In this document: positions 1 to 64,000 of the stretch, piece by piece
How positions within the stretch are numbered: the stretch's first letter is position 1
How the letters are laid out: each line of letters begins with the position of its first letter
Source of the DNA: Longimicrobiales bacterium
Lineage (GTDB): Bacteria > Gemmatimonadota > Gemmatimonadetes > Longimicrobiales > Gaopeijiaceae
Assembly (NCBI GenBank): GCA_028278645.1
Contig: JANQDZ010000047.1
Span: 186,001 to 250,000, forward strand
Length of the DNA stretch: 64,000 bases
Direction of reading: 5' to 3'
Made by a program: the position numbers and the translations under genes
The notes under the pieces: model-generated
Database searches by the model: none
What the model was told of the DNA's origin: nothing
Seen by the model: the letters and a program-made list of their open reading frames with translations, nothing else

Positions 1-489
1 TTCTTCCGCTCCCTGGTCGGCGGAGTCGTTGCCCAACCTCCTCGCCAGGAGGTTCCGGAGGGGTGGGGCGAACGCCCAGTAGTCCTCCATGGTCGCAATT
101 GCCGCAAAGGTTGGGGGTTGGTCGGACCGGGTTTCCCGCCGCCACCCGTATCCCCCTTCTGGGAGCGCTTCAATCCTCGACCGGAGCACGAAGCCGATGG
201 GGCCCCGGGAGGCTCCAATGTGGAGGAGTGGCAGCGACGGCTGCGGGCCCAGTATAAAAAAGATGCCTGGTTTGTTCAGGTAGGGCCGGAGGGCAGGGTC
301 CCCAAGTGGGAGGATGCCGGAAAAGTCCGGGTTGCTCTCGGTTATCCTCAGGGCCCGATCCAAGTCGTCCCAAGTCTCCCTCACCAGAGCCCCGAGAAAC
401 CGATTCAGGGATTCCACCGGATTGGCTCCGGCATTGTCGGCAGGGCCCCATTCGAGGCCATCGGCAAAATCGAGCGGTTGTGGATCCAT
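1..489 (-). CDS. Hypothetical protein, C-terminus beyond the window
   Basis: An open frame runs without a stop from ATG 489 to the left edge, giving the first 163 residues of a soluble protein. A GGGAG ribosome-binding site lies about 7 nt upstream. The opening is acidic (MDPQPLDFADGLEWGP). Around residues 75-105 there is a hydrophobic stretch, GIFFILG, then LLHIGAS and FVLRSRIEAL, which loosely recalls the beta-strand/helix pattern of GIY-YIG proteins, but the diagnostic residues are not clearly there. I do not recognise the family. The reading frame is favoured over opposite-strand frames because it continues to the window edge and has a good start. It lies just downstream of the SARP regulator on the same strand, 72 nt away, so co-transcription is possible. 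Confidence 0.6.
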   Translation of the reverse strand, partial: MDPQPLDFADGLEWGPADNAGANPVESLNRFLGALVRETWDDLDRALRITESNPDFSGILPLGDPALRPYLNKPGIFFILGPQPSLPLLHIGASRGPIGFVLRSRIEALPEGGYGWRRETRSDQPPTFAAIATMEDYWAFAPPLRNLLARRLGNDSADQGAEE

Positions 490-561
490 CCGAACTCTCC
501 CGGGGGGGGAGTCTCAGGATAGCCGCCAAGCGTCAAAGAGGCGTCAAGCTCCGCCGTTGAC

Positions 562-3500
562 TCAGTAACGCTCTCCAGGCCAAACCGTCAGGTTCCTGAC
601 GAAGACCTCCGTTCCCACCGCGTCGCCCTGAATCACGAGGTGGAACTTCCCGGTCTCCAGGTTCTGGAGGGTCACCGGCGCCGAGGCGATACGCTCCCTG
701 TTCAGCACAATCGTGGCAACACCGTCCACTCGGACCTGGAGGGCGATGTGGATCCAGTCGCCCGTTGGCAGCACCTCAGGCACCCTCACGTCCCGGACCA
801 GGCCCGGGGTGGTGCTTATAGACACCTCGCTCGGATCGAACTTCTGCAGATCCCGAGCGGGGTAGTGGACACAAGCTTGTGCCCGGATGGCCGTTGTGCC
901 GGCTGCCAGGTCGGACTGCTCAAGGTCCACGTCTCTGAGACAGAATCCGAAGTTCTGGTGAACGCTTCTGGTGAGCTCGAAGCGGAACTCCATCTCCACC
1001 GTGATGCCCCAATCCAGCTCGATCTCCGCCACTGAAATGAGGCCATCGGCGTATTTTTCGTCGCCCTGTAGTCGTAGGACAGGATTGCCGTCCAGCGTGT
1101 CCGCGACGCCTGGATGGGAACCAAGCTCGCGCCAGTCCGGCAATCCCGGTTTGCTGAAGTCGTCCTCAAACACCTCCAATTGGGGACCCCGGTCCTCTAC
1201 TTCGACTACGAGTGTGTCCACCAGGGAGTATCCCCACCTGCCCAGGATGGACGTTTGCCCTACCCCGTTTCCCGTGACCTCCAGGTACGGACCCATGGTG
1301 GCGATGGTTGGATCCAGGGATTCCCACTGTATCCGGTCCGCCGATTTGGTGCCATCCGAGTACAGCACCCAGGCCTTGAGGTCCTGTTCCTGCCCCCGGC
1401 CGATCCGAACCGTGTCCACCTCGATCCAGACGGTGTCTCTCTCGGTTCGAACCGAGTCCACCCCGATGCGAATCCCTACCGGAAAGGGATGAGCTGCAGG
1501 TGGATGCCACTGGGGGTAGTCAGCCTGCCCTTCTACCATCGGAAGCCGGTGGATCTGTCCGGTTTCAATCTCGAAAAGAAGGGGAACCAGGCGGCGGTCC
1601 AAGACTCCCATGTAGGCAAGGGCGGAACCGTCCGGAGAGCAGGTGGGTCGGAGACCAGGGTCGACCTGAAGAAGCGTGTCCTGGGTCATCTCCGGGACCG
1701 AGATATGGATGAGGAAAGCCTCACCACCGTTGTTGGACGATACGACCAGGGATTCCCCGCACCAGGTGACCCCGTGGATGTTCCCCAGGACGGCTTTCCC
1801 GAGTCGCTCTCCGTGGACGGAAGAGACGATCAGAGTGTCCTGGTTCGAGTGAGCCGAAAACGCCAATAGGTCTCCGGCAGGGGACCAGTGGGCATGGGAA
1901 ACGTGTCCGTGACCCTCATAGATCATTTCCCTCCTTTGGTCCTCCGGCCATCCCCGATAGAGGCTGGCGCTGAACGGGTCCGAGCCAAGGTTCTCGGAGA
2001 CAAAGAGGATTTGGGAACCATCCGGGTGGAGATCGTAAAGGGTTTGGTCGCCGGAGTCCGGGAATAGTGGAAGGACAGACCCGTCGTCCAACATTACGGT
2101 CATGTCTGGGCCGGCGGTGGCCTCATAGGCCCCGAACCAGTGGTACCCTCCCGTGCGTGAGGGGAAAATGTGGCGGACTCCCTCGGGGGGTGGCGGATCG
2201 AGCGGAGCAGTGGTCCAGTCTTCAGGCGGGAGAGAGCTCACCTCGACGGCATACGGGCCCTGCCCCTGAAGTCTGAAGATGATCTCCCCCCCGCCGTAGA
2301 GGGGCGGATCCGGTGGGGGGCCCCAGGGAAGGTTCCCTGTCCCCCAAAGGACGCCGAGGGGCAAGGCAAAGAGGATCACTGCCACCGCCGCCAGCGTCCC
2401 CAGGCTCATCCCGAACCAAGAGCCGGGCTTTTGTGTCTCCGGTGGGGATCCCACCAGGTGCCTGGAGGCGATCTCCCGAAGTAGATCGTGGACGAAGTCC
2501 AGAGATGATCCGTTCACCCACTCGATGACGCCACCTTCCAACACCTCGGTGAGGGCTTGGGTGAAAACATTGGAAGGAAGCTGGGTTTTGGTCTGAAGAA
2601 ACTCTGAAGAACGGGCCCGGTCTTCCGTTGCCAGAGTTGCAGCCAGATAGGCCCCGGGCTCCGAAAGCCGGTCCATACGCTCTCGCAGCAGGACACGGAT
2701 GTTCTCGGGCAGCTCGAACTCTTCCGGCAACTCAGAAGTCTGGAAGACCCAACCGGGGCCTTCCATCCGGAGGATCCCCTCCTGGTGCAGCTCCTTCAGG
2801 ACTTCCCGGATAAAAAGCGGATTTCCGCCCGTTGCCCGGTGGATTTTCCGGACGATCCCAGAGGCTTCCTCCGAATCGGGGAAAGTGGCCCCCAAGGCCA
2901 GGAGCTCTCCCACCTCCTCCTCGATGAGGGATTCCAAAACGAAACGGCTGGCTCCGGCTTCTTCCACCAGAGCTGCCTCAACGGTTTCCCAATGCCGGCT
3001 GGTCAGGTCCGATCGTCCGAGTATGAGGAAGAAGACTTGTTGTTCCCTGCACCGGTTGGCTAGGCCTGTGAACAGCGTACGGCTGTCGGGATCCACCCAC
3101 TGGAAGTCGTCGACCAGAACCGCAAGCGGATGTTCAAATGTGGTGGCTTCCAGGAGATCCGTCGTTGCGTCGAGGATCGCCGCCGGAGATACGCCAGTGG
3201 TTGTCTGGAGATTGATGGCATCCCGACCCATGCTCGGGAGCATGGCCCGAAGGAGGGAATCGGAGGCAGAGGAGATCCCAGCCGATCCGGGTAGACGGAG
3301 AAGCTGACGGACCAGGTCTGCGGCGCCCCCCCAGCGTAAGGTGGATTCCCCCTTCGTCCCTTTTAAGGCGACCGCTCGCACCTCGGCTCCCGAGACGTAG
3401 GAGAGCAGCTCCTCCGCCAGTCTGGTTTTCCCTATTCCAGACGGGCCGGTGATCACGGCCACCCGTGTCCTGCCCTGGTCGACATCTCGCCAGAGGTTGT

Positions 3501-4293
3501 GGAGACCCGCGAGCTCTCGACTCCGGCCCACGAACTCCATGGGGAAGCTCTCCCCCTCGCTGACCCTCGATCGTTGTTCGAGGGCTATGGTTTCCAGCCT
3601 CTCGTCCAGGACGTTCAGCCGTTTGACGGAGTCCGGGGCTTCACCCAGCACTTTGTGGGCGTCGGAGAGTGCTTTTCTCGCCGCGTCCAAGCGGAGAAGA
3701 TGGAGAAGAAGCTGAATCCTCTCTCGGTGGCAGACCTCCGAAGCCGGCGTAACCGCCACGGCCTCGTCCAACGCTGAGAGGGCGGCTTCCGGACTTCCTG
3801 CGTCGGTCAGGATCCTGGCGTGCTGAAGGAGGGCCTTGGTGAAGCGGGCTTCCAGAGTGCTCCCCAACTCCTCCGTCCAGCGGTTCCAATGCCGGACTCC
3901 GGCGAGAACGAAATGATCCAAGACGGGCCCTCGCCAAAGTCCCCGGGCGTCGTCGACCCTGCCCTCCGCCAAAGCTTCGGAGAACGCTTGCAGGTCGGTC
4001 TCCAATGCGCCGGCCCGGAGAGACAGCGGATCGTGGTTCGCAAAGACGTCCTCTCCCAAGGCGGTTTTGAGGACCCAAAGGGCCTGTCGCACGGAGTGAC
4101 GCCCGTGCTGACGGTCGGCCCCGGGCCAGAGGAGATCGGCCAGGTCGTCACGGGAGACCGGTGAGTCGGAACAGGCCACATATATAAGGAGAGCCAGAGG
4201 TTTCCCCAGGGAGAGAGAAACCGGATTCCCGTGGTCGTCAAGAACCTCCGGGGGACCGAGCACATTGAGTTGGCGTGCCAGAAAAACCTCCAA
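562..4293 (-). CDS. SARP/BTAD-AAA ATPase regulator with membrane anchor and extracytoplasmic beta-propeller, Ig-like and jelly-roll domains
   Basis: This 1243-residue protein appears to be a transcription regulator that spans the membrane. Residues 1-100 resemble an OmpR/SARP winged helix (opening QLNVLGPPEV, then SRDDLADLLWPG). Residues 100-240 are a BTAD helical repeat. Residues 253-560 are an AAA/STAND-type ATPase with Walker A GPSGIGKT (283-290) and Walker B VLVDDFQW (392-399). One membrane segment lies at 631-651. After it come WD40/PD40-like propeller repeats (about 670-905), an Ig-like BIG2-type domain (about 930-985, with WESLDPTIATM) and a C-terminal concanavalin/LamG-like jelly roll (about 990-1243). 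SARP-AAA proteins normally continue into cytoplasmic TPR repeats, so the extracytoplasmic C-half is unusual. The start is TTG at 4293, where the SARP fold begins. Its ligand and target genes are unknown. Confidence 0.85.
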   Translation of the reverse strand: MEVFLARQLNVLGPPEVLDDHGNPVSLSLGKPLALLIYVACSDSPVSRDDLADLLWPGADRQHGRHSVRQALWVLKTALGEDVFANHDPLSLRAGALETDLQAFSEALAEGRVDDARGLWRGPVLDHFVLAGVRHWNRWTEELGSTLEARFTKALLQHARILTDAGSPEAALSALDEAVAVTPASEVCHRERIQLLLHLLRLDAARKALSDAHKVLGEAPDSVKRLNVLDERLETIALEQRSRVSEGESFPMEFVGRSRELAGLHNLWRDVDQGRTRVAVITGPSGIGKTRLAEELLSYVSGAEVRAVALKGTKGESTLRWGGAADLVRQLLRLPGSAGISSASDSLLRAMLPSMGRDAINLQTTTGVSPAAILDATTDLLEATTFEHPLAVLVDDFQWVDPDSRTLFTGLANRCREQQVFFLILGRSDLTSRHWETVEAALVEEAGASRFVLESLIEEEVGELLALGATFPDSEEASGIVRKIHRATGGNPLFIREVLKELHQEGILRMEGPGWVFQTSELPEEFELPENIRVLLRERMDRLSEPGAYLAATLATEDRARSSEFLQTKTQLPSNVFTQALTEVLEGGVIEWVNGSSLDFVHDLLREIASRHLVGSPPETQKPGSWFGMSLGTLAAVAVILFALPLGVLWGTGNLPWGPPPDPPLYGGGEIIFRLQGQGPYAVEVSSLPPEDWTTAPLDPPPPEGVRHIFPSRTGGYHWFGAYEATAGPDMTVMLDDGSVLPLFPDSGDQTLYDLHPDGSQILFVSENLGSDPFSASLYRGWPEDQRREMIYEGHGHVSHAHWSPAGDLLAFSAHSNQDTLIVSSVHGERLGKAVLGNIHGVTWCGESLVVSSNNGGEAFLIHISVPEMTQDTLLQVDPGLRPTCSPDGSALAYMGVLDRRLVPLLFEIETGQIHRLPMVEGQADYPQWHPPAAHPFPVGIRIGVDSVRTERDTVWIEVDTVRIGRGQEQDLKAWVLYSDGTKSADRIQWESLDPTIATMGPYLEVTGNGVGQTSILGRWGYSLVDTLVVEVEDRGPQLEVFEDDFSKPGLPDWRELGSHPGVADTLDGNPVLRLQGDEKYADGLISVAEIELDWGITVEMEFRFELTRSVHQNFGFCLRDVDLEQSDLAAGTTAIRAQACVHYPARDLQKFDPSEVSISTTPGLVRDVRVPEVLPTGDWIHIALQVRVDGVATIVLNRERIASAPVTLQNLETGKFHLVIQGDAVGTEVFVRNLTVWPGERY

Positions 4294-4460
4294 CTGGAGT
4301 TCGACGCCAGCGAGGTTCCTTCACTTCCGGTCCCGTGTGGCTGGGGGGGGGAGTCACGCGAGATATCTGGAAGAATCCTCACAAAGCTGAGGGTGGGTGT
4401 ACCCAATGCGCAACACCCGGAGGTTAGGGGGGAGAAAAGACGTTCGGGCTGTTTTTGGAC

Positions 4461-4931
4461 TCAAAAAAACAGACGAAGGATCCTCAGGGCCCAGTCCATT
4501 CCGGCCAGAAGCGTCGGAAGTAGCGTCAAACCGACGGAAAAGGTCAGGCCCATGCGGAAAAGGGCCGGACCCGTTGGGAGAATCTTGCCGCGGCTGAGCT
4601 TCTCGATGGCGGTTTCGGCCAAGGGACCAAGGAAGTAGCAGATGTTGGCCAGGGCCCCAAAAGCGATAATGGGAGCCCAACTCCAGACCTGGTTATGGGG
4701 CGAGGGAGGGAGAGACATCAGGACACTGAAGATCCCGAGGGAGGCAAACCCGGATGCTCCGACGAAGAGGTTGTACTTCAGACGGCGAGATTCCCACCAC
4801 TTCAGGATTCCCCAGGGATTTCGGGGAGCAGGGGAAGGATAGAGGAAGTCGGTCAGACCGCCTCGGCCGCCATCCTCCGGGCCCTCTTCCAGGCCAAGGT
4901 GTCTCTCGAATACCTCCAACTCGTCGGACAT
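4461..4931 (-). CDS. Small membrane protein with three predicted membrane segments
   Basis: The gene encodes 156 residues from ATG 4931. The first 50 residues are acidic and cytoplasmic-looking (MSDELEVFERHLGLEEG). Three hydrophobic segments follow: roughly 62-85 (YNLFVGASGFASLGIFSVLM), 92-115 (IIAFGALANICYFLGP) and 130-155 near the C-terminus. The C-terminus is the last membrane helix itself. A much longer upstream extension of this frame is antisense to the S9 peptidase leader and has no membrane or domain character, so I chose the internal start. It is divergent from the S9 peptidase gene and lies just upstream of the SARP regulator on the same strand. No family is recognised. Confidence 0.65.
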   Translation of the reverse strand: MSDELEVFERHLGLEEGPEDGGRGGLTDFLYPSPAPRNPWGILKWWESRRLKYNLFVGASGFASLGIFSVLMSLPPSPHNQVWSWAPIIAFGALANICYFLGPLAETAIEKLSRGKILPTGPALFRMGLTFSVGLTLLPTLLAGMDWALRILRLFF

Positions 4932-5069
4932 GTTTGTAGCATGTTCGAAGCGGAGAACGTGGGCAAGGAAAATCGACGGTGTTTTTCTCTGGTAGCCCAG
5001 GGAGCCGGTAGCCGCCAAATTCTCTGGTAAACCCGCTTTTTTTTGACCGGATAACCCAAAGGAATGACC

Positions 5070-7844
5070 ATGAGACAGGTGTTTGAAGGGTTCGGGATCC
5101 TTCTTATGATCCTCGCCCCATTCCCAATGGGCGCACCCGCCTTGGCTGCCCAGGACGCAGATTCGGCGGCGGAAGCCACGTCCCAGGAAGGTCCGAGGCC
5201 CCTGACGCTGGAGGACTACGGTCGCTGGTCCACCATAGGCCAAGTGGCCCTCTCGGCCGATGGCCGTTGGATGACGTATGCGTACGCACCCAATGAAGGG
5301 GATTCAAAGCTCTACCTAAGGGACCTGGACGACCTCACTGGAGACCCGGTGGAGCTGTCGGAGAACGGGACCGGCCCCCAATTCAGTGCCGACTCGAGGT
5401 GGCTGGCCTACACCGTCTCTTCCGGGGAAGGGGAGGATCGGACCCGGACGCTTTTCCTCATGGACCTCGAATCTGAGGATCGATGGGAAGTGGATAATCC
5501 CTCGTCCTCTTCTTTCTCCGACGACTCTCGGTGGTTCGCGGCGCACAAGTCTCGTCCCGGCGAAGACGACGGGCCGAGGGGGGCAGACTTGATCCTTCAC
5601 GACCTCGGGGAGGGATCCATTACCAACATCGGGAACGTCGCCGAGGTGGCCTTCAACAAGGGCAGCACCCACATGGCGTATACCGTCGACGCCGAAGGTA
5701 AGGCCGGCAATGGGGTTTTCCTCTTGGAGTTGGGTAGTGGCCGGATGCTCCGCCTCGATACTGGAGACTTCTTCTACCAGGGGATCTCTTGGCACGAAGA
5801 AGGCAGGGCCCTCGCGGTCCTGCGAGGAAATGAGCCCGATGGTTTGGTTCTACGGGAGAATCAGCTGTTGACCTTCCCAACCCCTAGTTCCGACGCCCAG
5901 ATCTACGATCCGGTTACCGATTCGTCTTTCCCGGAGGGTTACGTCATCAGTGAGAACCGGGCCCCGTCCTGGAGCGAGGACGCTGAGAGGGTCTTCGTCG
6001 GAATCAAGGCACAACAAGAGGAGCTGGAGGAAGGCGAAGGACCGAAGGCGGATGTGGTGGTTTGGCACTGGAAGGACAAGAGGGTCCAGAGTCAGCAAGA
6101 GGTACAAGCCGGGAGGGACCGACGGACCACCTATCTCTCAGTGGTGAACCTGGACGGTTCGCGTTTCTTCCGGCTCGCGACGGAGGAGATGGAACAGGTT
6201 CAACTCACTCAGAATGGCCGGTGGGCAGTGGGTTTCGACGACTCGGAGTACTGGACCGATCGTGACCACGAGCGCAATCGAAACGATGTCTTCCGAATTG
6301 ATCCGACGACCGGTGACAGAGCCCTCATCACCGAGGCCCTTATCACAAGCATGGGGACTTCGCCGGATTCGAGATGGTTCCTCTATTGGCAGGACCAGAA
6401 GGTCCAAGCCTATGCCCTGGACTTGGGCTGGACTGTAGACCTCACCGCCGCCGCAGGGGGGATCGACTTCGAGAACAAGGAGTTTGATCGACCGGTGGAG
6501 AAACCCACCTACGGCGTCGGGGGTTGGTCCACCGACGGCGAGGCGGTCTTCTTGAACCACAAATACGACGTTTGGCAGGTGCCGCTGAACGGGGGAGAGG
6601 CCGTCAATCTCACTGGTGGCATGGGAGCCCGGGACGAGATCCGGTTCAGGATCATGGACCTGGACCCGGAGGATGACGGAATTGAAACGTCGGATCCGGT
6701 CCTCCTTTCGGCCTACGGGGAGTGGACAAAGAAGTCCGGTTACTTCCAGGCGAATCCAGGGCGGGCTCCGAAAGAGCTTCTCTTCGAGGACGCGATGTTG
6801 GGCACGGCCGGCTTCCGTGGGTCGGGAATCCGCAAGGCAAAGGACGCGGACCGAGTCCTCTTTACCCGACAAACCTTCGTTGACTTTCCAGACTTCTGGG
6901 TGACCGACTCGAGGTTCACCGCCCCGCTCAAGGTCACGGACGCCAACCCCCAGCAGGCGGAGTTCCTATGGGGAAGCCGGGTCCTGGTCGACTACACCGA
7001 TAATCGAGGCCACGACCTTCAAGCGACGCTGGCTCTTCCGGCCAACTACGAGGCGGGAACTCGTTATCCGATGATCATCTACTTTTACGAGAAGATGAGT
7101 CAGCGGCACCACGAGTACTCCAGGCCGACCTATGATGATCGGCCGCACATGTCCACGTACGCCAGTAATGGATATCTGGTTCTGATGCCTGACATCGTCT
7201 ACGACATGGGGTATCCTGGGAGCTCTTCCCTGGACGACGTGGTTTCGGCGGCCCAGGCGGCCATCGATCAAGGGTATGCCGACCCTGACCGGATCTGCCT
7301 CCAGGGGCATAGCTGGGGAGGGTACGAATCCTCATTCATCGTGACCCAGACCGATATGTTCGCCTGTGTGGTGACTGGCGCGCCCCTCACGAATCTCGTA
7401 TCCATGCACAATATCCTGTACAGACAATCCGGAAGCCCGAATGCCAATCTCATCGAATGGGGGCAGGGGCGGATGGACACGAGCCCGTTCCATGATTTGG
7501 ACCGCTATATCGCTGAATCACCGGTGCACAACGTGCAGGGAATCACGACGCCATTCCTTATCCTGCATGGGACGGATGACGGGGCGGTGGATTGGAACCA
7601 AGGGTTGGAGTACTACATCGCGGCCCGACGCATGGGGAAAGAGGTCATCCTCCTTTCCTACCCGGGAGAGCCGCACCACCTGAGCCGAGAGGAAAACCAG
7701 AAGGACTTTCAGATCAGAATGAAGCAGTACTTCGATCACTACTTAAAGGACGCTCCTGCTCCGACCTGGATGAAAGACGGCGTGCCCTTCCTCGAGAAAG
7801 ATCGGATCGGGCCAACGGCTGGGCTGGAAAAGGGCGGGATCTAG
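5070..7844 (+). CDS. Exported S9 family peptidase (prolyl oligopeptidase type)
   Basis: This is a serine peptidase of the S9 family, likely acting on peptides in the periplasm. From ATG 5070 it is 924 residues long. A signal peptide occupies about residues 1-26 (cut near ALAAQ). Residues about 40-620 form a WD40-like beta-propeller (ALSADGRWMTY, FSADSRWLAY, SPDSRWFLYW). The C-terminal alpha/beta-hydrolase carries the triad Ser748 in GHSWGGY, Asp837 in HGTDDGAV and His869 in GEPHHL. An ATG at 5064 is in frame but sits 1 nt after the AAGGA motif, whereas 5070 has normal spacing. The gene is complete. The downstream PPIase gene starts 38 nt after it, suggesting an operon whose second product helps fold exported proteins. 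Confidence 0.93.
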   Translation: MRQVFEGFGILLMILAPFPMGAPALAAQDADSAAEATSQEGPRPLTLEDYGRWSTIGQVALSADGRWMTYAYAPNEGDSKLYLRDLDDLTGDPVELSENGTGPQFSADSRWLAYTVSSGEGEDRTRTLFLMDLESEDRWEVDNPSSSSFSDDSRWFAAHKSRPGEDDGPRGADLILHDLGEGSITNIGNVAEVAFNKGSTHMAYTVDAEGKAGNGVFLLELGSGRMLRLDTGDFFYQGISWHEEGRALAVLRGNEPDGLVLRENQLLTFPTPSSDAQIYDPVTDSSFPEGYVISENRAPSWSEDAERVFVGIKAQQEELEEGEGPKADVVVWHWKDKRVQSQQEVQAGRDRRTTYLSVVNLDGSRFFRLATEEMEQVQLTQNGRWAVGFDDSEYWTDRDHERNRNDVFRIDPTTGDRALITEALITSMGTSPDSRWFLYWQDQKVQAYALDLGWTVDLTAAAGGIDFENKEFDRPVEKPTYGVGGWSTDGEAVFLNHKYDVWQVPLNGGEAVNLTGGMGARDEIRFRIMDLDPEDDGIETSDPVLLSAYGEWTKKSGYFQANPGRAPKELLFEDAMLGTAGFRGSGIRKAKDADRVLFTRQTFVDFPDFWVTDSRFTAPLKVTDANPQQAEFLWGSRVLVDYTDNRGHDLQATLALPANYEAGTRYPMIIYFYEKMSQRHHEYSRPTYDDRPHMSTYASNGYLVLMPDIVYDMGYPGSSSLDDVVSAAQAAIDQGYADPDRICLQGHSWGGYESSFIVTQTDMFACVVTGAPLTNLVSMHNILYRQSGSPNANLIEWGQGRMDTSPFHDLDRYIAESPVHNVQGITTPFLILHGTDDGAVDWNQGLEYYIAARRMGKEVILLSYPGEPHHLSREENQKDFQIRMKQYFDHYLKDAPAPTWMKDGVPFLEKDRIGPTAGLEKGGI

Positions 7845-7882
7845 GAGCTCCGGTTCCCGGCGGGGCAAAAGGAGGAAATGCC

Positions 7883-9013
7883 ATGAGGCGATTCGTGAGT
7901 GTTCTCAGCATTCCGCTTCATACTCTCGTGGGCACGGGATTGGCTCTGATCTCTTTGAGCCCCCTTGCCGGTCAAGTGGCGACTCCTCGTCCCGATCCCC
8001 AGGAATATCCCCCGGGCATTTACGCCGAGCTGCAAACTCCGAAGGGACTGATCGTTCTTTCCTTGGCCTTTGGGCGGGCGCCCATGACCGTGGCCAACTT
8101 TATCGGCCTGGCTGAAGGCACAATCCGGAACCAGGCGTTTGCAGAAGGGACGCCGTTCTATGACGGAACGGTATTCCATCGGGTTGCCCCGGGTCATGTC
8201 ATTCAGGCCGGGGTCCCGGCGTCAGAGGTCGCCTCCACTCCCGGGTACAGCATCCCCAATGAGATCCATCCAAGTCTCCGGCACGACAGAGCCGGGATGG
8301 TCGGTTTTGTGAACGGAGGCCCCCACACTGGAAAGAGTCAGTTCTATATCACCCTCGGAGACCGATCGTATCTGGACGGGGATTACACGGTCTTCGGGGA
8401 ACTTTACGATGGGATGGATGTGGTCAGGGACATTGTGCCGGGGGATCCCATCGAGACGGTGCGAATCGTACGGGTCGGAGCGGCGGCCGGCGCCTTTCGT
8501 CCCACCACCGAGTCCTTCCTGGAGATGCGGGAAGAAGTCCGGGCCAGGGTTTTGGCCGAAGAGGAGGCTCAGCGGGCGGAAGACCTGGCCTTCCTCGACG
8601 GGAGCTGGCCCCACGCTATCCAGGCGGAAGGTGGATGGAGTTATGTGGTGCTCCGGGAAGGCCGTGGGAGACCTTTGGAGGCAGGCGACACGGCCATGGT
8701 TCGCTATACCGGGCGCACCGTTCGAGGCCTCTCGTTCGCCAGCACCGAGGCGGACGGGGCGCCGGACTACTTCTGGCCCGGGACGCCTGGCGGGGACGTA
8801 TTCCGGTATGCAGTGGGAGAGAGTTCCATCAACCCGGGCTTCGACCAAGCCGTGGCCGAGATGGTGCGGGGTGAGAAGAGACTGGTGATTGTCCCGGCCG
8901 AGCTAGGGTACGACCCGGTGGGTTTCTACGGCATCGAGCGTCGCCGCGTCCCCCGGTTCGTGATCAGGCCCCGGTCGATCCTCATCTACGAGGTGGAGGT
9001 TCTGGCTCGGTAG
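7883..9013 (+). CDS. Exported cyclophilin-FKBP double peptidyl-prolyl isomerase
   Basis: This 376-residue exported protein holds two unrelated prolyl-isomerase folds. A signal peptide covers about residues 1-32 (LTHLVG-type hydrophobic core, ending SLSPLAGQ). Residues about 45-205 are cyclophilin-like: TPKGLIVLSL, VANFIGLAEG, YDGTVFHRV, then FVNGGPHTGKSQFYITL and YTVFGELYDGMDVV. Residues about 255-376 are FKBP-like: GDTAMVRYTGR, FRYAVGESSINPGFDQAV and a C-terminal SILIYEVEVL strand. The start ATG 7883 has GGAGGA 6 nt upstream; longer in-frame extensions overlap the peptidase. It probably assists folding of envelope proteins and follows the S9 peptidase on the same strand. Cyclophilin-FKBP fusions are known but sporadic. 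In the cyclophilin part the usual FHR active-site arginine is visible. Confidence 0.9.
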   Translation: MRRFVSVLSIPLHTLVGTGLALISLSPLAGQVATPRPDPQEYPPGIYAELQTPKGLIVLSLAFGRAPMTVANFIGLAEGTIRNQAFAEGTPFYDGTVFHRVAPGHVIQAGVPASEVASTPGYSIPNEIHPSLRHDRAGMVGFVNGGPHTGKSQFYITLGDRSYLDGDYTVFGELYDGMDVVRDIVPGDPIETVRIVRVGAAAGAFRPTTESFLEMREEVRARVLAEEEAQRAEDLAFLDGSWPHAIQAEGGWSYVVLREGRGRPLEAGDTAMVRYTGRTVRGLSFASTEADGAPDYFWPGTPGGDVFRYAVGESSINPGFDQAVAEMVRGEKRLVIVPAELGYDPVGFYGIERRRVPRFVIRPRSILIYEVEVLAR

Positions 9014-9043
9014 GGCCAGGAGACCCGAACCCCCGACGCCCGG

Positions 9044-11497
9044 CTACTCCGCCTTCAGCGCTCGGACGGGATCGATCCGGCTGGCTCTCCTGGCCGGGAG
9101 GTAGGAAGCGACCAGGGCCACGGCCAGAAGGACGGCCGGCACCGCCCCGAAGGTCATGGGGTCCAGGGCCCCGACCCCAAAAAGGAGGCTTCGTAGCACT
9201 TGGGCCCCGGCGAAGGCCAGAGCCAAACCTACCCCGGCCCCCACCAAAGCGAGGATCATGCCCTCTCGAACCACCTCCCTCACCACCCGCCGGGGCTCGG
9301 CTCCCAGAGACATCCGTATCCCGACCTCACGGCTCTTTCGGGACACCGCGTAGCTGACGATCCCGTATAACCCGATGCTCGCGAGACACAGTGCCACGGT
9401 GGCAAAAAGTGAGGTCAGGATCGTTCCCAACCGAGCCGGGAAAAGCATGATCCCGAGGTGTTCGTCCATCGTTTTGTTCTCCACGACGAGCATCTCCGGG
9501 TCCAACTCCCGCAAGACGCGAAACCCGGTCCGCAGGACGTCTTCCGCCCGGCCCGGCGTCTGGATGACGGCCGTCAGGAAGGAGACGTAGGTCTGGCTGT
9601 AGGCCCGGTAAATGAAGGGTCGGGGGGCCTCGCCGATTGTCCTCACTTTCGTTGTCGCCGCGACGCCCACCACGACCAACTCCTGGCCGCTCTGTCTCCG
9701 GATCACTTTCCCGACCGGGTCTTCGTCAGGCCAGAACCTCTCGGCCATGGCCTCATTGACTATGACCACCCGAGTCCCGTCTTCCGCGTCCGTTTCCTGG
9801 AAATTCCTACCCCTCAGAATAGGAATTCCGGCTGCTTCGAAAAACGCCGCATCTGCTACCGCCTGGTCGATTTCCCAAGCTTGCCTGCCGGGTGGGGGCT
9901 CCACTCCATCGACGTTCACGTCCAGGGTCTGGGTGGACGTGGTGTTCATGTGGATGTTGTTGATGACACCCACCGAGCTCACCTCTGGGGCCTCCCGCAA
10001 CCGGTCCAGGTAGGTCCGAAGGAAGATCCGTCCCTCCTCGCTGTTGTACCGTTCTCCCGAGACAACGAAGGTCAGAAGGGCCGTGGGGTCCGTTCCGAAC
10101 CCGGGATCGACGTCTTTGAAGGATTGAAAACTCCTGAAGAAAAGGCCGGCGCTCACCAGCAGAATCAGGGAGGCGGCCACCTGTCCCGAGACCAGGACAT
10201 TTCGGAGGGTGAACCTCCTGGGACGCCCTCCCCCTGTGCTCTCGTCCTTGAGGGTCGGCGCAACGTCGGGGTTGGTGGATTGTAGGGCCGGGGCCAACCC
10301 GAAAAGGATCCCCGTCACTGCGGTCACACCGAAACCGAAGAGGTAGGCTTTGCCCGTCATGGCCAGGTCGAGGCTCATGCCTCCAGGTAGGGGGAGCTCC
10401 AAACTGGTCAGCGTTTTCAACAGCCAGATTGACACGCCCATACCCAGCACACCTCCCATGGCCGACAGGAGGGTGGTTTCGGTCAGGAGCTGCCGCACCA
10501 GCGTTCCTCGTCGAGCTCCCAAGGCCAAGCGCATTGCGATTTCCTTCTTTCGATCGGTCCCCCGAGCCAGAAGGAATGAGGCCAGGTTGGCACAGGCGAT
10601 GAGGAGCACCACTCCAACCAAGACCAGAGCGAGGACGGAAGAGAGAACGAGAACGCTGTCGAACGCGGGGTTCATGATCACGTCCTCGGACGGCATGGCC
10701 AGGAATCCCCGAGTGTCATCCCAGGTGGCCGGATACGTCTCGCGAAGGTTGGCCGCCAAGCCAGCGAGCGCCACCTGCGCCCCCTCGACGGTGACTCCTT
10801 CTTTCAGACGCCCCTTTGCGAAGTAGGATTGATTGTCCCGGGATTCCAAAGGGTTCCCGGTCCCCTGTTGGATCTGTTGGACCATGTTGATGGGGACGAT
10901 GAAGTCGATGGGTACCCCCGGGATGGTTCCCGGGTAATTCTCCGGTGTCACTCCCACCACGGTGTACCCATGGCCGTTCAGGCGGACCGTCTGGCCCACG
11001 ATTCCCGGATCGCCGGCGTACTCCCTCTGCCAGTACCCGTGGCCCAGCATTACCACAGAATGGCCTCCAGGGGAGACATCGTCCTCGGGAAGGAAGGTCC
11101 GGCCAACCGCCGCGTTCAGCCCGAGAAGCGGAAAGTAGGACCCGCTCACCAATTCCCCGAGGAGGCTTCCCACCCGGTCCCCCTGGTCGACCTGCCCGAA
11201 CGTGAACCCACCCACAGCCACGTCTTCGAAGATCTCGGTGGTCGCTTCCCGTACGTCGAGATAGTCGGGGTAGGAGAGGGGGCTATAAGGGAACACCTCC
11301 TGGGTGAGGTAGATCTCCACGAGATCATCCGAGTCTTGATACGGGAGGTCGGTGAAAAGGAAGTCTTCAACCAGCGCAAAGACGGCGGCGTTCGTGCCGA
11401 TCCCCACGGCCAGGGAAAGAAGGGCGACGGCCGTAAAGGCCGGGCTCCGAACCATCTTCCGGACTGCGTACCGTACGTCTTTGACTAGAGTATCCAT
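9044..11497 (-). CDS. ABC transporter permease, MacB/FtsX type (ADOP family)
   Basis: This 817-residue inner-membrane permease is built as two MacB-like halves. It opens with DVRYAVRKMVRSPAFTAVALLSLAVGIGTN-type sequence (first membrane helix about 20-42). A MacB_PCD periplasmic domain follows (about 45-250). An FtsX core with three helices comes next (about 285-410), with the typical ACANLASFLLARGTDRKKEIAMRLALGA signature. A second periplasmic domain and a second FtsX core (about 690-817, GLYGIVSYAVSRKSREVGIRMSLGA) complete it, ending SRIDPVRALKAE. No ATPase gene is adjacent, so its ATP-binding partner must be encoded elsewhere. ADOP permeases are abundant in Acidobacteria and Gemmatimonadota; substrates are generally unknown. 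It converges with the PPIase gene. Confidence 0.92.
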   Translation of the reverse strand: MDTLVKDVRYAVRKMVRSPAFTAVALLSLAVGIGTNAAVFALVEDFLFTDLPYQDSDDLVEIYLTQEVFPYSPLSYPDYLDVREATTEIFEDVAVGGFTFGQVDQGDRVGSLLGELVSGSYFPLLGLNAAVGRTFLPEDDVSPGGHSVVMLGHGYWQREYAGDPGIVGQTVRLNGHGYTVVGVTPENYPGTIPGVPIDFIVPINMVQQIQQGTGNPLESRDNQSYFAKGRLKEGVTVEGAQVALAGLAANLRETYPATWDDTRGFLAMPSEDVIMNPAFDSVLVLSSVLALVLVGVVLLIACANLASFLLARGTDRKKEIAMRLALGARRGTLVRQLLTETTLLSAMGGVLGMGVSIWLLKTLTSLELPLPGGMSLDLAMTGKAYLFGFGVTAVTGILFGLAPALQSTNPDVAPTLKDESTGGGRPRRFTLRNVLVSGQVAASLILLVSAGLFFRSFQSFKDVDPGFGTDPTALLTFVVSGERYNSEEGRIFLRTYLDRLREAPEVSSVGVINNIHMNTTSTQTLDVNVDGVEPPPGRQAWEIDQAVADAAFFEAAGIPILRGRNFQETDAEDGTRVVIVNEAMAERFWPDEDPVGKVIRRQSGQELVVVGVAATTKVRTIGEAPRPFIYRAYSQTYVSFLTAVIQTPGRAEDVLRTGFRVLRELDPEMLVVENKTMDEHLGIMLFPARLGTILTSLFATVALCLASIGLYGIVSYAVSRKSREVGIRMSLGAEPRRVVREVVREGMILALVGAGVGLALAFAGAQVLRSLLFGVGALDPMTFGAVPAVLLAVALVASYLPARRASRIDPVRALKAE

Positions 11498-11614
11498 GAG
11501 AGCTCGTTCAGGAACGGTCTTCTTTTCTGGCCGGGTTCCGGGAACGGGCCAGTTGGTTTACCCTTACGACGAGTTTTCGACCGCTTCGGGTTTCAGACAA
11601 GCAAGGGGAGTACC

Positions 11615-12061
11615 ATGGACCTGTTGGTTTACCTGGCCGGGGAGATTCATAGCGACTGGCGGAAAGAGATCATCGACGGCGCCGAAGCCGCCGGCTTGCC
11701 GGTGGAGTTCTTGGCTCCCGTGACGGACCACCCGGCATCTGATGACGTGGGAGTCGGAATCCTCGGCCCCGAGGAGAAAGACTTCTGGAAGGATCACAAG
11801 GGAGCCCTTATCAACTCCGTCAGGACCCGGACGGCCATCGAGCGGTGTGATGTGGTGGTGGTGAAATTCGGGGAGAAGTACCGTCAGTGGAATGCTGCTT
11901 TTGATGCCGGCTATACTGCGGCCCTGGGCAAGCAACTCATCGTGATCCATCCGCCGGAATTCACCCACGCCCTCAAGGAGCTGGACGCCGCGGCCCAGGC
12001 AGTGGCAGAAACCCCCGAGCAGGTGGTCAAAATCCTGGAGTACGTAACGGTCAAAGACTGA
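11615..12061 (+). CDS. ytoQ: YtoQ family protein
   Basis: A 148-residue soluble protein that matches the YtoQ family along its length. The N-terminus MDLLVYLAGEIHSDWR, the central FWKDHKGALINSVRTRTAIERCDVVVVKFGEKYRQWNAAFDAGYTAALGK-type segment and the C-terminal QVVKILEYV are family hallmarks. The fold resembles nucleoside 2-deoxyribosyltransferases, and members are listed near them, but no activity is established. A GGGGAG ribosome-binding site precedes ATG 11615. It is divergent from the ADOP permease gene and appears to be transcribed alone. Confidence 0.9.
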   Translation: MDLLVYLAGEIHSDWRKEIIDGAEAAGLPVEFLAPVTDHPASDDVGVGILGPEEKDFWKDHKGALINSVRTRTAIERCDVVVVKFGEKYRQWNAAFDAGYTAALGKQLIVIHPPEFTHALKELDAAAQAVAETPEQVVKILEYVTVKD

Positions 12062-12084
12062 TCGGGGCGGCCTAGGGGGGGCGT

Positions 12085-12582
12085 CTACTTAAACTGGGCC
12101 TCGGACGCCCTCAACTTGTTCATCATGCTTTCCTGCATGGAGTCGGGGTCTCGTGCCTGGGTGACGAAGAGGAGCGTGATGGCACGACGGTCCGATCCTC
12201 CCACGATCACAGTCACGCCATCGTCCATCTCGAATTTGTGACGTTCATGGGGATTTGGATCAGGTTCCGGGAATCCTTCGTTATGCCCCAAGAGGAAGTC
12301 CATGACGTCCTCGGGATGGAGGCGGATGTGCCATTGGGCCTGCCTGGTGAGAAGCCCCATGCTGGCCAAGGCAAAGTGAGCCTCTCGCGGTATGGTGAGG
12401 CTGAAGGGAGGCCAGCCCTCGTCGGCTCGGTCTGAAAAGGACACCGTCAGACCCGCTGCTCCGTCATCGGTTCTGATCAATTCTCTCCCGTCCGGCATAA
12501 AACCGAAGGCGCGGGTCACCATCTGGACGGTCGAGGAGGTCTTGTCGATAAACCTGATCACGCCTTCTCGGATCGGATCCAT
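12085..12582 (-). CDS. Hypothetical cytoplasmic protein
   Basis: A 165-residue protein with no signal peptide and no membrane segment. The sequence has alternating strand-like blocks (TVQMVTRAFGFMPDGRELIRT, AAGLTVSFSDRADEG, DDGVTVIVGGSDRRAITLLFVTQ) and a final helix rich in Met and Glu. I do not recognise the family. ATG 12582 is preceded by AGGGA. It lies 39 nt downstream of the DUF418 gene on the same strand and could be co-transcribed with it. It converges on ytoQ with only 23 nt between them. Confidence 0.7.
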   Translation of the reverse strand: MDPIREGVIRFIDKTSSTVQMVTRAFGFMPDGRELIRTDDGAAGLTVSFSDRADEGWPPFSLTIPREAHFALASMGLLTRQAQWHIRLHPEDVMDFLLGHNEGFPEPDPNPHERHKFEMDDGVTVIVGGSDRRAITLLFVTQARDPDSMQESMMNKLRASEAQFK

Positions 12583-12621
12583 GATTCCCTCAGTCTGTTT
12601 TTTGCTCCGTGCACGTCGCCC

Positions 12622-13842
12622 TCATCTCTTAAGTGGCTGCAACCTCCAATACGTCAGGGACCTCCATAACCATTCAAAAGGACCGAACCGATAACGGGCC
12701 AACCACCACGGTGACCAGAGGAGCTGGACAACCCAGACGGCAAAGACAATGAGGATCTGACCGGTACGCTCGACATGTCCATAGAGGCCGAATCCATGTC
12801 CATAGAAGAGCGTGGTACAAATGAGGGTCTGGGTGAGGTAGTTGGTAAGTGCCATCTGGCCGGGGGCTGCCAGTGCATTGTACAACCGGGTACCAGCTTT
12901 GCTTTGACAAAAAAGCATCATGGCCCCGATCCATCCTAAAGCCACGAACACGCTGCCCCAGTAGTTGAACTGGCTGCCGCCGAAGAAGCCCGTTTCCATG
13001 GCCCAACCCGTAGACTCGCGGAACCAGACTCCGGCCCACACCAAGGGCAGCCCAAGGAACACGGCGGCCAGGATCATCTTCCTGTAGGCCTTTGCCGAGA
13101 GGGCTGCGGAGAATACCCCGAGCTTGTAGAGGCCCATCCCCACCAGCATCATACCTCCCGCCCGCCAGGAAACAGCGAACAGGAAGCTGCTGATCTGCAT
13201 TTGGGCGGCCATGAAGAAGCGGTACTCGTTCTGGGCCGACCATCCCCCGCGGTAAGCTGCCAACTCAGCAGCCACCTGCTCCTCGTCCGGAGACCAGAAC
13301 TTGGTCATGGCAGCAATCTGATCTTCCGGCCAGAAATCCATGGAAAACTGGCCGGCGAGGCTGATGAGGGAGGCCACCGAAATTGAGAGGACACCCAGGA
13401 TGATCAAGGTTTTGGGCTGCCTTTTGCGGAAAAGATAAACCAGGAGCGCGCACATGGCGTAGGAATAGAGGATGTCCCCGGTCCAAATGAGCCAAGCGTG
13501 AGCGATCCCGAACAGGAGCAGGATAAAGGTCCGACGGTAGTGGACACGAGCGGGCTTCCGGCCACTCGCTTCCATCCGATCTGCCATGAGCACGATGCCG
13601 GCACCGAACAGCATGCTGAAGATCGCCATGAATTTCATGTCGAAGAACAGATGGCTGAGGAGCCAAACGACATAGTTCAACCCAGTCAAATCGCCGTAGG
13701 CCGTGGGGTTGAAGTATGCCGGACCAACCATGGAGAAATGCTGGATGTTCATGACCAGGATGCCCAGAACGGCGAAACCTCTGAGGGCATCGAGGGATAG
13801 GATCCGTTCGGACTGAGTGGTCGGGCCGGTCAGCTCGGTCAT
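12622..13842 (-). CDS. DUF418 domain-containing membrane protein (YeiB-like)
   Basis: This 406-residue polytopic inner-membrane protein belongs to the DUF418/YeiB group. The opening RILSLDALRGFAVLGILVMN is the hallmark of this group and of the related heparan-alpha-glucosaminide acyltransferase-like proteins. It is followed by FSMLFGAGIVLMADR, the RRTFILLLFGIAHAWLIW helix and, near the C-terminus, GQMALTNYLTQTLICTTLFYG, the core DUF418 motif. About ten hydrophobic segments are visible. Some relatives are thought to transfer acyl groups across the membrane, but function is not established for this one. It is divergent from the small coiled-coil membrane protein at 13979. Confidence 0.9.
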   Translation of the reverse strand: MTELTGPTTQSERILSLDALRGFAVLGILVMNIQHFSMVGPAYFNPTAYGDLTGLNYVVWLLSHLFFDMKFMAIFSMLFGAGIVLMADRMEASGRKPARVHYRRTFILLLFGIAHAWLIWTGDILYSYAMCALLVYLFRKRQPKTLIILGVLSISVASLISLAGQFSMDFWPEDQIAAMTKFWSPDEEQVAAELAAYRGGWSAQNEYRFFMAAQMQISSFLFAVSWRAGGMMLVGMGLYKLGVFSAALSAKAYRKMILAAVFLGLPLVWAGVWFRESTGWAMETGFFGGSQFNYWGSVFVALGWIGAMMLFCQSKAGTRLYNALAAPGQMALTNYLTQTLICTTLFYGHGFGLYGHVERTGQILIVFAVWVVQLLWSPWWLARYRFGPFEWLWRSLTYWRLQPLKR

Positions 13843-13978
13843 GGGATTACCCTGGCTGTTGGGGAAGCCCGCAGCCTGTGGGACTGCGAAGAAAAGAATA
13901 GCTGGAAGCTCTCTCTTCGGCTACGTAGCTTACCCGAAGGGCCTTCAGATCCCCCCTTCTCCGCGGGAGTTGGTCATT

Positions 13979-14257
13979 ATGGAGTGGTGGCAGATTCAAG
14001 AGCTCATGATCACGAGCGCGGTCATCGTGGGAGTATTGGTGCCGGTGTTTGGCCTCACCTACCGATTCCTGACCAAGACCGCCCGCCGTAACCAGAAAAG
14101 AATCCAGGGTGACCGGGACCGGTCAGTGGAATTGGCCCGGGACCAGCGCCTGGACAACATGGAACGTCAGCTGGAGGAGCTCGAAACATCGGTCCGGAGA
14201 ATCGTGGACGTGGTCGAGTTCGAGAGGCAGCTCAAGTCGGGGAAAAACTCAGACTGA
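13979..14257 (+). CDS. Small membrane-anchored coiled-coil protein
   Basis: A 92-residue protein with one N-terminal membrane segment (residues about 8-30, LMITSAVIVGVLVPVFGLTY). A long charged helix follows (about 35-85, rich in Arg, Glu and Gln, with QRLDNMERQLEELETSVRRI) that looks like a coiled coil. I set the start at ATG 13979, where the hydrophobic segment begins. The in-frame extension upstream, antisense to the DUF418 leader, has no protein-like features. The layout resembles small membrane proteins found beside many regulators, but no function can be assigned. Confidence 0.65.
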   Translation: MEWWQIQELMITSAVIVGVLVPVFGLTYRFLTKTARRNQKRIQGDRDRSVELARDQRLDNMERQLEELETSVRRIVDVVEFERQLKSGKNSD

Positions 14258-14309
14258 GTCCTGCCCGCGCCTGTCATAAGACTCCACCGAGGATCCCGTT
14301 GAAGACTCC

Positions 14310-16205
14310 CTAGAAAACCCCTTCCTTCTCGTACCGCACGATCCCGTCCGACATCGTCAGGAGCACACGGTCCTTCATCTCGAACAGGAGTTCGGGATTC
14401 TCCTCAAGTAGGCGGATGTCCTCCAGTTCCAGCACTACGAGGTCTGCCACCTTCCCTGCCTCCAGGCTTCCTCTGGTGTCCTCGTCGTAGGTCAGGAAGG
14501 CGCCGTTGATCGTATAGGACCGGAGAGCGTCCTCGATGCCGATGGTCTCATCCGGGCCATAAACCTCTCCGTCTGCCTGGGACTTCCGGGTTGTAAGGGC
14601 ATACATCCCGATCCAAGGGTCATGGCTGGTGACAGGGTAGTCAGAGCCGGAGTTGATCATGACCCCTGCGTCGATATAGGAACGGAACGGTTTGGTACGG
14701 GCAAATCGCTCCGGACCCAGGTTTGTCAGGAATGCCGATCCTTCCTGCCAGTTGAAGACCGGGTTCAGGGAGGCGATGATGCCGTAGCTGGCCATGTCCT
14801 CCAGGACCCGGGTCTCGGTCTCGATGGGGAGGTACGCATGTATGAGGCTCCAGCGGAGGTCTGCCTCAGGCCTTTCCGCCCTGATCTCGTCCATAATCTC
14901 CATGTAGAGGTCCACCGTTTGGCGCATGGCCATGTCGCCGCAGGTGTGGGTATGGAGGTCCCATCCGAACTCCTGGGAAGCCACCCTGAACTGAGCTTCG
15001 CGCGCGTCGTTGTCAGCCTCCACGGGGATGCCGAGGTTGAGCTCGCCTTCGTATTCCTCCCAGCTGGAAAAAGACTCGGACAACCAGGCGCTTCGGGTTC
15101 CGGCGCCACCGTCGGCGTAGAACTTCGTGCCCCTCCAGCGCAACCAGGAGTCTCCAAGGTTGTTGACCATAATCCCGTCGAGGTGGCTCCTGATCTCAGG
15201 TAGGCTTTCGTTGAAGAAGGTCCCTTCATAAACAGCAGGGATCCTCAAACCCGCCATGAGATCCCGGTTCACCGCCTCCTGGTACACCCGCATGTTGTGG
15301 CCGAATCGGGACGACGGATCCACGATGCTGGTGACACCCAGTGAGAGCATTTCCAAGGCCCCGAGGTGCACACTCCGGACGTCGATCTCGAAGGGGTCCA
15401 TTTCGCCGGGGGTACCCACAAGCCGGGCACCTCCGCCGGATCCGGGGAAGCTCCCGGGGCCGGTCACCAGGCGCGAGGCCCGGGAGCCCACGAACGCTCC
15501 AGTCGGAATGGAAACCTCCCGTTCCTGACCGTCGATGTCCAGCGTCCGGGTCGCTCGAAAGATCTTGTCTTCGAAGGTCAGGTGGGGCGGATCCTCCAGC
15601 CACCAACTGGGCCAGGTGGAGGGATCGTTGTCATCGATGCCCATCATCTCAAAGACCAGAGAATTCACGGCTACACCCCGGTAGACCCTATTCAACATGA
15701 CCGGGTTCTCCGGCGTCACCTCGTCCAGCTGCCAGCGAGTAACCATCCCCGGGTACTTGTACTGGTCCCATCGGTTTCCGATGAGCCATTCTCCAGGCTG
15801 GGCTTTGAGCCGCTCTTTTAATGCGACGATCTCCTCCACGATCTCTTCAGCGGTCATGGCGAAGGTGAGCTCGGCCTCGTAGTTCACGTCGTGGCCCAGG
15901 CTCAGGAAGTGGATATGAGAGTCCTGTAGGCCGGGGATGACGGTTTGTCCCTCGAGATCCACTACCTGGGTAGCCGGGCCCTGGAGATTTCCCACCTCTC
16001 GAGCAGACCCAACGGCTATGATCCGGCCGTCATTCACCGCGAGCGCTTCGGCGATTGAAAAGTCCTCGTCGACCGTGACAACCTGCCCCCCGGTGAAGAT
16101 CCAATCGGCCTGGGTACCAGGAGGGGTCGCGGGACTGCAGGAGGAGAGAATGAGGGGCGCAGCGGATAGAAGCAGCTTGAGAGCCGGGACTCCGAGATCC
16201 TTCAT
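14310..16205 (-). CDS. Exported amidohydrolase family lipoprotein (YtcJ-like)
   Basis: This 631-residue metal-dependent hydrolase is of the amidohydrolase-3/YtcJ type. It begins with a lipoprotein signal (MKDLGVPALKLLLSAAPLIL then the lipobox LSSC), so it is probably anchored in the envelope. The catalytic barrel shows the metal-binding HxH in GLQDSHIHF (about residue 100). Later come DLHTHTCGD and an Asp-bearing block NSGSDYPVTSHDPWIGM, and the C-terminal composite beta-domain is complete (SLEAGKVADLVVLE). The start ATG 16205 has GGAGG at 6 nt; a longer frame to 16268 adds 21 residues before the signal and is disfavoured. Its substrate is unknown. It is divergent from the M14 peptidase gene. 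Confidence 0.88.
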   Translation of the reverse strand: MKDLGVPALKLLLSAAPLILSSCSPATPPGTQADWIFTGGQVVTVDEDFSIAEALAVNDGRIIAVGSAREVGNLQGPATQVVDLEGQTVIPGLQDSHIHFLSLGHDVNYEAELTFAMTAEEIVEEIVALKERLKAQPGEWLIGNRWDQYKYPGMVTRWQLDEVTPENPVMLNRVYRGVAVNSLVFEMMGIDDNDPSTWPSWWLEDPPHLTFEDKIFRATRTLDIDGQEREVSIPTGAFVGSRASRLVTGPGSFPGSGGGARLVGTPGEMDPFEIDVRSVHLGALEMLSLGVTSIVDPSSRFGHNMRVYQEAVNRDLMAGLRIPAVYEGTFFNESLPEIRSHLDGIMVNNLGDSWLRWRGTKFYADGGAGTRSAWLSESFSSWEEYEGELNLGIPVEADNDAREAQFRVASQEFGWDLHTHTCGDMAMRQTVDLYMEIMDEIRAERPEADLRWSLIHAYLPIETETRVLEDMASYGIIASLNPVFNWQEGSAFLTNLGPERFARTKPFRSYIDAGVMINSGSDYPVTSHDPWIGMYALTTRKSQADGEVYGPDETIGIEDALRSYTINGAFLTYDEDTRGSLEAGKVADLVVLELEDIRLLEENPELLFEMKDRVLLTMSDGIVRYEKEGVF

Positions 16206-16374
16206 GCCAACCTCCAGAGGAAGGGGTCCGTTTCGGAGAAATGTAGGGTGGTTAACGGTTACGGGCACTGTGCTTCGAATCCGAACCCCTCCCCGTTCTC
16301 ATCTCCCTTGCCGGGGTCGCCCCCTCGCATCTAGGCTGTCCCTATCCGAGACACGACCACATTCGGAGGGAGCC

Positions 16375-18984
16375 ATGAATCCGCGAAGAGCCGTCCCCTC
16401 ATTCGTCCTCTGTTTTCTCTTTTCCACTTTTCTTCTCCCAGGCAGCCTCCCGGGCCAGGAGATCCCGTCCCCTGAGGAGTTCTTCGGATTCCAGATGGGA
16501 GCAGACCGGAAACTCGCACACTGGGATCAGCTGCTGGAATACTACGACCTCCTGAATGAGCGGAGTGACCGCATTCATGTGGTGAACATGGGTGAGAGCA
16601 CCCTCGGAAACACCTTCCTCTCCATTTTTATTTCCTCTCCGGAGAACCTGGCGCGCCTGGAAGAATACAAGCGCATGAACGCCATTCTTCAGGATCCTCG
16701 AGGCCACTCCCAGGCCGAGATCGATGGAGCCATCGAGAACGGTAAGGTCGTGTTCGTGCAGACTTATGGGCTGCACTCCTCCGAAGTGGCGGCGAGTCAG
16801 GGCATCGCGGAGATCACTTATGAGTTCGCGACCCGGAACGACGAGGAGATTCGCGAGATTCTCGACAACACCATCGCGATCATGATCCCCTGCTTAAACC
16901 CTGACGGGGAGATCATGATCACCGAATGGTATAATCGGTGGGTGGGGACCGAGTACGAAGGAGCCGGCCTCCCCTACCTCTACCACCACTACATCGGCCA
17001 CGACAACAACCGGGACGCCTTCATGACGGCCACGGTGGAGTCGGAGTACGGTGCCGAGATCCTATTCCGTGAGTGGATTCCCCAGGGCTACATCGATCAT
17101 CACCAGATGGGTTCCTACACGGCGCGAATGGCCATTCCACCCTATGCCGAGCCAATCCGCCCTGAGGCCGATCCCTTGGTTTGGCGGGAGATGTCGTGGT
17201 ATGGGGCCCACATCGGATACAAGATGGACGAGGCGGATTTGAAGGGCGCCATCGGGGCTGCCATATACTCGGGCTGGGGTCACTTCGGCTTCCACTGGAT
17301 CACGCCCTTCCACAACATCGCGGGAATGTTGACCGAGGGAGCCAGCGCTCGCCTGGCAACCCCTATCTATATCCATCCGGATCAACTGAGAGGGTCCCGC
17401 CAGTTCCCAGAGTATGCCGAGCAGACGACGTTTCCCAACCCGTGGCCCGGAGGTTGGTGGCATGTCCGGGACATCGTGGAGATGCAGAAGGTGGCGACCT
17501 ATGCACCGCTGGAGATCGCGGCAAAGAACCGGAAAACCGTACTCCGAAATGCCTATAACAAGTCCAGTCGCCAGATCCAGCGAGGCCTGGAGGGTGAGAT
17601 CAAAGCCTTCGTGATCCCGGCCCAACAACACGATCCCCTCACGATGCAGAAGCTCGTGAACAAACTCCTGGGGCAGGGAGTGACCGTGGAGCAGGCTTCG
17701 GATCAGTTCATCCACGAAGGTCGGGTGTACGGTGCTGGTAGCTATGTGGTCTCGATGGCCCAGCCCAAGCGTGGCCTGATTCGATGGGCGCTGGGCCAGA
17801 CCTATTATCCCGATAACAGCTTCACCCGCGATTCAGACGGGGACCCCATCCGCCCTTACGACCTCTCGACCGACAACTTCGCCGAGTTCATGGGAATCAA
17901 GGCCGAGGCCGTGAAGACACCCATTGAGGTTCCGTTGCGTAGGGTGACGGCCTGGTTGGATCCGAGGGGCGAGGTCATGGCGGGGGCGAGCGGATATCTC
18001 CTGGATGGAAGACTCAATGATGCCTTCCATGCCGTGAACCTCCTTTTCGATGCCGGGGCGTCGGTTCGACGGGTGGCCCATGGGGGCGAAGGAACCAAAG
18101 CAGGTGATTTCATTGTCGAGGCGGGTGTCTCGCCTTCAGTGGTTTCCGACATCGCGGGCGAGACCGGAGTGGATTTCGAACCCCTCACCGGAGAGGTCCC
18201 GGCTGCCAGCTATCCGCTGGAGAAACAACGTATTGGGATGTACCACCGATACCTCGGTGGCAGTATGGATGAAGGATGGACTAGGCTCCTCCTGGAAAAC
18301 TTCGGGTTCGAGTATACGAAGATGCTGGATGAGCACATCCTGGCCGGGGATCTTTCGGAGGAGTACGACGTGATCGTCCTGGCGGCGGACTCCAAAGGGA
18401 TGATGACAGGCATTTCTGGTGGCGGTGGAGGGTACGGCCGGGGAGCGGACCGTAGTTCGATTCCCCCGGAGTATCGTTCAGGGTTCGGGCAGGAGGGTAT
18501 CGATGCCCTTCACGCCTTCGTTCGTGACGGGGGAACCCTCGTCACTTTCGCCCAAGCCGGGGATCTTGCCATCGATGAGTTCGGGTTACCGGTCCGAAAC
18601 GCCGTGGCAGGGATGTGGGGAAACGAGTTCTGGTCCCCCGGCTCCACCCTGAAGGTCGACGTGAACAACCAGAACCCCTACGCCTTCGGAATGCCGGAGG
18701 ATGCCCTGGCCCTCTTCCTGGCCCAAGGACAGGTCTACGAGACCATTTCTGGCCCGGCAAGCGCCGGGGTGAATCGGATCGTCACCTACAAAGACCGGGA
18801 TATCCTTCAGAGCGGGTGGCTCCTGGGCGAAGAGGCCATATCCAACAAGGCCGCGGTCGTCTCGGTGGAGCACGGCGAGGGCACAGTCGTTCTCATCGGG
18901 TTCCGGGCACAACACCGGACGCAAACACACGGCACCTTCAAGTTGTTCTTTAACGCCTTGATGGACGTTCCGGAGGGGCACTGA
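16375..18984 (+). CDS. Exported M14 family zinc carboxypeptidase
   Basis: This 869-residue exported protein has a signal peptide (about residues 1-27, cut near PGQ). An M14 carboxypeptidase domain covers about 45-400. The zinc-binding His and Glu appear in YGLHSSEVAAS, followed by CLNPDGEI and IDHHQMGS, which hold further conserved polar residues. The C-terminal part (about 640-869) looks like a class-I glutamine-amidotransferase-like fold: EYDVIVLAADSKG, IDALHAFVRDGGTLVTFAQAGD and GTVVLIGFRAQHRTQTHGT. This domain order is common in secreted M14 proteins of related phyla. ATG 16375 has GGAGGG 5 nt upstream; the long in-frame extension is antisense to the amidohydrolase. It probably trims peptides outside the cytoplasm. 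The ggt gene follows 59 nt later. Confidence 0.9.
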   Translation: MNPRRAVPSFVLCFLFSTFLLPGSLPGQEIPSPEEFFGFQMGADRKLAHWDQLLEYYDLLNERSDRIHVVNMGESTLGNTFLSIFISSPENLARLEEYKRMNAILQDPRGHSQAEIDGAIENGKVVFVQTYGLHSSEVAASQGIAEITYEFATRNDEEIREILDNTIAIMIPCLNPDGEIMITEWYNRWVGTEYEGAGLPYLYHHYIGHDNNRDAFMTATVESEYGAEILFREWIPQGYIDHHQMGSYTARMAIPPYAEPIRPEADPLVWREMSWYGAHIGYKMDEADLKGAIGAAIYSGWGHFGFHWITPFHNIAGMLTEGASARLATPIYIHPDQLRGSRQFPEYAEQTTFPNPWPGGWWHVRDIVEMQKVATYAPLEIAAKNRKTVLRNAYNKSSRQIQRGLEGEIKAFVIPAQQHDPLTMQKLVNKLLGQGVTVEQASDQFIHEGRVYGAGSYVVSMAQPKRGLIRWALGQTYYPDNSFTRDSDGDPIRPYDLSTDNFAEFMGIKAEAVKTPIEVPLRRVTAWLDPRGEVMAGASGYLLDGRLNDAFHAVNLLFDAGASVRRVAHGGEGTKAGDFIVEAGVSPSVVSDIAGETGVDFEPLTGEVPAASYPLEKQRIGMYHRYLGGSMDEGWTRLLLENFGFEYTKMLDEHILAGDLSEEYDVIVLAADSKGMMTGISGGGGGYGRGADRSSIPPEYRSGFGQEGIDALHAFVRDGGTLVTFAQAGDLAIDEFGLPVRNAVAGMWGNEFWSPGSTLKVDVNNQNPYAFGMPEDALALFLAQGQVYETISGPASAGVNRIVTYKDRDILQSGWLLGEEAISNKAAVVSVEHGEGTVVLIGFRAQHRTQTHGTFKLFFNALMDVPEGH

Positions 18985-19043
18985 GAGTCCCCAGGGGACC
19001 GAGTTCTTTGAGTTTTGGACGGATGAGGCACAAAAGAGGAATC

Positions 19044-20798
19044 ATGCGAATCAGGTTCAGACTCGCCCCCACCTGGGGATCGGTGGTATTGATTGGGCTG
19101 GTGGCGGCTTGCCACACCGCCCCGGCGGGCGGCCCTCCGTCAGCGGTCGGGGGTGGAGCCCAGGTGGATTGGTGGAGTGCCCCTTCCCAGAGCCGCCCGG
19201 ATGTGCGGGGAGCGACGGGTGCTGTTTCCTCGGGCCATCCCTTGGCCACAGCGGCTGGATATGACATCCTGCGGCGGGGCGGAAACGCCGTGGACGCGGC
19301 TGTCGCCATGGCTGGTGTGCTGGCTGTGGTCAGGCCCCACATGAATGGAGTCGGCGGGGACGCTTTCGCCCTAGTCTACCAAGCCTCAACGGGGGAGGTT
19401 GTGGGGCTCAACGGGAGTGGTCGGGCTGGAGCCCTGGCCGAGCCATCGTTCTTCGCTGCTGCGGGTACCCCGGAAGCGATCCCTGAGAAGGGACCGCTCA
19501 GCGTGTCCGTGCCCGGGACGGTGGCCGCCTGGGCGGATGCTCTGGAGCGTTTCGGGACGATCGGGTTGGCCGAGGCCCTGGAGCCGGCCATCAGATACGC
19601 CGGGGAGGGGTTTCCCGTATCGAAACGCTTGGGGTCGGATATGGCGGCAGGGGCCGGGGCATTGAACCAACCGGCCATGAACCTCTTCCTTCCAGGTGGG
19701 GAACCACCTCCGGCCGGTACCCTCCTCAAGAATCCCCCTCTCGCCCACACCCTCCGGGAGATTGCCGCCCAAGGCAAAGACGGGTTCTACCGTGGGGCTG
19801 CGGCAGAGGCCATTTCAGGCTACCTGGAGAGGGAAGGGGGGTACCTTCGGGAAGGGGACTTCGCTGCCCATACGTCGACCTGGGTAGACCCTCTGTCTAC
19901 CGAGTATGCGGGGCACAATATCCTGGTCATGCCTCCCAATACCCAGGGTTTTGCCCAGCTCCAGATCCTTGAGATGGCGGAGAAGCGGGGCATGGCCGGT
20001 CTGAATCCCGGTGAACCCGACTATCTCCACACCCTTATCGAGCTCAAGAAGCTGGCCTTCGCGGATCGGAATCAGTGGGTGACGGATCCCGAGTTCGTCG
20101 AGATACCCCTCCAACGGCTCCTTAACGAGGATTATTTGGAGGAACGGTCGAGGTTGATCTCTCTCGGGCGCGCCGCAACCGATGTCAACTCGGGGATCCC
20201 GATTGGTCAGGCAGGTTTTCCCGATCGTCTGGACGACTCCGGAGACACGGTGTACCTGACGGCGGTGGACCGGTGGGGTAATGCAGTGAGTTGGATCCAG
20301 AGCCTCTTCAACAGCTTCGGGTCGGGGATCCTGGAGCCCGAGAGCGGCGTGGTCCTGCAGAACCGGGGTGCCCTCTTTTCACTCGATCCCTCCCACCCGA
20401 ACGTCGTAGCTCCGGGAAAACGGCCCTACCATACTCTCACACCCCTCATGGCTCTTCGGGAGGGGGAGCTGGCGTTTACCCTCGGGACCCCGGGTGGAGA
20501 TGGCCAGACCCAGTCCCTGGCCCAGATCATCAACAACCTGTTGCTCTTCGGACTGACGCCCCAGGAGGCCATCGAAGCCCCACGGTTCAGGAGCTATCCC
20601 GGGTTGGAGGTGGCCATCGAGGATCGGATACCGGCAGCGACTCTCAGAGAGCTGGAGAGGAGGGGGCACTCCTTGAACGTCGTCTCGGGGTGGACAGCCA
20701 CCTTCGGCGGGGCCCAGATGATCCTGGTGGAGCCGGGCGCTGGAACTCTGTCCGTGGCCAGCGATCCGCGCCGGGAAGCGTACGGGTTGGCCTACTGA
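19044..20798 (+). CDS. ggt: Gamma-glutamyltransferase, lipoprotein type
   Basis: This 584-residue enzyme cleaves or transfers gamma-glutamyl groups, for example from glutathione, outside the cytoplasm. A signal peptide ends at a lipobox (LVAAC), suggesting membrane anchoring. The N-terminal region carries GAVSSGHPLATAAGYDILRRGGNAVDAAVA-type sequence, standard for the family. The self-processing site is the Thr in SGDTVYLTAVDRWGNAVS, which begins the small subunit; the usual second Thr is Val here. Later GTPGGDGQTQSLAQIINNLL matches the gamma-glutamyl-binding loop. I chose ATG 19044, preceded by AGAGGA; upstream in-frame starts at 19023 and 19008 are possible. It follows the M14 peptidase and probably shares its transcript. 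Confidence 0.92.
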   Translation: MRIRFRLAPTWGSVVLIGLVAACHTAPAGGPPSAVGGGAQVDWWSAPSQSRPDVRGATGAVSSGHPLATAAGYDILRRGGNAVDAAVAMAGVLAVVRPHMNGVGGDAFALVYQASTGEVVGLNGSGRAGALAEPSFFAAAGTPEAIPEKGPLSVSVPGTVAAWADALERFGTIGLAEALEPAIRYAGEGFPVSKRLGSDMAAGAGALNQPAMNLFLPGGEPPPAGTLLKNPPLAHTLREIAAQGKDGFYRGAAAEAISGYLEREGGYLREGDFAAHTSTWVDPLSTEYAGHNILVMPPNTQGFAQLQILEMAEKRGMAGLNPGEPDYLHTLIELKKLAFADRNQWVTDPEFVEIPLQRLLNEDYLEERSRLISLGRAATDVNSGIPIGQAGFPDRLDDSGDTVYLTAVDRWGNAVSWIQSLFNSFGSGILEPESGVVLQNRGALFSLDPSHPNVVAPGKRPYHTLTPLMALREGELAFTLGTPGGDGQTQSLAQIINNLLLFGLTPQEAIEAPRFRSYPGLEVAIEDRIPAATLRELERRGHSLNVVSGWTATFGGAQMILVEPGAGTLSVASDPRREAYGLAY

Positions 20799-20809
20799 CG
20801 GAGGAATGA

Positions 20810-20834
20810 GGCCCGGGATCGAAGCCCCCGGGCC
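20810..20834. terminator. Hairpin between convergent genes
   Basis: An 8-bp perfect stem, GGCCCGGG at 20810-20817 and CCCGGGCC at 20827-20834, has a 9-nt loop. It sits between the convergent ggt and histone-deacetylase-family genes. There is no clear T-run on either side, so it may be a weak or factor-dependent terminator. Confidence 0.45.
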
Positions 20835-20862
20835 CGCTCCGGCTAAGACCCCCTCCAGTGGA

Positions 20863-21891
20863 TCAGGCCTTCCGAAGCTCGTCCACGTGGACCTCTACGG
20901 CCGAAGCCAGCCCGGCAGGGTTGTAGCCTCCCTCCAGGACCGAAACCAGGCGCCCACCGCCGTTGATGTGGGCGATCTCCAACACGATGCGGGTCAACTC
21001 CCGGTACCCTTCATCGGTTACTTCGAAGCTTCCGAGGGGATCGTCGACGCGGGAATCGAAGCCAGCGGAAACGATGGTCAGGTCGGGCTGGAACTCACGG
21101 GCCGCCGGTAGGAAGTCGTCCCGGAACGCTCCGATAATCTCCCCGTTTCCTGAGCCGGGCGGGAAGGGGCGATTCATAGTGAAGCCCGCTCCTGGGCCCT
21201 CCCCTGTCTCCTCCACCATACCCGTGCCGGGGTACAGGGGATGCTGATGGGTATCCATGAAGAACACCGATCTGTCCTGGTAGAAGGTGTCCTGGGTCCC
21301 GTTCCCATGATGCACGTCCCAGTCGGCTATCAACACACGCTCCACCCCGTAGACCTGTTGGGCATAGCGGGCCGCGATGGCGACGTTGTTGAAAAGGCAA
21401 AACCCCATCCCCCGCTCAGCCGAGGCGTGGTGACCCGGGGGCCGGACGGCGCAAAAGGCGTTCTTGGCCTCCCGAAGCATTACCCGGTCCACCGCCTTCA
21501 CCACCCCTCCCACCCCGGCCAGTGCTACAGAGTAACTTGCCGGAGAGATGTTGGTGTCCCCTGTTGAGAGACGGGTAGAGCCGGACTCACATTCGGTTCT
21601 CACCAGGTCGATGTATTCCGGCGTATGAACCAGGGATACGGTCTCGAGGCCGGCCTCGCTCGTTTCGAGCTGGAGGAGTGAGGGGAACCACTCGGTTTGA
21701 ACCATGCGGTCCCGGATCGTACTCAAGCGTGTTGGGCTCTCTCTGTGACCCTCCCCTGAATCGTGAGTCAGGAACAAGTCGTCATAGAGGTACCCGGTGA
21801 TCTCCGGTTCCCTGGGGGCACCCGTGCATCCGGTGCGAGAGAGGATTGCCGTCACCCCCAGGGTCCCCATGAGGAAGTCACGTCGGTTCAT
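20863..21891 (-). CDS. Exported histone-deacetylase-family amidohydrolase
   Basis: This 342-residue zinc hydrolase has the arginase/deacetylase fold. Bacterial relatives act on acetylated polyamines, acetoin-related substrates or small acetylated amines. Catalytic motifs are intact: RPPGHHA (paired His), DWDVHHGNGTQ (metal Asp and His) and SAGFDSRVDDPLG (second metal Asp), ending VSVLEGGYN. The N-terminus MNRRDFLMGTLGVTAILSRTGC looks like a Tat signal (RRDFL) ending in a lipobox Cys at residue 22, so the enzyme would be exported folded and lipid-anchored. That is unusual, because most members are cytoplasmic. The gene lies 16 nt downstream of the YtcJ-like amidohydrolase on the same strand, so the two are probably co-transcribed. 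Confidence 0.9.
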   Translation of the reverse strand: MNRRDFLMGTLGVTAILSRTGCTGAPREPEITGYLYDDLFLTHDSGEGHRESPTRLSTIRDRMVQTEWFPSLLQLETSEAGLETVSLVHTPEYIDLVRTECESGSTRLSTGDTNISPASYSVALAGVGGVVKAVDRVMLREAKNAFCAVRPPGHHASAERGMGFCLFNNVAIAARYAQQVYGVERVLIADWDVHHGNGTQDTFYQDRSVFFMDTHQHPLYPGTGMVEETGEGPGAGFTMNRPFPPGSGNGEIIGAFRDDFLPAAREFQPDLTIVSAGFDSRVDDPLGSFEVTDEGYRELTRIVLEIAHINGGGRLVSVLEGGYNPAGLASAVEVHVDELRKA

Positions 21892-21907
21892 TCCCGAACC
21901 TCCGATT

Positions 21908-23605
21908 CTACTGCCGCGTGTATACGACCTTCCCGCCGACGATGGTATAGTCGACGAGGGCCTGCATGATCTCTTCTTCCGGCCCTATCATGAAATCGCG
22001 GTCGTAGATGACCATATCGGCCAGATACCCTTCTTTGATCATCCCTTTCCGATCTTCCATGAACTGGGCATAGGCGGAGCCGAGGGTATATAGCTCAATA
22101 GCTTCCTCAGCGGTGAGCTTCTGACCCGGGAACCACCCGTCGCCCTCCTCGCCCAGCCGGTCTTTCCTGGTCACCGCGGCATAGATCCCTTCCAGCGGGG
22201 GAAGGGGCTCGACGGAGTAGTCGGTGCCGAAGGCGATTTTGACGCCAGCGTCCAATAGACGCCTCCAGGCGTAGGCTCCCTTGCTTCTTTCCAATCCGAT
22301 TCTTTTTTCGGCGAATCGCTTGTCAGTGATGCAGTGCGTGGGCTGCATGGAGGCCACCACGCCCAGTTCGGCGAACCGCGGAATGTCTTCGTCGATGAGG
22401 ATCTGGGCGTGTTCGCTTCGGTGGCGGCTGTCCCGGACCCCGTTCACCTCCCGCGCCTTTTCGTAAGCGTTCAGAATCCAGGTGTTGGCTTTGTCCCCGA
22501 TGGCGTGGATGCCAACCTGGAATCCCCTGGCATCGGAAGCCACGATTCTCTCCTCCAATTCCTCGTAGGGCATCTGGGGAAGGCCGGACTTGTCTGGCTC
22601 GTCCGCGAAGGGTTCGTGGAAGAGGGCCGTGCCCGAGCCCAGGGTACCATCGATGAATCCCTTCAGGTAACCGAAGCGGATCCAGTCCCCGGTCTGTGGG
22701 AACCGCTCCCGGAGGTCCTCGTAAGCATCCAAACGGTCAGGATCTGCGGTCAGGCGGCCGTCGATGTCGACCCGAACCGTCAACCGGCCCTCGTCCATCA
22801 TCCTCTGGTATAGATCACCGTTTCCACCGCCGGCGTGTTGGATGCTCGTCACTCCCAAGCTCCGGGTGTACTCCAGCATGTCGTTCCAGCCCTGGTCCCG
22901 GAGTGCGGCACGCTCCTCAGGGGTCCGCTCTACGGGGGTGGCGTTGTAACGAAGAAGGCCCGAGGCCGATTCTTTGAAGATCCCCGTTGCTTCCCCCGTT
23001 TCGGGATCCCGCTGGATCTCCCCCCCGAACGGATCCGGAGTGTCATCGGTGATCCCGGAGGCCCGTAGCACGTAACTGTTGACCAACACCGAATGTCCGT
23101 CTGCCCGGCTCAAAGAGACCGGATTGTTGGGAGCAACCTCGTCCAGCAGCTCCTTCGTGGGCCATTGTTTGTCGTCGAACATCTCGTGCTCCCAGTGGCC
23201 CCCCCGGATCATCACCCCCGGCTCGACCTGGGCTACCCGTTCCCGGACCTTCTCCGTGATGATGTTCTTGTCGGTGATATACCGAAGTTCGATGTACTCC
23301 GGATCCAGGGGACCGTAATGGGCGTGGGCGTCGTTGAAGCCCGGGATCATGAGCCGGCCTTGGGCATCGATGACCTCTGTGTTGTCACCGATATAGGCTT
23401 CGATGGCGCTGTTCGACGTCACAGCGATGATATTCTCGCCGATCATCGCCACGGCCTCGGCCCTCGGGTTGTCCTGGTCGATGGTCACCACGTTCCCGTT
23501 CATCACCACGAGATCAGCGGGAGGTCCTTCGTAGGGGGCCTGGCAAGCTGCCGAGGCGCTTAAGAGCAGTGTAGCGAAGGCAAGGGTGGAGATCTTCATG
23601 AACAT
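21908..23605 (-). CDS. Exported amidohydrolase family lipoprotein (YtcJ-like)
   Basis: This 565-residue amidohydrolase-3/YtcJ-type enzyme has a lipoprotein signal (KISTLAFATLLLSASAAC). The metal-binding HxH is in GFNDAHAHYG. Later conserved blocks include GVTSIQHAGGGNGD, FQVGIHAIGDKAN, SEHAQIL and AFGTDYSVEPLPPLEGI, followed by the closing beta-domain. ATG 23605 has GGGAG about 7 nt upstream; an in-frame ATG two codons later is also possible. It differs in length and sequence from the other YtcJ-like gene at 14310, so the two are not a recent duplication. It probably forms an operon with the downstream deacetylase-fold gene. Confidence 0.9.
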   Translation of the reverse strand: MFMKISTLAFATLLLSASAACQAPYEGPPADLVVMNGNVVTIDQDNPRAEAVAMIGENIIAVTSNSAIEAYIGDNTEVIDAQGRLMIPGFNDAHAHYGPLDPEYIELRYITDKNIITEKVRERVAQVEPGVMIRGGHWEHEMFDDKQWPTKELLDEVAPNNPVSLSRADGHSVLVNSYVLRASGITDDTPDPFGGEIQRDPETGEATGIFKESASGLLRYNATPVERTPEERAALRDQGWNDMLEYTRSLGVTSIQHAGGGNGDLYQRMMDEGRLTVRVDIDGRLTADPDRLDAYEDLRERFPQTGDWIRFGYLKGFIDGTLGSGTALFHEPFADEPDKSGLPQMPYEELEERIVASDARGFQVGIHAIGDKANTWILNAYEKAREVNGVRDSRHRSEHAQILIDEDIPRFAELGVVASMQPTHCITDKRFAEKRIGLERSKGAYAWRRLLDAGVKIAFGTDYSVEPLPPLEGIYAAVTRKDRLGEEGDGWFPGQKLTAEEAIELYTLGSAYAQFMEDRKGMIKEGYLADMVIYDRDFMIGPEEEIMQALVDYTIVGGKVVYTRQ

Positions 23606-23745
23606 CGTCGGTCTCCCTTACAGTGTCGGTCACTTTTTTCCCGTAGAGACCCGTCTATTTAACCTGGCTAACAGATCTCTGCAACGTACTCGGGCCCGGG
23701 AAGAAGCCAGGCCGTGGGAGGTTGGGGGTAGGGACGGCAAGCGAA

Positions 23746-23771
23746 AGGGCCGCCCCCAAAAGGACGGCCCT
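23746..23771 (-). terminator. Terminator of the VPS10-like gene
   Basis: A 7-bp stem (AGGGCCG at 23746-23752, CGGCCCT at 23765-23771) lies just downstream of the minus-strand gene that ends at 23815. Read on that strand, the hairpin is followed by CCCTTTCGC. It has a short T-rich tail and is of moderate quality. Confidence 0.6.
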
Positions 23772-23814
23772 CGATCCTGTGTTTGATTTGCGGCCGTGCT
23801 TTTCTGCTCGGCCT

Positions 23815-26800
23815 CTACCTCGAGGGTGCAGAGTCTGCCCGTCCCACTACCAACGGTTGAGTGAAGGTTCGGTCACCGATCTTCATGGTGATGGTGTAGG
23901 TGCCGGCTTCCACCAGGGTGGTTGGCTCGGAACGGGATGGGAAGAGGCCTCCCCCGCCACCGAATCGACGGCCCCGTCCTCTTTGGCTCCCTCTGACCAG
24001 CTGAGTGATCCGCTGTTGCAGAGAGAGCTCGCCCCCTCCGCCAGATCCTCCGCCACCGGCGATGGCCCTACCTTCAGCCGGCCGCGCCACGAACTCTCGG
24101 GAGGCGGCTCCGCCACCGCCGCCACCACCGAACCCCCTGGTCTGCGTGAAGGTGGGGCGACGGAGCTGCTCGGCGATACGATCCAGCTCATCCCGATCTT
24201 CCCCTGCACTGGCCAGGGAGTCCAGAACGAACGTCAAGCGCTTGTCCGTGGCGATGCTGTCCCTGACCTCCGAGGGGGACCTGGGAATCGGCACGCTCCG
24301 CCCTCTCATGTTCCAGGTGGCTGTGTTCAGGCCGACTCGCTTGGATCCGTTCAGGGTCTGGATTTCATTCCCATCGCCGTCGGTGATGACAAACTCGACG
24401 TCCTCTTCGGGAGTTTCACCGATCCAATAGCGGATCTGGGCGCCGGAGGGTGGGCTCCCGGCCTGGAAATAGAGTTGGGCGGTGAATTCCCCACCTGTCG
24501 GCCGGGTCCCGAATTGGAAAGCCGGGGCGGGTTCGAACAGGTGAGCATCGGAAGCGATAACCGATGACGTAGCCTGCTGGAGTGGGGTGATGTTGACGAT
24601 CCAGATGGATCGGCCGTGGGTTCCCGCGATCAGGTCGCCGTCTCTCGGGTGAATCTGCAGGTCGTGAACGGGAACCGTGGGGAGGCCGTTCATGAACTTT
24701 TGCCAGGACCCACCCCTGTCCAGAGAAACATAGGCCCCGACATCAGTACCCACGAAGAGGAGGTTCGCGTTCACAGGGTCTTCTCTGATGACGTGGGCAA
24801 AGTCCGGCTTCCCGGTGGGAAGGTTGGAGGAGATGGACCGGAAGTTTTCACCGCCATCATCGGAAACCACCACGTAGGGCGTGAAGTCTCCCCGGCGGTG
24901 GTTGTCGAAAGTGACGTAAACCCGATCCGCATCGTGGTGGGAAGGCTCGATGCGGCTTACATAGGTCCCTTCCGGGACCAGCCCTTCCAGGTTGGCCGTG
25001 ACGTCGTTCCAGGTATCTCCATCGTCGGGGCTCACCCACAGATTCCCGTCATCCGTCCCTGCGTAGAGGAGCCCGGCTTGGACGAAGGATTCGGCCAGGG
25101 AGACGACGGTGGCGAAGGTTTCAGCGCCCGTGTTGTCCACCGTGATCCCACCGGTGGTCGAGGTGCTGATCCGGATCTTCTCCTCATCCTGTCTGGAAAG
25201 GTCAGGAGAGATGGGCACGAGGTCGTCCCCGCGGTTCGTGGATTTCATGACCCGGTTGGCCGCGGCGTAGACCACGTCGGGGTTGTGGGGTGAGAGGAAG
25301 AATGGGGTGTTCCAGTTGAATCGGAGCTGGAGGCTCACCGAGTCGGCAGAAGCCCGGGCCTGGAGATCGGCGATTCTCTCGGCGTGCTGTGCCGGCATCG
25401 GCTGAGTGCTGTCGGGCCACAGCATGGCGATGGAATCCTGGAAAACCCGATAGGACTCTCTCCAGTTCGGACGGCCGAATGACTGCCTCTCGCCGGTGGC
25501 CAGGTTGGACCGGCCCATGTTCCCACCCTGGGACTCGGAGTAAACGATGTCAGGGTTTCGCGGATCCTGCTGGGTCACGAAGCCGTCGCCCCCGCTCACC
25601 ATGAACCAGTCGTGGTTGGTGATGGCCCCTCTGGCTTTCCTGCTGGGCCCACACCAGCTGTAGTTGTCCTGCAGGCCACCGCAGACGTTGTATGGCACCG
25701 CCATATCGTAGCTGATGTTGTAGAACTGTCCAATGGGGAAAGTGTTCGGGAAGATGTAGTTCCCGCCCTGGTCGAAGCTCACCGCGATTCCACCATCATT
25801 GCCAAGGACCACCCGCTCGGGGTCCAGGGGATCGATCCAGATCGCATGGTAGTCCACGTGGACGCCCTGACCTGCCGTGGCAGCGGTCCGGCCGCCGTCC
25901 GTGGTGAACCGGAGGGAGGAGAAGTAGACCCGATCCGGATCCATGGGGTCGACTTTGACTTCAGAGTAGTAGAAGGGTCGGGTGTTGAAGGGGTTCATGT
26001 ACTCCCAGGTCTCCCCGCCGTCCTGGGACCGGTACAACCCGGACGTCCGCTCTTCTTCTCCGTCCTCGTTCTCAACCGGGTTGGCTTCCACCATGAGGTA
26101 GATGACCTGAGGATAGCTGGGGGCGTACGCGATGCCGATGCGGCCCAGTTCCCCTTCCGGCAGGCCTCCGCCTTCGATTCTATCCCAGTTTTCTCCGCCG
26201 TCAGTGCTCTTCCAAAGCCCGCTTCCTGGTCCTCCGCTCTGGAGATAGTATGGCCCCCGTTCCCTCTCCCAGCTGGCGGCCAGGAGGATGTCGGGGTTTT
26301 TGGGATGGATGGCCAGATCGATGAACCCGGCTTTTTCACTCACGAAGTTCACCAGTTCCCAGGTGTCTCCCCCGTCCGTTGTCTTGTAGAGCCCTCGTTC
26401 AGGATTCGAGCGCCATAAGGCTCCCACTGCAGCAACCCACACGATGTCGGGGTTTTCGGGATGCACGACGATCCGACCGATATGCTCAGTGGCCTCGAGC
26501 CCTTTGAGCTCCCAGGTCAATCCACCATCGGTGGACTTGTAGATACCGCCCCCCGGGGAAATCGAATTCCGAGAGTCTTCTTCCCCCGTTCCTGCCCATA
26601 TCTGCAAGGAGTCGCTGGGGGCGATGGCGATGTCCCCCAGGGAAACCACTCTCTCGTTCTGAAAAAGAGGTTGGAACGTCGTGCCATTGTTTGTGGTCTT
26701 CCAGATCCCGCCTGCCGCAGCGGCCACGTAGAAGGTTTTTGAGGGGCTGGGTAGGCCCTCGACGTCCGTCACGCGCCCGGACATGTTGGCCGGTCCGATG

Positions 26801-26931
26801 GCTCGCCACTGGAAGCCTCGCATCCAGTCGTCGTTCAGGTCGGTCCCTTCCTGGGCCCCCGCTGGCGCGGCGGGCATGCTGGCCAACAAGCCCAGAAGAA
26901 CCAGGATGAGTGAGGATGGTCGGGTTCTCAT
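23815..26931 (-). CDS. Exported VPS10/sortilin-type beta-propeller protein
   Basis: This 1038-residue exported protein has a signal peptide (about 1-27, ending PAGAQ). Two tandem propeller-like halves contain repeated BNR/sortilin-type motifs such as GGIWKTTNNGTTF, GIYKSTDGGLTWE, GLYKTTDGGDTWE, GLWKSTDGGENW and GLYRSQDGGETWE. The C-terminal third includes a FlgD-like strand region (GNEIQTLNGSKRVGLNTATWNMRGR) and glycine-rich linkers, and it ends with GTYTITMKIGDRTFTQPLVV. Databases often name such proteins glycosyl hydrolase or sialidase-like, but I see no catalytic signature. ATG 26931 begins the signal peptide; 40 upstream codons in frame lack protein character. It appears to be monocistronic, with its own terminator-like hairpin. 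Confidence 0.88.
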   Translation of the reverse strand: MRTRPSSLILVLLGLLASMPAAPAGAQEGTDLNDDWMRGFQWRAIGPANMSGRVTDVEGLPSPSKTFYVAAAAGGIWKTTNNGTTFQPLFQNERVVSLGDIAIAPSDSLQIWAGTGEEDSRNSISPGGGIYKSTDGGLTWELKGLEATEHIGRIVVHPENPDIVWVAAVGALWRSNPERGLYKTTDGGDTWELVNFVSEKAGFIDLAIHPKNPDILLAASWERERGPYYLQSGGPGSGLWKSTDGGENWDRIEGGGLPEGELGRIGIAYAPSYPQVIYLMVEANPVENEDGEEERTSGLYRSQDGGETWEYMNPFNTRPFYYSEVKVDPMDPDRVYFSSLRFTTDGGRTAATAGQGVHVDYHAIWIDPLDPERVVLGNDGGIAVSFDQGGNYIFPNTFPIGQFYNISYDMAVPYNVCGGLQDNYSWCGPSRKARGAITNHDWFMVSGGDGFVTQQDPRNPDIVYSESQGGNMGRSNLATGERQSFGRPNWRESYRVFQDSIAMLWPDSTQPMPAQHAERIADLQARASADSVSLQLRFNWNTPFFLSPHNPDVVYAAANRVMKSTNRGDDLVPISPDLSRQDEEKIRISTSTTGGITVDNTGAETFATVVSLAESFVQAGLLYAGTDDGNLWVSPDDGDTWNDVTANLEGLVPEGTYVSRIEPSHHDADRVYVTFDNHRRGDFTPYVVVSDDGGENFRSISSNLPTGKPDFAHVIREDPVNANLLFVGTDVGAYVSLDRGGSWQKFMNGLPTVPVHDLQIHPRDGDLIAGTHGRSIWIVNITPLQQATSSVIASDAHLFEPAPAFQFGTRPTGGEFTAQLYFQAGSPPSGAQIRYWIGETPEEDVEFVITDGDGNEIQTLNGSKRVGLNTATWNMRGRSVPIPRSPSEVRDSIATDKRLTFVLDSLASAGEDRDELDRIAEQLRRPTFTQTRGFGGGGGGGAASREFVARPAEGRAIAGGGGSGGGGELSLQQRITQLVRGSQRGRGRRFGGGGGLFPSRSEPTTLVEAGTYTITMKIGDRTFTQPLVVGRADSAPSR

Positions 26932-27057
26932 GCTGCCTCTCTCTTGGTGATTGGCGCGCTCCCGAAAGGATCTTCCTGCCCAGAATGGGAAACGCGGCGG
27001 TTGTCTGGCGAAGAACCCGGCCAAGATAGTCCGACCCAAAGGTACCCTCAAGGAAAA

Positions 27058-27090
27058 CCGGGGGCCGGTCCTGGCGGGACCGACCCCCGG
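27058..27090 (-). terminator. Terminator of the secreted basic protein gene
   Basis: Outer stem CCGGGGG/CCCCCGG (27058-27064 and 27084-27090) and inner stem CGGTCC/GGACCG (27066-27071 and 27077-27082) are separated by a single mismatch. On the minus strand the hairpin is followed by a TTTT-containing tract. It lies downstream of the gene ending at 27157. Confidence 0.6.
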
Positions 27091-27156
27091 GGAGGCCGCC
27101 TCTCGAATGGTGGGCGAAGGCGGGTCAGGGCTTTTTGATCAGGCTTCTAATCCACC

Positions 27157-27732
27157 TCACCTGGGCCTCGGGTACCAGCGGTATCTATCGTCATCCCAGT
27201 CGTACCGATCGTCGTCCCAATCACCATATTGCCGGTATCGCCAGTCGCCTCCCCGTGTGAATCGCGGAGGGCCGGTGAGGAATAGTTCGTCGATGAAACC
27301 GTCGCTTCGGTAGTCGTAGAGCTCGGCCACCGGTACTCGATCGACGGTCACCTCCAAGACGGAAGTGGACCGATCGACGTGGAACCAGTGCCCCCGGGTT
27401 TTCCCCCGAATTCCCATCCGCCTGGCATGCCGCTCGATCCTCTTCACAGTCTCTCTTCCCAACAGATATCGGAGCTCTTTCTCTCTGAGGGACCTCCCGG
27501 TCCAGGACGGCCTTCGTGTAGCCACCCTTATCCTGACAGGCCCCCAATCGGCCGCGACCCAACCTCGGGCCACCGCACTCCGAGGGCTGACGCGGACAGG
27601 GCGGTTCCCCATGGCCACTCCCACGCCCACCCGGCCATTCCGGTATTCGACGTGGGCGGCAGTCTGCCCGGACAGCGCTTCACCCCCTGCCAGGAACAAC
27701 GCCAGTGCCATTCCAACCATGTACCTGTTCAT
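27157..27732 (-). CDS. Secreted basic hypothetical protein
   Basis: This 191-residue protein has a signal peptide (MNRYMVGMALALFLAGGEAL, cut near SGQ). The mature part is strongly basic (VRVSPRSAVARGWVAADW, RRMGIRGKTRGHWF). It ends in an aromatic, Asp-rich tail with repeated DDDRY units (residues about 165-191: YGDWDDDRYDWDDDRYRW). The start ATG 27732 has GGGGTGG upstream; a longer frame to 27879 has no coding character. Function is unknown; the family is not recognised. The charge segregation suggests an envelope protein binding metal or a polyanion, which is inference only. Confidence 0.7.
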   Translation of the reverse strand: MNRYMVGMALALFLAGGEALSGQTAAHVEYRNGRVGVGVAMGNRPVRVSPRSAVARGWVAADWGPVRIRVATRRPSWTGRSLREKELRYLLGRETVKRIERHARRMGIRGKTRGHWFHVDRSTSVLEVTVDRVPVAELYDYRSDGFIDELFLTGPPRFTRGGDWRYRQYGDWDDDRYDWDDDRYRWYPRPR

Positions 27733-28170
27733 CGTCCACCCCTTTCTCCTGCTCGATTCGGCTGCCGGCCCCTCCGGCAGCGGGCCGGGCCGGTGGTTGC
27801 GCCCGATCCCGCTTCTGATTAAGGCACCCAACGTGCCATAAAGGGAGGACGTGGGTCTAAGCCATGGCATGCCATCCATTTAGGACAGTTCTGCCCCGTC
27901 ATGAGCGTGGCGAAAGAGTTTTTGATTATTGGAAAAACGTCCCCTTTTTAGGACAATGCTGGGACTGTGAGGGTGGGTGGTTGGTCCGGGGGTTCAGGCC
28001 TCCCTGCGAGAGGGCCACCGGGTCTGGTCCGGAGGTCAGCCTTCCGCCCTGCAGCCAGGGGGGCATAGCTTTGGGTCCTTGCTATCCAGCGCCCATACAA
28101 CCTTCCTGGTTTTCGGGGTCACTCACTCAATGAACCGCGGTGATGGAGGGCCTGGACCTCTAAGAGGATC
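27733..28170. other. Divergent intergenic region with hairpin and TTTAGGACA repeats
   Basis: These 438 bp separate the minus-strand secreted protein gene from the plus-strand ECF sigma gene. No convincing gene is seen. An 8-bp hairpin (GCTGCCGG at 27761-27768, CCGGCAGC at 27774-27781) falls in the leader of the minus-strand gene. The 9-mer TTTAGGACA occurs twice in the same orientation (27879-27887 and 27947-27955). The block around 27910-27950 is A/T-rich and could hold promoter elements for the sigma factor gene. Confidence 0.5.
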
Positions 28171-28710
28171 ATGACCGAACAGTCGACCGATAGAGAACTT
28201 GCGGACCTGGTGATCGGCCAGGGCGACGAGCAGGCTTTCCGAACCCTGTACAGACGACATACGCCAGCCGTCTACCAATTCGTCCTCCGACTCGTGGGAG
28301 GAAACGCTCAGGAAGCGGAGGACATCATCCAAGAGACATGGATGAGAGCGGCCCGGGGGTTGGAGGGATTCAAATGGAAGTCCGCTCTACGGAGTTGGCT
28401 CACCGGGATCGCCCTCAACCGAGTGCGGGAGATGGCCAGGAAAAAGAAGAGGTCTCTGGTGGAGGTGGATGGGGAGTGGGAGATCCCTGCGGTTTCTCGA
28501 GATCCGGGAGAAAGGCTCGATCTGGATCGGGCGATCCAGCTTCTCCCGCCGGGGTTTCGAACGGTTCTGGTCCTCCACGACGTGGAGGGATTCACGCACC
28601 AGGAAATCGGCAACCGCCTCGGGATCACCGATGGAACCTCCAAGAGCCAGCTCCATGGAGCCCGGAAGGCCATGCGGCGGATCTTGAATGCGGGGCTGGA
28701 AACGGCTTGA
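28171..28710 (+). CDS. ECF-type RNA polymerase sigma factor
   Basis: This 179-residue sigma-70 family factor of the extracytoplasmic-function class contains only regions 2 and 4. Region 2 (about 22-90) has FRTLYRRHTPAVYQFVLRLVGGNAQEAEDIIQETWMRAARG, with the canonical DIIQETWM. Region 4 (about 120-172) has LPPGFRTVLVLHDVEGFTHQEIGNRLGITDGTSKSQLHGARKAMR, with the helix-turn-helix. AAGAGGATC precedes ATG 28171. The next gene looks like its anti-sigma partner and the third encodes an exported PDZ protein, suggesting an envelope-stress circuit. Confidence 0.95.
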   Translation: MTEQSTDRELADLVIGQGDEQAFRTLYRRHTPAVYQFVLRLVGGNAQEAEDIIQETWMRAARGLEGFKWKSALRSWLTGIALNRVREMARKKKRSLVEVDGEWEIPAVSRDPGERLDLDRAIQLLPPGFRTVLVLHDVEGFTHQEIGNRLGITDGTSKSQLHGARKAMRRILNAGLETA

Positions 28711-28758
28711 GAGCCGGAGGGCAAAGCCCTGGGAATGATCAAGGATAGGGTTGGAACG

Positions 28759-29322
28759 ATGAACGAAAAGGATTTGACGCCGGAGGAGAAGATGGCCCTC
28801 CAAAACCTCCCAAGGGAGGCTGCCCCCTCCCGGATTCTGGAGGAGAGGGTGGTCCAGGCGCTTCGGGAGGATGGATTCCTCGAGTCGCCAGCGACCCTAG
28901 CACCTGGAAGGGGCCGGAAAACGCGAGACCGTTCATGGTATCGGCCGTGGATGGCCGTGGCATCGGTGGCCGCTTCGGTTGCCCTGTTCGCGTCAGGGGT
29001 GGTCCTGGGCCAGTGGATGGGAGCCCAGAGCACCACGCAGGCCTTCATTCAGGTTCGAGAACAGGACGCGACACAGCTGGCCCTCAGGATCCAGGAGGCC
29101 GGCTCGGCCTATGTGTCGGCCCTAGCTGCCCTCGGGGAGCTCGGGGTTGGTGGGGACGAGGGTAGGGAAGTGGCCCTGGGCGCCCTCTACGGAGCCGCCA
29201 ACGAGCTGGCCCGGATGAGCCCTGAGGACGCCGAAGTCCTCAGGATCCTCCAGATCCTGGAAGAGCGTAGGGACCGGGAAGAGGGGTGGGATGCGGATGA
29301 TCGGAACACGGTGTGGTTCTAA
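28759..29322 (+). CDS. Anti-sigma-factor-like membrane protein
   Basis: This 187-residue protein has a cytoplasmic N-terminus (about 1-60) and a single membrane segment (about 65-88, WMAVASVAASVALFASGVVLG). Its extracytoplasmic helical C-terminus is about 100 residues long. Topology and position directly after the ECF sigma gene suggest an anti-sigma factor. The zinc-binding HxxxCxxC of ZAS anti-sigma factors is absent, so the pairing is inferred from context. Start: ATG 28759 is favoured by sequence character; ATG 28735 is in frame and possible. It is 25 nt upstream of the PDZ gene and probably co-transcribed. Confidence 0.7.
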   Translation: MNEKDLTPEEKMALQNLPREAAPSRILEERVVQALREDGFLESPATLAPGRGRKTRDRSWYRPWMAVASVAASVALFASGVVLGQWMGAQSTTQAFIQVREQDATQLALRIQEAGSAYVSALAALGELGVGGDEGREVALGALYGAANELARMSPEDAEVLRILQILEERRDREEGWDADDRNTVWF

Positions 29323-29347
29323 CTCACCAAGAAGAAGGAGTTCGAAG

Positions 29348-30694
29348 ATGAAGATGATGCGGAGCTGGGTGGCGATGGCACTGGCGGTGGGTTCCGGACC
29401 GGTCCTGCTGAATCCCGCTCCTGCGGATGCCCAGGTGCGCGGGAGAGTAGCCGATGCGTGTCCGGCTGGGCTGGAAGAGGGAAACCTGGGAATCTCCGGA
29501 CTGGACTGTGTCGGCGAGTGTACGCTGACCATCCGGAAAGAAGGATCAGAGGATATCTGGTCCTTCTCCACGGAGCCGAAGATCATCGGCATCGAGAGGG
29601 GAGGACCGGCTGAAGGCACGCTGGAAGTCGGGGACATTCTGGTGGCCATCGACGGAGTCCTGATCACTACGAGAGAAGGAGGGCGGCGGTACGCGAACCT
29701 CCAGCCAGGGGAGATTGTGACCGTCCGGTACCGCCGGGACGGGAGGGTGCGGGAGGGAACGATACGGGTTGGAACCCGATGCCGTGACCTCCCGGAGCCG
29801 GTTGGCGTGGCCGCCAGGGTGGCGCCCTTGCCCTCTGTTCCGGACGAGCCACCCCCGGCCGGCATTGCCGTTGTCGCTCCCAGGGTCCGGGTCGCACCGG
29901 ACCGGGCCAGGACCTCCGTGTCGGTGGCAGAGCGGGCAACGGGATTGGCGACAACCTCGGTGGCCCGGCGTTCCAGCTTGGGGCTGTTGGCCGGGTCCTC
30001 TCCCACAGGCCGTCTCGGGATCGGGTTCCGGTGCACGGAGTGTGGTACAAGGACCGATGAAGAGACCGACGAGACTGTTTGGTTCTTCTCGGGCCCCCTG
30101 GAAGTGACAGCTGTGAACGTAGGAGGGCCGGCCGAAGAGGCGGGGATCAAGAGAGGCGACCTGATCAAGGCCATCGACGGGAAGAGCATCGACACCGAGG
30201 AAGGTGGCCTGGCTTTCACTCGGATCACCCCCGGGGAATCGGTCCGCCTCACACTGGTACGGAGGAACGGATCGGAGGAGGACGTGTCTCTGGTTCCGGA
30301 AGAAGCAGAGACGCTGGGCCTGGCTGGGGGTCGTGGGCGGGTGGATTCCAGAGAGCCCCGAAGAGCGTCGGCCGGCGTTACAGTTGTCACCCCGGAGGTG
30401 GAGAGGAGACCCTCGAGGGTGACGACTCGACCTCCCGGGATCCCGGATCCAGCCGAAGACCCCTCTCCCTTGGCCGAGATCGAGCCCCCGGAGGGGATGC
30501 CCCTGCGGTATTCCGGTGTCGTGAACGGAGTTGAGATCGAAGTCCGGGGGAACCCCGTCACTGTCTCGGATATGCGGGGTTCCAGGACCATCTACATCAA
30601 TGCCGACGGGCTTTGGATCCGGATTAGCGTTCCCCGACGGACGGTGCTCCTGGACGGGGAGGCCCTCGAAGCAGGGTCACTGATTCGGCGTTGA
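29348..30694 (+). CDS. Exported protein with two PDZ domains
   Basis: This 448-residue protein has a signal peptide (about 1-30, ending PADAQ). Two PDZ-like domains follow at about 70-150 (IIGIERGGPAEGTLEVGDILVAIDG) and 240-330 (AVNVGGPAEEAGIKRGDLIKAIDG). No trypsin-like or other protease domain is present. Each PDZ domain is preceded by a Cys pair or Cys-rich strand (LDCVGECTL; FRCTECGTR), suggesting a repeated unit with a metal or disulfide. The two are linked by a Val/Pro/Arg-rich spacer. The C-terminal 60 residues carry a strand-rich segment. AAGGAG precedes ATG 29348. Position in the sigma/anti-sigma operon suggests a role in sensing envelope state. Confidence 0.85.
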   Translation: MKMMRSWVAMALAVGSGPVLLNPAPADAQVRGRVADACPAGLEEGNLGISGLDCVGECTLTIRKEGSEDIWSFSTEPKIIGIERGGPAEGTLEVGDILVAIDGVLITTREGGRRYANLQPGEIVTVRYRRDGRVREGTIRVGTRCRDLPEPVGVAARVAPLPSVPDEPPPAGIAVVAPRVRVAPDRARTSVSVAERATGLATTSVARRSSLGLLAGSSPTGRLGIGFRCTECGTRTDEETDETVWFFSGPLEVTAVNVGGPAEEAGIKRGDLIKAIDGKSIDTEEGGLAFTRITPGESVRLTLVRRNGSEEDVSLVPEEAETLGLAGGRGRVDSREPRRASAGVTVVTPEVERRPSRVTTRPPGIPDPAEDPSPLAEIEPPEGMPLRYSGVVNGVEIEVRGNPVTVSDMRGSRTIYINADGLWIRISVPRRTVLLDGEALEAGSLIRR

Positions 30695-30766
30695 CGTTGG
30701 TTCAGCGAATACCCTGAGCCGGTGTTGAGCCGGAAGGGGTTTCGGTGTGGTTGGGGGAAAGACGAC

Positions 30767-30796
30767 GCGGGCGGGGCCACCACGGGCCCTGCCCGC
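30767..30796. terminator. Bidirectional terminator
   Basis: A 12-bp stem with one G-T pair (GCGGGCGGGGCC at 30767-30778, GGCCCTGCCCGC at 30785-30796) and a 6-nt loop is followed on the plus strand by TCCTTCTTAT. It separates the convergent PDZ and beta-propeller genes. Confidence 0.75.
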
Positions 30797-30802
30797 TCCT
30801 TC

Positions 30803-32047
30803 TTATCTCACCAGGTCGTACATCCGCACGTGTTCTACCCCCAGATCGTCCCTCCACCTCCCTAACAGGTAGTTTGAGCCGATTTCATAGATGGAGAATC
30901 CGGGAGGAGTTTCCATGATTCCCAGGTACCTCCCTGTCGGATCCAGCACTCTCCATCTGGGTTGGTCGTCTCCCGGCTTCCGGTATTCCCCCACCCACAA
31001 ATGCCCTGATGCGTCCACTCGGAAATCGGAGTAGGCGGGCATCGTCGATGGGAAAGGCATGTGTTCGTACATGGTTTCGTGGATCGGCCTCCGTTCCGGG
31101 CGGGTCCGCTCCAGCCGATCTGCGATGTAGCGGTCGATGTCATCCTGGGTAACCGGAAGGTTCTCGTGCTCCATTCGAATCAGCCGGGTGAGATTTCCTT
31201 CTTTGTCCCGGTATTCGATCTCCCATCGATCCGCGCTGCCGTAGTAGAACCCTGTGCCAGATACGGCGGCATACCCGAACCGCCCGAAAACGAGGCCCCC
31301 ACCGATCCAGTTCTCGCCGTCGGTGGTTTCGTACGATTCGCCCCCGGGGAAGGCTCCGAGGTTTTCCGCCACCTCGCCATTCGGGTCGACGACGTAGTAC
31401 AGGGCGCTATCCCGCTTCGCCCCCTCCACGACCTGCGTTGACGTGGAGAACATATCGGTGACGAGGAGGATGTCCCCGTCGGGGAAGGGCTCCGATACCA
31501 CCGGGAACCCACCTGTGGTCGTAAGGACGGTGAACTCGAAAGATCGGGTGAACCCGCCGTTCGGTGAGAGGACCGAAACCCTCCGGTTCCGCCAGTCATA
31601 GGCCAGGAGCGAATCACCTACGGTCCTTCGAAGGAAGAAGATGTCTTCGAACTCGCCTGGGCCGCTCCCTTTCCCACCGGTGGTGGACAGATAATCCCCC
31701 GCTGAATCGAAAAAACGGACCTCTCCCGACGCGCTGTTGGCCACGACGATTCCACCGTCCGGCATCCGGACAGCGCCGGCGACCTCAAAGAACTGATACT
31801 CCGGTTCCCCATCCACGACCCCGATGTCCAGCGAAGGCTCGCTGCCGATCCGCCACCTGTCTTCGGCCGTCCAGGCAGGGGCGCTGTTCTCTACGATGGT
31901 AACCCCAGCGCTGTCTCTTACCGTGGCCAGCTCCGGGTCCTGCTGGTCGGCGCATCCGGTGAACCCGACCGCCACCGCACACGATGCCGCGAGGAAGAGG
32001 GAAGGCCTCTGGATCAGCATGGCGGGTTTTGAGGATGGGTGTGACAC
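30803..32047 (-). CDS. 6-bladed beta-propeller lipoprotein
   Basis: This 414-residue lipoprotein (LFLAASCAVAVGFTGC, lipobox Cys about residue 32) is followed by a propeller of the 6-bladed/NHL-like type: VRDSAGVTIVENSAPAW, RMPDGGIVVANSASGEVRFFDSAG, GKGSGPGEFEDI and, at the C-terminus, GHLWVGEYRKPGDDQPRWRVLDPTGRYLG. This family is abundant in Gemmatimonadota and its role is unknown. The start is probably GTG 32047, with GGAG upstream; ATG 32020 is possible and has no clear ribosome-binding site. A paralogue lies at 35371, on the opposite strand, beyond the ADOP/PadR pair. Confidence 0.85.
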   Translation of the reverse strand: MSHPSSKPAMLIQRPSLFLAASCAVAVGFTGCADQQDPELATVRDSAGVTIVENSAPAWTAEDRWRIGSEPSLDIGVVDGEPEYQFFEVAGAVRMPDGGIVVANSASGEVRFFDSAGDYLSTTGGKGSGPGEFEDIFFLRRTVGDSLLAYDWRNRRVSVLSPNGGFTRSFEFTVLTTTGGFPVVSEPFPDGDILLVTDMFSTSTQVVEGAKRDSALYYVVDPNGEVAENLGAFPGGESYETTDGENWIGGGLVFGRFGYAAVSGTGFYYGSADRWEIEYRDKEGNLTRLIRMEHENLPVTQDDIDRYIADRLERTRPERRPIHETMYEHMPFPSTMPAYSDFRVDASGHLWVGEYRKPGDDQPRWRVLDPTGRYLGIMETPPGFSIYEIGSNYLLGRWRDDLGVEHVRMYDLVR

Positions 32048-32138
32048 TGCCGCAGCTCCGGTTCGGCGTGGAAGACCTGTGATCCTGTCTCCTTTGATGG
32101 AGAGTGTGTGTGGAATGTTGCCCGGACCAGAGATGGGC

Positions 32139-34835
32139 TTATTCGCCCTTTAACACCTCCACCGGATCCAAACCTGCCGCGCGACGGGCCGGCAGGTAAC
32201 TGGCGGCCAAAGTGGCGCCCAGCAAAAGGCCGCCCGCCGAAGCCAGTGCGATGGGATCCCAGGGGTCAATCCTGAAGAGCAGGCTGGCTATGAGCTGCCC
32301 GAGGCTAAACGCTATGAGGAGCCCCGCACCCAGCCCCGCTCCGGCCATCAAAAACCCGCGCCCCAGGATCGCCCTGATCACGCTTTTTCGCTCCGCTCCC
32401 AGCGCGAGCTGTATTCCCAGTTCCCTTTGCCGGAGTTGGACGAGGTATGCCAGGACGCCGTAAACCCCGCCGACGGCGAGGAGAGCAGCAAGGGCGGCCA
32501 GGCTCCCGAGGAGGATCACGGAGAACCGTGCAGAAACCGCGGCGGCGGATCCTTCGATGTTCTCTGAAAGGGACACGAAAGACGACGTCCCCGTGGGATC
32601 CAATTCCCCCTGGATCCGTCGAAAAGCTGGTGCCAACGCCATTGGATCAGAAGCCGTCCTGATGACCCAGTTGTCCAGATAGGTCGGAGCCTGGGACATG
32701 GGGACGTACGCCATTGGCATGGCTCCAAAATTCAGGCGGTACCTCACGTCTCCGACTACGCCCACCACCGTTCGCCAGATCGAGTCCCCCGGGGAGTTGA
32801 GCCTTATGCGGAGACCCAGCGGGGATCCGTCTGGGGCCATGGCCGCTGCCGAAGCTTGACTGATGACCACGACCGGTTCCGAATCCGGCGTATCCTCGTC
32901 GGTGAGCCCGCGCCCAGCCAAGACCGGGATTCCCATGGCAGAGAAATAAGACGGGGTCACCGTGGGCATATGGAGGATGCCGTCCTGGATGCCCTCGGTG
33001 GTTTCGATCGTCACTGGCGGAGATGACCATCCTCCTGAGAACGGCATCTGGTCGGCTCCCCCAACCTCCAGAACCCCAGGGAGCCCCCGGACATGGTCTT
33101 CAAGGCTCCGGAAGTACCTCTCGGCGTCCGTCGATTCCTCCGCGTTGGCCGGATAGCTCACGTTCACAAGGGCAACGTTCTCAACCCCGAAACCAGTGTC
33201 CACGCGGAGCAGGCGGACCATGCTCCGTATGACCAGACCAGCACCGGAGAGGAGAACGAAGGCCAAGGCAATCTGGGAAATGACCAAGGCGGTCTGGACT
33301 CGGTTTCGACGCCTACCCCCAGCCAGGCCTCTCCCTCCCTCCCGGAGGACAGACGTAATGGGTGTGCGGGCCGCCTTGAAGGCGGGGAGGAAGCCGGTGA
33401 AAACACCGGTGAGGACCGCGAAGCCGATGGCGATGAACAGCAGGTCTCGGTTGATCGCCATCTCCCCCAGACGCGGCAGCTCCCGAGGCATGAGGGAGAG
33501 GACCGGTTCGAGGCCCACGACGGCTAAACCCCATCCCAACGCTCCCCCAAGAATCGAGAGGATGAAGCTCTCTGCCATCTGCTGAGAGAGGAGTCGTCCC
33601 CCACTCGCACCGAGGGCTCTCCGAACGCCGATCTCTCGATGCCTTTCAGTCGCCCTGATCAAGAAAAGTCCGGCCACATTCGTGCAGGCGATCAGGAGGA
33701 CCAGAACCACGGCACCGAACAGCACCAGCAGGTCGCTGCCAGTGTCACCAACAATCATTTCTTTTTGATAGAACAGGCCAACTCTGTGCTCGGCCTCCTC
33801 TGGGTGCATCTGCCCTATCTGCGCAGAGACCGCGTCCATGTCCTCCCTGGCCTGGTCCAGCGTGACCCCGGGCGCGAGCCGGGCTACGACCTTCAGGTAC
33901 CCGCCGTTCCTGACGGGCGAGGTTTTGTTCTCGTCCGAGAAAGAAATCCAGAGTTGGTAGTTCTCGTTCGGGAAGGCAAAACTCCGAGGCATCACGCCGA
34001 CGACCGCGTAGTGCACGTCGTCCAACAGGAGTTGGGTGCCGAGGATGTCCGACTTCCCGCCAAAACGGCTTTGCCAAAGGCCATAGCTGAGGAGGGCCAC
34101 CGGGTCCCCTCCCACTTGATCGTCTTCCGGCAGGAACCCGCGGCCCAGTTGGGCTGGGACTCGAAGAGCTCGGAAAGCCCCGGAGGTCATTCGAAGGGCC
34201 ACGAGGGTTTCGGAACTGTCACCGTCATGTAGGCTCACCCTTCGGCCAGCGTACCCTCCGCCCGATTCGAACACCCGGCCCATGGAAAGCCAATCCAGAT
34301 GGACTTCGAACGGCACCGCCCAGAGGCCTGACACCCGAGGCGGGGTTGGATTCAGTCCGGTCACATCCTCATCCACCCGGAAGGCCTCCACCAGGTTTTC
34401 CGCTTCGGGGTAGGGAAGGGGTTTCAGAAGGATGGTGTTGACCAAACTGAAGATCCCGGTGGAGGCGCCGATGCCGAGACCGAGACTAATGACCGCGGCG
34501 AAAGTGAGGCCCGGCCTCCTGATGAGGAGCCGGAGAGCCTGGCGAAGGTCCTGGACAAAGCCACTCATGTTCGAACGAATCCCCCTGCTCGGATTGTCTT
34601 TTGTTGGTGGGGTTGATCGGGTCCGCATAGAGAACCGGAAGGCGATGGAAACGGCCTTCCTCAGGTAGGACAGTTGGGCTCGGAAGGCGGATGACGCATC
34701 GGACTCAGCGACATACTCCTCCCTGAGATCCCCGAGGATACTCTCACCGATCACACCCTTCGGGAGTGTGGTTTTGAGAACCCTCTCCAGAAGGGAAGGT
34801 GGCATTCCCTTATTTGGGCCGGAGTCTCGGGGCAT
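32139..34835 (-). CDS. ABC transporter permease, ADOP type with N-terminal prefix domain
   Basis: This 898-residue MacB/FtsX permease has an extra N-terminal cytoplasmic segment (about 1-85, PPSLLERVLKTTLPKGVIGESILGDLREEY) found in ADOP proteins that are coupled to PadR regulators. The first permease helix is at about 105-130. The two FtsX cores carry ACTNVAGLFLIRATERHREIGVRRALGASGG and GVYGVLAYLVQLRQRELGIQLALGAE, and the C-terminus is AAGLDPVEVLKGE. Its start overlaps the PadR stop codon (TGATG), indicating translational coupling. No ATPase gene is adjacent. Substrate unknown. Confidence 0.92.
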   Translation of the reverse strand: MPRDSGPNKGMPPSLLERVLKTTLPKGVIGESILGDLREEYVAESDASSAFRAQLSYLRKAVSIAFRFSMRTRSTPPTKDNPSRGIRSNMSGFVQDLRQALRLLIRRPGLTFAAVISLGLGIGASTGIFSLVNTILLKPLPYPEAENLVEAFRVDEDVTGLNPTPPRVSGLWAVPFEVHLDWLSMGRVFESGGGYAGRRVSLHDGDSSETLVALRMTSGAFRALRVPAQLGRGFLPEDDQVGGDPVALLSYGLWQSRFGGKSDILGTQLLLDDVHYAVVGVMPRSFAFPNENYQLWISFSDENKTSPVRNGGYLKVVARLAPGVTLDQAREDMDAVSAQIGQMHPEEAEHRVGLFYQKEMIVGDTGSDLLVLFGAVVLVLLIACTNVAGLFLIRATERHREIGVRRALGASGGRLLSQQMAESFILSILGGALGWGLAVVGLEPVLSLMPRELPRLGEMAINRDLLFIAIGFAVLTGVFTGFLPAFKAARTPITSVLREGGRGLAGGRRRNRVQTALVISQIALAFVLLSGAGLVIRSMVRLLRVDTGFGVENVALVNVSYPANAEESTDAERYFRSLEDHVRGLPGVLEVGGADQMPFSGGWSSPPVTIETTEGIQDGILHMPTVTPSYFSAMGIPVLAGRGLTDEDTPDSEPVVVISQASAAAMAPDGSPLGLRIRLNSPGDSIWRTVVGVVGDVRYRLNFGAMPMAYVPMSQAPTYLDNWVIRTASDPMALAPAFRRIQGELDPTGTSSFVSLSENIEGSAAAVSARFSVILLGSLAALAALLAVGGVYGVLAYLVQLRQRELGIQLALGAERKSVIRAILGRGFLMAGAGLGAGLLIAFSLGQLIASLLFRIDPWDPIALASAGGLLLGATLAASYLPARRAAGLDPVEVLKGE

Positions 34836-35167
34836 CAGGCTGGGCCCTCAAGGACCTCGTCCAAACCCTCCGTAAGCTTCTGGAAAGCATCCCTCGATTC
34901 CCGAAGGGCAGCGACCCCTCTGCTGGTGACCCTGAACCGGCGCCTGGCATGTCCGCCCCGCTCCGGGGATCCCGCTTCGGCTTTCCACTGGAGGAACCCC
35001 TTGGTCTCCAGTCTTTCGAGGGTTTTGTAGAGGGTGCCGCGGCCCACCGATCTCCCGACTCGAACCTCCAGTTCTTTGATGATAGAGATCGCGTAAGCTT
35101 CGTCCCGGAGTTGGAGCGTGGCCAGGAGAACCATCTGCTCGAACTCCCCGAGATATCGTGGCGCCAT
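34835..35167 (-). CDS. PadR family transcriptional regulator
   Basis: This 110-residue winged-helix regulator matches PadR: GEFEQMVLLATLQLRDEAYAISIIKELEVRVGRSVGRGTLYKTLERLETKGFL, with GTLYKTLERLE as recognition helix and wing. A short C-terminal helix follows for dimerisation. It is translationally coupled to the ADOP permease and probably represses it through the inverted repeat just upstream at 35181-35203. Start ATG 35167. Confidence 0.93.
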   Translation of the reverse strand: MAPRYLGEFEQMVLLATLQLRDEAYAISIIKELEVRVGRSVGRGTLYKTLERLETKGFLQWKAEAGSPERGGHARRRFRVTSRGVAALRESRDAFQKLTEGLDEVLEGPA

Positions 35168-35180
35168 GTTGGTATTCTCC

Positions 35181-35203
35181 CGATGTCGACAATGTCTACA
35201 TCG
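35181..35203. promoter_or_regulatory. Candidate PadR operator
   Basis: A 23-bp inverted repeat has arms CGATGT (35181-35186) and ACATCG (35198-35203) and includes the internal palindrome TGTCGACA. It starts 14 bp upstream of the PadR start codon. PadR proteins commonly bind ATGT/ACAT inverted repeats, so autoregulation is a reasonable inference. Confidence 0.5.
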
Positions 35204-35370
35204 ACTGAGACGCCCCCCGGGAAGGAAAGGTTGCAGTGGTGGCGGCCAACGGTTCCGACCTCTCGACCATCAAATCTTTCAGAAGAAACCTGAGCTCCAC
35301 CTCAACGTATGGTACCGTGAAGACCGGTCGCCTTTTTCCCATTCCTGGTTCTCCCTAGAAGGCTCCAATC

Positions 35371-36618
35371 ATGCATCGAGTCCGCACCTGTATCCTCGCC
35401 TCATCGCTACTCCTCGTTGCGACTCTCGGATGTGAACCGGGGAAGGTTCAGACCGTCCAGACCGTCACCCTGGATTCCGCTGGGATCACCATCGTGGAGA
35501 ACTCCGGCGAGCTTCCGGCGGGAGGTGGTGGATGGGCCATTTCTGAGGAGCCTTACCTGTCCATAGGCACGTTTCAGGGCGACTCCCTCTATCAGATGTT
35601 CCAGGTCCAAGGCGCCTCTCGGTTGGCCGACGGCAGTTTGGCCGTGGCCAACGGGGGCTCGGGGGAAGTTCGGGTCTACGACACCCAAGGGCGCTTCATC
35701 TCCTCTCACGGGCGGAAAGGTGAGGGGCCCGGTGAGTTTCAAAGGCCGGCTCTAGTCGGGGTCCTGGGCGCCGATACTCTCGTGGTGGTGGACAACCAGC
35801 TCCGGCGCATCTCCCTGGTCCACGTGGAGGACGGATTCCTGGAGTCCGCTCGGATCTCCGATGACCTGGGAGGAGGTGGATTCCCCAGAGGGATGTTCGC
35901 CGATCGAACGCTGGTCATCGGTGGCGGTTTCTACTTCAGTAGTTCCAGTGGGATGGAACTGTCGGACGGGTATTCCAGGAGGGAGACCAGCTACCTGTCG
36001 GCTGATCTGAACGGCGAGCTGGTTACCGACTTCGGCCGGTTCCCGGGGTCGGAGTTTTTCATGCAGGTCCAGAGCCAGAGTGGAGGGGCGATCTCCATGT
36101 CGGCTCGTTTGGTCCCTTTCGGAAAATACGCCATGCTGGCTGTCGGTCCGGACCGGCTCTTCTTTGGTTCGGGGGATACCTGGGAGGTGGAGGTATACGA
36201 TACCTCCGGCCGGCTCCAGAACCTGGTGAGGCTGGACCGGGCACCCTTCGCGGTGGGAGATGCCGACTTGGAGGCGGTCATTGAAGAGGAGATAGCCGAG
36301 GCCGATGACCCCTCCCTCGCACCTGAGATTCGAGCAGGTTTCGAGGACATGCCGGTACCGGACCTGATGCCGGCTTTTGCCGGACTCCACGCCGACGCCC
36401 TGGGCTTCCTGTGGGTCGAACGGTACCGGAGGCCAGGAGAAGAAGTCCCCGTCTTCGACATCGTGGACCCTGAGGGCGTTTTGGTCGGTACGGTCCAGGT
36501 TCCTCCAGGGTCGGATATTCTGGAGATCGGCGCCGACTATCTCCTTCTGCTCCAGCGGGATGAGCTAGAGGTGGAATACCTGAGGCTGTTCTCCCTCGAT
36601 CGACCCGACGCTTCCTAA
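35371..36618 (+). CDS. 6-bladed beta-propeller lipoprotein
   Basis: This 415-residue lipoprotein (CILASSLLLVATLGC, lipobox Cys about residue 21) is a propeller of the same family as the product of 30803-32047. Shared features are a TLDSAGITIVENSGE start, ADGSLAVANGGSGEVRVYDTQGRF, GRKGEGPGEFQ and a C-terminal LGFLWVERYRRPGEEVPVFDIVDPEG. Function unknown; presumably periplasmic face or outer membrane. It is divergent from the PadR-ADOP operon. Confidence 0.87.
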   Translation: MHRVRTCILASSLLLVATLGCEPGKVQTVQTVTLDSAGITIVENSGELPAGGGGWAISEEPYLSIGTFQGDSLYQMFQVQGASRLADGSLAVANGGSGEVRVYDTQGRFISSHGRKGEGPGEFQRPALVGVLGADTLVVVDNQLRRISLVHVEDGFLESARISDDLGGGGFPRGMFADRTLVIGGGFYFSSSSGMELSDGYSRRETSYLSADLNGELVTDFGRFPGSEFFMQVQSQSGGAISMSARLVPFGKYAMLAVGPDRLFFGSGDTWEVEVYDTSGRLQNLVRLDRAPFAVGDADLEAVIEEEIAEADDPSLAPEIRAGFEDMPVPDLMPAFAGLHADALGFLWVERYRRPGEEVPVFDIVDPEGVLVGTVQVPPGSDILEIGADYLLLLQRDELEVEYLRLFSLDRPDAS

Positions 36619-36680
36619 AACCCTTGAGCTTCCGGCCTCGGGGGATTAGCTAAGTCCTGTCCCCTAACAAAGGAGGCACC

Positions 36681-37118
36681 ATGGGTGGGATCAACGTCGG
36701 CCGTTGGTTGGCCGGAGGTTTTGCCGCATCCGTCGTAACCTTTCTCATGGAAGGTTTGTGGAGCTCCATGTACATGGAACAGGTGGAGGCCGCTTTGGCC
36801 GACCTCGGCCTGGAAATGCACATGACCGGGATGAACTGGGTATTGGCCATCGTGGTCAGCCTGATCTTCGGGTTCGCCTTGGTCTTCTTCTACGCGGTGG
36901 CGAGACCTCGCTTCGGACCGGGCCCCATGACGGCCATCAAAATGGCTGTGGCCTTTTGGATCGGCGGGTATCTCTTACAGCTCATCGGGTATCACATGAT
37001 GGGGTTCTACCCGGACTCCCTCTTGGTGATGTGGGGGTGGCAGGGGCTGATTTCGACGATCCTCGGGGCCCTTGCGGGAGGGTGGGTCTATCGGGAAGAA
37101 GAGGGGGTGTCTGGCTGA
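36681..37118 (+). CDS. Hypothetical membrane protein, four predicted helices
   Basis: A 145-residue integral membrane protein with hydrophobic segments at about 8-28, 52-75 (WVLAIVVSLIFGFALVFFYAVAR), 85-108 and 115-138. It is Met-rich. The pattern resembles small DUF1761-like or similar membrane proteins, but I cannot assign it with confidence. AAGGAGG precedes ATG 36681. It is followed by a strong bidirectional terminator. Confidence 0.7.
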   Translation: MGGINVGRWLAGGFAASVVTFLMEGLWSSMYMEQVEAALADLGLEMHMTGMNWVLAIVVSLIFGFALVFFYAVARPRFGPGPMTAIKMAVAFWIGGYLLQLIGYHMMGFYPDSLLVMWGWQGLISTILGALAGGWVYREEEGVSG

Positions 37119-37167
37119 CGGCTCCTTCCGCTCGGAACTCCCCGAGGACAAGATCGGGAGGCAGAAA

Positions 37168-37197
37168 AGAGGGACGCACCAAAAGGTGCGGCCCTCT
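37168..37197. terminator. Strong bidirectional terminator
   Basis: A long hairpin: AGAGGG (37168-37173) and CGCACC (37175-37180) pair with GGTGCG (37185-37190) and CCCTCT (37192-37197), with a single A/G mismatch and an AAAA loop. A-rich sequence precedes it and CTCTTCTT follows. It serves the convergent genes ending at 37118 and 37257. Confidence 0.88.
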
Positions 37198-37256
37198 CTC
37201 TTCTTCAGCCGTCCAGGGCCCAACGGGTCCTGGACCGGGACGCCTCGGGCTGGTTT

Positions 37257-37823
37257 TTACATCCCACCCTGGCTGGAGGGCGGTACCATGCCGTTGAGCC
37301 TCAGGTATGTGACCAGGTTCCCGTAGTGCTCCCAGCTGTGAGCCAGGTTGAAGCTGAGGACCCAGAGCTTCGTACCGGTTTGGCCGAAGAACTCCACCTC
37401 CTCCATGGCGGCTGCATCGTTGATGCCGTAGGCCTTGTCGCAGTTGGCGAAGGACGTTTTGAGCCCTTCCACAATGGCAGCTTTGTCGGTCATCTCCTGG
37501 TAGTTGGCCGGACCCTGGGTGCTGGTGCCGTTCACCGTTCCGCAGAAGAAGTACATGGCGTTGGCCTGGTGGCCCACGATCTCACCGAAGGAGAACACCT
37601 CATCGGTGGCTTTGAAGGAGTACTTATCCGCGGGCATCTGCTCGGCCGCGGCGATCAGATACCCTTTTACAGTCTCGTAAAGGGGAGCAACCGATTTCAC
37701 GGCGGCGTCCTGGCTCTGCATGTGCCCGTGGGACCCGTTTTCGGCGTGGGCATGCTCCTGTGCGAACAGAGGCGCGGCCGGCAGAAAGGCCAAGAGAAGG
37801 GCGGCGAGGGACAAACGCTTCAT
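37257..37823 (-). CDS. Exported DinB-fold protein
   Basis: This 188-residue protein has a signal peptide (MKRLSLAALLLAFLPAAPLFAQ), a His-rich mature N-terminus (EHAHAENGSHGHM) and a DinB/YfiT four-helix bundle. The bundle has metal-ligand candidates in the expected places: FSFGEIVGHQANAM (first His) and NLAHSWEHYGNLVTYLR (paired His). DinB-fold proteins with signals occur often in this phylum; their reactions are mostly unknown, although some cytoplasmic relatives use bacillithiol or mycothiol. Start ATG 37823. It is divergent from the 2-oxoacid oxidoreductase operon. Confidence 0.85.
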   Translation of the reverse strand: MKRLSLAALLLAFLPAAPLFAQEHAHAENGSHGHMQSQDAAVKSVAPLYETVKGYLIAAAEQMPADKYSFKATDEVFSFGEIVGHQANAMYFFCGTVNGTSTQGPANYQEMTDKAAIVEGLKTSFANCDKAYGINDAAAMEEVEFFGQTGTKLWVLSFNLAHSWEHYGNLVTYLRLNGMVPPSSQGGM

Positions 37824-37946
37824 GGATCTCTCCTAGATGGAGTGAGAACAGAGGCTCCCGGGACCGGAGCGATCCGAACGCTCCAGGCCGCGCGGAGGCC
37901 ATCGGGTTGTCAGGGTTGAAGAGAATACGCCAGCCGAGGCGAAAAA

Positions 37947-37962
37947 GTTTCGCAAGTGAAAA
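37947..37962. promoter_or_regulatory. Candidate activator-binding palindrome upstream of the 2-oxoacid oxidoreductase
   Basis: GTTTCGCAAGTGAAAA matches the GTTTCA-N4-TGAAAC element found twice upstream of the redox operon at 51981 at 12 of 16 positions, with two of the differences in the N4/spacer region. It is centred about 30 bp upstream of the -24 element, closer than usual for a sigma-54 enhancer. Assignment is inference from shared pattern. Confidence 0.45.
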
Positions 37963-37982
37963 AATCCGACCTTTCCTTGGCC

Positions 37983-37997
37983 CGGCATTCTTCTTGC
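37983..37997 (+). promoter_or_regulatory. Candidate sigma-54 (-24/-12) promoter for the 2-oxoacid oxidoreductase operon
   Basis: CGGCATTCTTCTTGC keeps the GGCA and TTGC cores of the consensus TGGCAC-N5-TTGC. The GG (37984-37985) and GC (37996-37997) are separated by exactly 10 nt. Expected transcription start is near 38009. Confidence 0.55.
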
Positions 37998-38157
37998 GCT
38001 TCTGGGGAACCTGAAGGAAAGCTAACTGTCGTCAATTCAACATGTTGGCTCTGGTTCGGCTGTATCGGGCCGCGGAACTTGGGACACATTTTCCCAAGGG
38101 TTGTCCCCCTTCGGCCCGAGCAACGAGTTGGGACTCTAAGAGGACGTTGGGGAAGGT

Positions 38158-39639
38158 ATGGAATCAAAGGTCGCAAAGCTCAAAATCAAGCCAAAACCGT
38201 TCCTGTTTCCGGAGTTCTGCAAAGGGTGCGGTCGGTGCATCGAATCCTGTCGATTCGATTGTATCACAGAAGGCACGGAGATTAACCCGGAGACGGGGCT
38301 GACCCCCGTCAACATCGATCTGGAGAAATGTTCTGGATGTGGCCTCTGTGTGAGCGCTTGTCCCGAGCCTTTCGGCCTGCATCTCAGGACGGTGGACGTC
38401 GAAGAGATCGACAACGATGCGCTGGAGGGTGTGCACAGCTTCCAGGAGATGGTGGATCTTTTCGACAAGGCGGACTATGAGCTGGAAGATCCGTCGGAGC
38501 TCTTTGGTCCCCGGGAGTCTGAGGCTCCTGATCCGGTGGCCATCCCCGATGAATGGCTCCCCCTGGCCCACCATGAACCCCTCGTATTAAAAGGGAACTA
38601 CGCTTCGGCCGTGGGAGCAATCCTGGCCGGCTGCCGCCACGTATACGGTTATCCCATCACACCGTCCACAGAGGGGGCCGAGCTCATGGCGAAGCTTCAG
38701 CCCTTGATGGACGGGGTGTTCTTCCAGGCAGTCAGCGAAGTCGCAACGGTGAACATGATGTACGGCACCGGCGGTGCCGGACTTCCGTCAATGACGTTCA
38801 CTTCATCTCCAGGCTTCAGCCTGATGTTGGAGGGCGTCTCCTACATGGTGGGAGCCGAGGTCCCCGGTGTGTTCGTGAACGTCATGCGAGGCGGGCCGGG
38901 GCTGGGGAACATCGCTCCGGAGCAAGCCGACATAAAACTCGCCTGTCGGGGGCTCGGACACGGAAACAGCCACGCCATCGTGCTCACTCCTTCCACTCCC
39001 CAGGAGATGTTGGATCTGACGATGCTGGCGTTCGACCTCACCTTCAAATACCGGAATCCGGTAGTCATCCTGGGGGACGGATATCTTGGCCAGATGACCG
39101 GTCGAGTGAAGCTCCCCGATCGCCTGAAGAAGCCGGGGATCCCGGAGTGGGCCGTTTATGGGGATCTGGAACACAGAAGGAACCTGATCTGCTCCATCGA
39201 GCTCTCGGAGCCGGTCCAGGAACAACACAACATCCATCTGAATGAGAAGTACGCGGCCATGGCCGCCGAGGAACAAAGGGCCGATCTCTTTCACACCGAC
39301 GACGCAGAGGTCCTCGTTGTCGCCACCAACACGCCGGCCCGGATGGCGAAGGGTGCTGTGCAGGAATTGAGGGACCAGGGCGTTAAGGTGGGGCTCTTCA
39401 GGCCCATCACGGTGTGGCCGTTTCCCATCGACCTCCTGAAACCCGTCCTGGAGCACACCAAACGGATTGTGATGGTGGAAGCCAGTCCCGGACAGCTCGA
39501 AGACGAGCTTCGCCTGGCCCTGAGTAAGGCCGGGATCCAACCGCCCATCATCGACCATGTCCGCCATTACGGAGGGATTTTGCCGCAGCAATCGGAGGTT
39601 GTGGAGAAGGTTCTCGAAGGGGAGGAGGTGGCCCAATGA
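38158..39639 (+). CDS. 2-oxoacid:ferredoxin oxidoreductase, ferredoxin domain fused to alpha subunit
   Basis: This 493-residue protein combines a two-[4Fe-4S] ferredoxin (about 1-75: CKGCGRCIESCRFDCI and CSGCGLCVSACPEP) with a VorB/KorA-type alpha subunit (about 130-490: GNYASAVGAILAGCRHVYGYPITPSTEGAE, PGFSLMLEGVSYMVGAEVPGVFVNVMRGGPGLG). With its partner it would oxidise a 2-oxoacid and CoA to acyl-CoA and CO2, reducing ferredoxin. The order delta-alpha, then beta-gamma compresses the usual four subunits into two genes. The substrate (2-oxoisovalerate-like or 2-oxoglutarate) cannot be settled by eye. Its stop overlaps the next start by 4 nt (ATGA). A candidate sigma-54 promoter lies upstream. 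Confidence 0.9.
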   Translation: MESKVAKLKIKPKPFLFPEFCKGCGRCIESCRFDCITEGTEINPETGLTPVNIDLEKCSGCGLCVSACPEPFGLHLRTVDVEEIDNDALEGVHSFQEMVDLFDKADYELEDPSELFGPRESEAPDPVAIPDEWLPLAHHEPLVLKGNYASAVGAILAGCRHVYGYPITPSTEGAELMAKLQPLMDGVFFQAVSEVATVNMMYGTGGAGLPSMTFTSSPGFSLMLEGVSYMVGAEVPGVFVNVMRGGPGLGNIAPEQADIKLACRGLGHGNSHAIVLTPSTPQEMLDLTMLAFDLTFKYRNPVVILGDGYLGQMTGRVKLPDRLKKPGIPEWAVYGDLEHRRNLICSIELSEPVQEQHNIHLNEKYAAMAAEEQRADLFHTDDAEVLVVATNTPARMAKGAVQELRDQGVKVGLFRPITVWPFPIDLLKPVLEHTKRIVMVEASPGQLEDELRLALSKAGIQPPIIDHVRHYGGILPQQSEVVEKVLEGEEVAQ

Positions 39640-41084
39640 GTGTCTCCACCTTCTACGATAGGTTCGAACGCCATGCCCAGGGTGAGGGTTTGAAGGGCCA
39701 CGCGACACACTACTGCGCGGGGTGCGGACACGGGCTTGCACATAAGTATATGGCGGAAGCCATCGACGAGTTGGGGATCCAGGATCGGACCATCGCTATC
39801 TCCCCGGTCGGGTGTAGCGTGTTCCTCTACTACTACATGGACGTGGGGAACTCACAGGCCGCCCACGGAAGAGCTCCGGTGGTGGGCTTGGGCCACAAGC
39901 TGGCGAACCCCGAGTCCATCGTGATCTCCTACCAGGGAGACGGGGACCTGGCTTCCATTGGCCTGGCTGAAACGTTCCAAGCGGCCCAGGTGGGGTTGCC
40001 GATCTCGGTCATCTTCATCAACAACGCCATTTATGGTATGACCGGTGGCCAGATGGCACCCACCACTCTGATGGGTCAGCAGACCACCACGACTCCTCGG
40101 GGGCGGGAGAGGGTCGCCGGCCTCCCCATCAGGATGGCTGAGATGATCGGTCAAATGGACGGGCCGGTTTATGTGGAACGAGTCGCTTTGTTTGGCGCCA
40201 AACAGCGGGTGAAGGCCAAGAAGGCAATCAAGAAAGCCCTCCAGCTTCAAGTAGAGAACAAAGGGTACTCTTTCGTTGAGGTTCTTTCAGAGTGCCCGAC
40301 CCACCTGAAGATGACGCCCCTGGAGGCCGAGAAGTGGGTGGAAGAGAACATGGTACCGATCTTTCCGCTCGGCGTTCAAAAGGACATCACCGAAGAGATT
40401 ACTCCGGAGCTGGAATTTAAGCCGTTTAAACCGTCCTTCGATGTGGAGGAAGTCAAAGGCCTGATTATCGAGGGGGCTGAGAACGGGGTTGAGCGTTTCG
40501 CTTCGGCCTTCCCCGAGCACATCGCCAAAGACGACATCTCTCTGAAGCTGGCCGGGGCAGGTGGCGACGGAGCCCAAACGGCCGCCCTCCTTCTCACCCG
40601 AATGGCGATCAATGAGGGATTGGATTCCACTCATATCCCGTCTTACGGGCCTGAGTCACGGGGTGGCACCTCGTACGCCGACGTTCGGATCGCCAAGGAA
40701 GAAGTCCTTTCCCCCGCTTCGCCGACCCCGAACATCCTGATCGCGTTTAATGCACCGAGCCTTACGAAATTTGCTCCGACTGTAGCCTCAGGAGGAACCA
40801 TTCTGTACGACAGCTCGGTCATCTCCGATCCTCCGTCGGTCAACGGCGACATCCAGATGTACGGCGTCCCCTTCACGGAGATTGCCACAACCATCGGCCG
40901 ACGGGTCATCAAGAACGTGGTGGCTTTGGGCGCGCTCCAGGCCATGACCGACATCTTCCCGGAGGAGACCTTCCTGGCCGCGATTCGGCAGGCTCTGGCA
41001 GCTAAGTGTGCCATGATCCCCATGAACGAAGAAGCGTTCCAATGGGGGCAGAAGGCCGTGCGGGAGGGAATCGAAGGGGAGTAG
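39636..41084 (+). CDS. 2-oxoacid:ferredoxin oxidoreductase, beta-gamma subunit fusion
   Basis: This 482-residue protein has a thiamine-diphosphate beta subunit (about 1-250) with the Cys-bearing HYCAGCGHG, the ThDP/Mg signature QGDGDLASIGLAE and the following INNAIYGMTGGQMAPTT. It is joined to a gamma subunit (about 300-475) with the acceptor-domain motifs LAGAGGDGAQTAALLLTRMA and SYGPESRGGTSYADVRI. It forms the catalytic core with the alpha protein upstream. CysXXCys in the beta start may bind a cluster. The four-nt overlap indicates translational coupling, and a strong hairpin follows the operon. Confidence 0.92.
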   Translation: MSVSTFYDRFERHAQGEGLKGHATHYCAGCGHGLAHKYMAEAIDELGIQDRTIAISPVGCSVFLYYYMDVGNSQAAHGRAPVVGLGHKLANPESIVISYQGDGDLASIGLAETFQAAQVGLPISVIFINNAIYGMTGGQMAPTTLMGQQTTTTPRGRERVAGLPIRMAEMIGQMDGPVYVERVALFGAKQRVKAKKAIKKALQLQVENKGYSFVEVLSECPTHLKMTPLEAEKWVEENMVPIFPLGVQKDITEEITPELEFKPFKPSFDVEEVKGLIIEGAENGVERFASAFPEHIAKDDISLKLAGAGGDGAQTAALLLTRMAINEGLDSTHIPSYGPESRGGTSYADVRIAKEEVLSPASPTPNILIAFNAPSLTKFAPTVASGGTILYDSSVISDPPSVNGDIQMYGVPFTEIATTIGRRVIKNVVALGALQAMTDIFPEETFLAAIRQALAAKCAMIPMNEEAFQWGQKAVREGIEGE

Positions 41085-41140
41085 GAGAATACGCGGAGGG
41101 GGTCGCAGCCCTCCCTATCCGCGAGAACCAACATGGCGAG

Positions 41141-41162
41141 AGGGGCCGGATCACCGGCCCCT
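41141..41162 (+). terminator. Terminator of the 2-oxoacid oxidoreductase operon
   Basis: A perfect 9-bp stem (AGGGGCCGG at 41141-41149, CCGGCCCCT at 41154-41162) with a 4-nt loop ATCA is followed by CCCTTCTTTTGC. It is placed 57 nt after the stop codon. Confidence 0.8.
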
Positions 41163-41251
41163 CCCTTCTTTTGCAACTCACCGGATTCAGGTGGCATCTC
41201 ATAACGTAGTTACAGGATTCCAATTCCTCCTGGATCAAGAGAGATCCCCAG

Positions 41252-43654
41252 ATGTCCGACGTTCTTGGTGATGTCCGTTATGCGCTCCGTGCTTTTCGGC
41301 GGTCGCCCCTCCATACGCTCCTCACGATCCTGATCCTCGGCGTCGGCATCGGGGCCGTGACCATGATGTTCAGCACGATGAACACCACGGTGCTTCGGCC
41401 CCTCCCTTATCCGGAACCCGACCGGCTGGTGTGGGGGTGGAAAGCCAGCGATCAGGTGCAGAGGAACTCCCTCTCATGGGACGACTACCGGGACTATCGG
41501 GAAGGTGTCTCCGCTTTCGAAGAAATAGCGGCGTTCTACGTGTTCAGGCCCCAGATCCTGGTTACCGGCGTTGAGGAATCGGAACGGGTGAGGGGAAGCC
41601 TGGTGACGCCCAACTTCTTCCGGACTCTCGGCGTTCTCCCGGCCCTGGGCCGGCCTTTCCAACCGGAGGAGGCGGTCCTGGGGGGTGCCCCGGTGGCGAT
41701 CCTCAGCCACGCCTACTGGCAAGGGCGCCTGGGCGGCGATCCCTACGTCCTTGGGAAAACTCTGACCTTGGACGGTACGGTTACGGAGGTCGTTGGCGTG
41801 ATGCCGGCGGGCTTTCAGTTCCGGGCTCAGGACACCCACATCTGGATCCCATCACAGGAAGGATCCGGGTATACCCAGGGCCGGTTGAACAACAACTTCT
41901 TCTTTGTCGGCCGCCTACGGGAAGGTGCCGACATCTCCTTGGCCCAGGCGCAGATCGACGCGGTAGCCCGGAACATCCAGGCGGAAAGCCCGGATTTCGC
42001 CAGCTGGTACCATTTCATCGAACCACTCCACGACGTGTTTTATGGGGACCTGAGGGGGGTGCTCATGATCCTCTTCGGGTTGGTGACCCTCGTGCCGCTT
42101 CTCGCGTGCGCGAACGTTGCCTCCCTCTCTCTTGCAAAGGCCACATCCCGTACTCGAGAGTTGGCCACTCGGCTGGCTTTGGGCGCTCCCCGAAAACGGG
42201 TATTCAGGCAGCTCATGGTTGAGAGCTTGCTTCTTGCCGTGGTAGGTGGAGCCCTGGGTGTTGGGCTGAGCGTAGGGGGAAGCGGTCTGCTCCGGACCTT
42301 TGGACCGGCCACCCTTCCCAGGCTCGAAGAGCTCGGAGTGGACGGGCCCGTGGTGGCGTTCGCTCTCATCGCTTCCCTTTTGACGGTCCCCCTCTTCGGA
42401 ATCCTTCCAGCCCTGAAAGGGACTGGGTTCGACCTGGCCGGCGCCCTTCGGTTTGGCGCAAGGGGAGGATCGGAGGCCAAGAGCCGGACTCGTTCGGTTC
42501 TAGTGGTGGCACAGGTTGCCCTCTCCATGACGCTCCTCATCGCATCCGGGATGTTGATTCGGAGCTTCCAGGCCCTCCAACGGGTGGATCCTGGGTTTTT
42601 GGTGGAGAGTCTGCTTACGGCCGGAATCCAGATCCCGGACTACAAGTATGATGGGGAGGTTGAACTGGGCCTCGCCTGGGATCAGGTATTGGACCGGCTC
42701 CGAGCGGTGCCCGGTGTCCAGGCTGCTTCGGCGGCCGACTGGCTCCCCATCTCCCCCGGTGGTGGACGTTGGATGTCCATCTACCGCACCGACCAGCCGC
42801 CGGCTGAGGGTGAGCAAGGGACGCCGGCGGCCCACAAGATCGTTTCCACAGACTACTTCAACACCCTGGGAGTGCCCTTACGCGCTGGACGCTCCTTTCA
42901 TCGAAACGACCGCTTCGACACACCGCCGGTGATGGTGATCTCAGAAGCTTTGGCCGGAGTGTTGTATCCTGATGAGGACCCGGTTGGCGGGGAGATCACT
43001 CTGTGGGGCACGAGTTTTCAGGTGATCGGGGTCGCGGCCGATATCTCAGAGCAGGGCCCGGGAAGGGTGGGTCGCCCTCCCTATTTCGTGTCCCTCAATC
43101 AGGTTCCGGCTGCCAGCCTCTCCCTCATGGTCCGAACCGCCAACATTGGCCCACTGGAAGTGGTAGCCGGGATAAGGGAAGCTCTGAGGGAAGTAGATCC
43201 CGATATCGCTTTGACGGGCGTCCGGACCATGGAAGCCCGTATGTCCGATACTATGGCCCAACCCCGGTTCAGGATGACCCTCGTTGGAGCCTTCGCCCTG
43301 GCTGGCCTCCTCCTGGCAGCCTTCGGGCTTTATGGCGTGTTGGCATTCTTCGTGGCTCAACGGCGGAGTGAAATCGGCATCCGTATGGCGGTGGGGGCCG
43401 GGCAGTCCAGCGTTGTGGGGCTGGTGCTGAAACACGGATTGAGTTTGGTGGGGATTGGCGCGGCGCTGGGCGTCCTTGGGGGCGCGATTGCTGGTGTTTC
43501 CCTCCAGAGCCTTCTCTTCGGGGTGTCTCTCGCAGATCCGTTTACTCTCGGGGGAGCCAGCTTCGTCCTATTCTTCGTAGCCCTGACATCTTCGGGTTTG
43601 CCGGCCTGGAAGGCCTCCAGGGTGGATCCTCTGGAATCCCTCAGGGTCGAGTAG
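41252..43654 (+). CDS. ABC transporter permease, MacB/FtsX type (ADOP family)
   Basis: This 800-residue permease has duplicated halves: MSDVLGDVRYALRAFRRSPLHTLLTILILGVGIGAVTMMFSTMN at the start and a MacB periplasmic domain to about 245. The first FtsX core is CANVASLSLAKATSRTRELATRLALGAPRKRV; the second, near the C-terminus, is GLYGVLAFFVAQRRSEIGIRMAVGAGQS, ending SRVDPLESLRVE. ATG 41252. It overlaps the end of the convergent thioesterase gene by 14 bp. No partner ATPase is nearby; substrate unknown. Confidence 0.92.
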   Translation: MSDVLGDVRYALRAFRRSPLHTLLTILILGVGIGAVTMMFSTMNTTVLRPLPYPEPDRLVWGWKASDQVQRNSLSWDDYRDYREGVSAFEEIAAFYVFRPQILVTGVEESERVRGSLVTPNFFRTLGVLPALGRPFQPEEAVLGGAPVAILSHAYWQGRLGGDPYVLGKTLTLDGTVTEVVGVMPAGFQFRAQDTHIWIPSQEGSGYTQGRLNNNFFFVGRLREGADISLAQAQIDAVARNIQAESPDFASWYHFIEPLHDVFYGDLRGVLMILFGLVTLVPLLACANVASLSLAKATSRTRELATRLALGAPRKRVFRQLMVESLLLAVVGGALGVGLSVGGSGLLRTFGPATLPRLEELGVDGPVVAFALIASLLTVPLFGILPALKGTGFDLAGALRFGARGGSEAKSRTRSVLVVAQVALSMTLLIASGMLIRSFQALQRVDPGFLVESLLTAGIQIPDYKYDGEVELGLAWDQVLDRLRAVPGVQAASAADWLPISPGGGRWMSIYRTDQPPAEGEQGTPAAHKIVSTDYFNTLGVPLRAGRSFHRNDRFDTPPVMVISEALAGVLYPDEDPVGGEITLWGTSFQVIGVAADISEQGPGRVGRPPYFVSLNQVPAASLSLMVRTANIGPLEVVAGIREALREVDPDIALTGVRTMEARMSDTMAQPRFRMTLVGAFALAGLLLAAFGLYGVLAFFVAQRRSEIGIRMAVGAGQSSVVGLVLKHGLSLVGIGAALGVLGGAIAGVSLQSLLFGVSLADPFTLGGASFVLFFVALTSSGLPAWKASRVDPLESLRVE

Positions 43655-44126
43655 CGCCCAGCATCGCTTCTGGCATACGAACCGCAACGACTCTTCCGCG
43701 GGCGGTGACCACCCCGTCTGCGGAAAGGGTCTCCTCCAGGACCACCTTCCTGTCCGTGATCTCGACGATCCGGCCCCGGACTTCCAACTCCGGCCCCAAC
43801 GGGGTCGGTTTCAGGAACTCCACCTGGAGGGACGCGGTGACGAACCTCGGAGCCTCTCCCTCCCCGATCTGCTTCCCCTCCCGTCGGAGCATGGCCGCCG
43901 CCGCTCCCCCGGTTCCGTGGCAGTCCAGCAGCGAAGCGATCAATCCGCCGTAGACGTAACCCGGGATGGCAGTGTGGTGAGGTTCTGGCACGAACCGGGA
44001 AACCGTTTCATCGGCCTCCCAGATGGTTTTTAGCTGGTGTCCGCTGGAGTTGAGCCGACCGCACCCGAAGCAGTGAGCCACGTCTTCGGGATAAAAATCC
44101 TGAACGGCTGGATTGGTTTGATCCAC
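43641..44126 (-). CDS. PaaI-type thioesterase, hotdog fold
   Basis: This 161-residue hotdog-fold protein resembles PaaI/YigI thioesterases. It has CFGCG near the N-terminus (HCFGCGRLNSSGHQL), then PGYVYGGLIASLLDCHGTGGAA, which includes the central helix and the Gly-rich turn, and VTASLQVEFLKPTPLGPELEVRGRIVE. A typical catalytic Asp is present in LLDCHG. It would hydrolyse an acyl-CoA, but the substrate is unknown. The start is GTG 44126, preceded by GGAAG. It is divergent from the DUF134-NifX pair. Confidence 0.8.
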   Translation of the reverse strand: MDQTNPAVQDFYPEDVAHCFGCGRLNSSGHQLKTIWEADETVSRFVPEPHHTAIPGYVYGGLIASLLDCHGTGGAAAAMLRREGKQIGEGEAPRFVTASLQVEFLKPTPLGPELEVRGRIVEITDRKVVLEETLSADGVVTARGRVVAVRMPEAMLGATRP

Positions 44127-44199
44127 GGTTCTTCCAAAATAAGGGTGAGCTGGATCGCCATACCGGTTCCCGGTTGACGAAAGATACTCCTGAACTTAA

Positions 44200-44213
44200 T
44201 GTGCATATGCACA
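44200..44213. promoter_or_regulatory. Perfect 14-bp palindrome upstream of the DUF134-NifX pair
   Basis: TGTGCATATGCACA is fully symmetric and sits 27 bp upstream of the DUF134 start codon, in the divergent region with the thioesterase gene. DUF134 proteins carry a helix-turn-helix, so self-regulation through this site is a plausible inference. No experimental support is known to me. Confidence 0.5.
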
Positions 44214-44240
44214 AAATGGAACAGGAGAGGCAATTTACCC

Positions 44241-44528
44241 ATGCCGAGACCAAGAAAAGAACGGAAGTGCCGCCATTTCGAGGGGGACAGGGTTTTTAAA
44301 CCCCGCAGCATCCCCATGCCGGAGCTGGACGTTCTCTTCCTCGGCGAAGACGAGCTCGAGGCCCTCCGCCTTTGTGATGTGGAGGGCCTACATCAAGCCC
44401 TGGCCGGGGATCGAATGGGAATTTCCAGAGGCACGGTCCAGCGGTTGTTGAAGTCCGGGCGATCGAAGCTGGTCCGTGCCCTTGTCGAGAACGCGGCTCT
44501 GGTAATAGGGCCCAAAGGAGAGTCATAG
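44241..44528 (+). CDS. DUF134 family helix-turn-helix protein
   Basis: This 95-residue protein begins MPRPRKERKC, as DUF134 proteins do, then has LDVLFLGEDELEALRLCDVEGLHQALAGDRMGISRGTVQRLLKSGRSKLVRAL, with a sigma-region-4-like helix-turn-helix (residues about 40-75). Members are thought to bind DNA and commonly sit next to NifX-like genes, as here. ATG 44241 has CAGGAGAGG 10 nt upstream; an earlier in-frame ATG lies inside the 14-bp palindrome and is disfavoured. The NifX-like gene starts directly after its stop codon. Confidence 0.9.
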   Translation: MPRPRKERKCRHFEGDRVFKPRSIPMPELDVLFLGEDELEALRLCDVEGLHQALAGDRMGISRGTVQRLLKSGRSKLVRALVENAALVIGPKGES

Positions 44529-44990
44529 ATGAAAATCTGCATACCTACCTTGGATGATCGCGGGCTGGAGGGTCAGCCCTCGGATCACTTCGGAAGTGCC
44601 CCTTTTTTTACCTTCGTCGACACGGATACCGGGGAGGTTGATGTCCATCGAAATGGGGGCGCGAGCCATGTTCACGGCTCATGTCGACCCGTGGAATCGT
44701 TGGGCGCTCACTCGGTGGACGCAATTCTCTGCAGGGGGCTGGGCAGGAGGGCCTTCTCTCGGTTTGAGAATGGTGGGATCGGCGTATTTGTAACCCTGGA
44801 GAAGGATGTGGAAGCCACGGTGAAAGCCTTCGCGGCAGGCCGGCTCCAAAAGCTATCGTCGGAGGAAGCTTGCCACGGGCATGGGCACGGGCACAGGGGC
44901 CAATATGCTCGAGGAGGAATGGGTGGCCATTCGGGTGCTGGAGGTTGCGGCCACGACTATAATCAGAGGCCGAACAGGGGAAGAGACTGA
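44529..44990 (+). CDS. NifX/NifB C-terminal-like protein with His/Gly-rich tail
   Basis: This 153-residue protein has a dinitrogenase-cofactor-biosynthesis fold (residues about 1-110: KICIPTLDDRGLEGQPSDHFGSAPFFTFVDTDTG and VDAILCRGLGRRAFSRFENGGIGVFV). The C-terminal 45 residues are rich in His and Gly (CHGHGHGHRGQYARGGMGGHSGAGGCGHD), suggesting metal binding. Such proteins are widespread in organisms without nitrogenase. Metal or Fe-S handling is a reasonable guess, not an established role. It directly follows the DUF134 gene. A second, tail-less homologue heads the redox operon at 51981. Confidence 0.88.
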   Translation: MKICIPTLDDRGLEGQPSDHFGSAPFFTFVDTDTGEVDVHRNGGASHVHGSCRPVESLGAHSVDAILCRGLGRRAFSRFENGGIGVFVTLEKDVEATVKAFAAGRLQKLSSEEACHGHGHGHRGQYARGGMGGHSGAGGCGHDYNQRPNRGRD

Positions 44991-45027
44991 CCAAACCAGA
45001 AGGCTTACGAACTGAACGGACATTCTC

Positions 45028-46224
45028 ATGAAGACTTCTTCGGAGAAAGCACTAAACATCGATACCCAGTGCATCCATGCCGGATCGGAGCCGGATCCGG
45101 CTTTTGGTGCTGCTGTTCCACCGATCTTTCAGACTTCCACGTTTGTATTCAAAACACCTGAGGAGGGTGCGGCCCGTTTCGCCGGGGAGGACCCGGGGTA
45201 CATCTACACCCGCATGGGTAACCCCACCACGAGTGCGCTGGAAGAGGCGGTGGCTACCCTGGAAGGGGGCACGTCGGCCCTCGCGACTTCGTCAGGCATG
45301 GCAGCGGTTTCGACGGTCTTCTTCGCCTTGCTTTCCGCAGGGGACCACGTCGTATGCAGCCAGTCCGTTTATGGCCCATCCCGCGTGATCCTGGAGAGGG
45401 ATTTTTCCAGGTTCGGCGTCGAGGCTTCCATGGTGGACACCTCCGACCTGGAGGTTCTCCGTGCAACGGTCACGGACCGGACACGAGTGGTTTTCGTCGA
45501 GACGCCTGCCAATCCCACCTTGGCCATTACCGATTTAGCCGAGGCCGCGGATATCGCTCGTTCCGTTGGGGCGGTGCTGGTCGTGGACAACACCTTCATG
45601 AGTCCAGTCCTCCAACAACCCTTCCGGTTCGGCGCCGATATCGTCCTCCACTCGGTGACGAAGTTTTTGAATGGGCATACCGATGTGGTTGGGGGCGTCC
45701 TGGTATTCCAGGACGACGAGTTGATGGCGAAGGTCCGTGGGGTCCTACACTACCTCGGTGGGACCATGGATCCCCATCAGGCATTCCTGGTCCACCGTGG
45801 TATAAAAACCCTCGCCATGCGGGTACGGACGGCTCAAGACAACGCTCGGGCCATCGCCGACTTGCTGTCCGGCCACTCGGAGGTGGATTGGGTTCGGTAC
45901 CCGGGTTTGCCTGGGCACCCGCAGGCGGACCTCATCTCCCGTCAGATGGAAGGCCCTGGGTCGTTGATTTCGTTCCAGCTCAGGGGTGGTTTTGATGCCG
46001 GGAAACAGGTTTTGAGCGCCGTTCGCCTGCCGGCCTTGGCTGTATCCCTGGGGGGCGTCGAGAGCTTGATTCAGCACCCGGCGTCAATGACACACGCAGC
46101 GATGAAACCTCAGGACAGGGAAGAGGCCGGGATCACTGACGGACTGGTGAGGCTGGCGGTGGGATGTGAGGATGCTGAGGATCTTGTGTCCGACTTGAAG
46201 CAGGCTTTGGACGGGCTTTCCTGA
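45028..46224 (+). CDS. PLP-dependent trans-sulfuration enzyme (Cys/Met metabolism)
   Basis: This 398-residue enzyme belongs to the cystathionine gamma-synthase/O-acylhomoserine sulfhydrylase/gamma-lyase family. It shows YTRMGNPTTSALEEAVATLEGG, SSGMAAVSTVFFAL, FVETPANPT, VVDNTFMSPV and the Schiff-base Lys in LHSVTKFLNGHTDVVGG. The C-terminal SLGGVESLIQHPASMTHAAM is present. The Cys typical of methionine gamma-lyase after the active-site YG is absent (YGPS), so that activity is less likely. The precise reaction among the family cannot be read from sequence. Its last 92 bp overlap the 3' end of the convergent ATP-grasp-SET gene. Confidence 0.9.
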   Translation: MKTSSEKALNIDTQCIHAGSEPDPAFGAAVPPIFQTSTFVFKTPEEGAARFAGEDPGYIYTRMGNPTTSALEEAVATLEGGTSALATSSGMAAVSTVFFALLSAGDHVVCSQSVYGPSRVILERDFSRFGVEASMVDTSDLEVLRATVTDRTRVVFVETPANPTLAITDLAEAADIARSVGAVLVVDNTFMSPVLQQPFRFGADIVLHSVTKFLNGHTDVVGGVLVFQDDELMAKVRGVLHYLGGTMDPHQAFLVHRGIKTLAMRVRTAQDNARAIADLLSGHSEVDWVRYPGLPGHPQADLISRQMEGPGSLISFQLRGGFDAGKQVLSAVRLPALAVSLGGVESLIQHPASMTHAAMKPQDREEAGITDGLVRLAVGCEDAEDLVSDLKQALDGLS

Positions 46225-47692
46225 CCTTTTTCGTTGCCGTACGCTTGGTTCGAACGTAGTCGGAGATGTGGTCCCCATATGCGTCCATGAACCCTTGTAG
46301 GTGGTCGTCCTCCCGCACCGCACCTCGGCAGGAGGAGGAGCCACAGGCGCATTCGAATGGTTTGAGGATGTTGTTCCCGTAGGTGGCGTAGTCTACCCGG
46401 ATCTCCTCCCCCGATTGAATGGGCCGCCGAGCGACGAGATCGAGGCCCTCCAGCCAGGCGTTGGGATCACAGGAGTGGTGGATCGGACGCCAGTTCTCCG
46501 GGTCCTCGTCCCAGGTCACCCACACCTCATCAGTGAGGGGCCACGCATACCCTCTGAACCAGTCCTGCTCCCGGGGACCCCAGTGGTTCTCAACTCGTGA
46601 TCGAGTGACGATGGAATGGGGAGTGCCCTCGAAGGCCATGATGGTCTCGCCCGCCTCGATGCTCCGGTTGGCGAAAACCGCGTACCCGTTACCCGGGATC
46701 GGAAGGGTTTCCCACCCCTGCTGGTTCCGGGCGTGGCGTGCGAGGGCTGCTCGGATCAGCAGGTCGGTGAACCCTTGGTGCCCAGCGGGATCATTGAGCA
46801 ACGCCAGGTCCGCGCTTCCCGGGTCCGACTCGGCGTAGTAGACACCACAGTTCGGGTTGATCTCCAACATGTAGAGGCCACCATCCGAGTCCATTCTCAG
46901 GTCGCATCGGCCGAACGATGCTCCCCGCATACCCAGGAAGAAGTCCGACGCGGCTTGGCGGAGACGCTCCCCCAACTCACCGTCGTGAAGAGGGACCTCC
47001 TTCATCGTGTGGTAGTCTTTCCACTTCAGGTCGGAGTGCTTGAAGGATTCGCCGTTCGGAAATACGAACTCCACAGGGACGTAGGTCACCGGGTTGGCCA
47101 GGTCGTCCGGGTTCTCCGCGACCAAGACCGTGAACTCACGGCCTTCGACGAACTCCTCGATAAGGGCCGCCCCGTACTTCTCCAACAGAGGGCGGGTGCG
47201 GTATCGAAGGGCAAACGTCGTTTCCACCCTCGAGGTCTTCCACAAGTCGATGCTGCTATAGCTGGAAGGGTGTTTGACGATAAGGGGGAAACGTAGGGTC
47301 TCAGCGGCTCGGGAGATGTCCTCTTCTGTTCTGGCCAGCACGTAGTCGGGGAATCCGATCCCCCAAGCCGAGCAAACCCGCTTCATCGCCTCCCGGCTGG
47401 GTTCAAAAAACTCCGATGTCGCCCCGGTGAAAGGGACATTCAGCTGTTCGAGCGTCTGCACGACTTCGATACCCGGGCTCTCCTCATCCCACGCCCCGGC
47501 GCAGAGATTGAAGAACAGGTCGTAGCCTTTGCGAGAGAGCTGGTTGAGGCGAGCGACCCCACCCTCTCTCGTGAGGCCTTCCACCGTCCAATCGTGGGCT
47601 TTTAAGAACGGTGTAGGATCCACCCTCCAGTCATCGACCGGTGCCTCCCAGGCAGGGCAATCATACACGTCGTCCAGAACACAAACTTTCAT
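46133..47692 (-). CDS. ATP-grasp ligase fused to a SET-domain protein methyltransferase
   Basis: This 519-residue protein joins two enzymes. Residues about 1-325 are an ATP-grasp of the D-Ala-D-Ala ligase type. They show the ATP-contact Lys in PLIVKHPSS (K140), IEEFVEGREFTV (E180 region), RCDLRMDSDGG and the metal-ligand EINPN (277-281). Residues about 334-460 are a SET domain with HHSCDPNAW (405-413) in place of NHSC, GEEIRVDYATYG (428-439) and a post-SET Cys set, C448, C450 and C455 (CACGSSSC). A basic tail (480-519) is antisense to the end of the PLP enzyme. The ligase could form a peptide-like bond and the SET domain methylate Lys, perhaps on the same protein; substrates are unknown. Confidence 0.85.
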   Translation of the reverse strand: MKVCVLDDVYDCPAWEAPVDDWRVDPTPFLKAHDWTVEGLTREGGVARLNQLSRKGYDLFFNLCAGAWDEESPGIEVVQTLEQLNVPFTGATSEFFEPSREAMKRVCSAWGIGFPDYVLARTEEDISRAAETLRFPLIVKHPSSYSSIDLWKTSRVETTFALRYRTRPLLEKYGAALIEEFVEGREFTVLVAENPDDLANPVTYVPVEFVFPNGESFKHSDLKWKDYHTMKEVPLHDGELGERLRQAASDFFLGMRGASFGRCDLRMDSDGGLYMLEINPNCGVYYAESDPGSADLALLNDPAGHQGFTDLLIRAALARHARNQQGWETLPIPGNGYAVFANRSIEAGETIMAFEGTPHSIVTRSRVENHWGPREQDWFRGYAWPLTDEVWVTWDEDPENWRPIHHSCDPNAWLEGLDLVARRPIQSGEEIRVDYATYGNNILKPFECACGSSSCRGAVREDDHLQGFMDAYGDHISDYVRTKRTATKKVRKARPKPASSRTQDPQHPHIPPPASPVRQ

Positions 47693-47750
47693 GGGGGTGG
47701 CAACCGAGACGGAGTGGTCAAATCCGAACTACCCTAGAAGGGCAAAAAAA

Positions 47751-47781
47751 AGGATAAAGAGCATGTTACGCTCTTTATCCT
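47751..47781 (-). terminator. Perfect Rho-independent terminator
   Basis: A perfect 12-bp stem (AGGATAAAGAGC at 47751-47762, GCTCTTTATCCT at 47770-47781) with a 7-nt loop. Read on the minus strand it is followed by seven T residues. It terminates the ADOP permease gene that ends at 47872. Confidence 0.92.
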
Positions 47782-47871
47782 CATTCGAAAAGAAAGGTAG
47801 CGTCTTTTTTGGGATGTTTTAACCCACCATCGAACATAAGAAATGAAACGCTTAAAGACGGATCGTTTTCA

Positions 47872-50286
47872 TCACTCCAAAGAGAGGGCCTGTGTCGGTT
47901 GTACCCTGGCAGCGGATCGGGCCGGAAGGAAGCTCGCCAATACGGCAACTCCGGCCAGAACGCCCGCAGCGGCCAATGCCATTCCATAGCCGAGGTCGGC
48001 GTCGAAAAGATCCAGCGTGCTCAAGACCGCTCGGTGAATGCCGTACGCCATCGGCAATCCGATAGCCATTCCAACGGCTGAGAGCAGGATCCCTCGTCGA
48101 GTCACCATCCCAACCAACTGGCCGGCCCTGGCTCCCATTGCCAGCCGGATTCCCATCTCTCGCCGTTCCTGTAGTACGCCATGCGCCATCACTCCGTAGA
48201 TGCCGATGGCGGAGAGGAACATGGCGAGGATGCCCAGTGCGGTGACGAAGAGAGCCAAGAACGACATGGCGGCCACCTCATACTCGATGTGGTCCTCCAT
48301 AGATCTGATAAGGGTAATCGGTTGGTCCGGGTCGATCGCACGAATGGCCTCACGGACATCAGAGACCAGAGCCGTAGGCAGCCCTGCGGTCCGGATGGCG
48401 ACAGCCGGGTTCCTGAGTGGGAGCTGAGCTAGGGGTACGTATACAGCCGGTTCGATGATGCCGTTGAACGGGATCCTGCTTTGCATGATGTTCCCCACCA
48501 CCCCGACGATCTCGCGGTAATCCCCCCGTATATCAATCCGGTTGCCGATGGCTTCTTCATCGGGGAAGAACCGGCTCGCGAATTCCCGATTCACCACAAC
48601 GACCAGAGAAGCGCCGTCTCGATCCGAATCCTCCAGGAGACGGCCGGAGTAATGGGGCACCTCGAGGGTTTGGAAGTAAGCCGGGTTCACGCTCTGCCAA
48701 CCCGTCCGCGGCCGCTCATTCGGGTCGTCCACCTCCCGTCCTTCGATCTGGAAAAGGGAGGTGACGTTCTCTCGCCCTCTCGGGAGTGAGGCCATCACCG
48801 CCACTCCCTCCACCCCCGGCGTTCCGTCCAAACTCCGAATGAGCTCCTCTTCGAACACCAGGCGGTCAGAGGCTTCTGAGTACTTGTATTCGGGTAAGGT
48901 CAGCTGGAACGTAAGGAGGCCTTGTGACCGGAATCCGTTGTCGGCGAAAACCAAGCTGTTCATGACCAGGCGGAGCTCGCTGGCGCCTGTGAGGAGGGCG
49001 AGGGCGACCGCGATCTGGCCGACGACAAAAGCGTTCCTGAGTCGTTTCCTCGTCTTACTGGCTGTTCCACCCCTGCTCCCCTCACCCAGAGACTCATTCA
49101 AGTTCCCTCGGACAGCATGGAATGCTGGAGCAAGACCGAAGAGAACACCTGCCCCCACGGCGATTGCTGCTGTGATAATGAGCGTGGGGATGTCCAAAGA
49201 CGGCATGAATGCCCGTGGCAGGTCCGCGGGCATGGCGGCGGTGAGTCCACGGATGACATAGATGGCCAGGACGATTCCTAGGCCACCCCCAAGGACGCCG
49301 AGCATTACGCTTTCAGTGAGCAGTTGACGCACGATACGCCCCCTCCCTGCGCCGATGGCCGTGCGGACCGCGATCTCCTTCATCCTGGTTTCCGCCCGAC
49401 TCAGGAGTAGGTTCGCGACGTTGGCGCATGCGATGGCGACACCGAAGAGGGAGACGGCTATGAGGAGCAAAACGAGCTTGGAATCGGTGGGGCCCGGGAA
49501 CCATTGCCGGGCTGGTTGGACCAGGATCCCCCATCCCCGGTTTTCTTCCGGGTATTCGGTCTCCAACCGAGCCGCGATGGCCGTGAACTCGGATCGCACC
49601 TGTTCCACGGTTGTGCCGGGGTTGAGGCGTCCGAATACCAGCCACCCTTTGGACGCCCGGTTCTCCTGATCGGCCAGATCGGTTGGTCGAAATGCTTCGA
49701 TCCCGGCGGGAAGCATTTCGAAGTCCTCAGGCATTACGCCAATCACAGTGTAGGCGGTGCCGTCTAGCGTGAGGGGTCTCCCGAGAACGTCGGCGTCACC
49801 GTTGAACCGTCTTTGCCAGTAGCGGTGGGTGATGACCACCACGTCTCCCACGCCCGCCGCCCCTTCTTCGGGTCGGAACGTTCGCCCCATGAAGGGTTGG
49901 AGCTTAAGCACGTCGAACATGTTCGGGGCGCCATCGGCGATCTGGATCTCCTCGGGCATGTCTACGCCGGTGACGTTTGCCGTTCCGAACGTAAAGGCGG
50001 TCATGGAAGAGACGTTCGTCGCTGCTTCCCGCCAATCCCTGAAGTTCGGGACTGACGCCGCCGCTGCCATGTCGATGTTCTCTCCATGGCGGAGCTCCCG
50101 AACGAGGACCAGACCTTCCTGGTCTCCGAATGGGAGCGGCTCGAGCCAGAAGGAGCTCGCCAACGCGAACATGGCGGTGGCCGCCGCAATCCCCAGGGCG
50201 AGAGAGGTGGCGGCCACGGAAGAGACCACCGGGGTTTTCCAGAGCATTCGGGCGCCAAACTTCAGGTCCTGCAACAAGCTGTTCAT
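47872..50286 (-). CDS. ABC transporter permease, MacB/FtsX type (ADOP family)
   Basis: This 804-residue permease begins MNSLLQDLKFGARMLWKTPVVSSVAATSLALGIAAATAMFAL, then has a MacB periplasmic domain with the typical RPLTLDGTAYTVIGVMPEDF. The first FtsX core is ACANVANLLLSRAETRMKEIAVRTAIGAGRGR. The second, near the C-terminus, is GIYGVMAHGVLQERREMGIRLAMGARAG, ending ARVQPTQALSLE. No ATP-binding partner is adjacent. It is divergent from the sigma-54 activator gene, with 131 bp between their starts. Confidence 0.92.
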   Translation of the reverse strand: MNSLLQDLKFGARMLWKTPVVSSVAATSLALGIAAATAMFALASSFWLEPLPFGDQEGLVLVRELRHGENIDMAAAASVPNFRDWREAATNVSSMTAFTFGTANVTGVDMPEEIQIADGAPNMFDVLKLQPFMGRTFRPEEGAAGVGDVVVITHRYWQRRFNGDADVLGRPLTLDGTAYTVIGVMPEDFEMLPAGIEAFRPTDLADQENRASKGWLVFGRLNPGTTVEQVRSEFTAIAARLETEYPEENRGWGILVQPARQWFPGPTDSKLVLLLIAVSLFGVAIACANVANLLLSRAETRMKEIAVRTAIGAGRGRIVRQLLTESVMLGVLGGGLGIVLAIYVIRGLTAAMPADLPRAFMPSLDIPTLIITAAIAVGAGVLFGLAPAFHAVRGNLNESLGEGSRGGTASKTRKRLRNAFVVGQIAVALALLTGASELRLVMNSLVFADNGFRSQGLLTFQLTLPEYKYSEASDRLVFEEELIRSLDGTPGVEGVAVMASLPRGRENVTSLFQIEGREVDDPNERPRTGWQSVNPAYFQTLEVPHYSGRLLEDSDRDGASLVVVVNREFASRFFPDEEAIGNRIDIRGDYREIVGVVGNIMQSRIPFNGIIEPAVYVPLAQLPLRNPAVAIRTAGLPTALVSDVREAIRAIDPDQPITLIRSMEDHIEYEVAAMSFLALFVTALGILAMFLSAIGIYGVMAHGVLQERREMGIRLAMGARAGQLVGMVTRRGILLSAVGMAIGLPMAYGIHRAVLSTLDLFDADLGYGMALAAAGVLAGVAVLASFLPARSAARVQPTQALSLE

Positions 50287-50417
50287 CCGGTGTTCCGCGG
50301 CAGGGTGTTGGGGACCCGAAGGTCCAAGGGGTCAGACGCCCCTACGGAACGCTTGTGGGGAGGGTTTCCGGGCCTTTTAGGAATGATTCTTGTAGGTTCC
50401 AGAGGTCGGAGGTGGCG

Positions 50418-51812
50418 ATGTCTGAAAAACGAGGGATTCCCTCACCCCAAGCCCCTCTCCGGGTGCTGGATCAAGCCGGCGAGGCCCAATTCTTCGAGAC
50501 CGTTCTCCGGTGTGTCGCCGACGGCGTATTCACGGTCGACACCGAGTGGCGGATCACATCGTTCAACCGAGCCGCCGAGAGAATCACCGGTGTGCCGGTA
50601 GAAAAAGCCATCGGGAAACGATGCTCCGAGGTTTTTCACTCGGATCTGTGTGAACATGCTTGCCCGATTCGGGAGACGTTGGATACCGGATCGGAAGTGA
50701 TCGACCGAGCCGCCCGAATCCTCAATCGGCAAGGCGGCTCCGTTCCCATCAGCGTCAGCAGCGCCATTCTCCGGTCAGAGGACGGGACCCTACTCGGGGC
50801 CGTCGAGACCTTCCGGGATCTCTCTACACTGGAACAGCTGAGGCGGGAGATCAAAAGCCAATGGACCTTCGAAGATATCATTGGAAAGAGCGAGGCTTTC
50901 CAGAAGATCTTCGCAATCCTTCCGGACATCGCCGACAGCGAGAGCACGGTTCTCATCGAAGGACCGAGTGGATCGGGGAAGGAGTTGATAGCTAGGGCGA
51001 CCCACAATCTGAGTCCCCGGAAAAAAGGACCCTACGTGGTGGTGAACTGCGGGACCCTGCCGCCGAACCTGTTCGAGTCGGAGCTGTTCGGATATCTGAA
51101 AGGCGCTTTCACCGACGCCAAGAAGGACAAGCCCGGGCGGATTACCCTGGCCGAAGGGGGAACCCTGTTTCTCGACGAGATCGGTGACCTCCCGCCCGAG
51201 ACCCAGGTGAAGCTTCTACGGCTTCTCCAGGAACGGGAATACCACCCCCTGGGATCGGTGGACACTCACAAAGCGGACGTCCGCGTAGTTGCCGCCACAA
51301 ATCGGGACCTCTCGTCCCTCGTGAGCCAAGGAAAGTTCCGAGACGACCTTTACTTCCGGCTGGCGGTGGTCCGCCTATCCATCCCGCCCCTCTCGGACCG
51401 CAGGCAGGATATCCCATTCCTCATCGACCATTTTATCCAGCGCTTCAACCGTCGCCGGGGGAAACGGATTCAAGGCGTTACGCCCGCGGTCATGGAGGTC
51501 CTCATGAGGCACCCGCTCCCGGGGAATGTGCGGGAGCTGGAAAACATCATCGAGTACTGTTTTGTCCTTTGCCGGAATGGATTCATCGACGTCAGGCACC
51601 TCCCTGACGACCTGAATCCGGAGGCCGAAACGGCCGAAGCCCCCGTCAGCCCGGGGCCCATGGCGCCCCTGCAAGAGAGCGAGGCTGACACGATCCGGCG
51701 GATCCTCGCATCAAACGAGGGGAACAGAGCTCGAACGGCGGAGGATCTCCGTATCAGCCGGACGACCCTCTGGCGGAAGATGAAGAAGCACGGGATAGCG
51801 TTTCACCCGTGA
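50418..51812 (+). CDS. Sigma-54 enhancer-binding protein with Cys-containing PAS domain
   Basis: This 464-residue activator of sigma-54 RNA polymerase has three domains. The PAS domain (about 20-135) contains the Cys cluster in RCSEVFHSDLCEHACPIRETL. The AAA+ core (about 150-385) has Walker A GPSGSGKE (182-189), Walker B GTLFLDEIG (about 251) and NVRELENIIEY near its end. The sigma-contacting loop reads GAFTDA (229-234) instead of GAFTGA, a variant seen in other activators. A Fis-type helix-turn-helix occupies about 425-462 (ARTAEDLRISRTTLWRKMKKH). There is no receiver domain, so sensing is probably through PAS, perhaps redox or Fe-S linked. ATG 50418 has GGAGGTGG upstream. The gene sits directly before a redox operon with a -24/-12 promoter. 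Confidence 0.95.
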   Translation: MSEKRGIPSPQAPLRVLDQAGEAQFFETVLRCVADGVFTVDTEWRITSFNRAAERITGVPVEKAIGKRCSEVFHSDLCEHACPIRETLDTGSEVIDRAARILNRQGGSVPISVSSAILRSEDGTLLGAVETFRDLSTLEQLRREIKSQWTFEDIIGKSEAFQKIFAILPDIADSESTVLIEGPSGSGKELIARATHNLSPRKKGPYVVVNCGTLPPNLFESELFGYLKGAFTDAKKDKPGRITLAEGGTLFLDEIGDLPPETQVKLLRLLQEREYHPLGSVDTHKADVRVVAATNRDLSSLVSQGKFRDDLYFRLAVVRLSIPPLSDRRQDIPFLIDHFIQRFNRRRGKRIQGVTPAVMEVLMRHPLPGNVRELENIIEYCFVLCRNGFIDVRHLPDDLNPEAETAEAPVSPGPMAPLQESEADTIRRILASNEGNRARTAEDLRISRTTLWRKMKKHGIAFHP

Positions 51813-51848
51813 AACGGTGAAACAGTCTTACTGTTTCAGATCTGAAAC
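51800..51848. promoter_or_regulatory. Cluster of GTTTCA/TGAAAC palindromes, candidate enhancer array
   Basis: Three overlapping perfect palindromes: GTTTCACCCGTGAAAC (51800-51815, covering the stop codon of the activator gene), arms TGAAACAGT/ACTGTTTCA around CTT (51818-51838), and GTTTCAGATCTGAAAC (51833-51848). The two GTTTCA-N4-TGAAAC elements are 33 bp apart centre to centre, about three helical turns. They lie about 129 and 96 bp upstream of the -24 element, the normal position for a sigma-54 enhancer. Binding by the adjacent activator is inferred. A terminator role is less likely because no T-run follows. Confidence 0.7.
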
Positions 51849-51934
51849 CACCCCTCGTCGCCCGCCCCGGGGCCCGACATCGTAACCCCTTTTCCATCAA
51901 CAATTTAACGCCCTCCCTCTCTCGACCGGAGATC

Positions 51935-51949
51935 TGGTCCATGCCTTGC
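51935..51949 (+). promoter_or_regulatory. Candidate sigma-54 (-24/-12) promoter of the redox operon
   Basis: TGGTCCATGCCTTGC keeps TGG at -24 and TTGC at -12, with GG (51936-51937) and GC (51948-51949) separated by exactly 10 nt. Expected transcription start is near 51961, leaving a 20-nt leader with GGAGG before GTG 51981. Confidence 0.65.
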
Positions 51950-51980
51950 CTTGTATAGGCCAGATTCATGGAGGTCGAAC

Positions 51981-52352
51981 GTGAGAGTCGCAATACCGCG
52001 AATGGGAGAAACCGTGGCACCCTGCTTCGAATACTGTGCCACGATGGCCATCTTCGACGTCGCCGAGTCAGGCGTCGTCGACCAGGTCGACTTTCCCCTT
52101 CAGAGCCGGGAGCCTTTTGACCGGGTCCGCCTTCTGAGAGACCAGGAGGTGGATACCGTGATCTGTGGCGGAATCCAGGCCTTCTATGAGGACCTGCTGA
52201 AGGCCAGCGGACTCCAGGTGATTTCATGGGTCGAAGGGACCGTGGACGACCTCCTGGCCCTCTTCATCAGAGGGGAGCTCGTAGCGGGTACTGAGCTCCC
52301 CCTGGATTGCGGGCCGGACTTCTTTCCGATGAAAAGAATGACGGAGCACTGA
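51981..52352 (+). CDS. NifX/NifB C-terminal-like protein
   Basis: This 123-residue protein of the dinitrogenase iron-molybdenum cofactor family begins RVAIPRMGETVAPCFEYCATMAIFDV and contains VDTVICGGIQAFYEDLLKASGLQVISWVEGTVDDLL. Cys14 and Cys18 or nearby residues might bind a metal or cluster. The start is GTG 51981, preceded by GGAGG; a TTG at 51951 is upstream of the predicted transcription start and is rejected. It is the first gene of the sigma-54-type operon, 3 nt before the next start. The role is unknown; metal delivery or cluster handling for the following Fe-S proteins is inference. Confidence 0.85.
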   Translation: MRVAIPRMGETVAPCFEYCATMAIFDVAESGVVDQVDFPLQSREPFDRVRLLRDQEVDTVICGGIQAFYEDLLKASGLQVISWVEGTVDDLLALFIRGELVAGTELPLDCGPDFFPMKRMTEH

Positions 52353-52355
52353 CCT

Positions 52356-53744
52356 TTGGCGACCGCGCAGAAATACAGCTACAACGTCGAGCAGAAGGGG
52401 TTGGAGGGTTCGGACAAACCCCGGCGATTCCTGGAAGCCTTCTCGGCCATCCTCCGCCACGGGAACTACCACGTTGCCCTGGACACCTTCTCACGCCTGA
52501 GCGCCAAGTGCGGGAGGTGTGCAGCCTCCTGCCAACTCTACGAAGCGACCGGTGCAGAAGAGGACATACCATGCCACCGGTCGGAACTCCTCCTCCGGGT
52601 ATTTCGGCGGTACTTCACCAACGCCGGGGTTCTTAAAGCCAAGCTGTTCGGAGGGTTCACGCTCACCGACGAATACGTGGACGAGATGGCCGAATCCTTT
52701 TACCGGTGCACGGCTTGCCGTCGCTGTAAGGCCACCTGCCCGGTGGGGATCGACCATGCCCTCGTCACCCACCTGGCAAGGTGGGTTTTGGCTGAGATCG
52801 ACGTCATCCCCAGGGCCCTTCTGGTCTCGGTGAGAGAACAGTTGGAGGGCGATTCAGGAAACACCTCGGCCATCCCCGTTCCCGCGTTAAAAGACACCTG
52901 TGAGTTCCTGGAAGAGGAGCTGGACGATCTCTACAACGTAGACATCAAGTTCCCCTTCGATGAGGAGGGGGCGGAGTTCGTGTTCTTCCCGGCTGTCTCG
53001 GACTTCATCATGGAGGCGGACACCCTCATGGGTAACGCCGCTGTGATGCACACCTCTGGGGGGTCATGGACCATCGGGACCGGGAACTTCGACGGGATCA
53101 ACTACGGCCTGTTCTACTCCGACCGGATGATGGAGAAGATCGTCGGAAACGTCCTGGACGAGGTAAAGCGGCTGAAGGCCAAGAAGATCCTGATCGGAGA
53201 ATGTGGTCATGCTACCCGATCGGCTTGGTATATCCCCACTTTTGGTGGACCTGACGCCCCCGATGTGGTGAACTGTCTCGAGTATGCTTACGAACAGTTC
53301 AAAAAAGGGAAAATCCCCCTCAAAGACGAGAAGATTCCGGAGCGGGTCACGTACCACGACCCCTGCAACATCGCGCGCTCCGGGAAGATCGTCGACCAGC
53401 CCAGAGAGATCCTGAGAGCGATTTGCGCCGACTACGTGGAGATGACACCGGGCGGCACGGAGAACTACTGCTGCGGCGGAGGCGGCGGCACGGTATCCAT
53501 CGACGAGATTCGCGAGTTTAGGACCGGTCCGCTGGGGCAGCGGAAGGCCGACCAGATCCGAGCCACCGGGGCTCAGATCGTCATCTCTCCCTGCGCTAAC
53601 TGCAAGAAACAGCTGAAAGAGCTTTGCCAGGACAACGGCATGGAGGACGTGGAGGTCATGGGCCTTCACGACCTCCTCCTCCGCGTTCTCGACTTCGGGG
53701 AATGGGAAAAAGCCCCGGAGGCCGAGGACGTGGCTGCGGACTGA
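52356..53744 (+). CDS. HdrD/DsrK-type Fe-S protein (CCG domain)
   Basis: This 462-residue protein resembles DsrK/TmcB/HdrD. N-terminal Cys groups suited to two [4Fe-4S] clusters are CGRCAASC (C52, C55, C59) and CTACRRCKATCPVG (C118, C121, C124, C128). The C-terminal part has CCG-type motifs: HDPCNIARSGK (about 330), NYCCGGGGG (about 371) and SPCANCKKQLKEL (about 410), which in HdrD-like proteins hold a catalytic non-cubane cluster for disulfide chemistry. It is expected to be a soluble partner of the membrane cytochrome encoded next. The start is TTG 52356, with GGAG about 9 nt upstream. It resembles the second HdrD-type gene at 60613 but lacks that gene's long N-terminal extension. Confidence 0.9.
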   Translation: MATAQKYSYNVEQKGLEGSDKPRRFLEAFSAILRHGNYHVALDTFSRLSAKCGRCAASCQLYEATGAEEDIPCHRSELLLRVFRRYFTNAGVLKAKLFGGFTLTDEYVDEMAESFYRCTACRRCKATCPVGIDHALVTHLARWVLAEIDVIPRALLVSVREQLEGDSGNTSAIPVPALKDTCEFLEEELDDLYNVDIKFPFDEEGAEFVFFPAVSDFIMEADTLMGNAAVMHTSGGSWTIGTGNFDGINYGLFYSDRMMEKIVGNVLDEVKRLKAKKILIGECGHATRSAWYIPTFGGPDAPDVVNCLEYAYEQFKKGKIPLKDEKIPERVTYHDPCNIARSGKIVDQPREILRAICADYVEMTPGGTENYCCGGGGGTVSIDEIREFRTGPLGQRKADQIRATGAQIVISPCANCKKQLKELCQDNGMEDVEVMGLHDLLLRVLDFGEWEKAPEAEDVAAD

Positions 53745-53771
53745 TCGAAACGGAAGGACGGAAGAATCGAT

Positions 53772-54473
53772 ATGGATGTTTGGCTTCAATGGGCCATGGG
53801 GCCCCTCTTCTGGACGGCGATGGCCTTTATGGTCCTGGGGCTGGTCCGTCATGTGGGCCTAACGGTATGGGGAAGCTTCCGGGCCTACCGGCGCGCGGGG
53901 GACAAGAGATTCCCCGTCGGCAAACTCGTGGGGAGCACTCTCCACTGGCTCGTTCCCGTGGGTAAGGTTCGGAACCGAGGCTTTTTCAGCCTCACCACGG
54001 TTCTCTTCCATGCTGGGGTCATACTGGTACCCCTCTTCCTGGCCGGGCACATCCAACTCTGGCGAGCCGGGGTTGGAATCACCTGGCCCGCTCTCCCGAA
54101 TGGCGTGGCTACCACGCTCACCTGGGTGGTGATCGCGACGGCATTCGCCCTGGTCGTCCAGCGGGCCGGGGCCAAGGACAGCCGGGCCCTCAGCCGGTTC
54201 CAGGACTATGCCCTTCCGCTACTCATCGTGATCCCCTTTCTGACAGGGTTCCTCGTGATGCACCCCGCCTGGAATCCCTTTGGTAGGGACCCTGTTCTGC
54301 TGGTGCATGTGCTGAGCGCGGACCTGCTGATCTTCCTGGTTCCTCTCACCAAGCTCAGTCACATGATCCTCATGCCTTTTACCCAGCTCGTGTCTGAGCT
54401 CGCCTGGCACTTCCCTGAGGATGCCGGGAGTCGAGTTGGCGTCACCCTGGGCAAAGAAAACGAGCCAATTTGA
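53772..54473 (+). CDS. NarI/DsrM-type membrane cytochrome b
   Basis: This 233-residue integral membrane protein is of the nitrate-reductase gamma/HmcE/TmcC/DsrM type. It has about five hydrophobic segments, at about 8-30, 72-95, 108-128, 148-168 and 178-200. His residues in or near the helices (TVLFHAGVILVPLFLAGH; LLVHVLSADLLIF; KLSHMIL) are suitable heme b ligands. It should pass electrons between menaquinone and the HdrD-like protein encoded upstream. It is separated from that gene by 27 nt and overlaps the region before the next start (stop 54471-54473, ATG 54476). Confidence 0.85.
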   Translation: MDVWLQWAMGPLFWTAMAFMVLGLVRHVGLTVWGSFRAYRRAGDKRFPVGKLVGSTLHWLVPVGKVRNRGFFSLTTVLFHAGVILVPLFLAGHIQLWRAGVGITWPALPNGVATTLTWVVIATAFALVVQRAGAKDSRALSRFQDYALPLLIVIPFLTGFLVMHPAWNPFGRDPVLLVHVLSADLLIFLVPLTKLSHMILMPFTQLVSELAWHFPEDAGSRVGVTLGKENEPI

Positions 54474-54475
54474 CC

Positions 54476-55246
54476 ATGTCTGTCGCGATCTTAATCGACG
54501 TTACCAAGTGTGTGGGCTGTGAGGAGTGTGTTCTCGCCTGCAAGGAGGAAAACGATCTGGGCCCAGACAGGCTCCGGCCCGGTCAGCAGGCGGTGGACGG
54601 ACTCTCTGCCACCCGGTATTCCACCATTCTCCGCTACCCCGACGATCATTTTGTGCGGCAGCAATGTCGCCACTGCCTTGAACCTGCCTGCGTTAGCGCC
54701 TGCCTGGTGGGGGCCATGCGAAAAACCCCTGAGGGACCGGTCGTCTACGATTCCGATCTCTGCATGGGCTGTCGGTATTGCCTCGTGGCCTGTCCCTACG
54801 GGATCCCCCGATACGAATGGGACGAAGCGGCTCCCCTGGTGAGGAAGTGCACGCTCTGTAGCCACCGCATCGAAGAGGGAAGGGTACCGGCATGTGTGGA
54901 GGCCTGCCCGGAGGACGCTCTTCTCTTCGGGGATCGGGCCGCACTCCTGTCCGAAGCCCGCCGCAGAATCGCGGAAAACCCAGGCAGCTATCTGGATCAC
55001 GTCTATGGTGAGAAAGAGGTGGGTGGCACGTCCGTGCTTTACCTATCCGACATCTCCCTGGGGTTCTTGGGGTGGGCGGAAAACCTGGGTGAGGGAGGCC
55101 TACCGCATCTGACTCACGCAGCCCTGAAGAAGGTTCCAGGGATTGTACTGGGAATGGGTAGCCTCATGGGAGGGATCTACTGGGTCATCAACCGGAGAAT
55201 GAAACTGGCCGCCCGGTCGGCAGAGGGAGGGCAGGGTCATGAGTAA
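54476..55246 (+). CDS. Four-cluster ferredoxin subunit (HybA/DsrO/HmcB type) with C-terminal membrane anchor
   Basis: This 256-residue protein has four Cys groups typical of four [4Fe-4S] clusters: CVGCEECVLACKEE, CRHCLEPACVSACLVGA, CMGCRYCLVACPYG and CTLCSHRIEEGRVPACVEACPEDA. A C-terminal hydrophobic segment (about 220-242, VPGIVLGMGSLMGGIYWVINRR) anchors it. HybA, DsrO and related subunits normally have a Tat signal; none is present here, because the first cluster motif begins by residue 13. The cellular side is therefore open. Its stop overlaps the start of the NrfD-type gene by 8 nt. It is an electron wire between the membrane partner and a cytochrome or quinone. Confidence 0.9.
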   Translation: MSVAILIDVTKCVGCEECVLACKEENDLGPDRLRPGQQAVDGLSATRYSTILRYPDDHFVRQQCRHCLEPACVSACLVGAMRKTPEGPVVYDSDLCMGCRYCLVACPYGIPRYEWDEAAPLVRKCTLCSHRIEEGRVPACVEACPEDALLFGDRAALLSEARRRIAENPGSYLDHVYGEKEVGGTSVLYLSDISLGFLGWAENLGEGGLPHLTHAALKKVPGIVLGMGSLMGGIYWVINRRMKLAARSAEGGQGHE

Positions 55247-57200
55247 CCGACTAAGGGCACTCAAAACCGTCCTCTGGGGCTTGGTTGGGGTTTTGGTTTC
55301 AGTATCGGTGGTTCGGTTTGTTCATGGTTTGGGGGCGGTGACGAATCTCTCTGACGCAGCTCCCTGGGGTCTCTGGATCGGCTTCGACGTGATGTCGGGT
55401 GTCGCCCTGGCGGCCGGCGGCTTCGTTCTGGCCGGGATCGTCTACATTTTCGGCTTGGAGCGGTATCGCCCCTTTGTGCGGGCGGCGATCCTGACGGCCC
55501 TGCTGGGATATGCCGCCGTCGCCGTGGGCCTCATCTACGACCTGGGGCTGCCTTGGCGGATTTGGCACCCCATGGTGAACTGGCAGTACCATTCGGTCCT
55601 CTTCGAAGTGGCCGCCTGCGTCATGCTGTACCTCACGGTGTTGACCCTGGAATTCCTGCCAGTGGTCCTGGAGCATCGGTTCTTCCAGGGTGCCTTTTTC
55701 CGGAAGGTGCTCAAAGCGTTGAAGAAGGTCACGATTCCGCTGGTGATCGCCGGGATCGTGCTCTCCACCCTCCATCAGTCGTCCCTGGGGTCGCTATTCC
55801 TCATTACTCCGTTCCGGCTCCATCCCCTCTGGTACTCGCCCATCATCTACGTCCTCTTCTTCATTTCGGCCGTGGGCCTGGGGCTGATGACCGTGGTGCT
55901 GGAATCCCTGTTCTCCAACTACTTCCTGGACCACAAGCTTCATGGAAGGGAGATCTCAGGACTGGGGTTGGCGGCCTCCGTCGTCCTTTGGGTTTATGTC
56001 GCCCTGAGGGTCGGGGATCTCTTGGTTCGAGGGGTCCTTCCATCGGCGTTGGATGGCTCCTGGCAGAGTGGGCTTTTTGTTGCGGAGTTGGCCTTCAGCG
56101 CGGTCATCCCTGCCGTCCTCATGCTCCTAAAACCCATCAGGCAGAGTATCGCCGGTGTGGGTGTGGCGGCTTCCATGGTTGTCCTCGGGATGATCTGGCA
56201 TCGGCTGGACGTCTCTATCGTGGCCTTCGCCCGACCTGAAGGAATGGGCTACCTCCCGAGCTGGGAGGAGTTCGCTGTGAGCTTTGGAATCGTCGCCGGA
56301 GGAATCCTCGTCTTCCTCTTCTTCGTCGAAAATCTGAACGTGTTCGACGACGTGAGAGGCCACCCGCCCGAGGAGGATCCTGGTTTCCAAGCGGAGGCCA
56401 CCGTCTCCTTCCTGCCAGGCCCCCTGGGCTTCCCCCGGCGCTACTCCGTAGCGGCACTGTCTGGGGGGATCCTGGCACTCCCCTTCCTGCCCGTTGGTGG
56501 GGTCCAGCCCACACCGTCTCCGGTTCAAGGTCCCAGGAGCGTGGCGGCTTACGTCAGCCCGGCTTCCAACGGCGAGACCCGTGGACTGGCATTGGTGGGT
56601 TCAGGGGACCTGCTCCCGATCCGGGTCCTGATGCTCGACGCGAATCGAGACGGCGATGTGGTTCTCTTCGACCACGACGATCACGCCGCCCGCCTCGGGG
56701 GGGAACAGTCCTGTGAGACCTGTCACCACCTGACCAAACCCCTGGACAAAAACACGTCCTGCTTCGAGTGCCACACGGACATGTACGAGCCCCGGTCGGT
56801 ATTCGACCATGACGTTCACGCGGCTCAACTCGGAGGTTCGGAGGGGTGCGTTCAGTGTCACGGCGAGGGTTCGGAGGTGAAGAGCTACGAGACCGTCACC
56901 GAATGCTCGGAATGTCATCGGAACGAAATCTCAACACGTGCCTTCATCAACCCCCCGGAGGCTAGATGGGGAAACGCCGTCGGATACATGGACGCCATGC
57001 ACTCCCTCTGCGTCGAGTGCCATACCAGGGAGGCTCTCACAGCCCCGGCTCATAATCCCGAGAACCTCAACCAGTGCATGACATGCCACGATGTGGACTG
57101 GCGTGAGGACGTTCGAAGGCTGATGCCGCACCTGGCCGGTATGGAAAGGGTCACTGCGGGCCCCCGCCCCGCAGCTGCCCAGTTGGGAGCCGGTGGATGA
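55239..57200 (+). CDS. HybB/NrfD-type quinone-interacting membrane protein fused to hexaheme cytochrome c
   Basis: This 653-residue protein has an N-terminal HybB/NrfD integral-membrane domain (about 1-375, ten hydrophobic segments, with the HybB-like STLHQSSLGSLFLI). A further membrane segment lies near 410-425. The C-terminal cytochrome domain (about 465-630) has six CxxCH heme c sites: CETCH, CFECH, CVQCH, CSECH, CVECH and CMTCH. His-rich FDHDDHAARLGG and FDHDVHAAQLGG precede two of them, as in class III cytochromes, where they supply distal ligands. In DsrMKJOP, Hmc and Qrc systems the NrfD-type protein and the multiheme cytochrome are separate. The heme domain should face the periplasm. 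No separate cytochrome gene is nearby. Confidence 0.92.
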   Translation: MSNRLRALKTVLWGLVGVLVSVSVVRFVHGLGAVTNLSDAAPWGLWIGFDVMSGVALAAGGFVLAGIVYIFGLERYRPFVRAAILTALLGYAAVAVGLIYDLGLPWRIWHPMVNWQYHSVLFEVAACVMLYLTVLTLEFLPVVLEHRFFQGAFFRKVLKALKKVTIPLVIAGIVLSTLHQSSLGSLFLITPFRLHPLWYSPIIYVLFFISAVGLGLMTVVLESLFSNYFLDHKLHGREISGLGLAASVVLWVYVALRVGDLLVRGVLPSALDGSWQSGLFVAELAFSAVIPAVLMLLKPIRQSIAGVGVAASMVVLGMIWHRLDVSIVAFARPEGMGYLPSWEEFAVSFGIVAGGILVFLFFVENLNVFDDVRGHPPEEDPGFQAEATVSFLPGPLGFPRRYSVAALSGGILALPFLPVGGVQPTPSPVQGPRSVAAYVSPASNGETRGLALVGSGDLLPIRVLMLDANRDGDVVLFDHDDHAARLGGEQSCETCHHLTKPLDKNTSCFECHTDMYEPRSVFDHDVHAAQLGGSEGCVQCHGEGSEVKSYETVTECSECHRNEISTRAFINPPEARWGNAVGYMDAMHSLCVECHTREALTAPAHNPENLNQCMTCHDVDWREDVRRLMPHLAGMERVTAGPRPAAAQLGAGG

Positions 57201-58363
57201 CCCCTAACCGACTCGGTCACATCGAGGAGATCCAGGAATGGCTCAGGGCTCACCTGTTCGACCAGGTCCCCGTAGCCATCAGCATCATCGACAGGAACTA
57301 CAACATCGTCGATGCAAATCCTCGGTTCGAGAAGAGCTACGGCAGATGGCGGGGACGCCCCTGCTACGAGGTCTACAAAGATCGCCGTGCGCCGTGCACG
57401 GAATGCGCGGCGCTGAAGACGTTCGAGGACGGGAAAGTCCGGATCAGGGAGGAGAAGGGGAGAATCGAAAACGGGAATCCTATGGACTACCTGGTTCATA
57501 TGGTCCCTGTTCGTGGCCCGCTGGGGAAGATCCGGTTCATCGTGGAGATGTCCACCGACATCACAGAAGTGAAAAAGCTGGAGAGAGAGAAGCGGGAAGC
57601 TGAGAGGCTAGCAGCCGTCGGTGAAACCGTCGCCGGTATTGCCCACGGGATCAAGAACGTCCTCATGGGCTTGGAGGGCGGGATGTATGCTGTGAACACG
57701 GGTATCGAGCTTGCCGACGATGCACGGATCGCCCGTGGCTGGATGACCCTCGAGGAGAACGTCAAGAGAATCTCGGAGTTCGTTAAAGAGTTCCTGGATT
57801 TCGCCAAAGGCCGGAAAACCAAGGTAGCCCCTGTTGATCCCAACCTTCCTGCACAGGAGGTCTCGGATCTTTTCCGAGAACGGGCCGCCCAGGCCGGCGT
57901 CAGGTTGGAGGTCGACCTGGAACAGGGGCTCCGGGAAGCCGCTCTGGATCAAGACGCCATTCACACCTGCCTCTCCAACCTGGTCTCCAACGCCATCGAC
58001 GCTTGTATGGTCGCCGAACAAACCCGGGAATTCGTGGTGACCCTCAGTTCCCGGGAGGCCAACGGAGTTCTGATCTACGAGGTGACGGACAACGGGTTGG
58101 GCATGGACTACGAGATCTCCAAGAAGGTCTTCTCGAAGTTCTTCACCACCAAAGGATCGGACCGGGGGACGGGCCTGGGCCTCCTGACGACCAAACGCAT
58201 GATTCATCAGCACGGAGGCCAGATCTCCTTCACCTCGACGGAGGGGGAGGGATCAACTTTCCGGATCGAGCTGCCCAGGGGATCGCTTCCGATCCCTGAA
58301 TCCGAGAACGACATACAAGAAGTCGAAGTCTGCTCCTTAAGGACTGAAGAGGTGACGCCATGA
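57197..58363 (+). CDS. PAS histidine kinase
   Basis: This 388-residue soluble-looking kinase has a PAS domain (about 15-110) with the Cys cluster GRPCYEVYKDRRAPCTECAALKTF, similar in spacing to the one in the sigma-54 activator. A coiled linker follows, then a phospho-acceptor His in VAGIAHGIKNVLMGLE and the ATPase with NLVSNAIDAC (N box), DNGLGM (G1) and GTGLGL (G2). There are no membrane segments. Its start overlaps the preceding cytochrome gene stop by 4 nt, and its stop overlaps the first response regulator. It is most simply a sensor of redox state or ligand for the operon's own electron-transfer complex. Confidence 0.93.
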   Translation: MTPNRLGHIEEIQEWLRAHLFDQVPVAISIIDRNYNIVDANPRFEKSYGRWRGRPCYEVYKDRRAPCTECAALKTFEDGKVRIREEKGRIENGNPMDYLVHMVPVRGPLGKIRFIVEMSTDITEVKKLEREKREAERLAAVGETVAGIAHGIKNVLMGLEGGMYAVNTGIELADDARIARGWMTLEENVKRISEFVKEFLDFAKGRKTKVAPVDPNLPAQEVSDLFRERAAQAGVRLEVDLEQGLREAALDQDAIHTCLSNLVSNAIDACMVAEQTREFVVTLSSREANGVLIYEVTDNGLGMDYEISKKVFSKFFTTKGSDRGTGLGLLTTKRMIHQHGGQISFTSTEGEGSTFRIELPRGSLPIPESENDIQEVEVCSLRTEEVTP

Positions 58364-58887
58364 CCCGACCCCAGGACAAGACGGTTCTGGTGGTGGACGA
58401 CGAGCCGAACGTGAGGCAATACCTGGCCCAGATCCTCCTGGATGCCGGATTTAACGTGGTTCAGGCAGGGGACGGAGCGGAGGCTCTGGAGATCATTCGG
58501 GAGCAGCCTCCCGACTTCATCTCCCTGGACCTGGTCATGCCCCGGAAGAGCGGGCACAAGCTGCTCTATGAGCTCCGGAAAGATCGGAAGCTGTCTCAAA
58601 TCCCTGTCCTCATCGTTACGGCCCACGCTCAGGACGAATTGGGCCAAGGCGATCTGAGGGACATCATGGACAACCGGGTCCTGTCTGGACCTGGAGTCTA
58701 CCTGGAAAAGCCGGTGAAACCCCTGAGCTACGTTCGGGCGGTTCAGCGTGCACTCGGGATCGAAGAAACGCCGGAGGACGAAGACAGGATCTCCCTTCAG
58801 GAGGAGCTCCAAAACGCCCTTCCGGATGCCGAGCCCCACGCCCTTCGCCGGGCCCTGGAGGCTCTCAAAAAACAAGGAACACTGTGA
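58360..58887 (+). CDS. Receiver-domain response regulator
   Basis: This 175-residue protein has a receiver domain (about 1-125: VLVVDDEPNVRQYLAQIL, phospho-Asp in FISLDLVMPRKSG, LIVTAHAQDE, LEKPVKP) and a short C-terminal helical tail (about 130-175). It has no DNA-binding or enzymatic output domain. Overlaps of 4 nt on both sides place it tightly between the kinase and the second receiver protein. It may relay phosphate or act by protein contact, perhaps on the PAS activator. Confidence 0.9.
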   Translation: MTRPQDKTVLVVDDEPNVRQYLAQILLDAGFNVVQAGDGAEALEIIREQPPDFISLDLVMPRKSGHKLLYELRKDRKLSQIPVLIVTAHAQDELGQGDLRDIMDNRVLSGPGVYLEKPVKPLSYVRAVQRALGIEETPEDEDRISLQEELQNALPDAEPHALRRALEALKKQGTL

Positions 58888-59282
58888 TGAAGAAAAAAAT
58901 CCTCATCGTAGATGATGAGCCGGCAATCGTGAGTTACCTGGAGATGGTTCTCCAGGACCAGGGGTACGATACCGTTACTGCCGGGAATGGGAATGAGGCC
59001 TTGGACGCCGCCCGGGCAGGTAAACCAGACCTGGTCACCCTGGACATCACCATGCCCGAGGCCTCCGGTACACGGTTCTATAAAGAGTTGAGGACGGACC
59101 CGGAGCTCTCCGAAATTCCGGTGATTATCGTGACCGCGGTCACGGGCCTTGGCGGCGACAAGTACGCCTACGAGAAGTTCATCAGCAACCGGAGTCTGGT
59201 TCCGGCACCCGAAGGCTTCTTCCCCAAGCCCATCGACCGTGAGGCTTTCATAGAGGCGGTGAACGGACTTCTGGCAGCCTAG
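58884..59282 (+). CDS. Receiver-only response regulator
   Basis: This 132-residue protein is a receiver domain with almost nothing else: KILIVDDEPAIVSYLEMVL, phospho-Asp in LVTLDITMPEASG, IIVTAVTGLGG and FPKPIDREAF. It is the last gene of the operon and is related to its neighbour. The absence of an output domain suggests a phosphorelay sink or an interaction partner. Confidence 0.9.
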   Translation: MMKKKILIVDDEPAIVSYLEMVLQDQGYDTVTAGNGNEALDAARAGKPDLVTLDITMPEASGTRFYKELRTDPELSEIPVIIVTAVTGLGGDKYAYEKFISNRSLVPAPEGFFPKPIDREAFIEAVNGLLAA

Positions 59283-59511
59283 CCCGGCTGGTATGGAGGG
59301 GAGGCCGGCCACGTCTCAGGTTCCGGGCCGGGGATAGGACCGGGACGGACCGTTGGGCCCGGCTCCAGGGTAGGGCCCGGAAGGACCGGTCTCCCCGCCG
59401 TAAAAAAAGCTCCCTCACCAGGGTCCCCTGACCAAGGAACCCTTTGGCTCGGCGCATTCCTTGGCCATGGGGCTCATCTGGCCCGACCGTTCCTACCGGG
59501 TTGGGTCAGGA

Positions 59512-59597
59512 TTTCCCCATTTAACATTCCAGAATTAATTAAACTTGAAGTAATACGGTTTCGGGAGGCCCTTTTTTTGGTCCTGGTTTCCCCATTT
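59512..59597. repeat. Direct repeat TTTCCCCATTT upstream of dsrMK
   Basis: The 11-mer TTTCCCCATTT occurs at 59512-59522 and 59587-59597, 75 bp apart (about seven helical turns), centred about 108 and 33 bp upstream of the -24 element. It could be an activator-binding pair. It does not match the GTTTCA-N4-TGAAAC elements. Confidence 0.45.
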
Positions 59598-59623
59598 GGT
59601 TCTTTCAGAAAAAGTGGTCGAAA

Positions 59624-59638
59624 TGGCCCAATAATTGC
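59624..59638 (+). promoter_or_regulatory. Candidate sigma-54 (-24/-12) promoter of dsrMK
   Basis: TGGCCCAATAATTGC keeps TGGC and TTGC, with GG (59625-59626) and GC (59637-59638) separated by exactly 10 nt. Expected transcription start is near 59650, giving a 40-nt leader to ATG 59690. Confidence 0.7.
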
Positions 59639-59689
59639 CATCGTTCTTAAGGATTTTGGGCGTTTTCGTTGTTACAACAGAGAGGACCA

Positions 59690-60616
59690 ATGTCCGCCTC
59701 AACACTGATTCTGCTTTCGTACGTTTTGCTGGCCATATTTGCGGTGTTTTTTGTCCTCAAATCCCTGAAGATGGCCCGGATGCCGGTCCACGTCCGCTGG
59801 GAATTGGCTCCGGTCCCCCACGAGAAGGGGAGGGGACACTACGGGGGTTCATACCTGGAGGATGCGGAGTGGTGGACCAAGCCCCGCGAAAAGGACCACG
59901 TGGCTGAAGCCACCTACATGTTCAAGGAGATTCTCTTCCTGAAGGCCCTCTTCGAACACAAGCGGAGCCTTTGGTGGTTCTCCTTCCCCTTCCACTTCGG
60001 AATGTACCTCCTCATCGGCGCCGTCGTTCTGCTGGCTCTTGGCGCCCTGGGTTCCGTCACCGGATTGGTGGGCACGGACATGTGGCTCTTCGCCACGGGA
60101 TACCCCCTTCTGGCTGGGGTCGGATACGCCCTGGGACTCCTGGGGGCCGTGGGCCTCTTCCTGACGCGGATGGTGGAGAAAGGCATGGCAAACTCCACGA
60201 CCTACGCCACCTACTTCAACGTTCTACTGCTCGGATCGCTGTTCGGTACCGGGCTGTGGGCCTCTTTCTCCGTGTCGGATTTCAGCGGACAGACCTTGGG
60301 TTTCATTGGTGCCCTCTTCACGGCTGACATGTCCGTGGAGCTAGCCGGGATCCTGAAGGCACATTTCCTCCTGGCTTTTGCATTTCTAGCCTACCTGCCC
60401 TTCACCCAGATGATGCATTTCGTGGCGAAGTACTTCACCTACCACGAGATCCGCTGGGATGACGAACCGGTTGAGCCGGGCGGGAAGATGGAGAAAGAGA
60501 TTTTGGAGCTGCTCGGGCAATCACCAACCTGGGCTGGGCCCCACGTCAGGGCCGACGGGAAGAAGACTTGGGTGGACATCGCCACCGACACCGGCGCGCA
60601 GGAGGCCGAAAAATGA
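59690..60616 (+). CDS. dsrM: DsrM-type membrane cytochrome b
   Basis: This 308-residue membrane protein matches DsrM/HmeC better than NarI. A first helix (about 3-25, LILLSYVLLAIFAVFFVL) is followed by a cytoplasmic segment with EWWTKPREKDHVAEATYMFKEILFLKALFEHKR. Helices with likely heme b ligands come next (FPFHFGMYLLIGAVV; KAHFLLAFAFLAYLPFTQMMHFVAKYF). The C-terminus is soluble and acidic. It should exchange electrons with menaquinone and deliver them to, or receive them from, DsrK. ATG 59690 has AGAGGA upstream; the in-frame TTG 21 nt earlier is disfavoured. Its stop overlaps the DsrK start (ATGA). Confidence 0.85.
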   Translation: MSASTLILLSYVLLAIFAVFFVLKSLKMARMPVHVRWELAPVPHEKGRGHYGGSYLEDAEWWTKPREKDHVAEATYMFKEILFLKALFEHKRSLWWFSFPFHFGMYLLIGAVVLLALGALGSVTGLVGTDMWLFATGYPLLAGVGYALGLLGAVGLFLTRMVEKGMANSTTYATYFNVLLLGSLFGTGLWASFSVSDFSGQTLGFIGALFTADMSVELAGILKAHFLLAFAFLAYLPFTQMMHFVAKYFTYHEIRWDDEPVEPGGKMEKEILELLGQSPTWAGPHVRADGKKTWVDIATDTGAQEAEK

Positions 60617-62223
60617 GCGACAAGGTTCGCGTGAAGGATATTGGGAAGAAAGAACTCCCCATGCTGTCTGAGGTTCGGCCGGAGGAGTTGATTCCGCTTC
60701 CGCCGCCGTACGACAAGGTCGAAGACCTGCCGGGATTTAAAGAGATCACCGACGAAAAGAAGGAGAGGGTGGTCTGCAACCTGGACGGGGTCATCGCTTC
60801 CGCTATGCCCCATCCGGAAAGCCCTGAGGAAGAACAGAAGTACGTCGACATGTTCGTGGACGGGCTGAAAAAGCTCCTGTCCAAGGAGAACAACTGGACC
60901 TTCCTCCAGCCCCTGACCTTGTCCCTCGAGTACTGTATCGGGTGTCAGACCTGCGCAGACGCCTGCCACGTATTCGAGGCTACGGGTGGAAAAGAGATCT
61001 ATCGGCCTACCTACCGGTCGGAGGTGTGGCGCCGGTTGGTGAACAAGTACGTGAAGCCCGGCGGAAAGCTGATCGCCCCGCTGAAGGGCGCAGACATCGA
61101 CCTGAACTGGACGACGATCACGCGCCTTTATGAGCTCACATACCGCTGCAACCTCTGCCGCCGCTGCGCCCAGGTTTGCCCCGTCGGTGTGGACAACGGC
61201 CTCATCGCCCACGAGCTGCGGAAGCTCTTCAGCCAGGAGCTGGGCTGGGCCCCCACCGAGCTCCACGACAAAGGCACCGAGCTGCAGCTGGAAGTGGGCT
61301 CCTCCACCGGCATGAACTCCGTCGTGGTTAAAGACAACATCGAGTTCATCGATGAGGACATGACAGACGAGACGGGGATCGAGACCGAAACCCCCTTCGA
61401 CAAGGAGGACGCGGACGTTCTCCTCATCCACAACGCTGGTGAGATGCTGGCCTGGCCCGAGAACCCCGGCGCCTTCGCCATCATCCTCAACGCTGCCGGG
61501 ATCGACTGGACCCTCTCGTCGGAAGAGGTTGGTTACGACGGTGTGAACTACGGCCTCTTTTACGACGACGTTCAGCTTGCCAGGATCGCCATCAAACACT
61601 CCCAGGCTGCCCAGAAGCTGAACGCCAAGCGTGTGGTAATGGGCGAGTGCGGTCACCAGCACAAAGCCATGGTGACCATCGCGGACCGAGTGCTGGTGGG
61701 GGACCTGGCGGTGAAGCGGGAGAGCTTCCTGCCCCTCCTCGAGGAGATCGTCTTCAGCGGCAAGATCGAGTTCGACCCGTCGAAGAACGACTTCCCGGTT
61801 ACCCTCCATGACCCCTGCAACATCGTCAGGAATCTGGGGATCGTGGAACCGCAGCGTCGGATTCTTCGCTATCTGTGCCCGCAGTTCCGGGAGATGACTC
61901 CCCACGGCGTGGACAACTACTGCTGCGGCGGCGGTTCCGGATTCGCCATCATGTCCGGGAACAACTACGAGGACTGGAGGAACAACGTAAGCGGTCGTGT
62001 GAAGTTCAAGCAGATCATCGACGCTTTCCAGGACCAGCCGGGACCGGAGGTGAAGAAGTACCTCTGCGCCCCCTGCTCCAACTGTAAGGGTCAGATTCGG
62101 GATCTCCTGAACTACTACGGCGCCCTGGATAAGAGCGGCATCACCTACGGCGGTCTGGTGGAGCTCATCGTGAACGCCATGGTTGACGTGAAAGAGCCCT
62201 TCATCAAGTGGGAGATGTTCTAG
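60613..62223 (+). CDS. dsrK: DsrK-type Fe-S protein (CCG domain)
   Basis: This 536-residue protein has an N-terminal extension (about 1-100) typical of DsrK. Two ferredoxin-type cluster sites follow (C108, C111, C114, C118 in CIGCQTCADACH; C179, C182, C185, C189 in CNLCRRCAQVCPVG). The HdrD-like catalytic part has HDPCNIVRN (about 400), NYCCGGGSG (about 436) and CAPCSNCKGQI (about 485), and it ends GGLVELIVNAMVDVKEPFIKWEMF-like, a recognisable DsrK C-terminus. In sulfite-reducing organisms DsrK is thought to reduce the DsrC trisulfide; no dsrC is seen here, so the partner may differ. A strong terminator follows. Confidence 0.88.
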   Translation: MSDKVRVKDIGKKELPMLSEVRPEELIPLPPPYDKVEDLPGFKEITDEKKERVVCNLDGVIASAMPHPESPEEEQKYVDMFVDGLKKLLSKENNWTFLQPLTLSLEYCIGCQTCADACHVFEATGGKEIYRPTYRSEVWRRLVNKYVKPGGKLIAPLKGADIDLNWTTITRLYELTYRCNLCRRCAQVCPVGVDNGLIAHELRKLFSQELGWAPTELHDKGTELQLEVGSSTGMNSVVVKDNIEFIDEDMTDETGIETETPFDKEDADVLLIHNAGEMLAWPENPGAFAIILNAAGIDWTLSSEEVGYDGVNYGLFYDDVQLARIAIKHSQAAQKLNAKRVVMGECGHQHKAMVTIADRVLVGDLAVKRESFLPLLEEIVFSGKIEFDPSKNDFPVTLHDPCNIVRNLGIVEPQRRILRYLCPQFREMTPHGVDNYCCGGGSGFAIMSGNNYEDWRNNVSGRVKFKQIIDAFQDQPGPEVKKYLCAPCSNCKGQIRDLLNYYGALDKSGITYGGLVELIVNAMVDVKEPFIKWEMF

Positions 62224-62265
62224 ACTCCAAAGCCACACCCGGAAGCGGGTAGGAAAAAAAAGGCA

Positions 62266-62295
62266 GGCCACCCATCAAGTGGCCGGTCTTTTTTT
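62266..62295 (+). terminator. Terminator after dsrK
   Basis: A 6-bp stem (GGCCAC at 62266-62271, GTGGCC at 62279-62284) with a 7-nt loop is followed by GGTC and a run of seven T residues. An A-run on the other side suggests it may also end the convergent gene at 62331. Confidence 0.8.
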
Positions 62296-62330
62296 GCCGG
62301 TGTGGTCTGTAAGCCGGGGGGATTCCTCCC

Positions 62331-63173
62331 TCAGGCCGGTTTGCTTTCGGCCCCCGGCTCGAGCTCGAGCAAGGACCCCCTCACGACCTCTTCGATCCGT
62401 TCGCAGACCTGAGGTTTTTCGAGCATGCTCACCACCAGGCGGTGTCGGGGCCGCTGCAACATCCTCCCCATGGAGTCCGGAGGGATGGCCAGGATCACGC
62501 GGATATGGGGAAGGCGGGGGTCGGCGGCGATGGAGTCCAGGAGACCAAACCCCTGATCCGGCAGCCCCTCCATGTCGATGATGGCGATCTCAGGGCGGAA
62601 GTCCTGGACCAGCGCTGAGGCCTCGTAACCGTTTCGTGCGAACCGTAAGGAGACGGAGTCGTCACCCACCCACTCGATCCGGTTCACAAGCTCCTCGTCG
62701 GAGCTGATGAAGAGGACCTGGGTGCTCATGCCTTGGATACGTCGGTAGTAGACGCAGTCCTCGCACGATCCCTCGCAGAACTCGTGGGCGTGACCGATGT
62801 CCGAATCCAGGCCAGCCATGAGAAAGCACCGGGTAGCCTTGACCCGATAGACCACACATTGCCGACAGCCGTCCCTAACCTCTCCGTCATCGGAAAGAAA
62901 CTCCCAACAGGGGACCTCTTCGGGATCCTCTTTTGTCCCGTCCTGGGACGGAATGGGCGAGTACGCCGTGGGGGTGGTCACGGCCGTGGATTGCTGACCG
63001 AACCCGGCCATGAAGGGCTCCAGGTCCGGGAGGGCCACCCTGTAGTGGCCCCCAGCCGTCCGCGTGGCTGCCAAACGGCCTTTTTTTATCCATTTGAGGA
63101 CGGTATCCGGGGTAACCGCGCAAAGCTTCGCGGCCTGGCCGGTGGTCAGAAGACCTGCCTTCTCCGCTGCCAT
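62331..63173 (-). CDS. Helix-turn-helix, two-CW and receiver-like regulator
   Basis: This 280-residue regulator has three parts. The N-terminus (about 5-55) is a MerR/excisionase-like helix-turn-helix (LLTTGQAAKLCAVTPDTVLKWIKKGRLAATRTAGGHYRV). The middle (about 85-150) is Cys-rich: CWEF, then CRQCVVYRVKATRCF, then CEGSCEDCVYY, the two-CW-type spacing that could hold Fe-S or Zn. The C-terminus (about 150-270) resembles a receiver (VLFISSDEELV, IAIIDMEGLPDQG, ILAIPPD, MLEKPQ), with Asp present in IIDMEG. It starts at ATG 63173 and converges on dsrK. A redox sensor for the neighbouring operons is a reasonable inference, and it may instead control the divergent macro-domain gene. Confidence 0.8.
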   Translation of the reverse strand: MAAEKAGLLTTGQAAKLCAVTPDTVLKWIKKGRLAATRTAGGHYRVALPDLEPFMAGFGQQSTAVTTPTAYSPIPSQDGTKEDPEEVPCWEFLSDDGEVRDGCRQCVVYRVKATRCFLMAGLDSDIGHAHEFCEGSCEDCVYYRRIQGMSTQVLFISSDEELVNRIEWVGDDSVSLRFARNGYEASALVQDFRPEIAIIDMEGLPDQGFGLLDSIAADPRLPHIRVILAIPPDSMGRMLQRPRHRLVVSMLEKPQVCERIEEVVRGSLLELEPGAESKPA

Positions 63174-63505
63174 GTCTTTGGTGCCTCAATCCTGTTGATT
63201 GATGGGGGTTTTGGGGCCCTCCGGCGACGGAGGGCCCATTTCCCCGCCTTCCTGCCAACTCCGTGCCAAATCATCGAGGTTTTTGGGAATATTGAGTTCC
63301 GCGCCGCCCCGAGTTAGTGGAATTCTCGAAATATAACCAAAACACATAGTCAGGAATGGATTTTGCTACGAAAAACCCATTAATCGTCGGGGCAAAACCT
63401 CGAAAACCTCAGGGAAAACGGCGAAATCTGGTTGCGAGGTCCCCGATCCTAAAATACAGTGGGAAAAGTTCTTCATTTAATCCCTAAGAAGAGGGGAGAA
63501 CCCAT
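63174..63505. other. Divergent intergenic region with long hairpin
   Basis: These 332 bp lie between the two-CW regulator and the macro-domain gene. A perfect 10-bp hairpin (GGGCCCTCCG at 63214-63223, CGGAGGGCCC at 63228-63237, loop GCGA) sits about 40 bp upstream of the regulator start, in its leader. A 10-bp inverted repeat, TCGAGGTTTT (63274-63283) and AAAACCTCGA (63394-63403), brackets an A/T-rich core. I found no convincing -24/-12 promoter here, and no gene. Confidence 0.6.
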
Positions 63506-64000
63506 ATGGAAGCAGCCGTCGCATCCGATCCCCAAATCACAATCGGAGGCACCCTCGTCAGGCTGGTCAGGAGCGACATCACGGAGCTCGAGGTCGACGC
63601 CTTCGTTTTTTATGCCCAGTCCGATCTGGCATTGGGTTCCGGGTTCGGGGGGATGATCGGTCTTCGTGGAGGGGCGTCGATTCAGAAGGAGCTGGACGAG
63701 ATGGCCCCCGTCGACGACCTGGAGGCCGTTGTGTCCGGGGCTGGGAAGCTGAACGCGGAATACATCATCCACGCCGTTGGGCCGAAATTCCGGGAGGACG
63801 ACATCGAGCCGAAGCTCTCTACGACGATGCAGAACTGCCTCCAGAGGGCAACGGAAAAAGGGATCAAAACCCTGGCCTTCCCGGCCATGGGAGCCGGGTA
63901 CTATGGAGTCCCGGCCGCCGTTTCCGCTAAGGTCATGCGTGCGGCCCTTGAGACCTACTTGAGCGAAGAATCAGGGTTGGAGGAAGTAGTCATTTGTGTC
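63506..64000 (+). CDS. Macro-domain protein, C-terminus beyond the window
   Basis: An open frame of 165 codons runs to the right edge from ATG 63506, with GAGGGGAG upstream. The protein shows a macro (ADP-ribose-binding) fold: LVRLVRSDITELEVDAFVFYAQSDLALGSGFGGMIGLRGG, then YIIHAVGPKF and LAFPAMGAGYYGVPAAVSAKVM. In canonical macro domains the first loop reads NAAN; here it is FYAQSD, so hydrolase activity may be altered or lost while binding persists. It could act on ADP-ribose or other nucleotide derivatives. It is divergent from the two-CW regulator. Confidence 0.85.
   Translation, partial: MEAAVASDPQITIGGTLVRLVRSDITELEVDAFVFYAQSDLALGSGFGGMIGLRGGASIQKELDEMAPVDDLEAVVSGAGKLNAEYIIHAVGPKFREDDIEPKLSTTMQNCLQRATEKGIKTLAFPAMGAGYYGVPAAVSAKVMRAALETYLSEESGLEEVVICV

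Follow-up and report, generated by a model that had tools for sequence, protein, structure and literature searches.

Several described systems come close to the locus studied here. Kazakov et al. (2015; PMC4641369) have predicted that the one-component sigma-54 activator DVU3142 of Desulfovibrio vulgaris regulates the adjacent ohc operon (ohcBAC), which encodes a multi-cytochrome membrane redox complex, and that the sigma-54 promoters and activator sites are conserved among relatives. Ohc has been grouped with Hmc and Tmc (PMC10504309). A two-component sigma-54 activator of D. vulgaris, DVU2394, has been listed for DVU2405-DVU2399 under 'energy metabolism' (PMC4641369). The Hmc complex of Desulfovibrio has iron-sulfur, NrfD, cytochrome b and HdrD-type subunits and a multiheme cytochrome c, HmcA, with 16 hemes, and Tmc is described without an NrfD subunit (PMC4215793). 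DsrMK-only forms have also been described (PMC10504309).

The window (the whole stretch of DNA that was analysed, 64,000 nucleotides) carries a comparable arrangement. Like DVU3142, the activator encoded at 50418-51812 is a one-component protein located beside the genes of a predicted multi-cytochrome membrane complex, and like DVU2394, it can be assigned to an operon of energy metabolism. We take DVU2405-DVU2399 to be hdrABC-floxABCD/adh, and its Hdr is presumably of the soluble HdrABC type and not a membrane HdrD complex. Unlike the activator and operon in the window, DVU3142 and ohcBAC are divergently transcribed, and the passages on ohc describe an octaheme cytochrome and no HdrD-type subunit, and mention no FeMo-co-domain gene, kinase or receivers (PMC4641369). 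A preliminary description of this DNA knew of no described system with such a combination, which is too strong because the DVU3142-ohc and DVU2394 predictions exist (PMC4641369).

The HdrD operon and the complex it encodes

The HdrD operon occupies 51981-59282 on the plus strand. Its first gene (51981-52352) encodes a Nitro_FeMo-Co domain protein (PF02579, 8e-8) and is followed by the gene for an HdrD/DsrK/HmcF/TmcB-like iron-sulfur subunit with a CCG domain (52356-53744), which matches DsrK (272.6 bits, cut-off 400), TmcB (193.6/735 bits) and HmcF (185.3/750 bits). A TmcC/HmcE-like membrane subunit (53772-54473; NCBIfam TmcC 125.9/240, HmcE 114.8/275 bits) has no Pfam match and is a cytochrome b by family. 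It is followed by an HmcB-like iron-sulfur subunit (54470-55246; NCBIfam HmcB 275.6/420 bits) and by an HmcC/NrfD-like membrane subunit (55239-57200; NCBIfam HmcC 303.5/550, Pfam NrfD and Cytochrom_CIII) with a C-terminal cytochrome c fusion in which six CxxCH motifs were counted. The last three genes encode a PAS histidine kinase (57197-58363) and two stand-alone receivers (58360-58887, DVU0259-like, and 58884-59282), neither of which matched a DNA-binding domain.

HmcB-, HmcC-, HmcE- and HmcF-like subunits are encoded together, as in Hmc, at scores below the NCBIfam equivalog cut-offs for all four families. No gene for a separate 16-heme HmcA is present within the operon, and the cytochrome is fused to the NrfD subunit. 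The NrfD domain sets the complex apart from Tmc. As in DsrMK/DsrMKJOP, the HdrD subunit and the protein encoded at 60568-62223 both match DsrK best in NCBIfam, with scores under the cut-off. Solved structures yielded one weak relative of the HdrD subunit, 9ojn_A (9e-12). Judged from these family matches, the operon encodes a predicted transmembrane redox complex of Hmc-like type, whose hexaheme cytochrome is fused to the NrfD subunit. We infer that the cytochrome b and NrfD subunits would connect a cytoplasmic HdrD/DsrK-like thiol-disulfide site with the hexaheme cytochrome, which would be periplasmic. The kinase and the two receivers encoded by the last genes show no DNA-binding output and probably tune the complex and not transcription.

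The activator and promoter of the HdrD operon

The gene 50418-51812 (plus strand) directly precedes the site P2, as had been noted before, and encodes a one-component sigma-54 activator with PAS, AAA+ and Fis-type HTH domains (Pfam PAS, Sigma54_activat, HTH_8). The sigma-54-interacting AAA+ domain, Walker motifs, GAFTGA-type loop and HTH that mark bacterial enhancer-binding proteins were all found. The loop reads GAFTDA, a form given for DVU2106 as well (PMC4641369), and in an alignment both the loop and PAS residues Cys69, Cys78 and Cys82 were invariant in four orthologs. The activator adjoins the operon in the genome of the window (G000), in G247 and L052, and in G044, where a contig end cuts the activator; in G001 the activator ends contig C114 and the HdrD operon starts contig C94. 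A paralogous operon in G044 (HdrD 53% identical) is likewise accompanied by a FeMo-co-domain gene and two activators (48% identity), and a GG-N10-GC/TTGC site precedes its HdrD gene by 56 bp.

The putative -24/-12 promoter P2, TGGTCCATGCCTTGC (51935-51949, plus strand), is 46 bp before the start codon of the FeMo-co-domain gene that heads the operon. MAFFT alignments of the regions upstream of P2 and P3 misplaced the core in L052, G021 and G036, so distance to the start codon was used instead. By this measure GG-N10-GC lies 40-52 bp before the start codon in all five orthologous loci that have the FeMo-co-domain gene and can be read upstream (G000, G001, G044, G247 and L052), which are not fully independent, the HdrD of G001 being 93% identical; G002, with an unreadable upstream region, was left out of the count. 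Departures from the consensus are T for C after GG (G000, G001) and ATGC for TTGC (G247). The frequency of an equal site at this position in 2000 shuffles was 0.001-0.013 in each of the four divergent loci, for a position window and scores chosen after the data had been seen. The case for a predicted sigma-54 promoter ahead of the HdrD operon is strong. In G110, the HdrD, cytochrome b, FeS and NrfD genes are kept without the activator or FeMo-co-domain gene, and no site occurs at 40-52 bp. A score-9 GG-N10-GC/TTGC site 140 bp ahead of its HdrD gene, a score that 7% of 300 shuffles attain, led us to reject this locus as a clean negative control.

Two candidate activator sites precede P2. Copy A, GTTTCACCCGTGAAAC (51800-51815), matches GTTTCA-N4-TGAAAC at 12/12 positions and overlaps the activator stop codon; copy B, GTTTCAGATCTGAAAC (51833-51848), lies 33 bp from it, with a TGAAACA half-site between the copies. 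The pair, 32-33 bp apart, recurs before P2 in G000, G001 and G247, as a variant in L052 (GTTGC..GCAAC-like copies, 9/12 and 8/12) and partly in G044, with a single clear copy (10/12). The match exceeds most shuffles in all five loci (reached by 0, 0, 5, 0 and 4 of 300 in G000, G001, G044, G247 and L052). Exact GTTTC-N6-GAAAC occurs 10 times in the 4.9-Mb genome, and two of these sites are at P2; of the other eight, just one (L091) is accompanied within 220 bp by a score-9 site, which has no TTGC, and they were not retained as candidates.

Position and conservation support the adjacent activator as the likely regulator of the HdrD operon. The PAS-AAA+-Fis protein may sense a cytoplasmic signal, presumably the redox state through its three PAS cysteines, and would bind the two palindromes located at the 3' end of its own gene. 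It would then switch on sigma-54 polymerase at P2, where the -24 element follows the midpoint of the two palindromes by about 110 bp, and P2 would transcribe the operon for the Hmc-like complex.

Sites ahead of the dsrMK-like genes and the 2-oxoacid oxidoreductase

The preliminary description listed three -24/-12 matches (37983, 51935 and 59624) ahead of redox operons. All three are present, each with GG-N10-GC spacing and TTGC. They precede the next start codon by 175 bp (2-oxoacid oxidoreductase), 46 bp (FeMo-co-domain gene) and 66 bp (dsrM), respectively. The third, P3, TGGCCCAATAATTGC (59624-59638, plus strand), is the putative promoter of genes for a DsrM-like cytochrome b (59690-60616, plus strand; Pfam Nitrate_red_gam, no NCBIfam match) and a DsrK-like subunit (60568-62223, plus strand; NCBIfam DsrK 336.5 bits, under the cut-off of 400), for which no solved structure was found at E<=1e-5. 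DsrK, DsrM, DsrO and DsrP that score over the cut-off adjoin dsrAB on contig C42. P3 is kept in four of seven DsrK orthologs as TGGCCC-N5-TTGC (G000, G001, G021 and G036), its score being reached by 3.2%, 2.2%, 0.2% and 0 of 600 shuffles in the four loci. It was not found in the other three: G044 has a score-8 site at 48 bp (18% of shuffles) and G247 a score-9 site at 85 bp (9%), both lacking TTGC, and G219 has nothing above 4. Here, too, the case for a predicted sigma-54 promoter is strong.

The first site, P1, CGGCATTCTTCTTGC (37983-37997, plus strand), precedes the genes of a 2-oxoacid:ferredoxin oxidoreductase, one for a ferredoxin domain and VorB-like alpha subunit (38158-39639, plus strand; PRK07119 403.2 bits, cut-off 399) and one for fused beta and gamma subunits (39636-41084, plus strand). 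Among 15 OFOR loci, 14 were scanned, and G310 was left out as no start motif was found. P1 is at its conserved place in three of the 14 (G000, G001 and G036; 174-176 bp from the start) and was not found there in ten. Of these ten, G121 has a score-7 site nearby, at 172 bp, and G238 a score-10 one at 293 bp. In G021, where 192 bp of poor upstream sequence is partly readable, a score-7 site lies at 174 bp. The score in G000 is only 8/12, and in G036 the well-aligned block starts about at the -24 element. P1 is a probable promoter, for which the case is moderate. Conservation of the motifs in relatives, on which the preliminary description had in part staked its claim, holds for P2 and P3 and is weaker for P1. 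The P1 leader was also considered as an RNA element and rejected: the window has no Rfam match at the gathering threshold, and folding did not surpass that of shuffles in G000 and G001 (z -0.35 and 0.34), though it did so slightly in G036 (z -2.06).

One activator or several

We consider it probable that the activator 50418-51812 and the Hmc-like complex transcribed from P2 form a dedicated module, and that P1 and P3 serve as sigma-54 promoters in their own right, with other activators, most likely among the 16 of the genome. The genome has one copy of rpoN and 20 matches to sigma-54 activator domains, of which 16 are nearly complete and four weak and partial.

It is possible, if fairly unlikely, that P1 and P3 share one such activator through TGGG(A/T)CA..CCCA-like sites. 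The sequence TGGGACACATTTTCCCA in the P1 leader is conserved in G001 and G036, TGGGTCAGGATTTCCCCA upstream of P3 is conserved in G001 and G021, and the two are among four window matches of one regular expression; among the 16 activators, the candidates would be the six with a reciprocal best hit in G021 as well as in G036. Against this, the spacing of the two sequences differs by 1 bp, TGGGACACATTTTCCCA is downstream of its promoter and TGGGTCAGGATTTCCCCA upstream of its own, the motif was not seen before dsrM in G036, and it was noticed post hoc in the window, where a second regular expression matches six places. The candidate activator region of P3 (59502-59550), TGGGTCAGGATTTCCCCA then TTAAC..TTAATTAA, is unlike the P2 palindrome and is conserved in G000, G001 and G021 and weak in G036.

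A single sensor for all three promoters, as first proposed, would have the activator 50418-51812 couple ferredoxin production to its outlets, and this now appears quite improbable. The three sites do lie within 22 kb, and the activator and oxidoreductase are on the same contig in G001. A palindrome copy upstream of P1 (37947-37962) matches at 10/12 positions in G000, a score that 5 of 300 shuffles attain, but it is degenerate in G001 (8/12, equalled by 212 of 300 shuffles) and none was found in G036. The palindrome had been called common to two of the three promoters; the exact pair at P2 stands, whereas the P1 copy is imperfect and not conserved. That copy also sits closer to the -24 element (about 20 bp) than is usual for such activator sites. 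At P3 no P2-type palindrome exceeds chance in any of the four genomes (8/12, at chance level, in G000 and G001; none in G021 and G036), and the conserved upstream blocks in G000, G001 and G021 are different ones. The activator site is thus found at P2 in 5/5 loci, at P3 in 0/4, and at P1 weakly in G000 only, of three. Moreover, G021 and G036 keep P3, and G036 also P1, and no activator ortholog was found there (no match at E<=1e-90; no reciprocal best hit among 10 activators each). As these MAGs are 92% and 88% complete, respectively, the absence is likely and not certain. The idea of one master sensor is corrected accordingly.

By score alone, P1, P2 and P3 are no better than chance. TGGCAC-N5-TTGC with up to two mismatches has 38 matches in the window against 44.5 expected, and 92 sites reach at least 8 on our own 12-point -24/-12 score. 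Seven of 27 hand-picked gene upstreams of 200 bp, those of P1, P2 and P3 included, have such a site against about 3.9 expected from the window density; two others score higher than P1, P2 and P3 (11497 minus, 10; 63173 minus, 11). The P1 score in G000 is equalled by 27% of 300 shuffles. A whole-genome enrichment count (up to one mismatch, 75+72 against 177+179 for the reversed pattern) was set aside as uninformative. That the matches are chance in a GC-rich genome, with the operons on sigma-70-type promoters, is nevertheless highly improbable, because P2 and P3 keep position and core across diverged upstream regions of relatives, the activator gene adjoins P2 and rpoN is present. A further sigma-54-like site, TGGCACGGAGTTGGCA (63253-63268, minus strand), absent from the earlier list, precedes an HTH_17/MerR-type gene (62331-63173) and is kept in two genomes of the same genus, G001 and G002.

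With this locus, the prediction that sigma-54 controls multi-cytochrome electron-transfer complexes would reach beyond Desulfovibrionales, to a lineage labelled Gemmatimonadota and a MAG labelled Acidobacteria, and the locus offers a defined activator site open to direct testing. A broader and doubtful reading is that electron flow through several HdrD-type membrane complexes in these dsrAB-carrying Gemmatimonadota is set at two levels, by sigma-54 promoters of the complexes' own with cysteine-PAS activators and by cysteine-PAS kinases that phosphorylate receivers acting directly on the complex. If so, phosphorylation would gate cytoplasmic disulfide reduction, and receivers without an output domain in such operons would gain a testable role. 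The direct action is suggested by an HdrD subunit, encoded just outside the window, that is fused to an apparently intact receiver domain, a fusion which hints that two-component signalling may act directly on respiratory complexes.

The activator and the HdrD operon beside it

The window is positions 186001-250000 of contig C19 in a 4.9 Mb MAG (G000), whose genome yields a single rpoN match along with 16 sigma-54 activator domains that are nearly complete. One activator gene (50418-51812) lies ahead of the HdrD operon (51981-59282), which encodes a FeMo-co-domain protein, an HdrD-like subunit, a cytochrome b, an HmcB-like protein, an NrfD-cytochrome c fusion, a PAS kinase and two receivers. 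The sequence comparisons are best explained by a dedicated module of activator and HdrD complex, with sites P1 and P3 as separate sigma-54 promoters, a reading that we consider probable. Orthologs of HdrD with about 70% identity or more occur in G000, the same-genus genomes G001 and G002, the relatives G044, G247 and G110, and an Acidobacteria MAG (L052). Such orthologs are rare, with matches in 6 of 78 relatives at E<=1e-40 (DsrK paralogs and the own genome counted in) and in 4 of 395 genomes of the phylum at E<=1e-130 (own genome counted in).

The preliminary description had placed a putative sigma-54 promoter, P2 (51935), ahead of this operon, and conservation supports this placement. GG-N10-GC lies 40-52 bp before the start codon of the FeMo-co-domain gene in all five readable loci carrying that gene; G002, whose contig ends at the start codon, was left out. 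An equal site arises at this distance by shuffling with probabilities of 0.003, 0.013, 0.003 and 0.001 in four divergent loci, for a distance window fixed after the data were seen. In G110, HdrD has no FeMo-co-domain gene and no activator beside it, and no site was found 40-52 bp upstream of HdrD; a site scoring 9 of 12 points at 140 bp, reached by 7% of shuffles, disqualifies this locus as a clean negative control, so that it neither supports nor refutes P2.

Two copies of the palindrome GTTTCA-N4-TGAAAC, out of 10 exact ones in the whole genome, form a putative enhancer of P2. They begin 181 and 148 bp ahead of the start codon, a spacing of 33 bp that encloses a TGAAACA half-site. The pair is the same in G001, is spaced at 32 bp in G247 and in L052 (a GTTGC variant), and is represented by one clear copy in G044. 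The activator adjoins the operon in G000, G247, L052 and G044, although the G044 copy is truncated at the edge of its contig; in G001 the two lie on different contigs, the activator at the end of one and the operon at the start of the other. G044 also carries a diverged paralogous HdrD operon (contig C32; L064 5870-15559), in which two sigma-54 activators (judged by eye to have PAS domains) accompany a longer FeMo-co-domain protein and a sigma-54-like site 56 bp before HdrD; the layout seen at P2 is thus repeated.

P1 and P3 as probably separate targets

By counting, the promoters do not exceed chance (38 pattern matches, 44.5 expected), and scores of at least 8 occur in 7 of 27 hand-picked gene upstreams against about 3.9 expected by our own arithmetic from site density. 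Conservation answers differently from counting and speaks for promoters beyond chance at P2 and P3. P3 (59624) precedes a DsrMK-like pair (59690-62223). Contig C42 of the same genome carries dsrAB plus DsrK, DsrM, DsrO and DsrP proteins exceeding their cut-offs, so the pair in the window is a paralog; its DsrK scores under the cut-off. The proposed promoter is kept as TGGCCC-N5-TTGC in G000, G001 and the relatives G021 and G036, 66-111 bp from dsrM, and is the best site of each 250-bp upstream, its score being reached by 3.2%, 2.2%, 0.2% and 0 of 600 shuffles; it was not found upstream in G044, G219 or G247. P1 (37983), ahead of a 2-oxoacid:ferredoxin oxidoreductase (38158-41084), fares less evenly: it is kept in G000, G001 and G036, 174-176 bp before the start codon, with the well-aligned upstream block of G036 beginning about at its -24 element, and is absent from 10 of 14 scanned oxidoreductase loci. 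P1 is the least certain of the three, because a second GG-N10-GC site, at 111-113 bp, is also conserved in the same three upstreams.

One sensor had been proposed for all three promoters, two of which were said to share a palindrome. The comparison does not support a single sensor. P3 is present in G021 and G036, and P1 in G036, yet an ortholog of the window activator was found in neither genome; they are 92% and 88% complete, so its absence is likely rather than proven. For six of the other activators, both of these genomes return reciprocal best hits. The P2-type palindrome does not occur beyond chance at P3 in any of four regions, and its P1 copy matches at 10/12 positions in G000, at 8/12 in G001 and is absent in G036. 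On these grounds we read the sites as three separate putative sigma-54 targets, P2 being served by a dedicated activator and P1 and P3 by others. Other conserved blocks lie upstream of P3 in G000, G001 and G021. Similar inverted repeats at 38078-38098 (TGGGACACATTTTCCCA) and 59502-59519 (TGGGTCAGGATTTCCCCA), close to where the oxidoreductase and dsrM genes begin and kept in some relatives, are a possible shared operator. Elsewhere, a sigma-54-like site scoring 10 (11600-11615, minus strand; TGGTACTCCCCTTGCT) lies 118 bp ahead of gene 9044-11497, and a second Nitro_FeMo-Co domain protein (44529-44990) adjoins a Cys/Met-metabolism PLP enzyme, with synteny kept in G001.

The complex, its receivers and described systems

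The operon subunits match HmcB, HmcC, HmcE/TmcC and HmcF/TmcB/DsrK, all under equivalog cut-offs. In the sections of PMC4215793 on these complexes, NrfD belongs to Hmc and not to Tmc; Hmc is proposed to pass electrons from cytoplasmic ferredoxin to the periplasm, and Tmc to draw them from cytochrome in the periplasm and feed sulfite reduction, perhaps via DsrC. The combination had been called undescribed. Kazakov et al. (2015, PMC4641369), in the portion consulted, have predicted DVU3142 to be a one-component activator adjoining the ohc operon, together with sigma-54 promoters and binding sites that are conserved. The principle has thus been described before; what differs here is the lineage, the complex, the site and the set of genes. 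For the combination itself, no paper was found in the accessible text of the open-licence PMC literature, and a term search of PMC12316311, which surveyed sigma-54 regulons in 2025, gave no occurrence of Gemmatimonad-, Acidobacteri- or Hdr.

Domain profile searches matched no DNA-binding domain in the operon kinase and receivers. Just past the window end, an HdrD/HmcF-like subunit is fused to a DVU0259-type receiver domain (L053 4788-6575; contig C19, 250788-252575), followed by a PAS kinase and then a receiver. Its aspartate, threonine and lysine, which we take to be the residues expected of a working receiver, are present by eye in G000, G001 and G002, the phospho-acceptor residues being apparently intact. 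The fusion hints that receivers of such operons act on the complex itself. A Cys-x2/3-Cys motif, seen by eye in the PAS domains of the activator (50418-51812) and of the kinases at 57197-58363 and L053 6700-8151, could mark a common redox sensor. Two more GG-N10-GC sites (63253-63268, minus; 63352-63367, plus), kept in G000, G001 and G002, lie in the divergent region between an HTH_17 gene and a macrodomain-like gene (by eye) that starts at 63506 and precedes the HmcE and HdrD-receiver genes.

What the first reader, a model, noticed from the sequence alone, without database searches (positions are those of the whole stretch)
46133..47692. ATP-grasp ligase fused to a SET-domain methyltransferase
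Seen: a complete D-Ala-D-Ala-ligase-like ATP-grasp followed by SET with HHSCDPNAW, GEEIRVDY and a post-SET Cys triplet. Known: SET domains methylate Lys on proteins and are uncommon in bacteria; ATP-grasp enzymes make amide bonds. Inferred: a two-step modification of a peptide or protein, perhaps amino acid ligation then N-methylation. NHSC is altered to HHSC, which may change cofactor contact. There is no obvious substrate gene nearby.
Basis: partly seen in the sequence, partly recalled or inferred. Interest (0 to 1): 0.76.

Follow-up and report, generated by a model that had tools for sequence, protein, structure and literature searches.

The report
Bacterial ligase fused to SET methyltransferase
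One bacterial gene joins an enzyme half that links amino acids to a methyl-adding (SET) half of a kind best known from histone-modifying enzymes; the pairing recurs across several phyla and looks like a two-step builder of a small modified peptide whose identity is unknown.

Summary
A 519-aa ORF on the minus strand (46133-47692) carries a D-Ala-D-Ala-ligase-type ATP-grasp (residues 1-318) and a SET domain (323-475) with a post-SET Cys triplet. Both halves are under purifying selection. The fusion recurs in Gemmatimonadota, Myxococcota, Acidobacteriota, Zixiibacteriota, Actinomycetota and Pseudomonadota. All 34 fused SETs tested form one clade, apart from ordinary histone-type SETs and from the BurB-like group. 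ATP-grasp-only relatives nest inside the fusions, which fits one fusion followed by at least two losses of SET.

In one Gemmatimonadota family (and a neighbouring one) a second ATP-grasp gene lies directly upstream in 14 of 14 loci, with a 4-bp overlap in 12. Seven loci in all add a second SET, fused or nearby.

The protein is not the cell-wall Ddl; the genome has its own. The fused SETs lack the aromatic Phe/Tyr switch of lysine methyltransferases, as does BurB, a SET enzyme that methylates free methionine. Best reading: a bifunctional amino-acid ligase and methyltransferase acting on a small peptide-like metabolite (about 0.5). A protein substrate remains possible. The HHSC worry is unfounded: that position varies in the family, and active BurB has LHSC.

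The parts
46133..47692 (-). Whole ORF, 519 aa, ATG start at 47692: ATP-grasp ligase fused to SET methyltransferase
46739..47692 (-). D-Ala-D-Ala-ligase-type ATP-grasp (residues 1-318); K104, K140, E179, E186, K223, R262, D264, E277, N279 invariant in 39 relatives
   Evidence: AlphaFold/Foldseek match to DdlB, E 6e-18
46268..46726 (-). SET domain with post-SET (residues 323-475)
   Evidence: AlphaFold/Foldseek match to ASH1L, MLL1 and BurB
46469..46480 (-). HHSC motif (residues 405-408), the NHSC SAM-contact motif with His in place of Asn
46388..46396 (-). Val433-Asp434-Tyr435: catalytic-type Tyr435, with Val at the Phe/Tyr-switch position
46328..46351 (-). post-SET Cys triplet C448-x-C450...C455
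46136..46267 (-). Basic, Pro-rich low-confidence tail (residues 476-519), partly overlapping the convergent gene on the + strand
   Evidence: (low pLDDT towards the end)

Best explanation
A single polypeptide with two enzymes. The Ddl-type ATP-grasp half uses ATP to activate the carboxylate of an amino acid or small acid as an acyl phosphate and joins it to the amine of a second amino acid or small peptide. The SET half transfers a methyl group from SAM onto that product, or onto one of its building blocks. In Gemmatimonadaceae-like relatives a second ATP-grasp, translationally coupled upstream, probably adds another residue, and in some loci a second, BurB-like SET and an ABC-type membrane protein are added. 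The product would be a small methylated peptide-like metabolite. Shown: both domains, conserved ATP/Mg-type and SET-type residues, purifying selection, one fused-SET clade, and the operon with a second ATP-grasp. Inferred: that both halves are active, that they act on one substrate in sequence, that the substrate is small, and export.
For: The ATP-grasp matches Ddl, which joins free amino acids; the only match to a protein-modifying type (RimK family) is marginal, E 0.036. ATP/Mg residues are invariant. The genome's real Ddl lies elsewhere. Full-length fusions occur in six phyla. Fused SETs form one clade (SH-aLRT 97). In family f5 and its neighbour f4, 14 of 14 loci have a second Ddl-type ATP-grasp directly upstream, 12 with exactly 4 bp of overlap. 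A second SET is fused in L035, L037 and L042 and sits next to or near the fusion in L038 (4-bp overlap), L161 and L171; in L117 it sits among separate ATP-grasp genes. ABC-type membrane genes neighbour it in L042, L117, L153 and L161. The Phe/Tyr switch is V, L, M or I in 32 of 32 readable fused SETs, Met in BurB, and Tyr in 27 of 27 readable ordinary bacterial SETs and both KMTs. BurB methylates free methionine (PMC12542666).
Against: In the window's own lineage and in most of the other phyla the gene has no conserved neighbours: no exporter, no second ATP-grasp. Many relatives keep the ATP-grasp without any SET within about 8 kb, so the two activities are not inseparable. The fused SET is no closer to BurB than to KMT2A or ASH1L by sequence (34.0 against 34.9 bits for KMT2A) or fold, so a small substrate is not shown. 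No activity has been measured for any member.
Confidence: 0.5

Rival explanations
1. Protein modifier: the ATP-grasp ligates an amino acid to a protein or peptide terminus or side chain and the SET methylates a lysine or the N-terminus of the same protein.
For: Known SET enzymes are mostly protein lysine methyltransferases and the fold is equally close to ASH1L and MLL1. A solitary gene without a pathway around it suits a dispersed protein target. Eukaryotic TTLL12 is a precedent for a SET-like plus ligase-like fusion (PMC3520985).
Against: The ATP-grasp is of the Ddl type. The Phe/Tyr switch is aliphatic in all fused SETs read. No conserved substrate or precursor gene was found near the fusions, and a second Ddl-type ligase is coupled to it in family f5.
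Confidence: 0.25
2. The SET half is no longer a methyltransferase: it binds SAM or the product and regulates or scaffolds the ligase.
For: SET has apparently been lost at least twice while the ATP-grasp persists. SET evolves faster than the ATP-grasp (dN/dS 0.106 against 0.017). TTLL12 is reported to lack HMTase activity in vitro.
Against: Tyr435 (Phe in a few), the HxC motif and the post-SET Cys triplet are kept across phyla, and SET is still under clear purifying selection.
Confidence: 0.12
3. A cell-wall variant: a D-Ala-D-X ligase altering peptidoglycan, with SET methylating the dipeptide or a wall component.
For: Ddl homology; in one genus (L155, L157) an M15 D-Ala-D-Ala dipeptidase-type gene lies upstream.
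Against: It scores 60 bits against a Ddl cut-off of 245.65, and a canonical Ddl (285 bits) is present in the same genome. The dipeptidase neighbour is in one genus only. The N-terminal region that in known Ddl enzymes carries part of the first D-Ala site does not align.
Confidence: 0.06
4. Chance or assembly fusion of two unrelated genes.
For: Many relatives have only the ATP-grasp.
Against: Independent assemblies in many genera and phyla, including a complete chromosome (L040, CP070670), show the same fusion; fused SETs form one clade.
Confidence: 0.01

Closest known systems
D-alanine--D-alanine ligase (Ddl; DdlB 8evy/8evz)
   Same: ATP-grasp fold, Dala_Dala_lig_C domain, ATP/Mg residue pattern
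   Different: 60 bits against a family cut-off of 245.65; N-terminal ~48 residues do not align; K223-Trp224 where the DdlB sequence reads K-Y; carries a SET domain; genome has a separate true Ddl
BurB (SET-domain methionine S-methyltransferase, 9l4t/9l4v)
   Same: SET with post-SET Cys cluster, [D/E]YA motif, aliphatic residue at the Phe/Tyr-switch position, a residue other than Asn before the HSC (as in the window); TM-score about 0.6
   Different: Stand-alone tetramer; groups with the second (SET2) kind, not with the fused SETs; the fused SETs read YAWPL near BurB's RLHTLQ substrate segment
SET1/MLL and ASH1L histone lysine methyltransferases
   Same: SET core, HSC and Tyr motifs, post-SET; best phmmer and Foldseek scores about equal to BurB
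   Different: No Phe/Tyr at the switch position in the fused SETs; separate clade; no pre-SET or histone context
TTLL12 (eukaryotic SET-like + tubulin-tyrosine-ligase-like protein)
   Same: One polypeptide with a SET-like and an ATP-grasp-type half
   Different: Order SET then TTL, TTL-type ligase, several ATP-binding motifs lost; here the order is ATP-grasp then SET, Ddl type, motifs kept. An analogous, apparently independent fusion

Membership tests
D-alanine--D-alanine ligase (TIGR01205) | Score over the curated family cut-off (245.65 bits) | tested here: not met
   about 60 bits; a different gene in the genome scores 285
Ddl-type ATP-grasp superfamily | Dala_Dala_lig_C domain with conserved ATP/Mg ligands | tested here: met
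   51.6 bits against cut-off 24; nine residues invariant in 39 sequences
D-alanine--D-alanine ligase (TIGR01205) | D-Ala binding site and D-Ala-D-Ala product | not testable with these tools
   The N-terminal region has no sequence alignment to solved Ddl; needs an assay
SET-domain proteins (PF00856) | Score over gathering cut-off, HxC motif, catalytic-type Tyr | tested here: met
   41.3 bits against 22.4; motifs aligned
Protein lysine methyltransferases (SET1/MLL-type KMT) | Phe/Tyr at the switch position | tested here: not met
   V/L/M/I in 32 of 32 readable fused SETs; Tyr in KMT2A, Set1 and 27 of 27 readable ordinary bacterial SETs
Protein lysine methyltransferases (SET1/MLL-type KMT) | Groups with KMTs in a tree | tested here: not met
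   Fused SETs are a separate clade, SH-aLRT 97 (quick tree)
Protein lysine methyltransferases (SET1/MLL-type KMT) | Lysine methylation activity | not testable with these tools
   needs an assay
BurB-type small-molecule SET enzymes | Groups with BurB in a tree | tested here: not met
   BurB falls with the SET2 group (support 87, long branches), not with the fused SETs
TTLL12 | SET-like domain N-terminal to a TTL-type ligase | tested here: not met
   Order reversed; Ddl-type, no TTL hit
Graspetide/RiPP ATP-grasp systems | Conserved precursor peptide gene next to the ligase | tested here: inconclusive
   No neighbour ORF of 70 aa or more is consistently conserved apart from ATP-grasp, SET and ABC-type genes; shorter ORFs not scanned

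The most novel reading that the evidence does not exclude
A third kind of SET methyltransferase, neither histone-type nor BurB-type, that works as a tailoring enzyme fused to an amino-acid ligase and makes an unknown class of methylated small peptides, in tandem with a second coupled ligase in one bacterial family.
Probability: 0.42. Interest if true: 0.76.

Novelty: new variant of a known kind. Interest (0 to 1): 0.58.

Why it matters
SET domains are taught as protein lysine methyltransferases; BurB is the one small-molecule SET enzyme found here in the literature. A conserved bacterial clade of SETs that is physically joined to an amino-acid ligase would make the substrate range of SET enzymes directly testable and could point to an undescribed class of peptide metabolites. 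No paper in the searched library describes this architecture.

Tried and rejected
Chance or assembly artefact: rejected by recurrence and selection. Loss of SAM contact through HHSC: rejected by family variation and by BurB's LHSC. Cell-wall Ddl: rejected by score and by the presence of the true Ddl. A conserved substrate gene near the window or the other solitary fusions: none found; only lineage synteny in Chloroflexi. Neighbourhoods of the dispersed SET2 genes: nothing shared beyond near relatives. SET2 and fusion co-occurrence in genomes (4 shared where 0.44 expected from 11 and 6 of 149): suggestive but few independent lineages. Tandem ATP-grasps next to lysine 2,3-aminomutase-like genes in relatives: a different ATP-grasp group. 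Whole-model Foldseek listed only the ATP-grasp half, so SET was modelled alone. Search for plasmid carriers: no full-length fusion on plasmids. The AU test on the 85-row tree did not finish, so a 33-row tree was used.

Full report
WHAT IS THERE. The ORF lies on the minus strand, 46133-47692, 519 aa, ATG start; the plus-strand reading of the same coordinates is broken by stops. Pfam gives Dala_Dala_lig_C at 120-283 (51.6 bits, cut-off 24) and SET at 336-435 (41.3 bits, cut-off 22.4). Sequence matches to solved structures are Ddl enzymes for residues ~42-300 and KMT2A, BurB and ASH1L for the SET half. An AlphaFold model from 39 relatives has mean pLDDT 81.7 and pTM 0.74; Foldseek puts the ligase half on DdlB (8evz, E 6e-18). 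The SET half modelled alone (pLDDT 84.7 for the best model, but 56-64 for the other four) matches ASH1L (E 4.9e-8) and BurB (E 2e-7, TM about 0.6). Upstream on the same strand, 180 bp away, is an 804-aa permease-like ORF; downstream a gene on the other strand (45028-46224) overlaps the last ~30 codons.

IS IT REAL. Against the same-genus relative (L032, 89% identical) dN/dS is 0.017 in the ATP-grasp and 0.106 in the SET, with synonymous sites near saturation. Full-length fusions occur in Gemmatimonadota, Myxococcota, Acidobacteriota (Terriglobia), Zixiibacteriota, Actinomycetota (Solirubrobacterales) and one 'Proteobacteria' bin. Among 395 Gemmatimonadota genomes 41 have a family member, nearly all as the fusion. 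One is on a complete chromosome (L040, CP070670).

ATP-GRASP HALF. K104, K140, E179, E186, K223, R262, D264, E277 and N279 are invariant in 39 of 39 sequences; from established Ddl knowledge these fit ATP/Mg and acyl-phosphate chemistry. In place of Ddl's K-Y it has K223-Trp224, and the N-terminal ~40-48 residues do not align with any solved Ddl by sequence. It scores about 60 bits on TIGR01205 (cut-off 245.65), while the genome's true Ddl on contig C102 scores 285. So it is Ddl-like, not Ddl. The window and its sister carry Ala65 where 37 of 39 relatives have Asp.

SET HALF. The HxC motif, Tyr435 and C448/C450/C455 are kept. The first position of NHSC is N in 10, H in 2, D in 2, G in 2 and R in 2 of 18 readable fused SETs outside family f5, and N in all 14 of the f5/f4 ones. 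BurB has Leu92-His93 there, and His93 is an adenine contact in its structure (PMC12542666). HHSC therefore does not imply a lost cofactor contact. The position that in lysine methyltransferases is the Phe/Tyr switch (general knowledge of the family) is V, L, M or I in 32 of 32 readable fused SETs, Met in BurB, and Tyr in KMT2A, Set1 and 27 of 27 readable ordinary bacterial SETs. In a tree of 75 SETs all 34 fused ones (one pair identical) form one clade (SH-aLRT 97), apart from KMT2A/Set1 plus 30 ordinary bacterial SETs (95) and from a BurB/SET2 group (87). This was a quick search and BurB's branch is long; which of the other two groups the fused SETs are nearer to is not resolved.

HISTORY OF THE FUSION. 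On the ATP-grasp tree the solo proteins nest inside the fusions, and a 33-row test rejects the fusions as one side of a branch (p-AU 0.008; the group was tested after the first tree was seen). With a single fused-SET clade, the simplest reading is one fusion and at least two losses of SET, one in a Planctomycetota/Acidobacteriota/Krumholzibacteriota group and one in Chloroflexota. The ATP-grasp can evidently work without the SET.

NEIGHBOURHOODS. In family f5 and one neighbouring family (f4) the fusion is preceded in 14 of 14 loci by a second Ddl-type ATP-grasp of 360-390 aa; 12 overlap by exactly 4 bp, two are 34 and 101 bp apart. L161 continues with an ABC_membrane_3 protein and a second SET; L153 has the ABC_membrane_3 protein; L171 has a second SET. 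A second SET is fused in L035, L037 and L042, and overlaps the fusion by 4 bp in L038. In L117 a GNAT-like ORF (by eye), a Ddl-like ATP-grasp, a SET, an ABC exporter and an orthologue of the f5 upstream ATP-grasp lie together as separate genes, next to a solo family member. L042 also has an ABC transporter, a Cupin_8/JmjC-like protein and a LicD protein. These second SETs are the BurB-like kind: the L161 copy scores 55.5 bits to BurB, well above any KMT. The window's genome has one such SET on another contig (L118). In the window's family and most other phyla the fusion itself is solitary.

MECHANISM. The best-supported reading is a bifunctional ligase and methyltransferase: the ATP-grasp half makes an amide between small amino-acid-like substrates and the SET half methylates the product or a building block. 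Shown: domains, conserved motifs, selection, a common fused-SET clade, coupling to a second ligase in one family. Inferred: activity of both halves, sequential action, a small substrate, export. The main rival is a protein target, which the solitary setting allows. A third option is a SET that only binds SAM.

WHAT IS KNOWN. No paper in the searched library joins SET and Ddl-type ATP-grasp in bacteria; subscription papers are mostly missing, and predictions in papers not held cannot be excluded. TTLL12 (PMC3520985) is a eukaryotic analogue with the reverse order, a TTL-type ligase and lost ATP motifs. BurB (PMC12542666) shows that a SET enzyme can methylate a free amino acid.

VERDICT. A real, conserved enzyme architecture, not described in the papers searched, built from two known enzyme kinds, with a distinct SET clade. 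Substrate unknown.

Noticed in passing
G000:C103:19914-20342 (L118:4912-5412, minus): The window's genome has a second, stand-alone SET gene of the BurB-like group; its neighbours are not shared with other such genes.
   Followed up: partly
L119, L120, L122, L125, L126: In relatives of the same order or family, tandem Ddl-type ATP-grasp genes sit next to a protein that looks like a lysine 2,3-aminomutase (by eye); a distant ATP-grasp on Thioflavicoccus plasmid NC_019941 has an annotated KamA, SbnA and diaminobutyrate transaminase around it.
   Followed up: partly
L042:3866-14518: Cluster with ABC transporter, Cupin_8/JmjC-like protein, ATP-grasp-SET-SET (frame interrupted near 6890), LicD protein and a 1634-aa thrombospondin-repeat protein.
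   Followed up: partly
L155:10328-11449 and L157:9755-10840: An M15 D-Ala-D-Ala dipeptidase gene (L155; Pfam) lies just upstream of the two-ligase operon; an apparent counterpart in L157 was judged by position and sequence only.
   Followed up: no
window 45028-46224 and 46133-47692: The convergent gene (cystathionine gamma-synthase/methionine gamma-lyase-like by eye) and the fusion gene overlap tail to tail by 92 bp.
   Followed up: no
window 44199-44990 and 51951-52352: Small ORFs that look like DUF134 and NifX/NifB-type proteins flank the region, near Fe-S oxidoreductase-like genes at 52356 onward (judged by eye only).
   Followed up: no
L091: A 3.6-kb contig titled Methylomicrobium sp. carries a Chloroflexota-like ATP-grasp; probably a mis-binned contig.
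   Followed up: no

Follow-up and report, generated by a model that had tools for sequence, protein, structure and literature searches.

The closest described relatives of the locus analysed here are Hmc (HmcABCDEF) of Desulfovibrio, which has a separate 16-heme cytochrome, HmcA, and DsrMKJOP, which combines HdrD-type, cytochrome b, Fe-S, NrfD-type and multiheme c parts and in which DsrJ is a separate triheme protein and DsrP a distant NrfD branch. QrcABCD comprises a ten-helix module, a hexaheme cytochrome (QrcA) that is a separate protein, and a further subunit, QrcB; in E. coli hydrogenase-2, a HybB-type module works with a HybA that bears a Tat signal. Many lineages that carry dsrAB remain uncultured and fall outside the Desulfobacterota; how their sulfite reduction connects to the membrane is mostly guesswork based on Desulfovibrio. 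In the literature, canonical HmcB is described as Tat-exported and tail-anchored (PMC10924467), Tmc as having no NrfD subunit (PMC4215793), and a protein of HotSeep-1, encoded beside HdrA, as carrying both c hemes and a CCG domain (PMC10553843).

In a 64,000-nucleotide stretch of DNA from a Longimicrobiales bacterium (the window), the gene at 55239-57200 (+ strand) is a single frame, uninterrupted between its ATG and its stop codon, and encodes a 653-amino-acid protein that joins a quinone module to a c-type cytochrome. This frame contains exactly six CxxCH motifs, and no such motif occurs in the other non-overlapping open reading frames of at least 90 amino acids kept for the whole window. 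The gene and its neighbors are arranged as follows:

50424-51812 (start codon approximate), + strand: sigma-54-dependent regulator, often upstream (NCBIfam matches all below cut-off; synteny)
51951-52352, + strand: small protein with a dinitrogenase Fe-Mo-cofactor-type domain, frequently located upstream of the complex (Pfam PF02579, 32.6 bits; synteny)
52356-53744, + strand: DsrK/HmcF-like (HdrD-type) Fe-S protein (NCBIfam DsrK 272.6, TmcB 193.6, HmcF 185.3 bits)
53772-54473, + strand: HmcE/TmcC-like (NarI-type) cytochrome b (NCBIfam TmcC 125.9, HmcE 114.8 bits)
54470-55246, + strand: HmcB-like 4x[4Fe-4S]-type subunit with a hydrophobic tail at the C-terminus, lacking a Tat signal (NCBIfam HmcB 275.6 bits)
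55239-56351, + strand: fusion residues 1-371, NrfD/HmcC-type quinone module with ten transmembrane helices (Pfam NrfD; NCBIfam HmcC 303.5 bits; ActC-like fold)
56421-56489, + strand: fusion residues ~395-417, eleventh helix (397-416 in the model; RR immediately ahead)
56604-57134, + strand: hexaheme c-type cytochrome domain, HmcA/class III-like (six CxxCH motifs and six additional conserved His)
57197-58363, + strand: PAS sensor histidine kinase (Pfam HATPase_c, PAS_4)
58360-58887, + strand: response regulator, best NCBIfam match the DVU0259 family (77.5 bits, cut-off 160)
58884-59282, + strand: response regulator, best NCBIfam match the DVU0259 family (114.5 bits, cut-off 160)

Judged from sequence, the operon is Hmc-like, encoding DsrK/HmcF-, HmcE/TmcC- and HmcB-like proteins together with an HmcC fused to a predicted HmcA-like hexaheme domain. 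The HdrD-like and NarI-like subunits reported in a preliminary description of this DNA are indeed encoded adjacent to the fusion. The HdrD-type subunit carries a pair of [4Fe-4S] motifs as well as a CCG site, with conserved cysteines, and the cytochrome b has four invariant histidines (H80 and H93 in 40/40 rows, H179 and H197 in 41/41) that would be enough for two hemes b. The fusion gene overlaps the HmcB-like gene by 8 bases, and its stop is overlapped by 4 bases by the histidine kinase gene, which follows the fusion gene in 27 of 32 testable loci. Genes for the HmcF-, HmcE- and HmcB-like proteins lie immediately upstream of the fusion, in this order, in 30 of the 32 testable loci; the other two loci have all three.

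Profile searches place NrfD (PF03916) on residues 34-323 (61.9 bits, cut-off 25.8) and then class III cytochrome c on residues 474-560 (52 bits, cut-off 22.9), both above the Pfam cut-offs. The preliminary description had proposed a 653-residue frame with about ten membrane helices and six CxxCH motifs; frame and motifs stand, and an AlphaFold2 model (pLDDT 77, pTM 0.72) corrects the helix count to ten plus one, with ten long helices within residues 3-366 and an eleventh at 397-416. A fold comparison that took in residues 33-371 only, with the heme domain outside it, matched the quinone module to ActC of alternative complex III (6btm_C; Z 32.4, rmsd 3.4, 360 aligned); no Dsr, Hmc or Qrc structure is listed in this fold table, which is uninformative either way. 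Folded alone, the cytochrome domain gave a low-confidence model (pLDDT 62.8, pTM 0.34) that was left unused and that returned no fold match below E 1. Its best solved relatives are 16-heme HmcA-type cytochromes (1z1n, E 1.9e-24; 2e84, 1h29 and 1gws), in a comparison that had QrcA outside it.

The covalent NrfD-hexaheme join is real and conserved. Among 80 loci kept from at least 569 relatives found, 42 carry the same single-frame fusion (41 with six CxxCH motifs, one with five), and the carriers span at least 11 phylum labels. Across the window and these 42 loci, the CxxCH residues are conserved in 43/43 sequences, except for one cysteine at 42/43 (missing in L015), and the six additional histidines in 43/43, except for His482 at 41/43; in the alignment, this pattern would fit bis-His ligation of the hemes. 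In a tree that omitted three repeats, 14 hand-thinned rows and the short matches L055, L098, L114 and L115, the 45 fused rows, two of them truncated at contig ends, fall on one side of a branch with a support of only 72.6, so a single origin of the fusion is not shown. Outside this main group we found triheme (L052, L073), hexaheme (L056) and eleven-heme (L116) fusions. The literature searched, part of it available only in excerpt, yielded no described complex type with the same NrfD-hexaheme fusion, and the fusion looks like a so far unrecognised part of sulfur respiration.

All four complex subunits score below the NCBIfam cut-offs of the known systems. Like Hmc, the locus encodes HmcB-, HmcC-, HmcE- and HmcF-like subunits (275.6, 303.5, 114.8 and 185.3 bits, with cut-offs of 420, 550, 275 and 750); unlike Hmc, its cytochrome has six hemes and is fused to HmcC, its Fe-S subunit has no Tat signal, no HmcD was recognised, the gene order is F-E-B-C, and the HdrD-type subunit scores higher for DsrK than for HmcF. 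With DsrMKJOP it shares the kinds of parts and a tie to the Dsr pathway, but DsrK (272.6 of 400 bits) and DsrO (121.3 of 200) fall short, DsrP is not listed among the NCBIfam matches of the fusion at E 0.01, and six fused hemes stand in place of a separate triheme DsrJ. Its cytochrome b is closest to TmcC, and its response regulators match best to the DVU0259 family, which is located beside tmc; still, TmcB (193.6 of 735 bits) and TmcC (125.9 of 240) remain under their cut-offs, and an NrfD subunit is present. The quinone module is also of the HybB type (283.6 bits), with the proposed proton-path residues conserved. The HotSeep-1 protein likewise links c hemes covalently to an electron-transfer part of the Dsr/Tmc type, with the hemes joined to a thiol-active domain rather than to a quinone module (PMC10553843).

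Loop charges favor an N-in membrane module in every group compared, with mean inner and outer K+R counts of 11.3 and 5.0 in the fused proteins (48 rows), 11.2 and 7.4 in the signal-less unfused proteins (36 rows) and 11.8 and 7.1 in the Tat-type proteins (8 rows). The 48 fused rows, also used for the proton-path counts, include three in which the same gene was fetched twice; signal-less rows were sorted by text pattern, with an RR match in L057 judged to be no signal. Because these charges favor N-in and c-type hemes must face the periplasm, we rejected a flipped module. The topology is less clear at its end: the loop ahead of helix eleven is richer in D+E (6.4) than in K+R (4.3), and K+R in the stretch past this helix is 3.2, exceeding the other outer loops. 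In the model, the eleventh helix would carry the chain to the periplasm and looks like an uncleaved anchor, with RR directly ahead and no shared AxA behind.

The fusion co-occurs with dsr genes. In the Zixibacteria draw, dsrA is present in 22/22 fusion carriers, and the fusion in 22/31 dsrA-positive and 0/49 dsrA-negative genomes (Fisher 7e-13); the Acidobacteriota draw gave 11/11, 11/20 and 0/179 (Fisher 5e-13), and the draw of the window's family 4/4, 4/5 and 0/53 (Fisher 1e-5), where genomes within each draw are related and these values overstate independence. Across the three draws (337 genomes), the fusion is found in none of 281 dsrA-negative genomes; of the 33 Zixibacteria that have unfused homologues only, 1 has dsrA. 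Since only 22/31, 11/20 and 4/5 dsrA-positive genomes carry it, the fusion is accessory. The searches were limited to E <= 1e-150 with at most 6 candidates scored per genome (Acidobacteriota) and E <= 1e-30 with at most 16 (Zixibacteria), so split or fragmentary fusions may be missed. In G158 and G182, which have no dsrA, matches cross stop codons and reach profile position 462-477 in three cases; their frames of 413-437 aa went into the counts as unfused. In the family draw, seven genomes whose dsrA matches reached no more than ~27 bits were treated as dsrA-negative.

Of the 43 genomes behind loci L009-L051, which overlap the draws (G063, G072, G079, G081, G083, G087, G092 and G093; L009 is on the same contig as the fusion of G029), 33 have dsrA over the cut-off. 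Among the other ten, G097 is over the dsrB cut-off and G095 has a dsrA fragment at a contig end; the remaining eight, whose completeness is not stated, have no clear dsrA or dsrB. These eight carriers, which include L010 (Gemmatimonadales), L028 (Zixiibacteriota) and L049, whose contig stops before the heme part, leave a strict fusion-dsr link not proven. Genes of dsr lie near the fusion in 6/43 loci, plus L135; an 'aprA' match of 26% in L011 was not counted. The host genome of the window has dsrA, dsrB, dsrK, dsrP, qmoC and aprA over their cut-offs, and also DsrC. As canonical dsrK and dsrP are present, the fusion complex is no replacement for them. We found no [NiFe] hydrogenase in the host, which makes an Hmc-style hydrogen donor unlikely and sets it apart from E. 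coli hydrogenase-2, and no HmcC over the cut-off in nine genomes tried.

The HmcB-like subunit retains its hydrophobic tail, and 45/45 loci leave no space for a Tat signal; in the window, its core starts 4.7 codons past the HmcE stop, and its NCBIfam HmcB match begins at model position 36. RR patterns upstream of this core in L014, L031, L039 and L051 overlap the HmcE frame and were not counted as signals. Canonical HmcB combines Tat export with a tail anchor, and the lack of an export signal here is difficult to reconcile with an arrangement of the Hmc type. Neither the dsr link nor the missing export signal figured in the preliminary description.

Several readings of the fusion can be set aside to differing degrees. 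That two genes were merged by an assembly or sequencing error, a concern raised at the outset, has a negligible probability and is excluded by 42 further loci, spread over many phylum labels, that encode the fusion in one frame with the linker helix retained, and by a same-genus relative (contig of L009) that is 88% identical over residues 1-653. The preliminary description saw a Qrc-type hybrid, with QrcB replaced by an HdrD/NarI pair. The six hemes recall Qrc, as does the ten-helix module, which has a QrcD match as well (124.2 bits, cut-off 570), but HmcC and HybB match better, the heme domain is nearest to HmcA-type cytochromes among solved structures, and no QrcB-like gene was recognised from the Pfam and NCBIfam matches of the operon's open reading frames. 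Moreover, Hmc and DsrMKJOP ordinarily include an HdrD-like and NarI-like pair, and therefore nothing needs replacing; we regard the hybrid as very improbable. A polyprotein, from which signal peptidase would release a separate mature cytochrome by cutting behind the eleventh helix, has a precedent in the cytochrome b/c1 precursor of Bradyrhizobium, and the positively charged start and hydrophobic core of this helix resemble a signal peptide. We nonetheless consider such a cut improbable: 28 of 43 sequences have no AxA in the stretch examined, and in 10 of the remaining 15 it lies inside the helix, so that the chain presumably stays uncut.

We consider it somewhat probable that the fusion is the subunit that bears the quinone site and the cytochrome in a membrane complex linked to Dsr, with an Hmc/DsrMKJOP-like build. 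This complex would connect menaquinone and the periplasmic hemes with a thiol/trisulfide carrier in the cytoplasm. The HdrD-type subunit (52356-53744) would swap electrons with this carrier, for which DsrC or one of its paralogues is the likeliest candidate, and the HmcE-like subunit would pass electrons across the membrane through its two hemes b; we infer both the partner and the direction of flow. Quinone protons may be drawn from the cytoplasm via the conserved QrcD/HybB-type channel, which would make the step electrogenic, and the covalent join would permanently fix a single heme chain next to the quinone site. A less likely, though still serious, alternative is an Hmc-like conduit in which ferredoxin or another low-potential carrier, instead of DsrC, enters via the signal-less HmcB-like ferredoxin, with the dsr link reflecting a shared anaerobic lifestyle or gene-island transfer. 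The lack of room for a Tat signal and the 8/43 carriers without clear dsrA or dsrB agree with such a conduit, as does the flow from ferredoxin to Tp1-c3 proposed for Desulfovibrio Hmc (PMC4215793). Against it, the HdrD-type subunit matches DsrK best and keeps its CCG site, and the dsr linkage, with 0/281 dsrA-negative carriers, exceeds what lifestyle alone would give, because unfused homologues are common in dsrA-negative Zixibacteria. More tentatively, and rather doubtfully, the Dsr-linked complex may be of a new kind, with the HdrD and Fe-S subunits cytoplasmic and the quinone site and tethered hexaheme facing the periplasm.

If the complex is of this new kind, two cytoplasmic entries, one for thiol/trisulfide and one ferredoxin-like, would meet one quinone and one heme exit, and such a complex could split or join electrons across the membrane. 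The absent Tat signal also calls into question the location of the Fe-S subunit in many modules of the HybA/HybB type. For the uncultured dsrAB-carrying lineages outside the Desulfobacterota, the fusion gene, seen beside dsr genes in some carriers, offers a membrane partner for the Dsr pathway that can be put to the test.

The fusion gene encodes a quinone module and a multiheme cytochrome in one frame:

55239-57200, plus strand: fusion gene, ATG start, 653 residues, six CxxCH motifs

This ATG-started frame bears out the preliminary description, which had reported a single 653-residue frame with six CxxCH motifs. The gene overlaps the HmcB-like gene before it by 8 bases and the kinase gene after it by 4 bases. 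A profile check for NrfD followed by multiheme c domains, proposed there, found Pfam NrfD (residues 34-323) and class III cytochrome c (residues 474-560), both above cut-off. An AlphaFold2 model built from 43 aligned sequences (pLDDT 77, pTM 0.72) places ten long helices in residues 3-366, then a loop, an eleventh helix (397-416) and the heme domain; the earlier estimate of about ten membrane helices holds for the long helices, with the eleventh additional. ActC from alternative complex III is a structural match for residues 1-371 (6btm_C; Z 32.4, r.m.s.d. 3.4, 360 aligned). Loop charges put the N-terminus on the cytoplasmic side, so that the eleventh helix would lead the cytochrome into the periplasm, the compartment of c-type heme attachment.

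Searching genome contigs with the protein returned at least 569 relatives, of which the best 80 were kept. Among these 80, 45 are single-frame fusions with at least three CxxCH motifs, 42 of them forming a hexaheme group (41 with six motifs; locus L015 with five) and three, L052, L056 and L073, lying outside it. By record title or tree label, carriers among the best 80 include Gemmatimonadota, Zixiibacteriota, Planctomycetota, Chloroflexota, Acidobacteriota, Armatimonadota, Myxococcota (L025, titled Deltaproteobacteria), Ignavibacteriota, Calditrichota, Bacteroidota and Electryoneota. Such recurrence of single-frame fusions across many taxa rules out an artefact, and the sequencing error merging two genes against which the preliminary description had cautioned is contradicted by the same join in 42 hexaheme-group loci of the best 80. 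Over the window and these 42 loci (43 rows), the six CxxCH motifs retain their Cys and His in every row, except Cys556 (42/43). Six additional His are also conserved (479, 497, 524, 527 and 588 in 43/43; 482 in 41/43), the number needed for one predicted distal ligand per heme. The end of helix ten holds Glu364, which is present in 48/48 fused hexaheme-group rows (three being repeats); most unfused or Tat-type rows have Lys, Arg or Asn there.

L052, L073 and L056 are HmcC relatives on another branch with three- or six-heme tails, so NrfD-heme joins probably arose more than once. A larger fusion from another branch, in genome G043 (L116:7707-10919, minus strand), is a 1071-residue frame in which eleven CxxCH motifs are joined to a HybB-like part and to a HybA/HmcB-like part whose start is Tat-like. 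The same genome holds three hexaheme fusion copies (L113, L114, L115), in two of which the profile match is split near residue 230.

Whether such a fusion had already been described was a further reservation of the preliminary description. The words fusion and fused are absent from an NrfD review (PMC8076601; word search), and no NrfD-cytochrome fusion appears in passages of PMC6303296, PMC10564751, PMC9386147, PMC7082337, PMC7327174, PMC10504309, PMC10591310, PMC6018796, PMC8528874, PMC6338057 and PMC10553843, or in the titles and abstract beginnings covered; an earlier mention is possible. In the passages covered, several papers place NrfD-type proteins next to separate multiheme cytochromes, and one reports a heme-bearing CCG protein in HotSeep-1 (PMC10553843).

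The recurrent gene order is sigma-54 regulator, small dinitrogenase-cofactor-type protein, HmcF, HmcE, HmcB (all three named by resemblance), fusion, histidine kinase and response regulators, with ends that vary between loci. Of 43 loci examined, 32 had enough sequence: HmcF-E-B lies immediately upstream of the fusion, in order, in 30, and the other two have all three subunits, listed out of order because open frames overlap. In 27 of the 32, a histidine kinase is among the three matched genes that follow the fusion. Two [4Fe-4S] motifs of the DsrK/HmcF-like subunit are conserved in 35/35 rows and its CCG-site Cys in 34/37 or better, and the HmcE-like cytochrome b has four His that are invariant wherever a row has a residue at the position. 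The four operon subunits resemble Hmc, Dsr and Tmc families, with best NCBIfam scores all below cut-offs (DsrK, for the HdrD-type subunit, 272.6 bits; TmcC 125.9; HmcB 275.6; HmcC 303.5), and the heme domain's best relatives among solved structures are 16-heme HmcA-type cytochromes. The complex would thus work like Hmc or DsrMKJOP and yet, by the tests made, belongs to neither. In translation, the N-terminal parts of the kinase (57197-58363) and sigma-54 regulator (50424-51812) both contain Cys clusters that may sense redox state or metals.

A twin-arginine signal is present in E. coli HybA and in several relatives of HybA/HmcB, and a passage of PMC10924467 describes HmcB as a Tat-integrated tail-anchored protein. 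The fused group's HmcB-like subunit has no room for a Tat signal before its Fe-S core, which begins 1.7 to 10.7 codons past the HmcE stop in 45/45 loci; any signal would need to be encoded within an overlap with HmcE. These 45 are the loci showing both genes among 47 examined (L013 and L048 have no HmcB on the contig; the L049 contig is cut before the heme part). The subunit's hydrophobic tail at the C-terminus, with Arg after it, is retained and would suit a C-terminus in the cytoplasm; the membrane module has the same orientation as that of the Tat-type group. Signal absence, tail and orientation point different ways; the simplest reading of the sequences would be a cytoplasmic Fe-S subunit. 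It is also common for unfused relatives to lack a recognisable signal.

All fusion carriers found in three group draws have dsrA as well. In the window's family (58 genomes searched), four have the fusion, one as a contig-end fragment only, and all four are among the five with dsrA above cut-off. Among 80 Zixibacteria, all 22 carriers (two seen in part) are included in the 31 with dsrA (29 above cut-off, two contig-end fragments), and among 199 Acidobacteriota all 11 are included in the 20 with dsrA (19 above cut-off). Pooled, dsrA occurs in 37/37 carriers, and no fusion was found in the 281 dsrA-negative genomes of the three draws. Since dsrA occurs in 1 of 33 Zixibacteria with unfused homologues only, the link in that phylum is with the fusion, not with HmcC relatives in general.

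Six of 43 fetched loci contain dsr genes (L031, L038, L042, L043, L046, L050). At L042, dsrA-dsrB-dsrD lies about 1.5 kb downstream of the fusion, beyond a frame (6294-7762) that we take to be transposase-like; at L038 and L050, dsrABD lies upstream on the opposite strand. At L135 (genome G260), regulator, kinase, HmcF, E, B, fusion, dsrA, dsrB and dsrD share one strand, with about 0.3 kb from the fusion to the likely dsrA start. Of the 43 genomes behind L009-L051, 33 have dsrA above cut-off; a dsrB search of the other ten recovered G097 above cut-off, and G095 has a contig-end dsrA fragment, with a dsrA match also inside its locus L046. No clear dsrA or dsrB was found in the remaining carriers, G059, G065, G067, G077, G082, G094, G098 and G100 (loci L010, L016, L018, L028, L033, L045, L049 and L051, respectively). 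Incomplete genomes may account for part or even the whole of this result, but a strict fusion-dsr link is not proven.

The window's own genome has dsrA, dsrB, dsrP, dsrK, qmoC and aprA above cut-off, together with DsrC and a triheme frame like DsrJ; for dsrM and dsrO the assignment comes from position only. This genome, 95.6% complete, yielded no [NiFe] hydrogenase large subunit. For L103 (own contig C42), a genome of Gemmatimonadota kin has dsrA, dsrB, dsrK, dsrP, qmoC and aprA above cut-off and is likely that of a sulfate reducer or sulfur oxidiser. Further pairs are:

Window 59669-62223, after the operon: second DsrM/DsrK-like pair (DsrK 336.5 bits, cut-off 400)
L112:2-2572, own contig C19, shortly beyond the window: third cytochrome b and HmcF-like pair
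L104:6974-11978, own contig C94: another DsrK/DsrM-like pair, adjoining three further DsrC-family matches

A DsrM/DsrK-like pair, or its DsrK part, also occurs near the fusion in L009, L023, L040, L051, L060 and L135. The L112 HmcF-like protein is joined to a DVU0259-type receiver domain. At L104, two of the DsrC-family matches form one 219-residue tandem protein, and two HTH proteins resemble the window's 62331-63173 gene.

In a passage of PMC6303296, Duarte et al. proposed D70, Y110, Y150 and E157 as QrcD channel residues; mapped by spacing, these would correspond to D50, Y91, Y131 and E138 of the fusion, which are kept in 48/48 fused rows (three being repeats) and in HybB. This conservation, the HdrD-type subunit and the cytochrome b support a redox loop in which a cytoplasmic thiol/trisulfide carrier would be coupled to menaquinone at the periplasmic side and to the tethered hemes. 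Given the dsr link, the foremost candidate for the cytoplasmic partner is DsrC. As the host has its own dsr set, including dsrK and dsrP, the new complex comes in addition to its DsrMKJOP.
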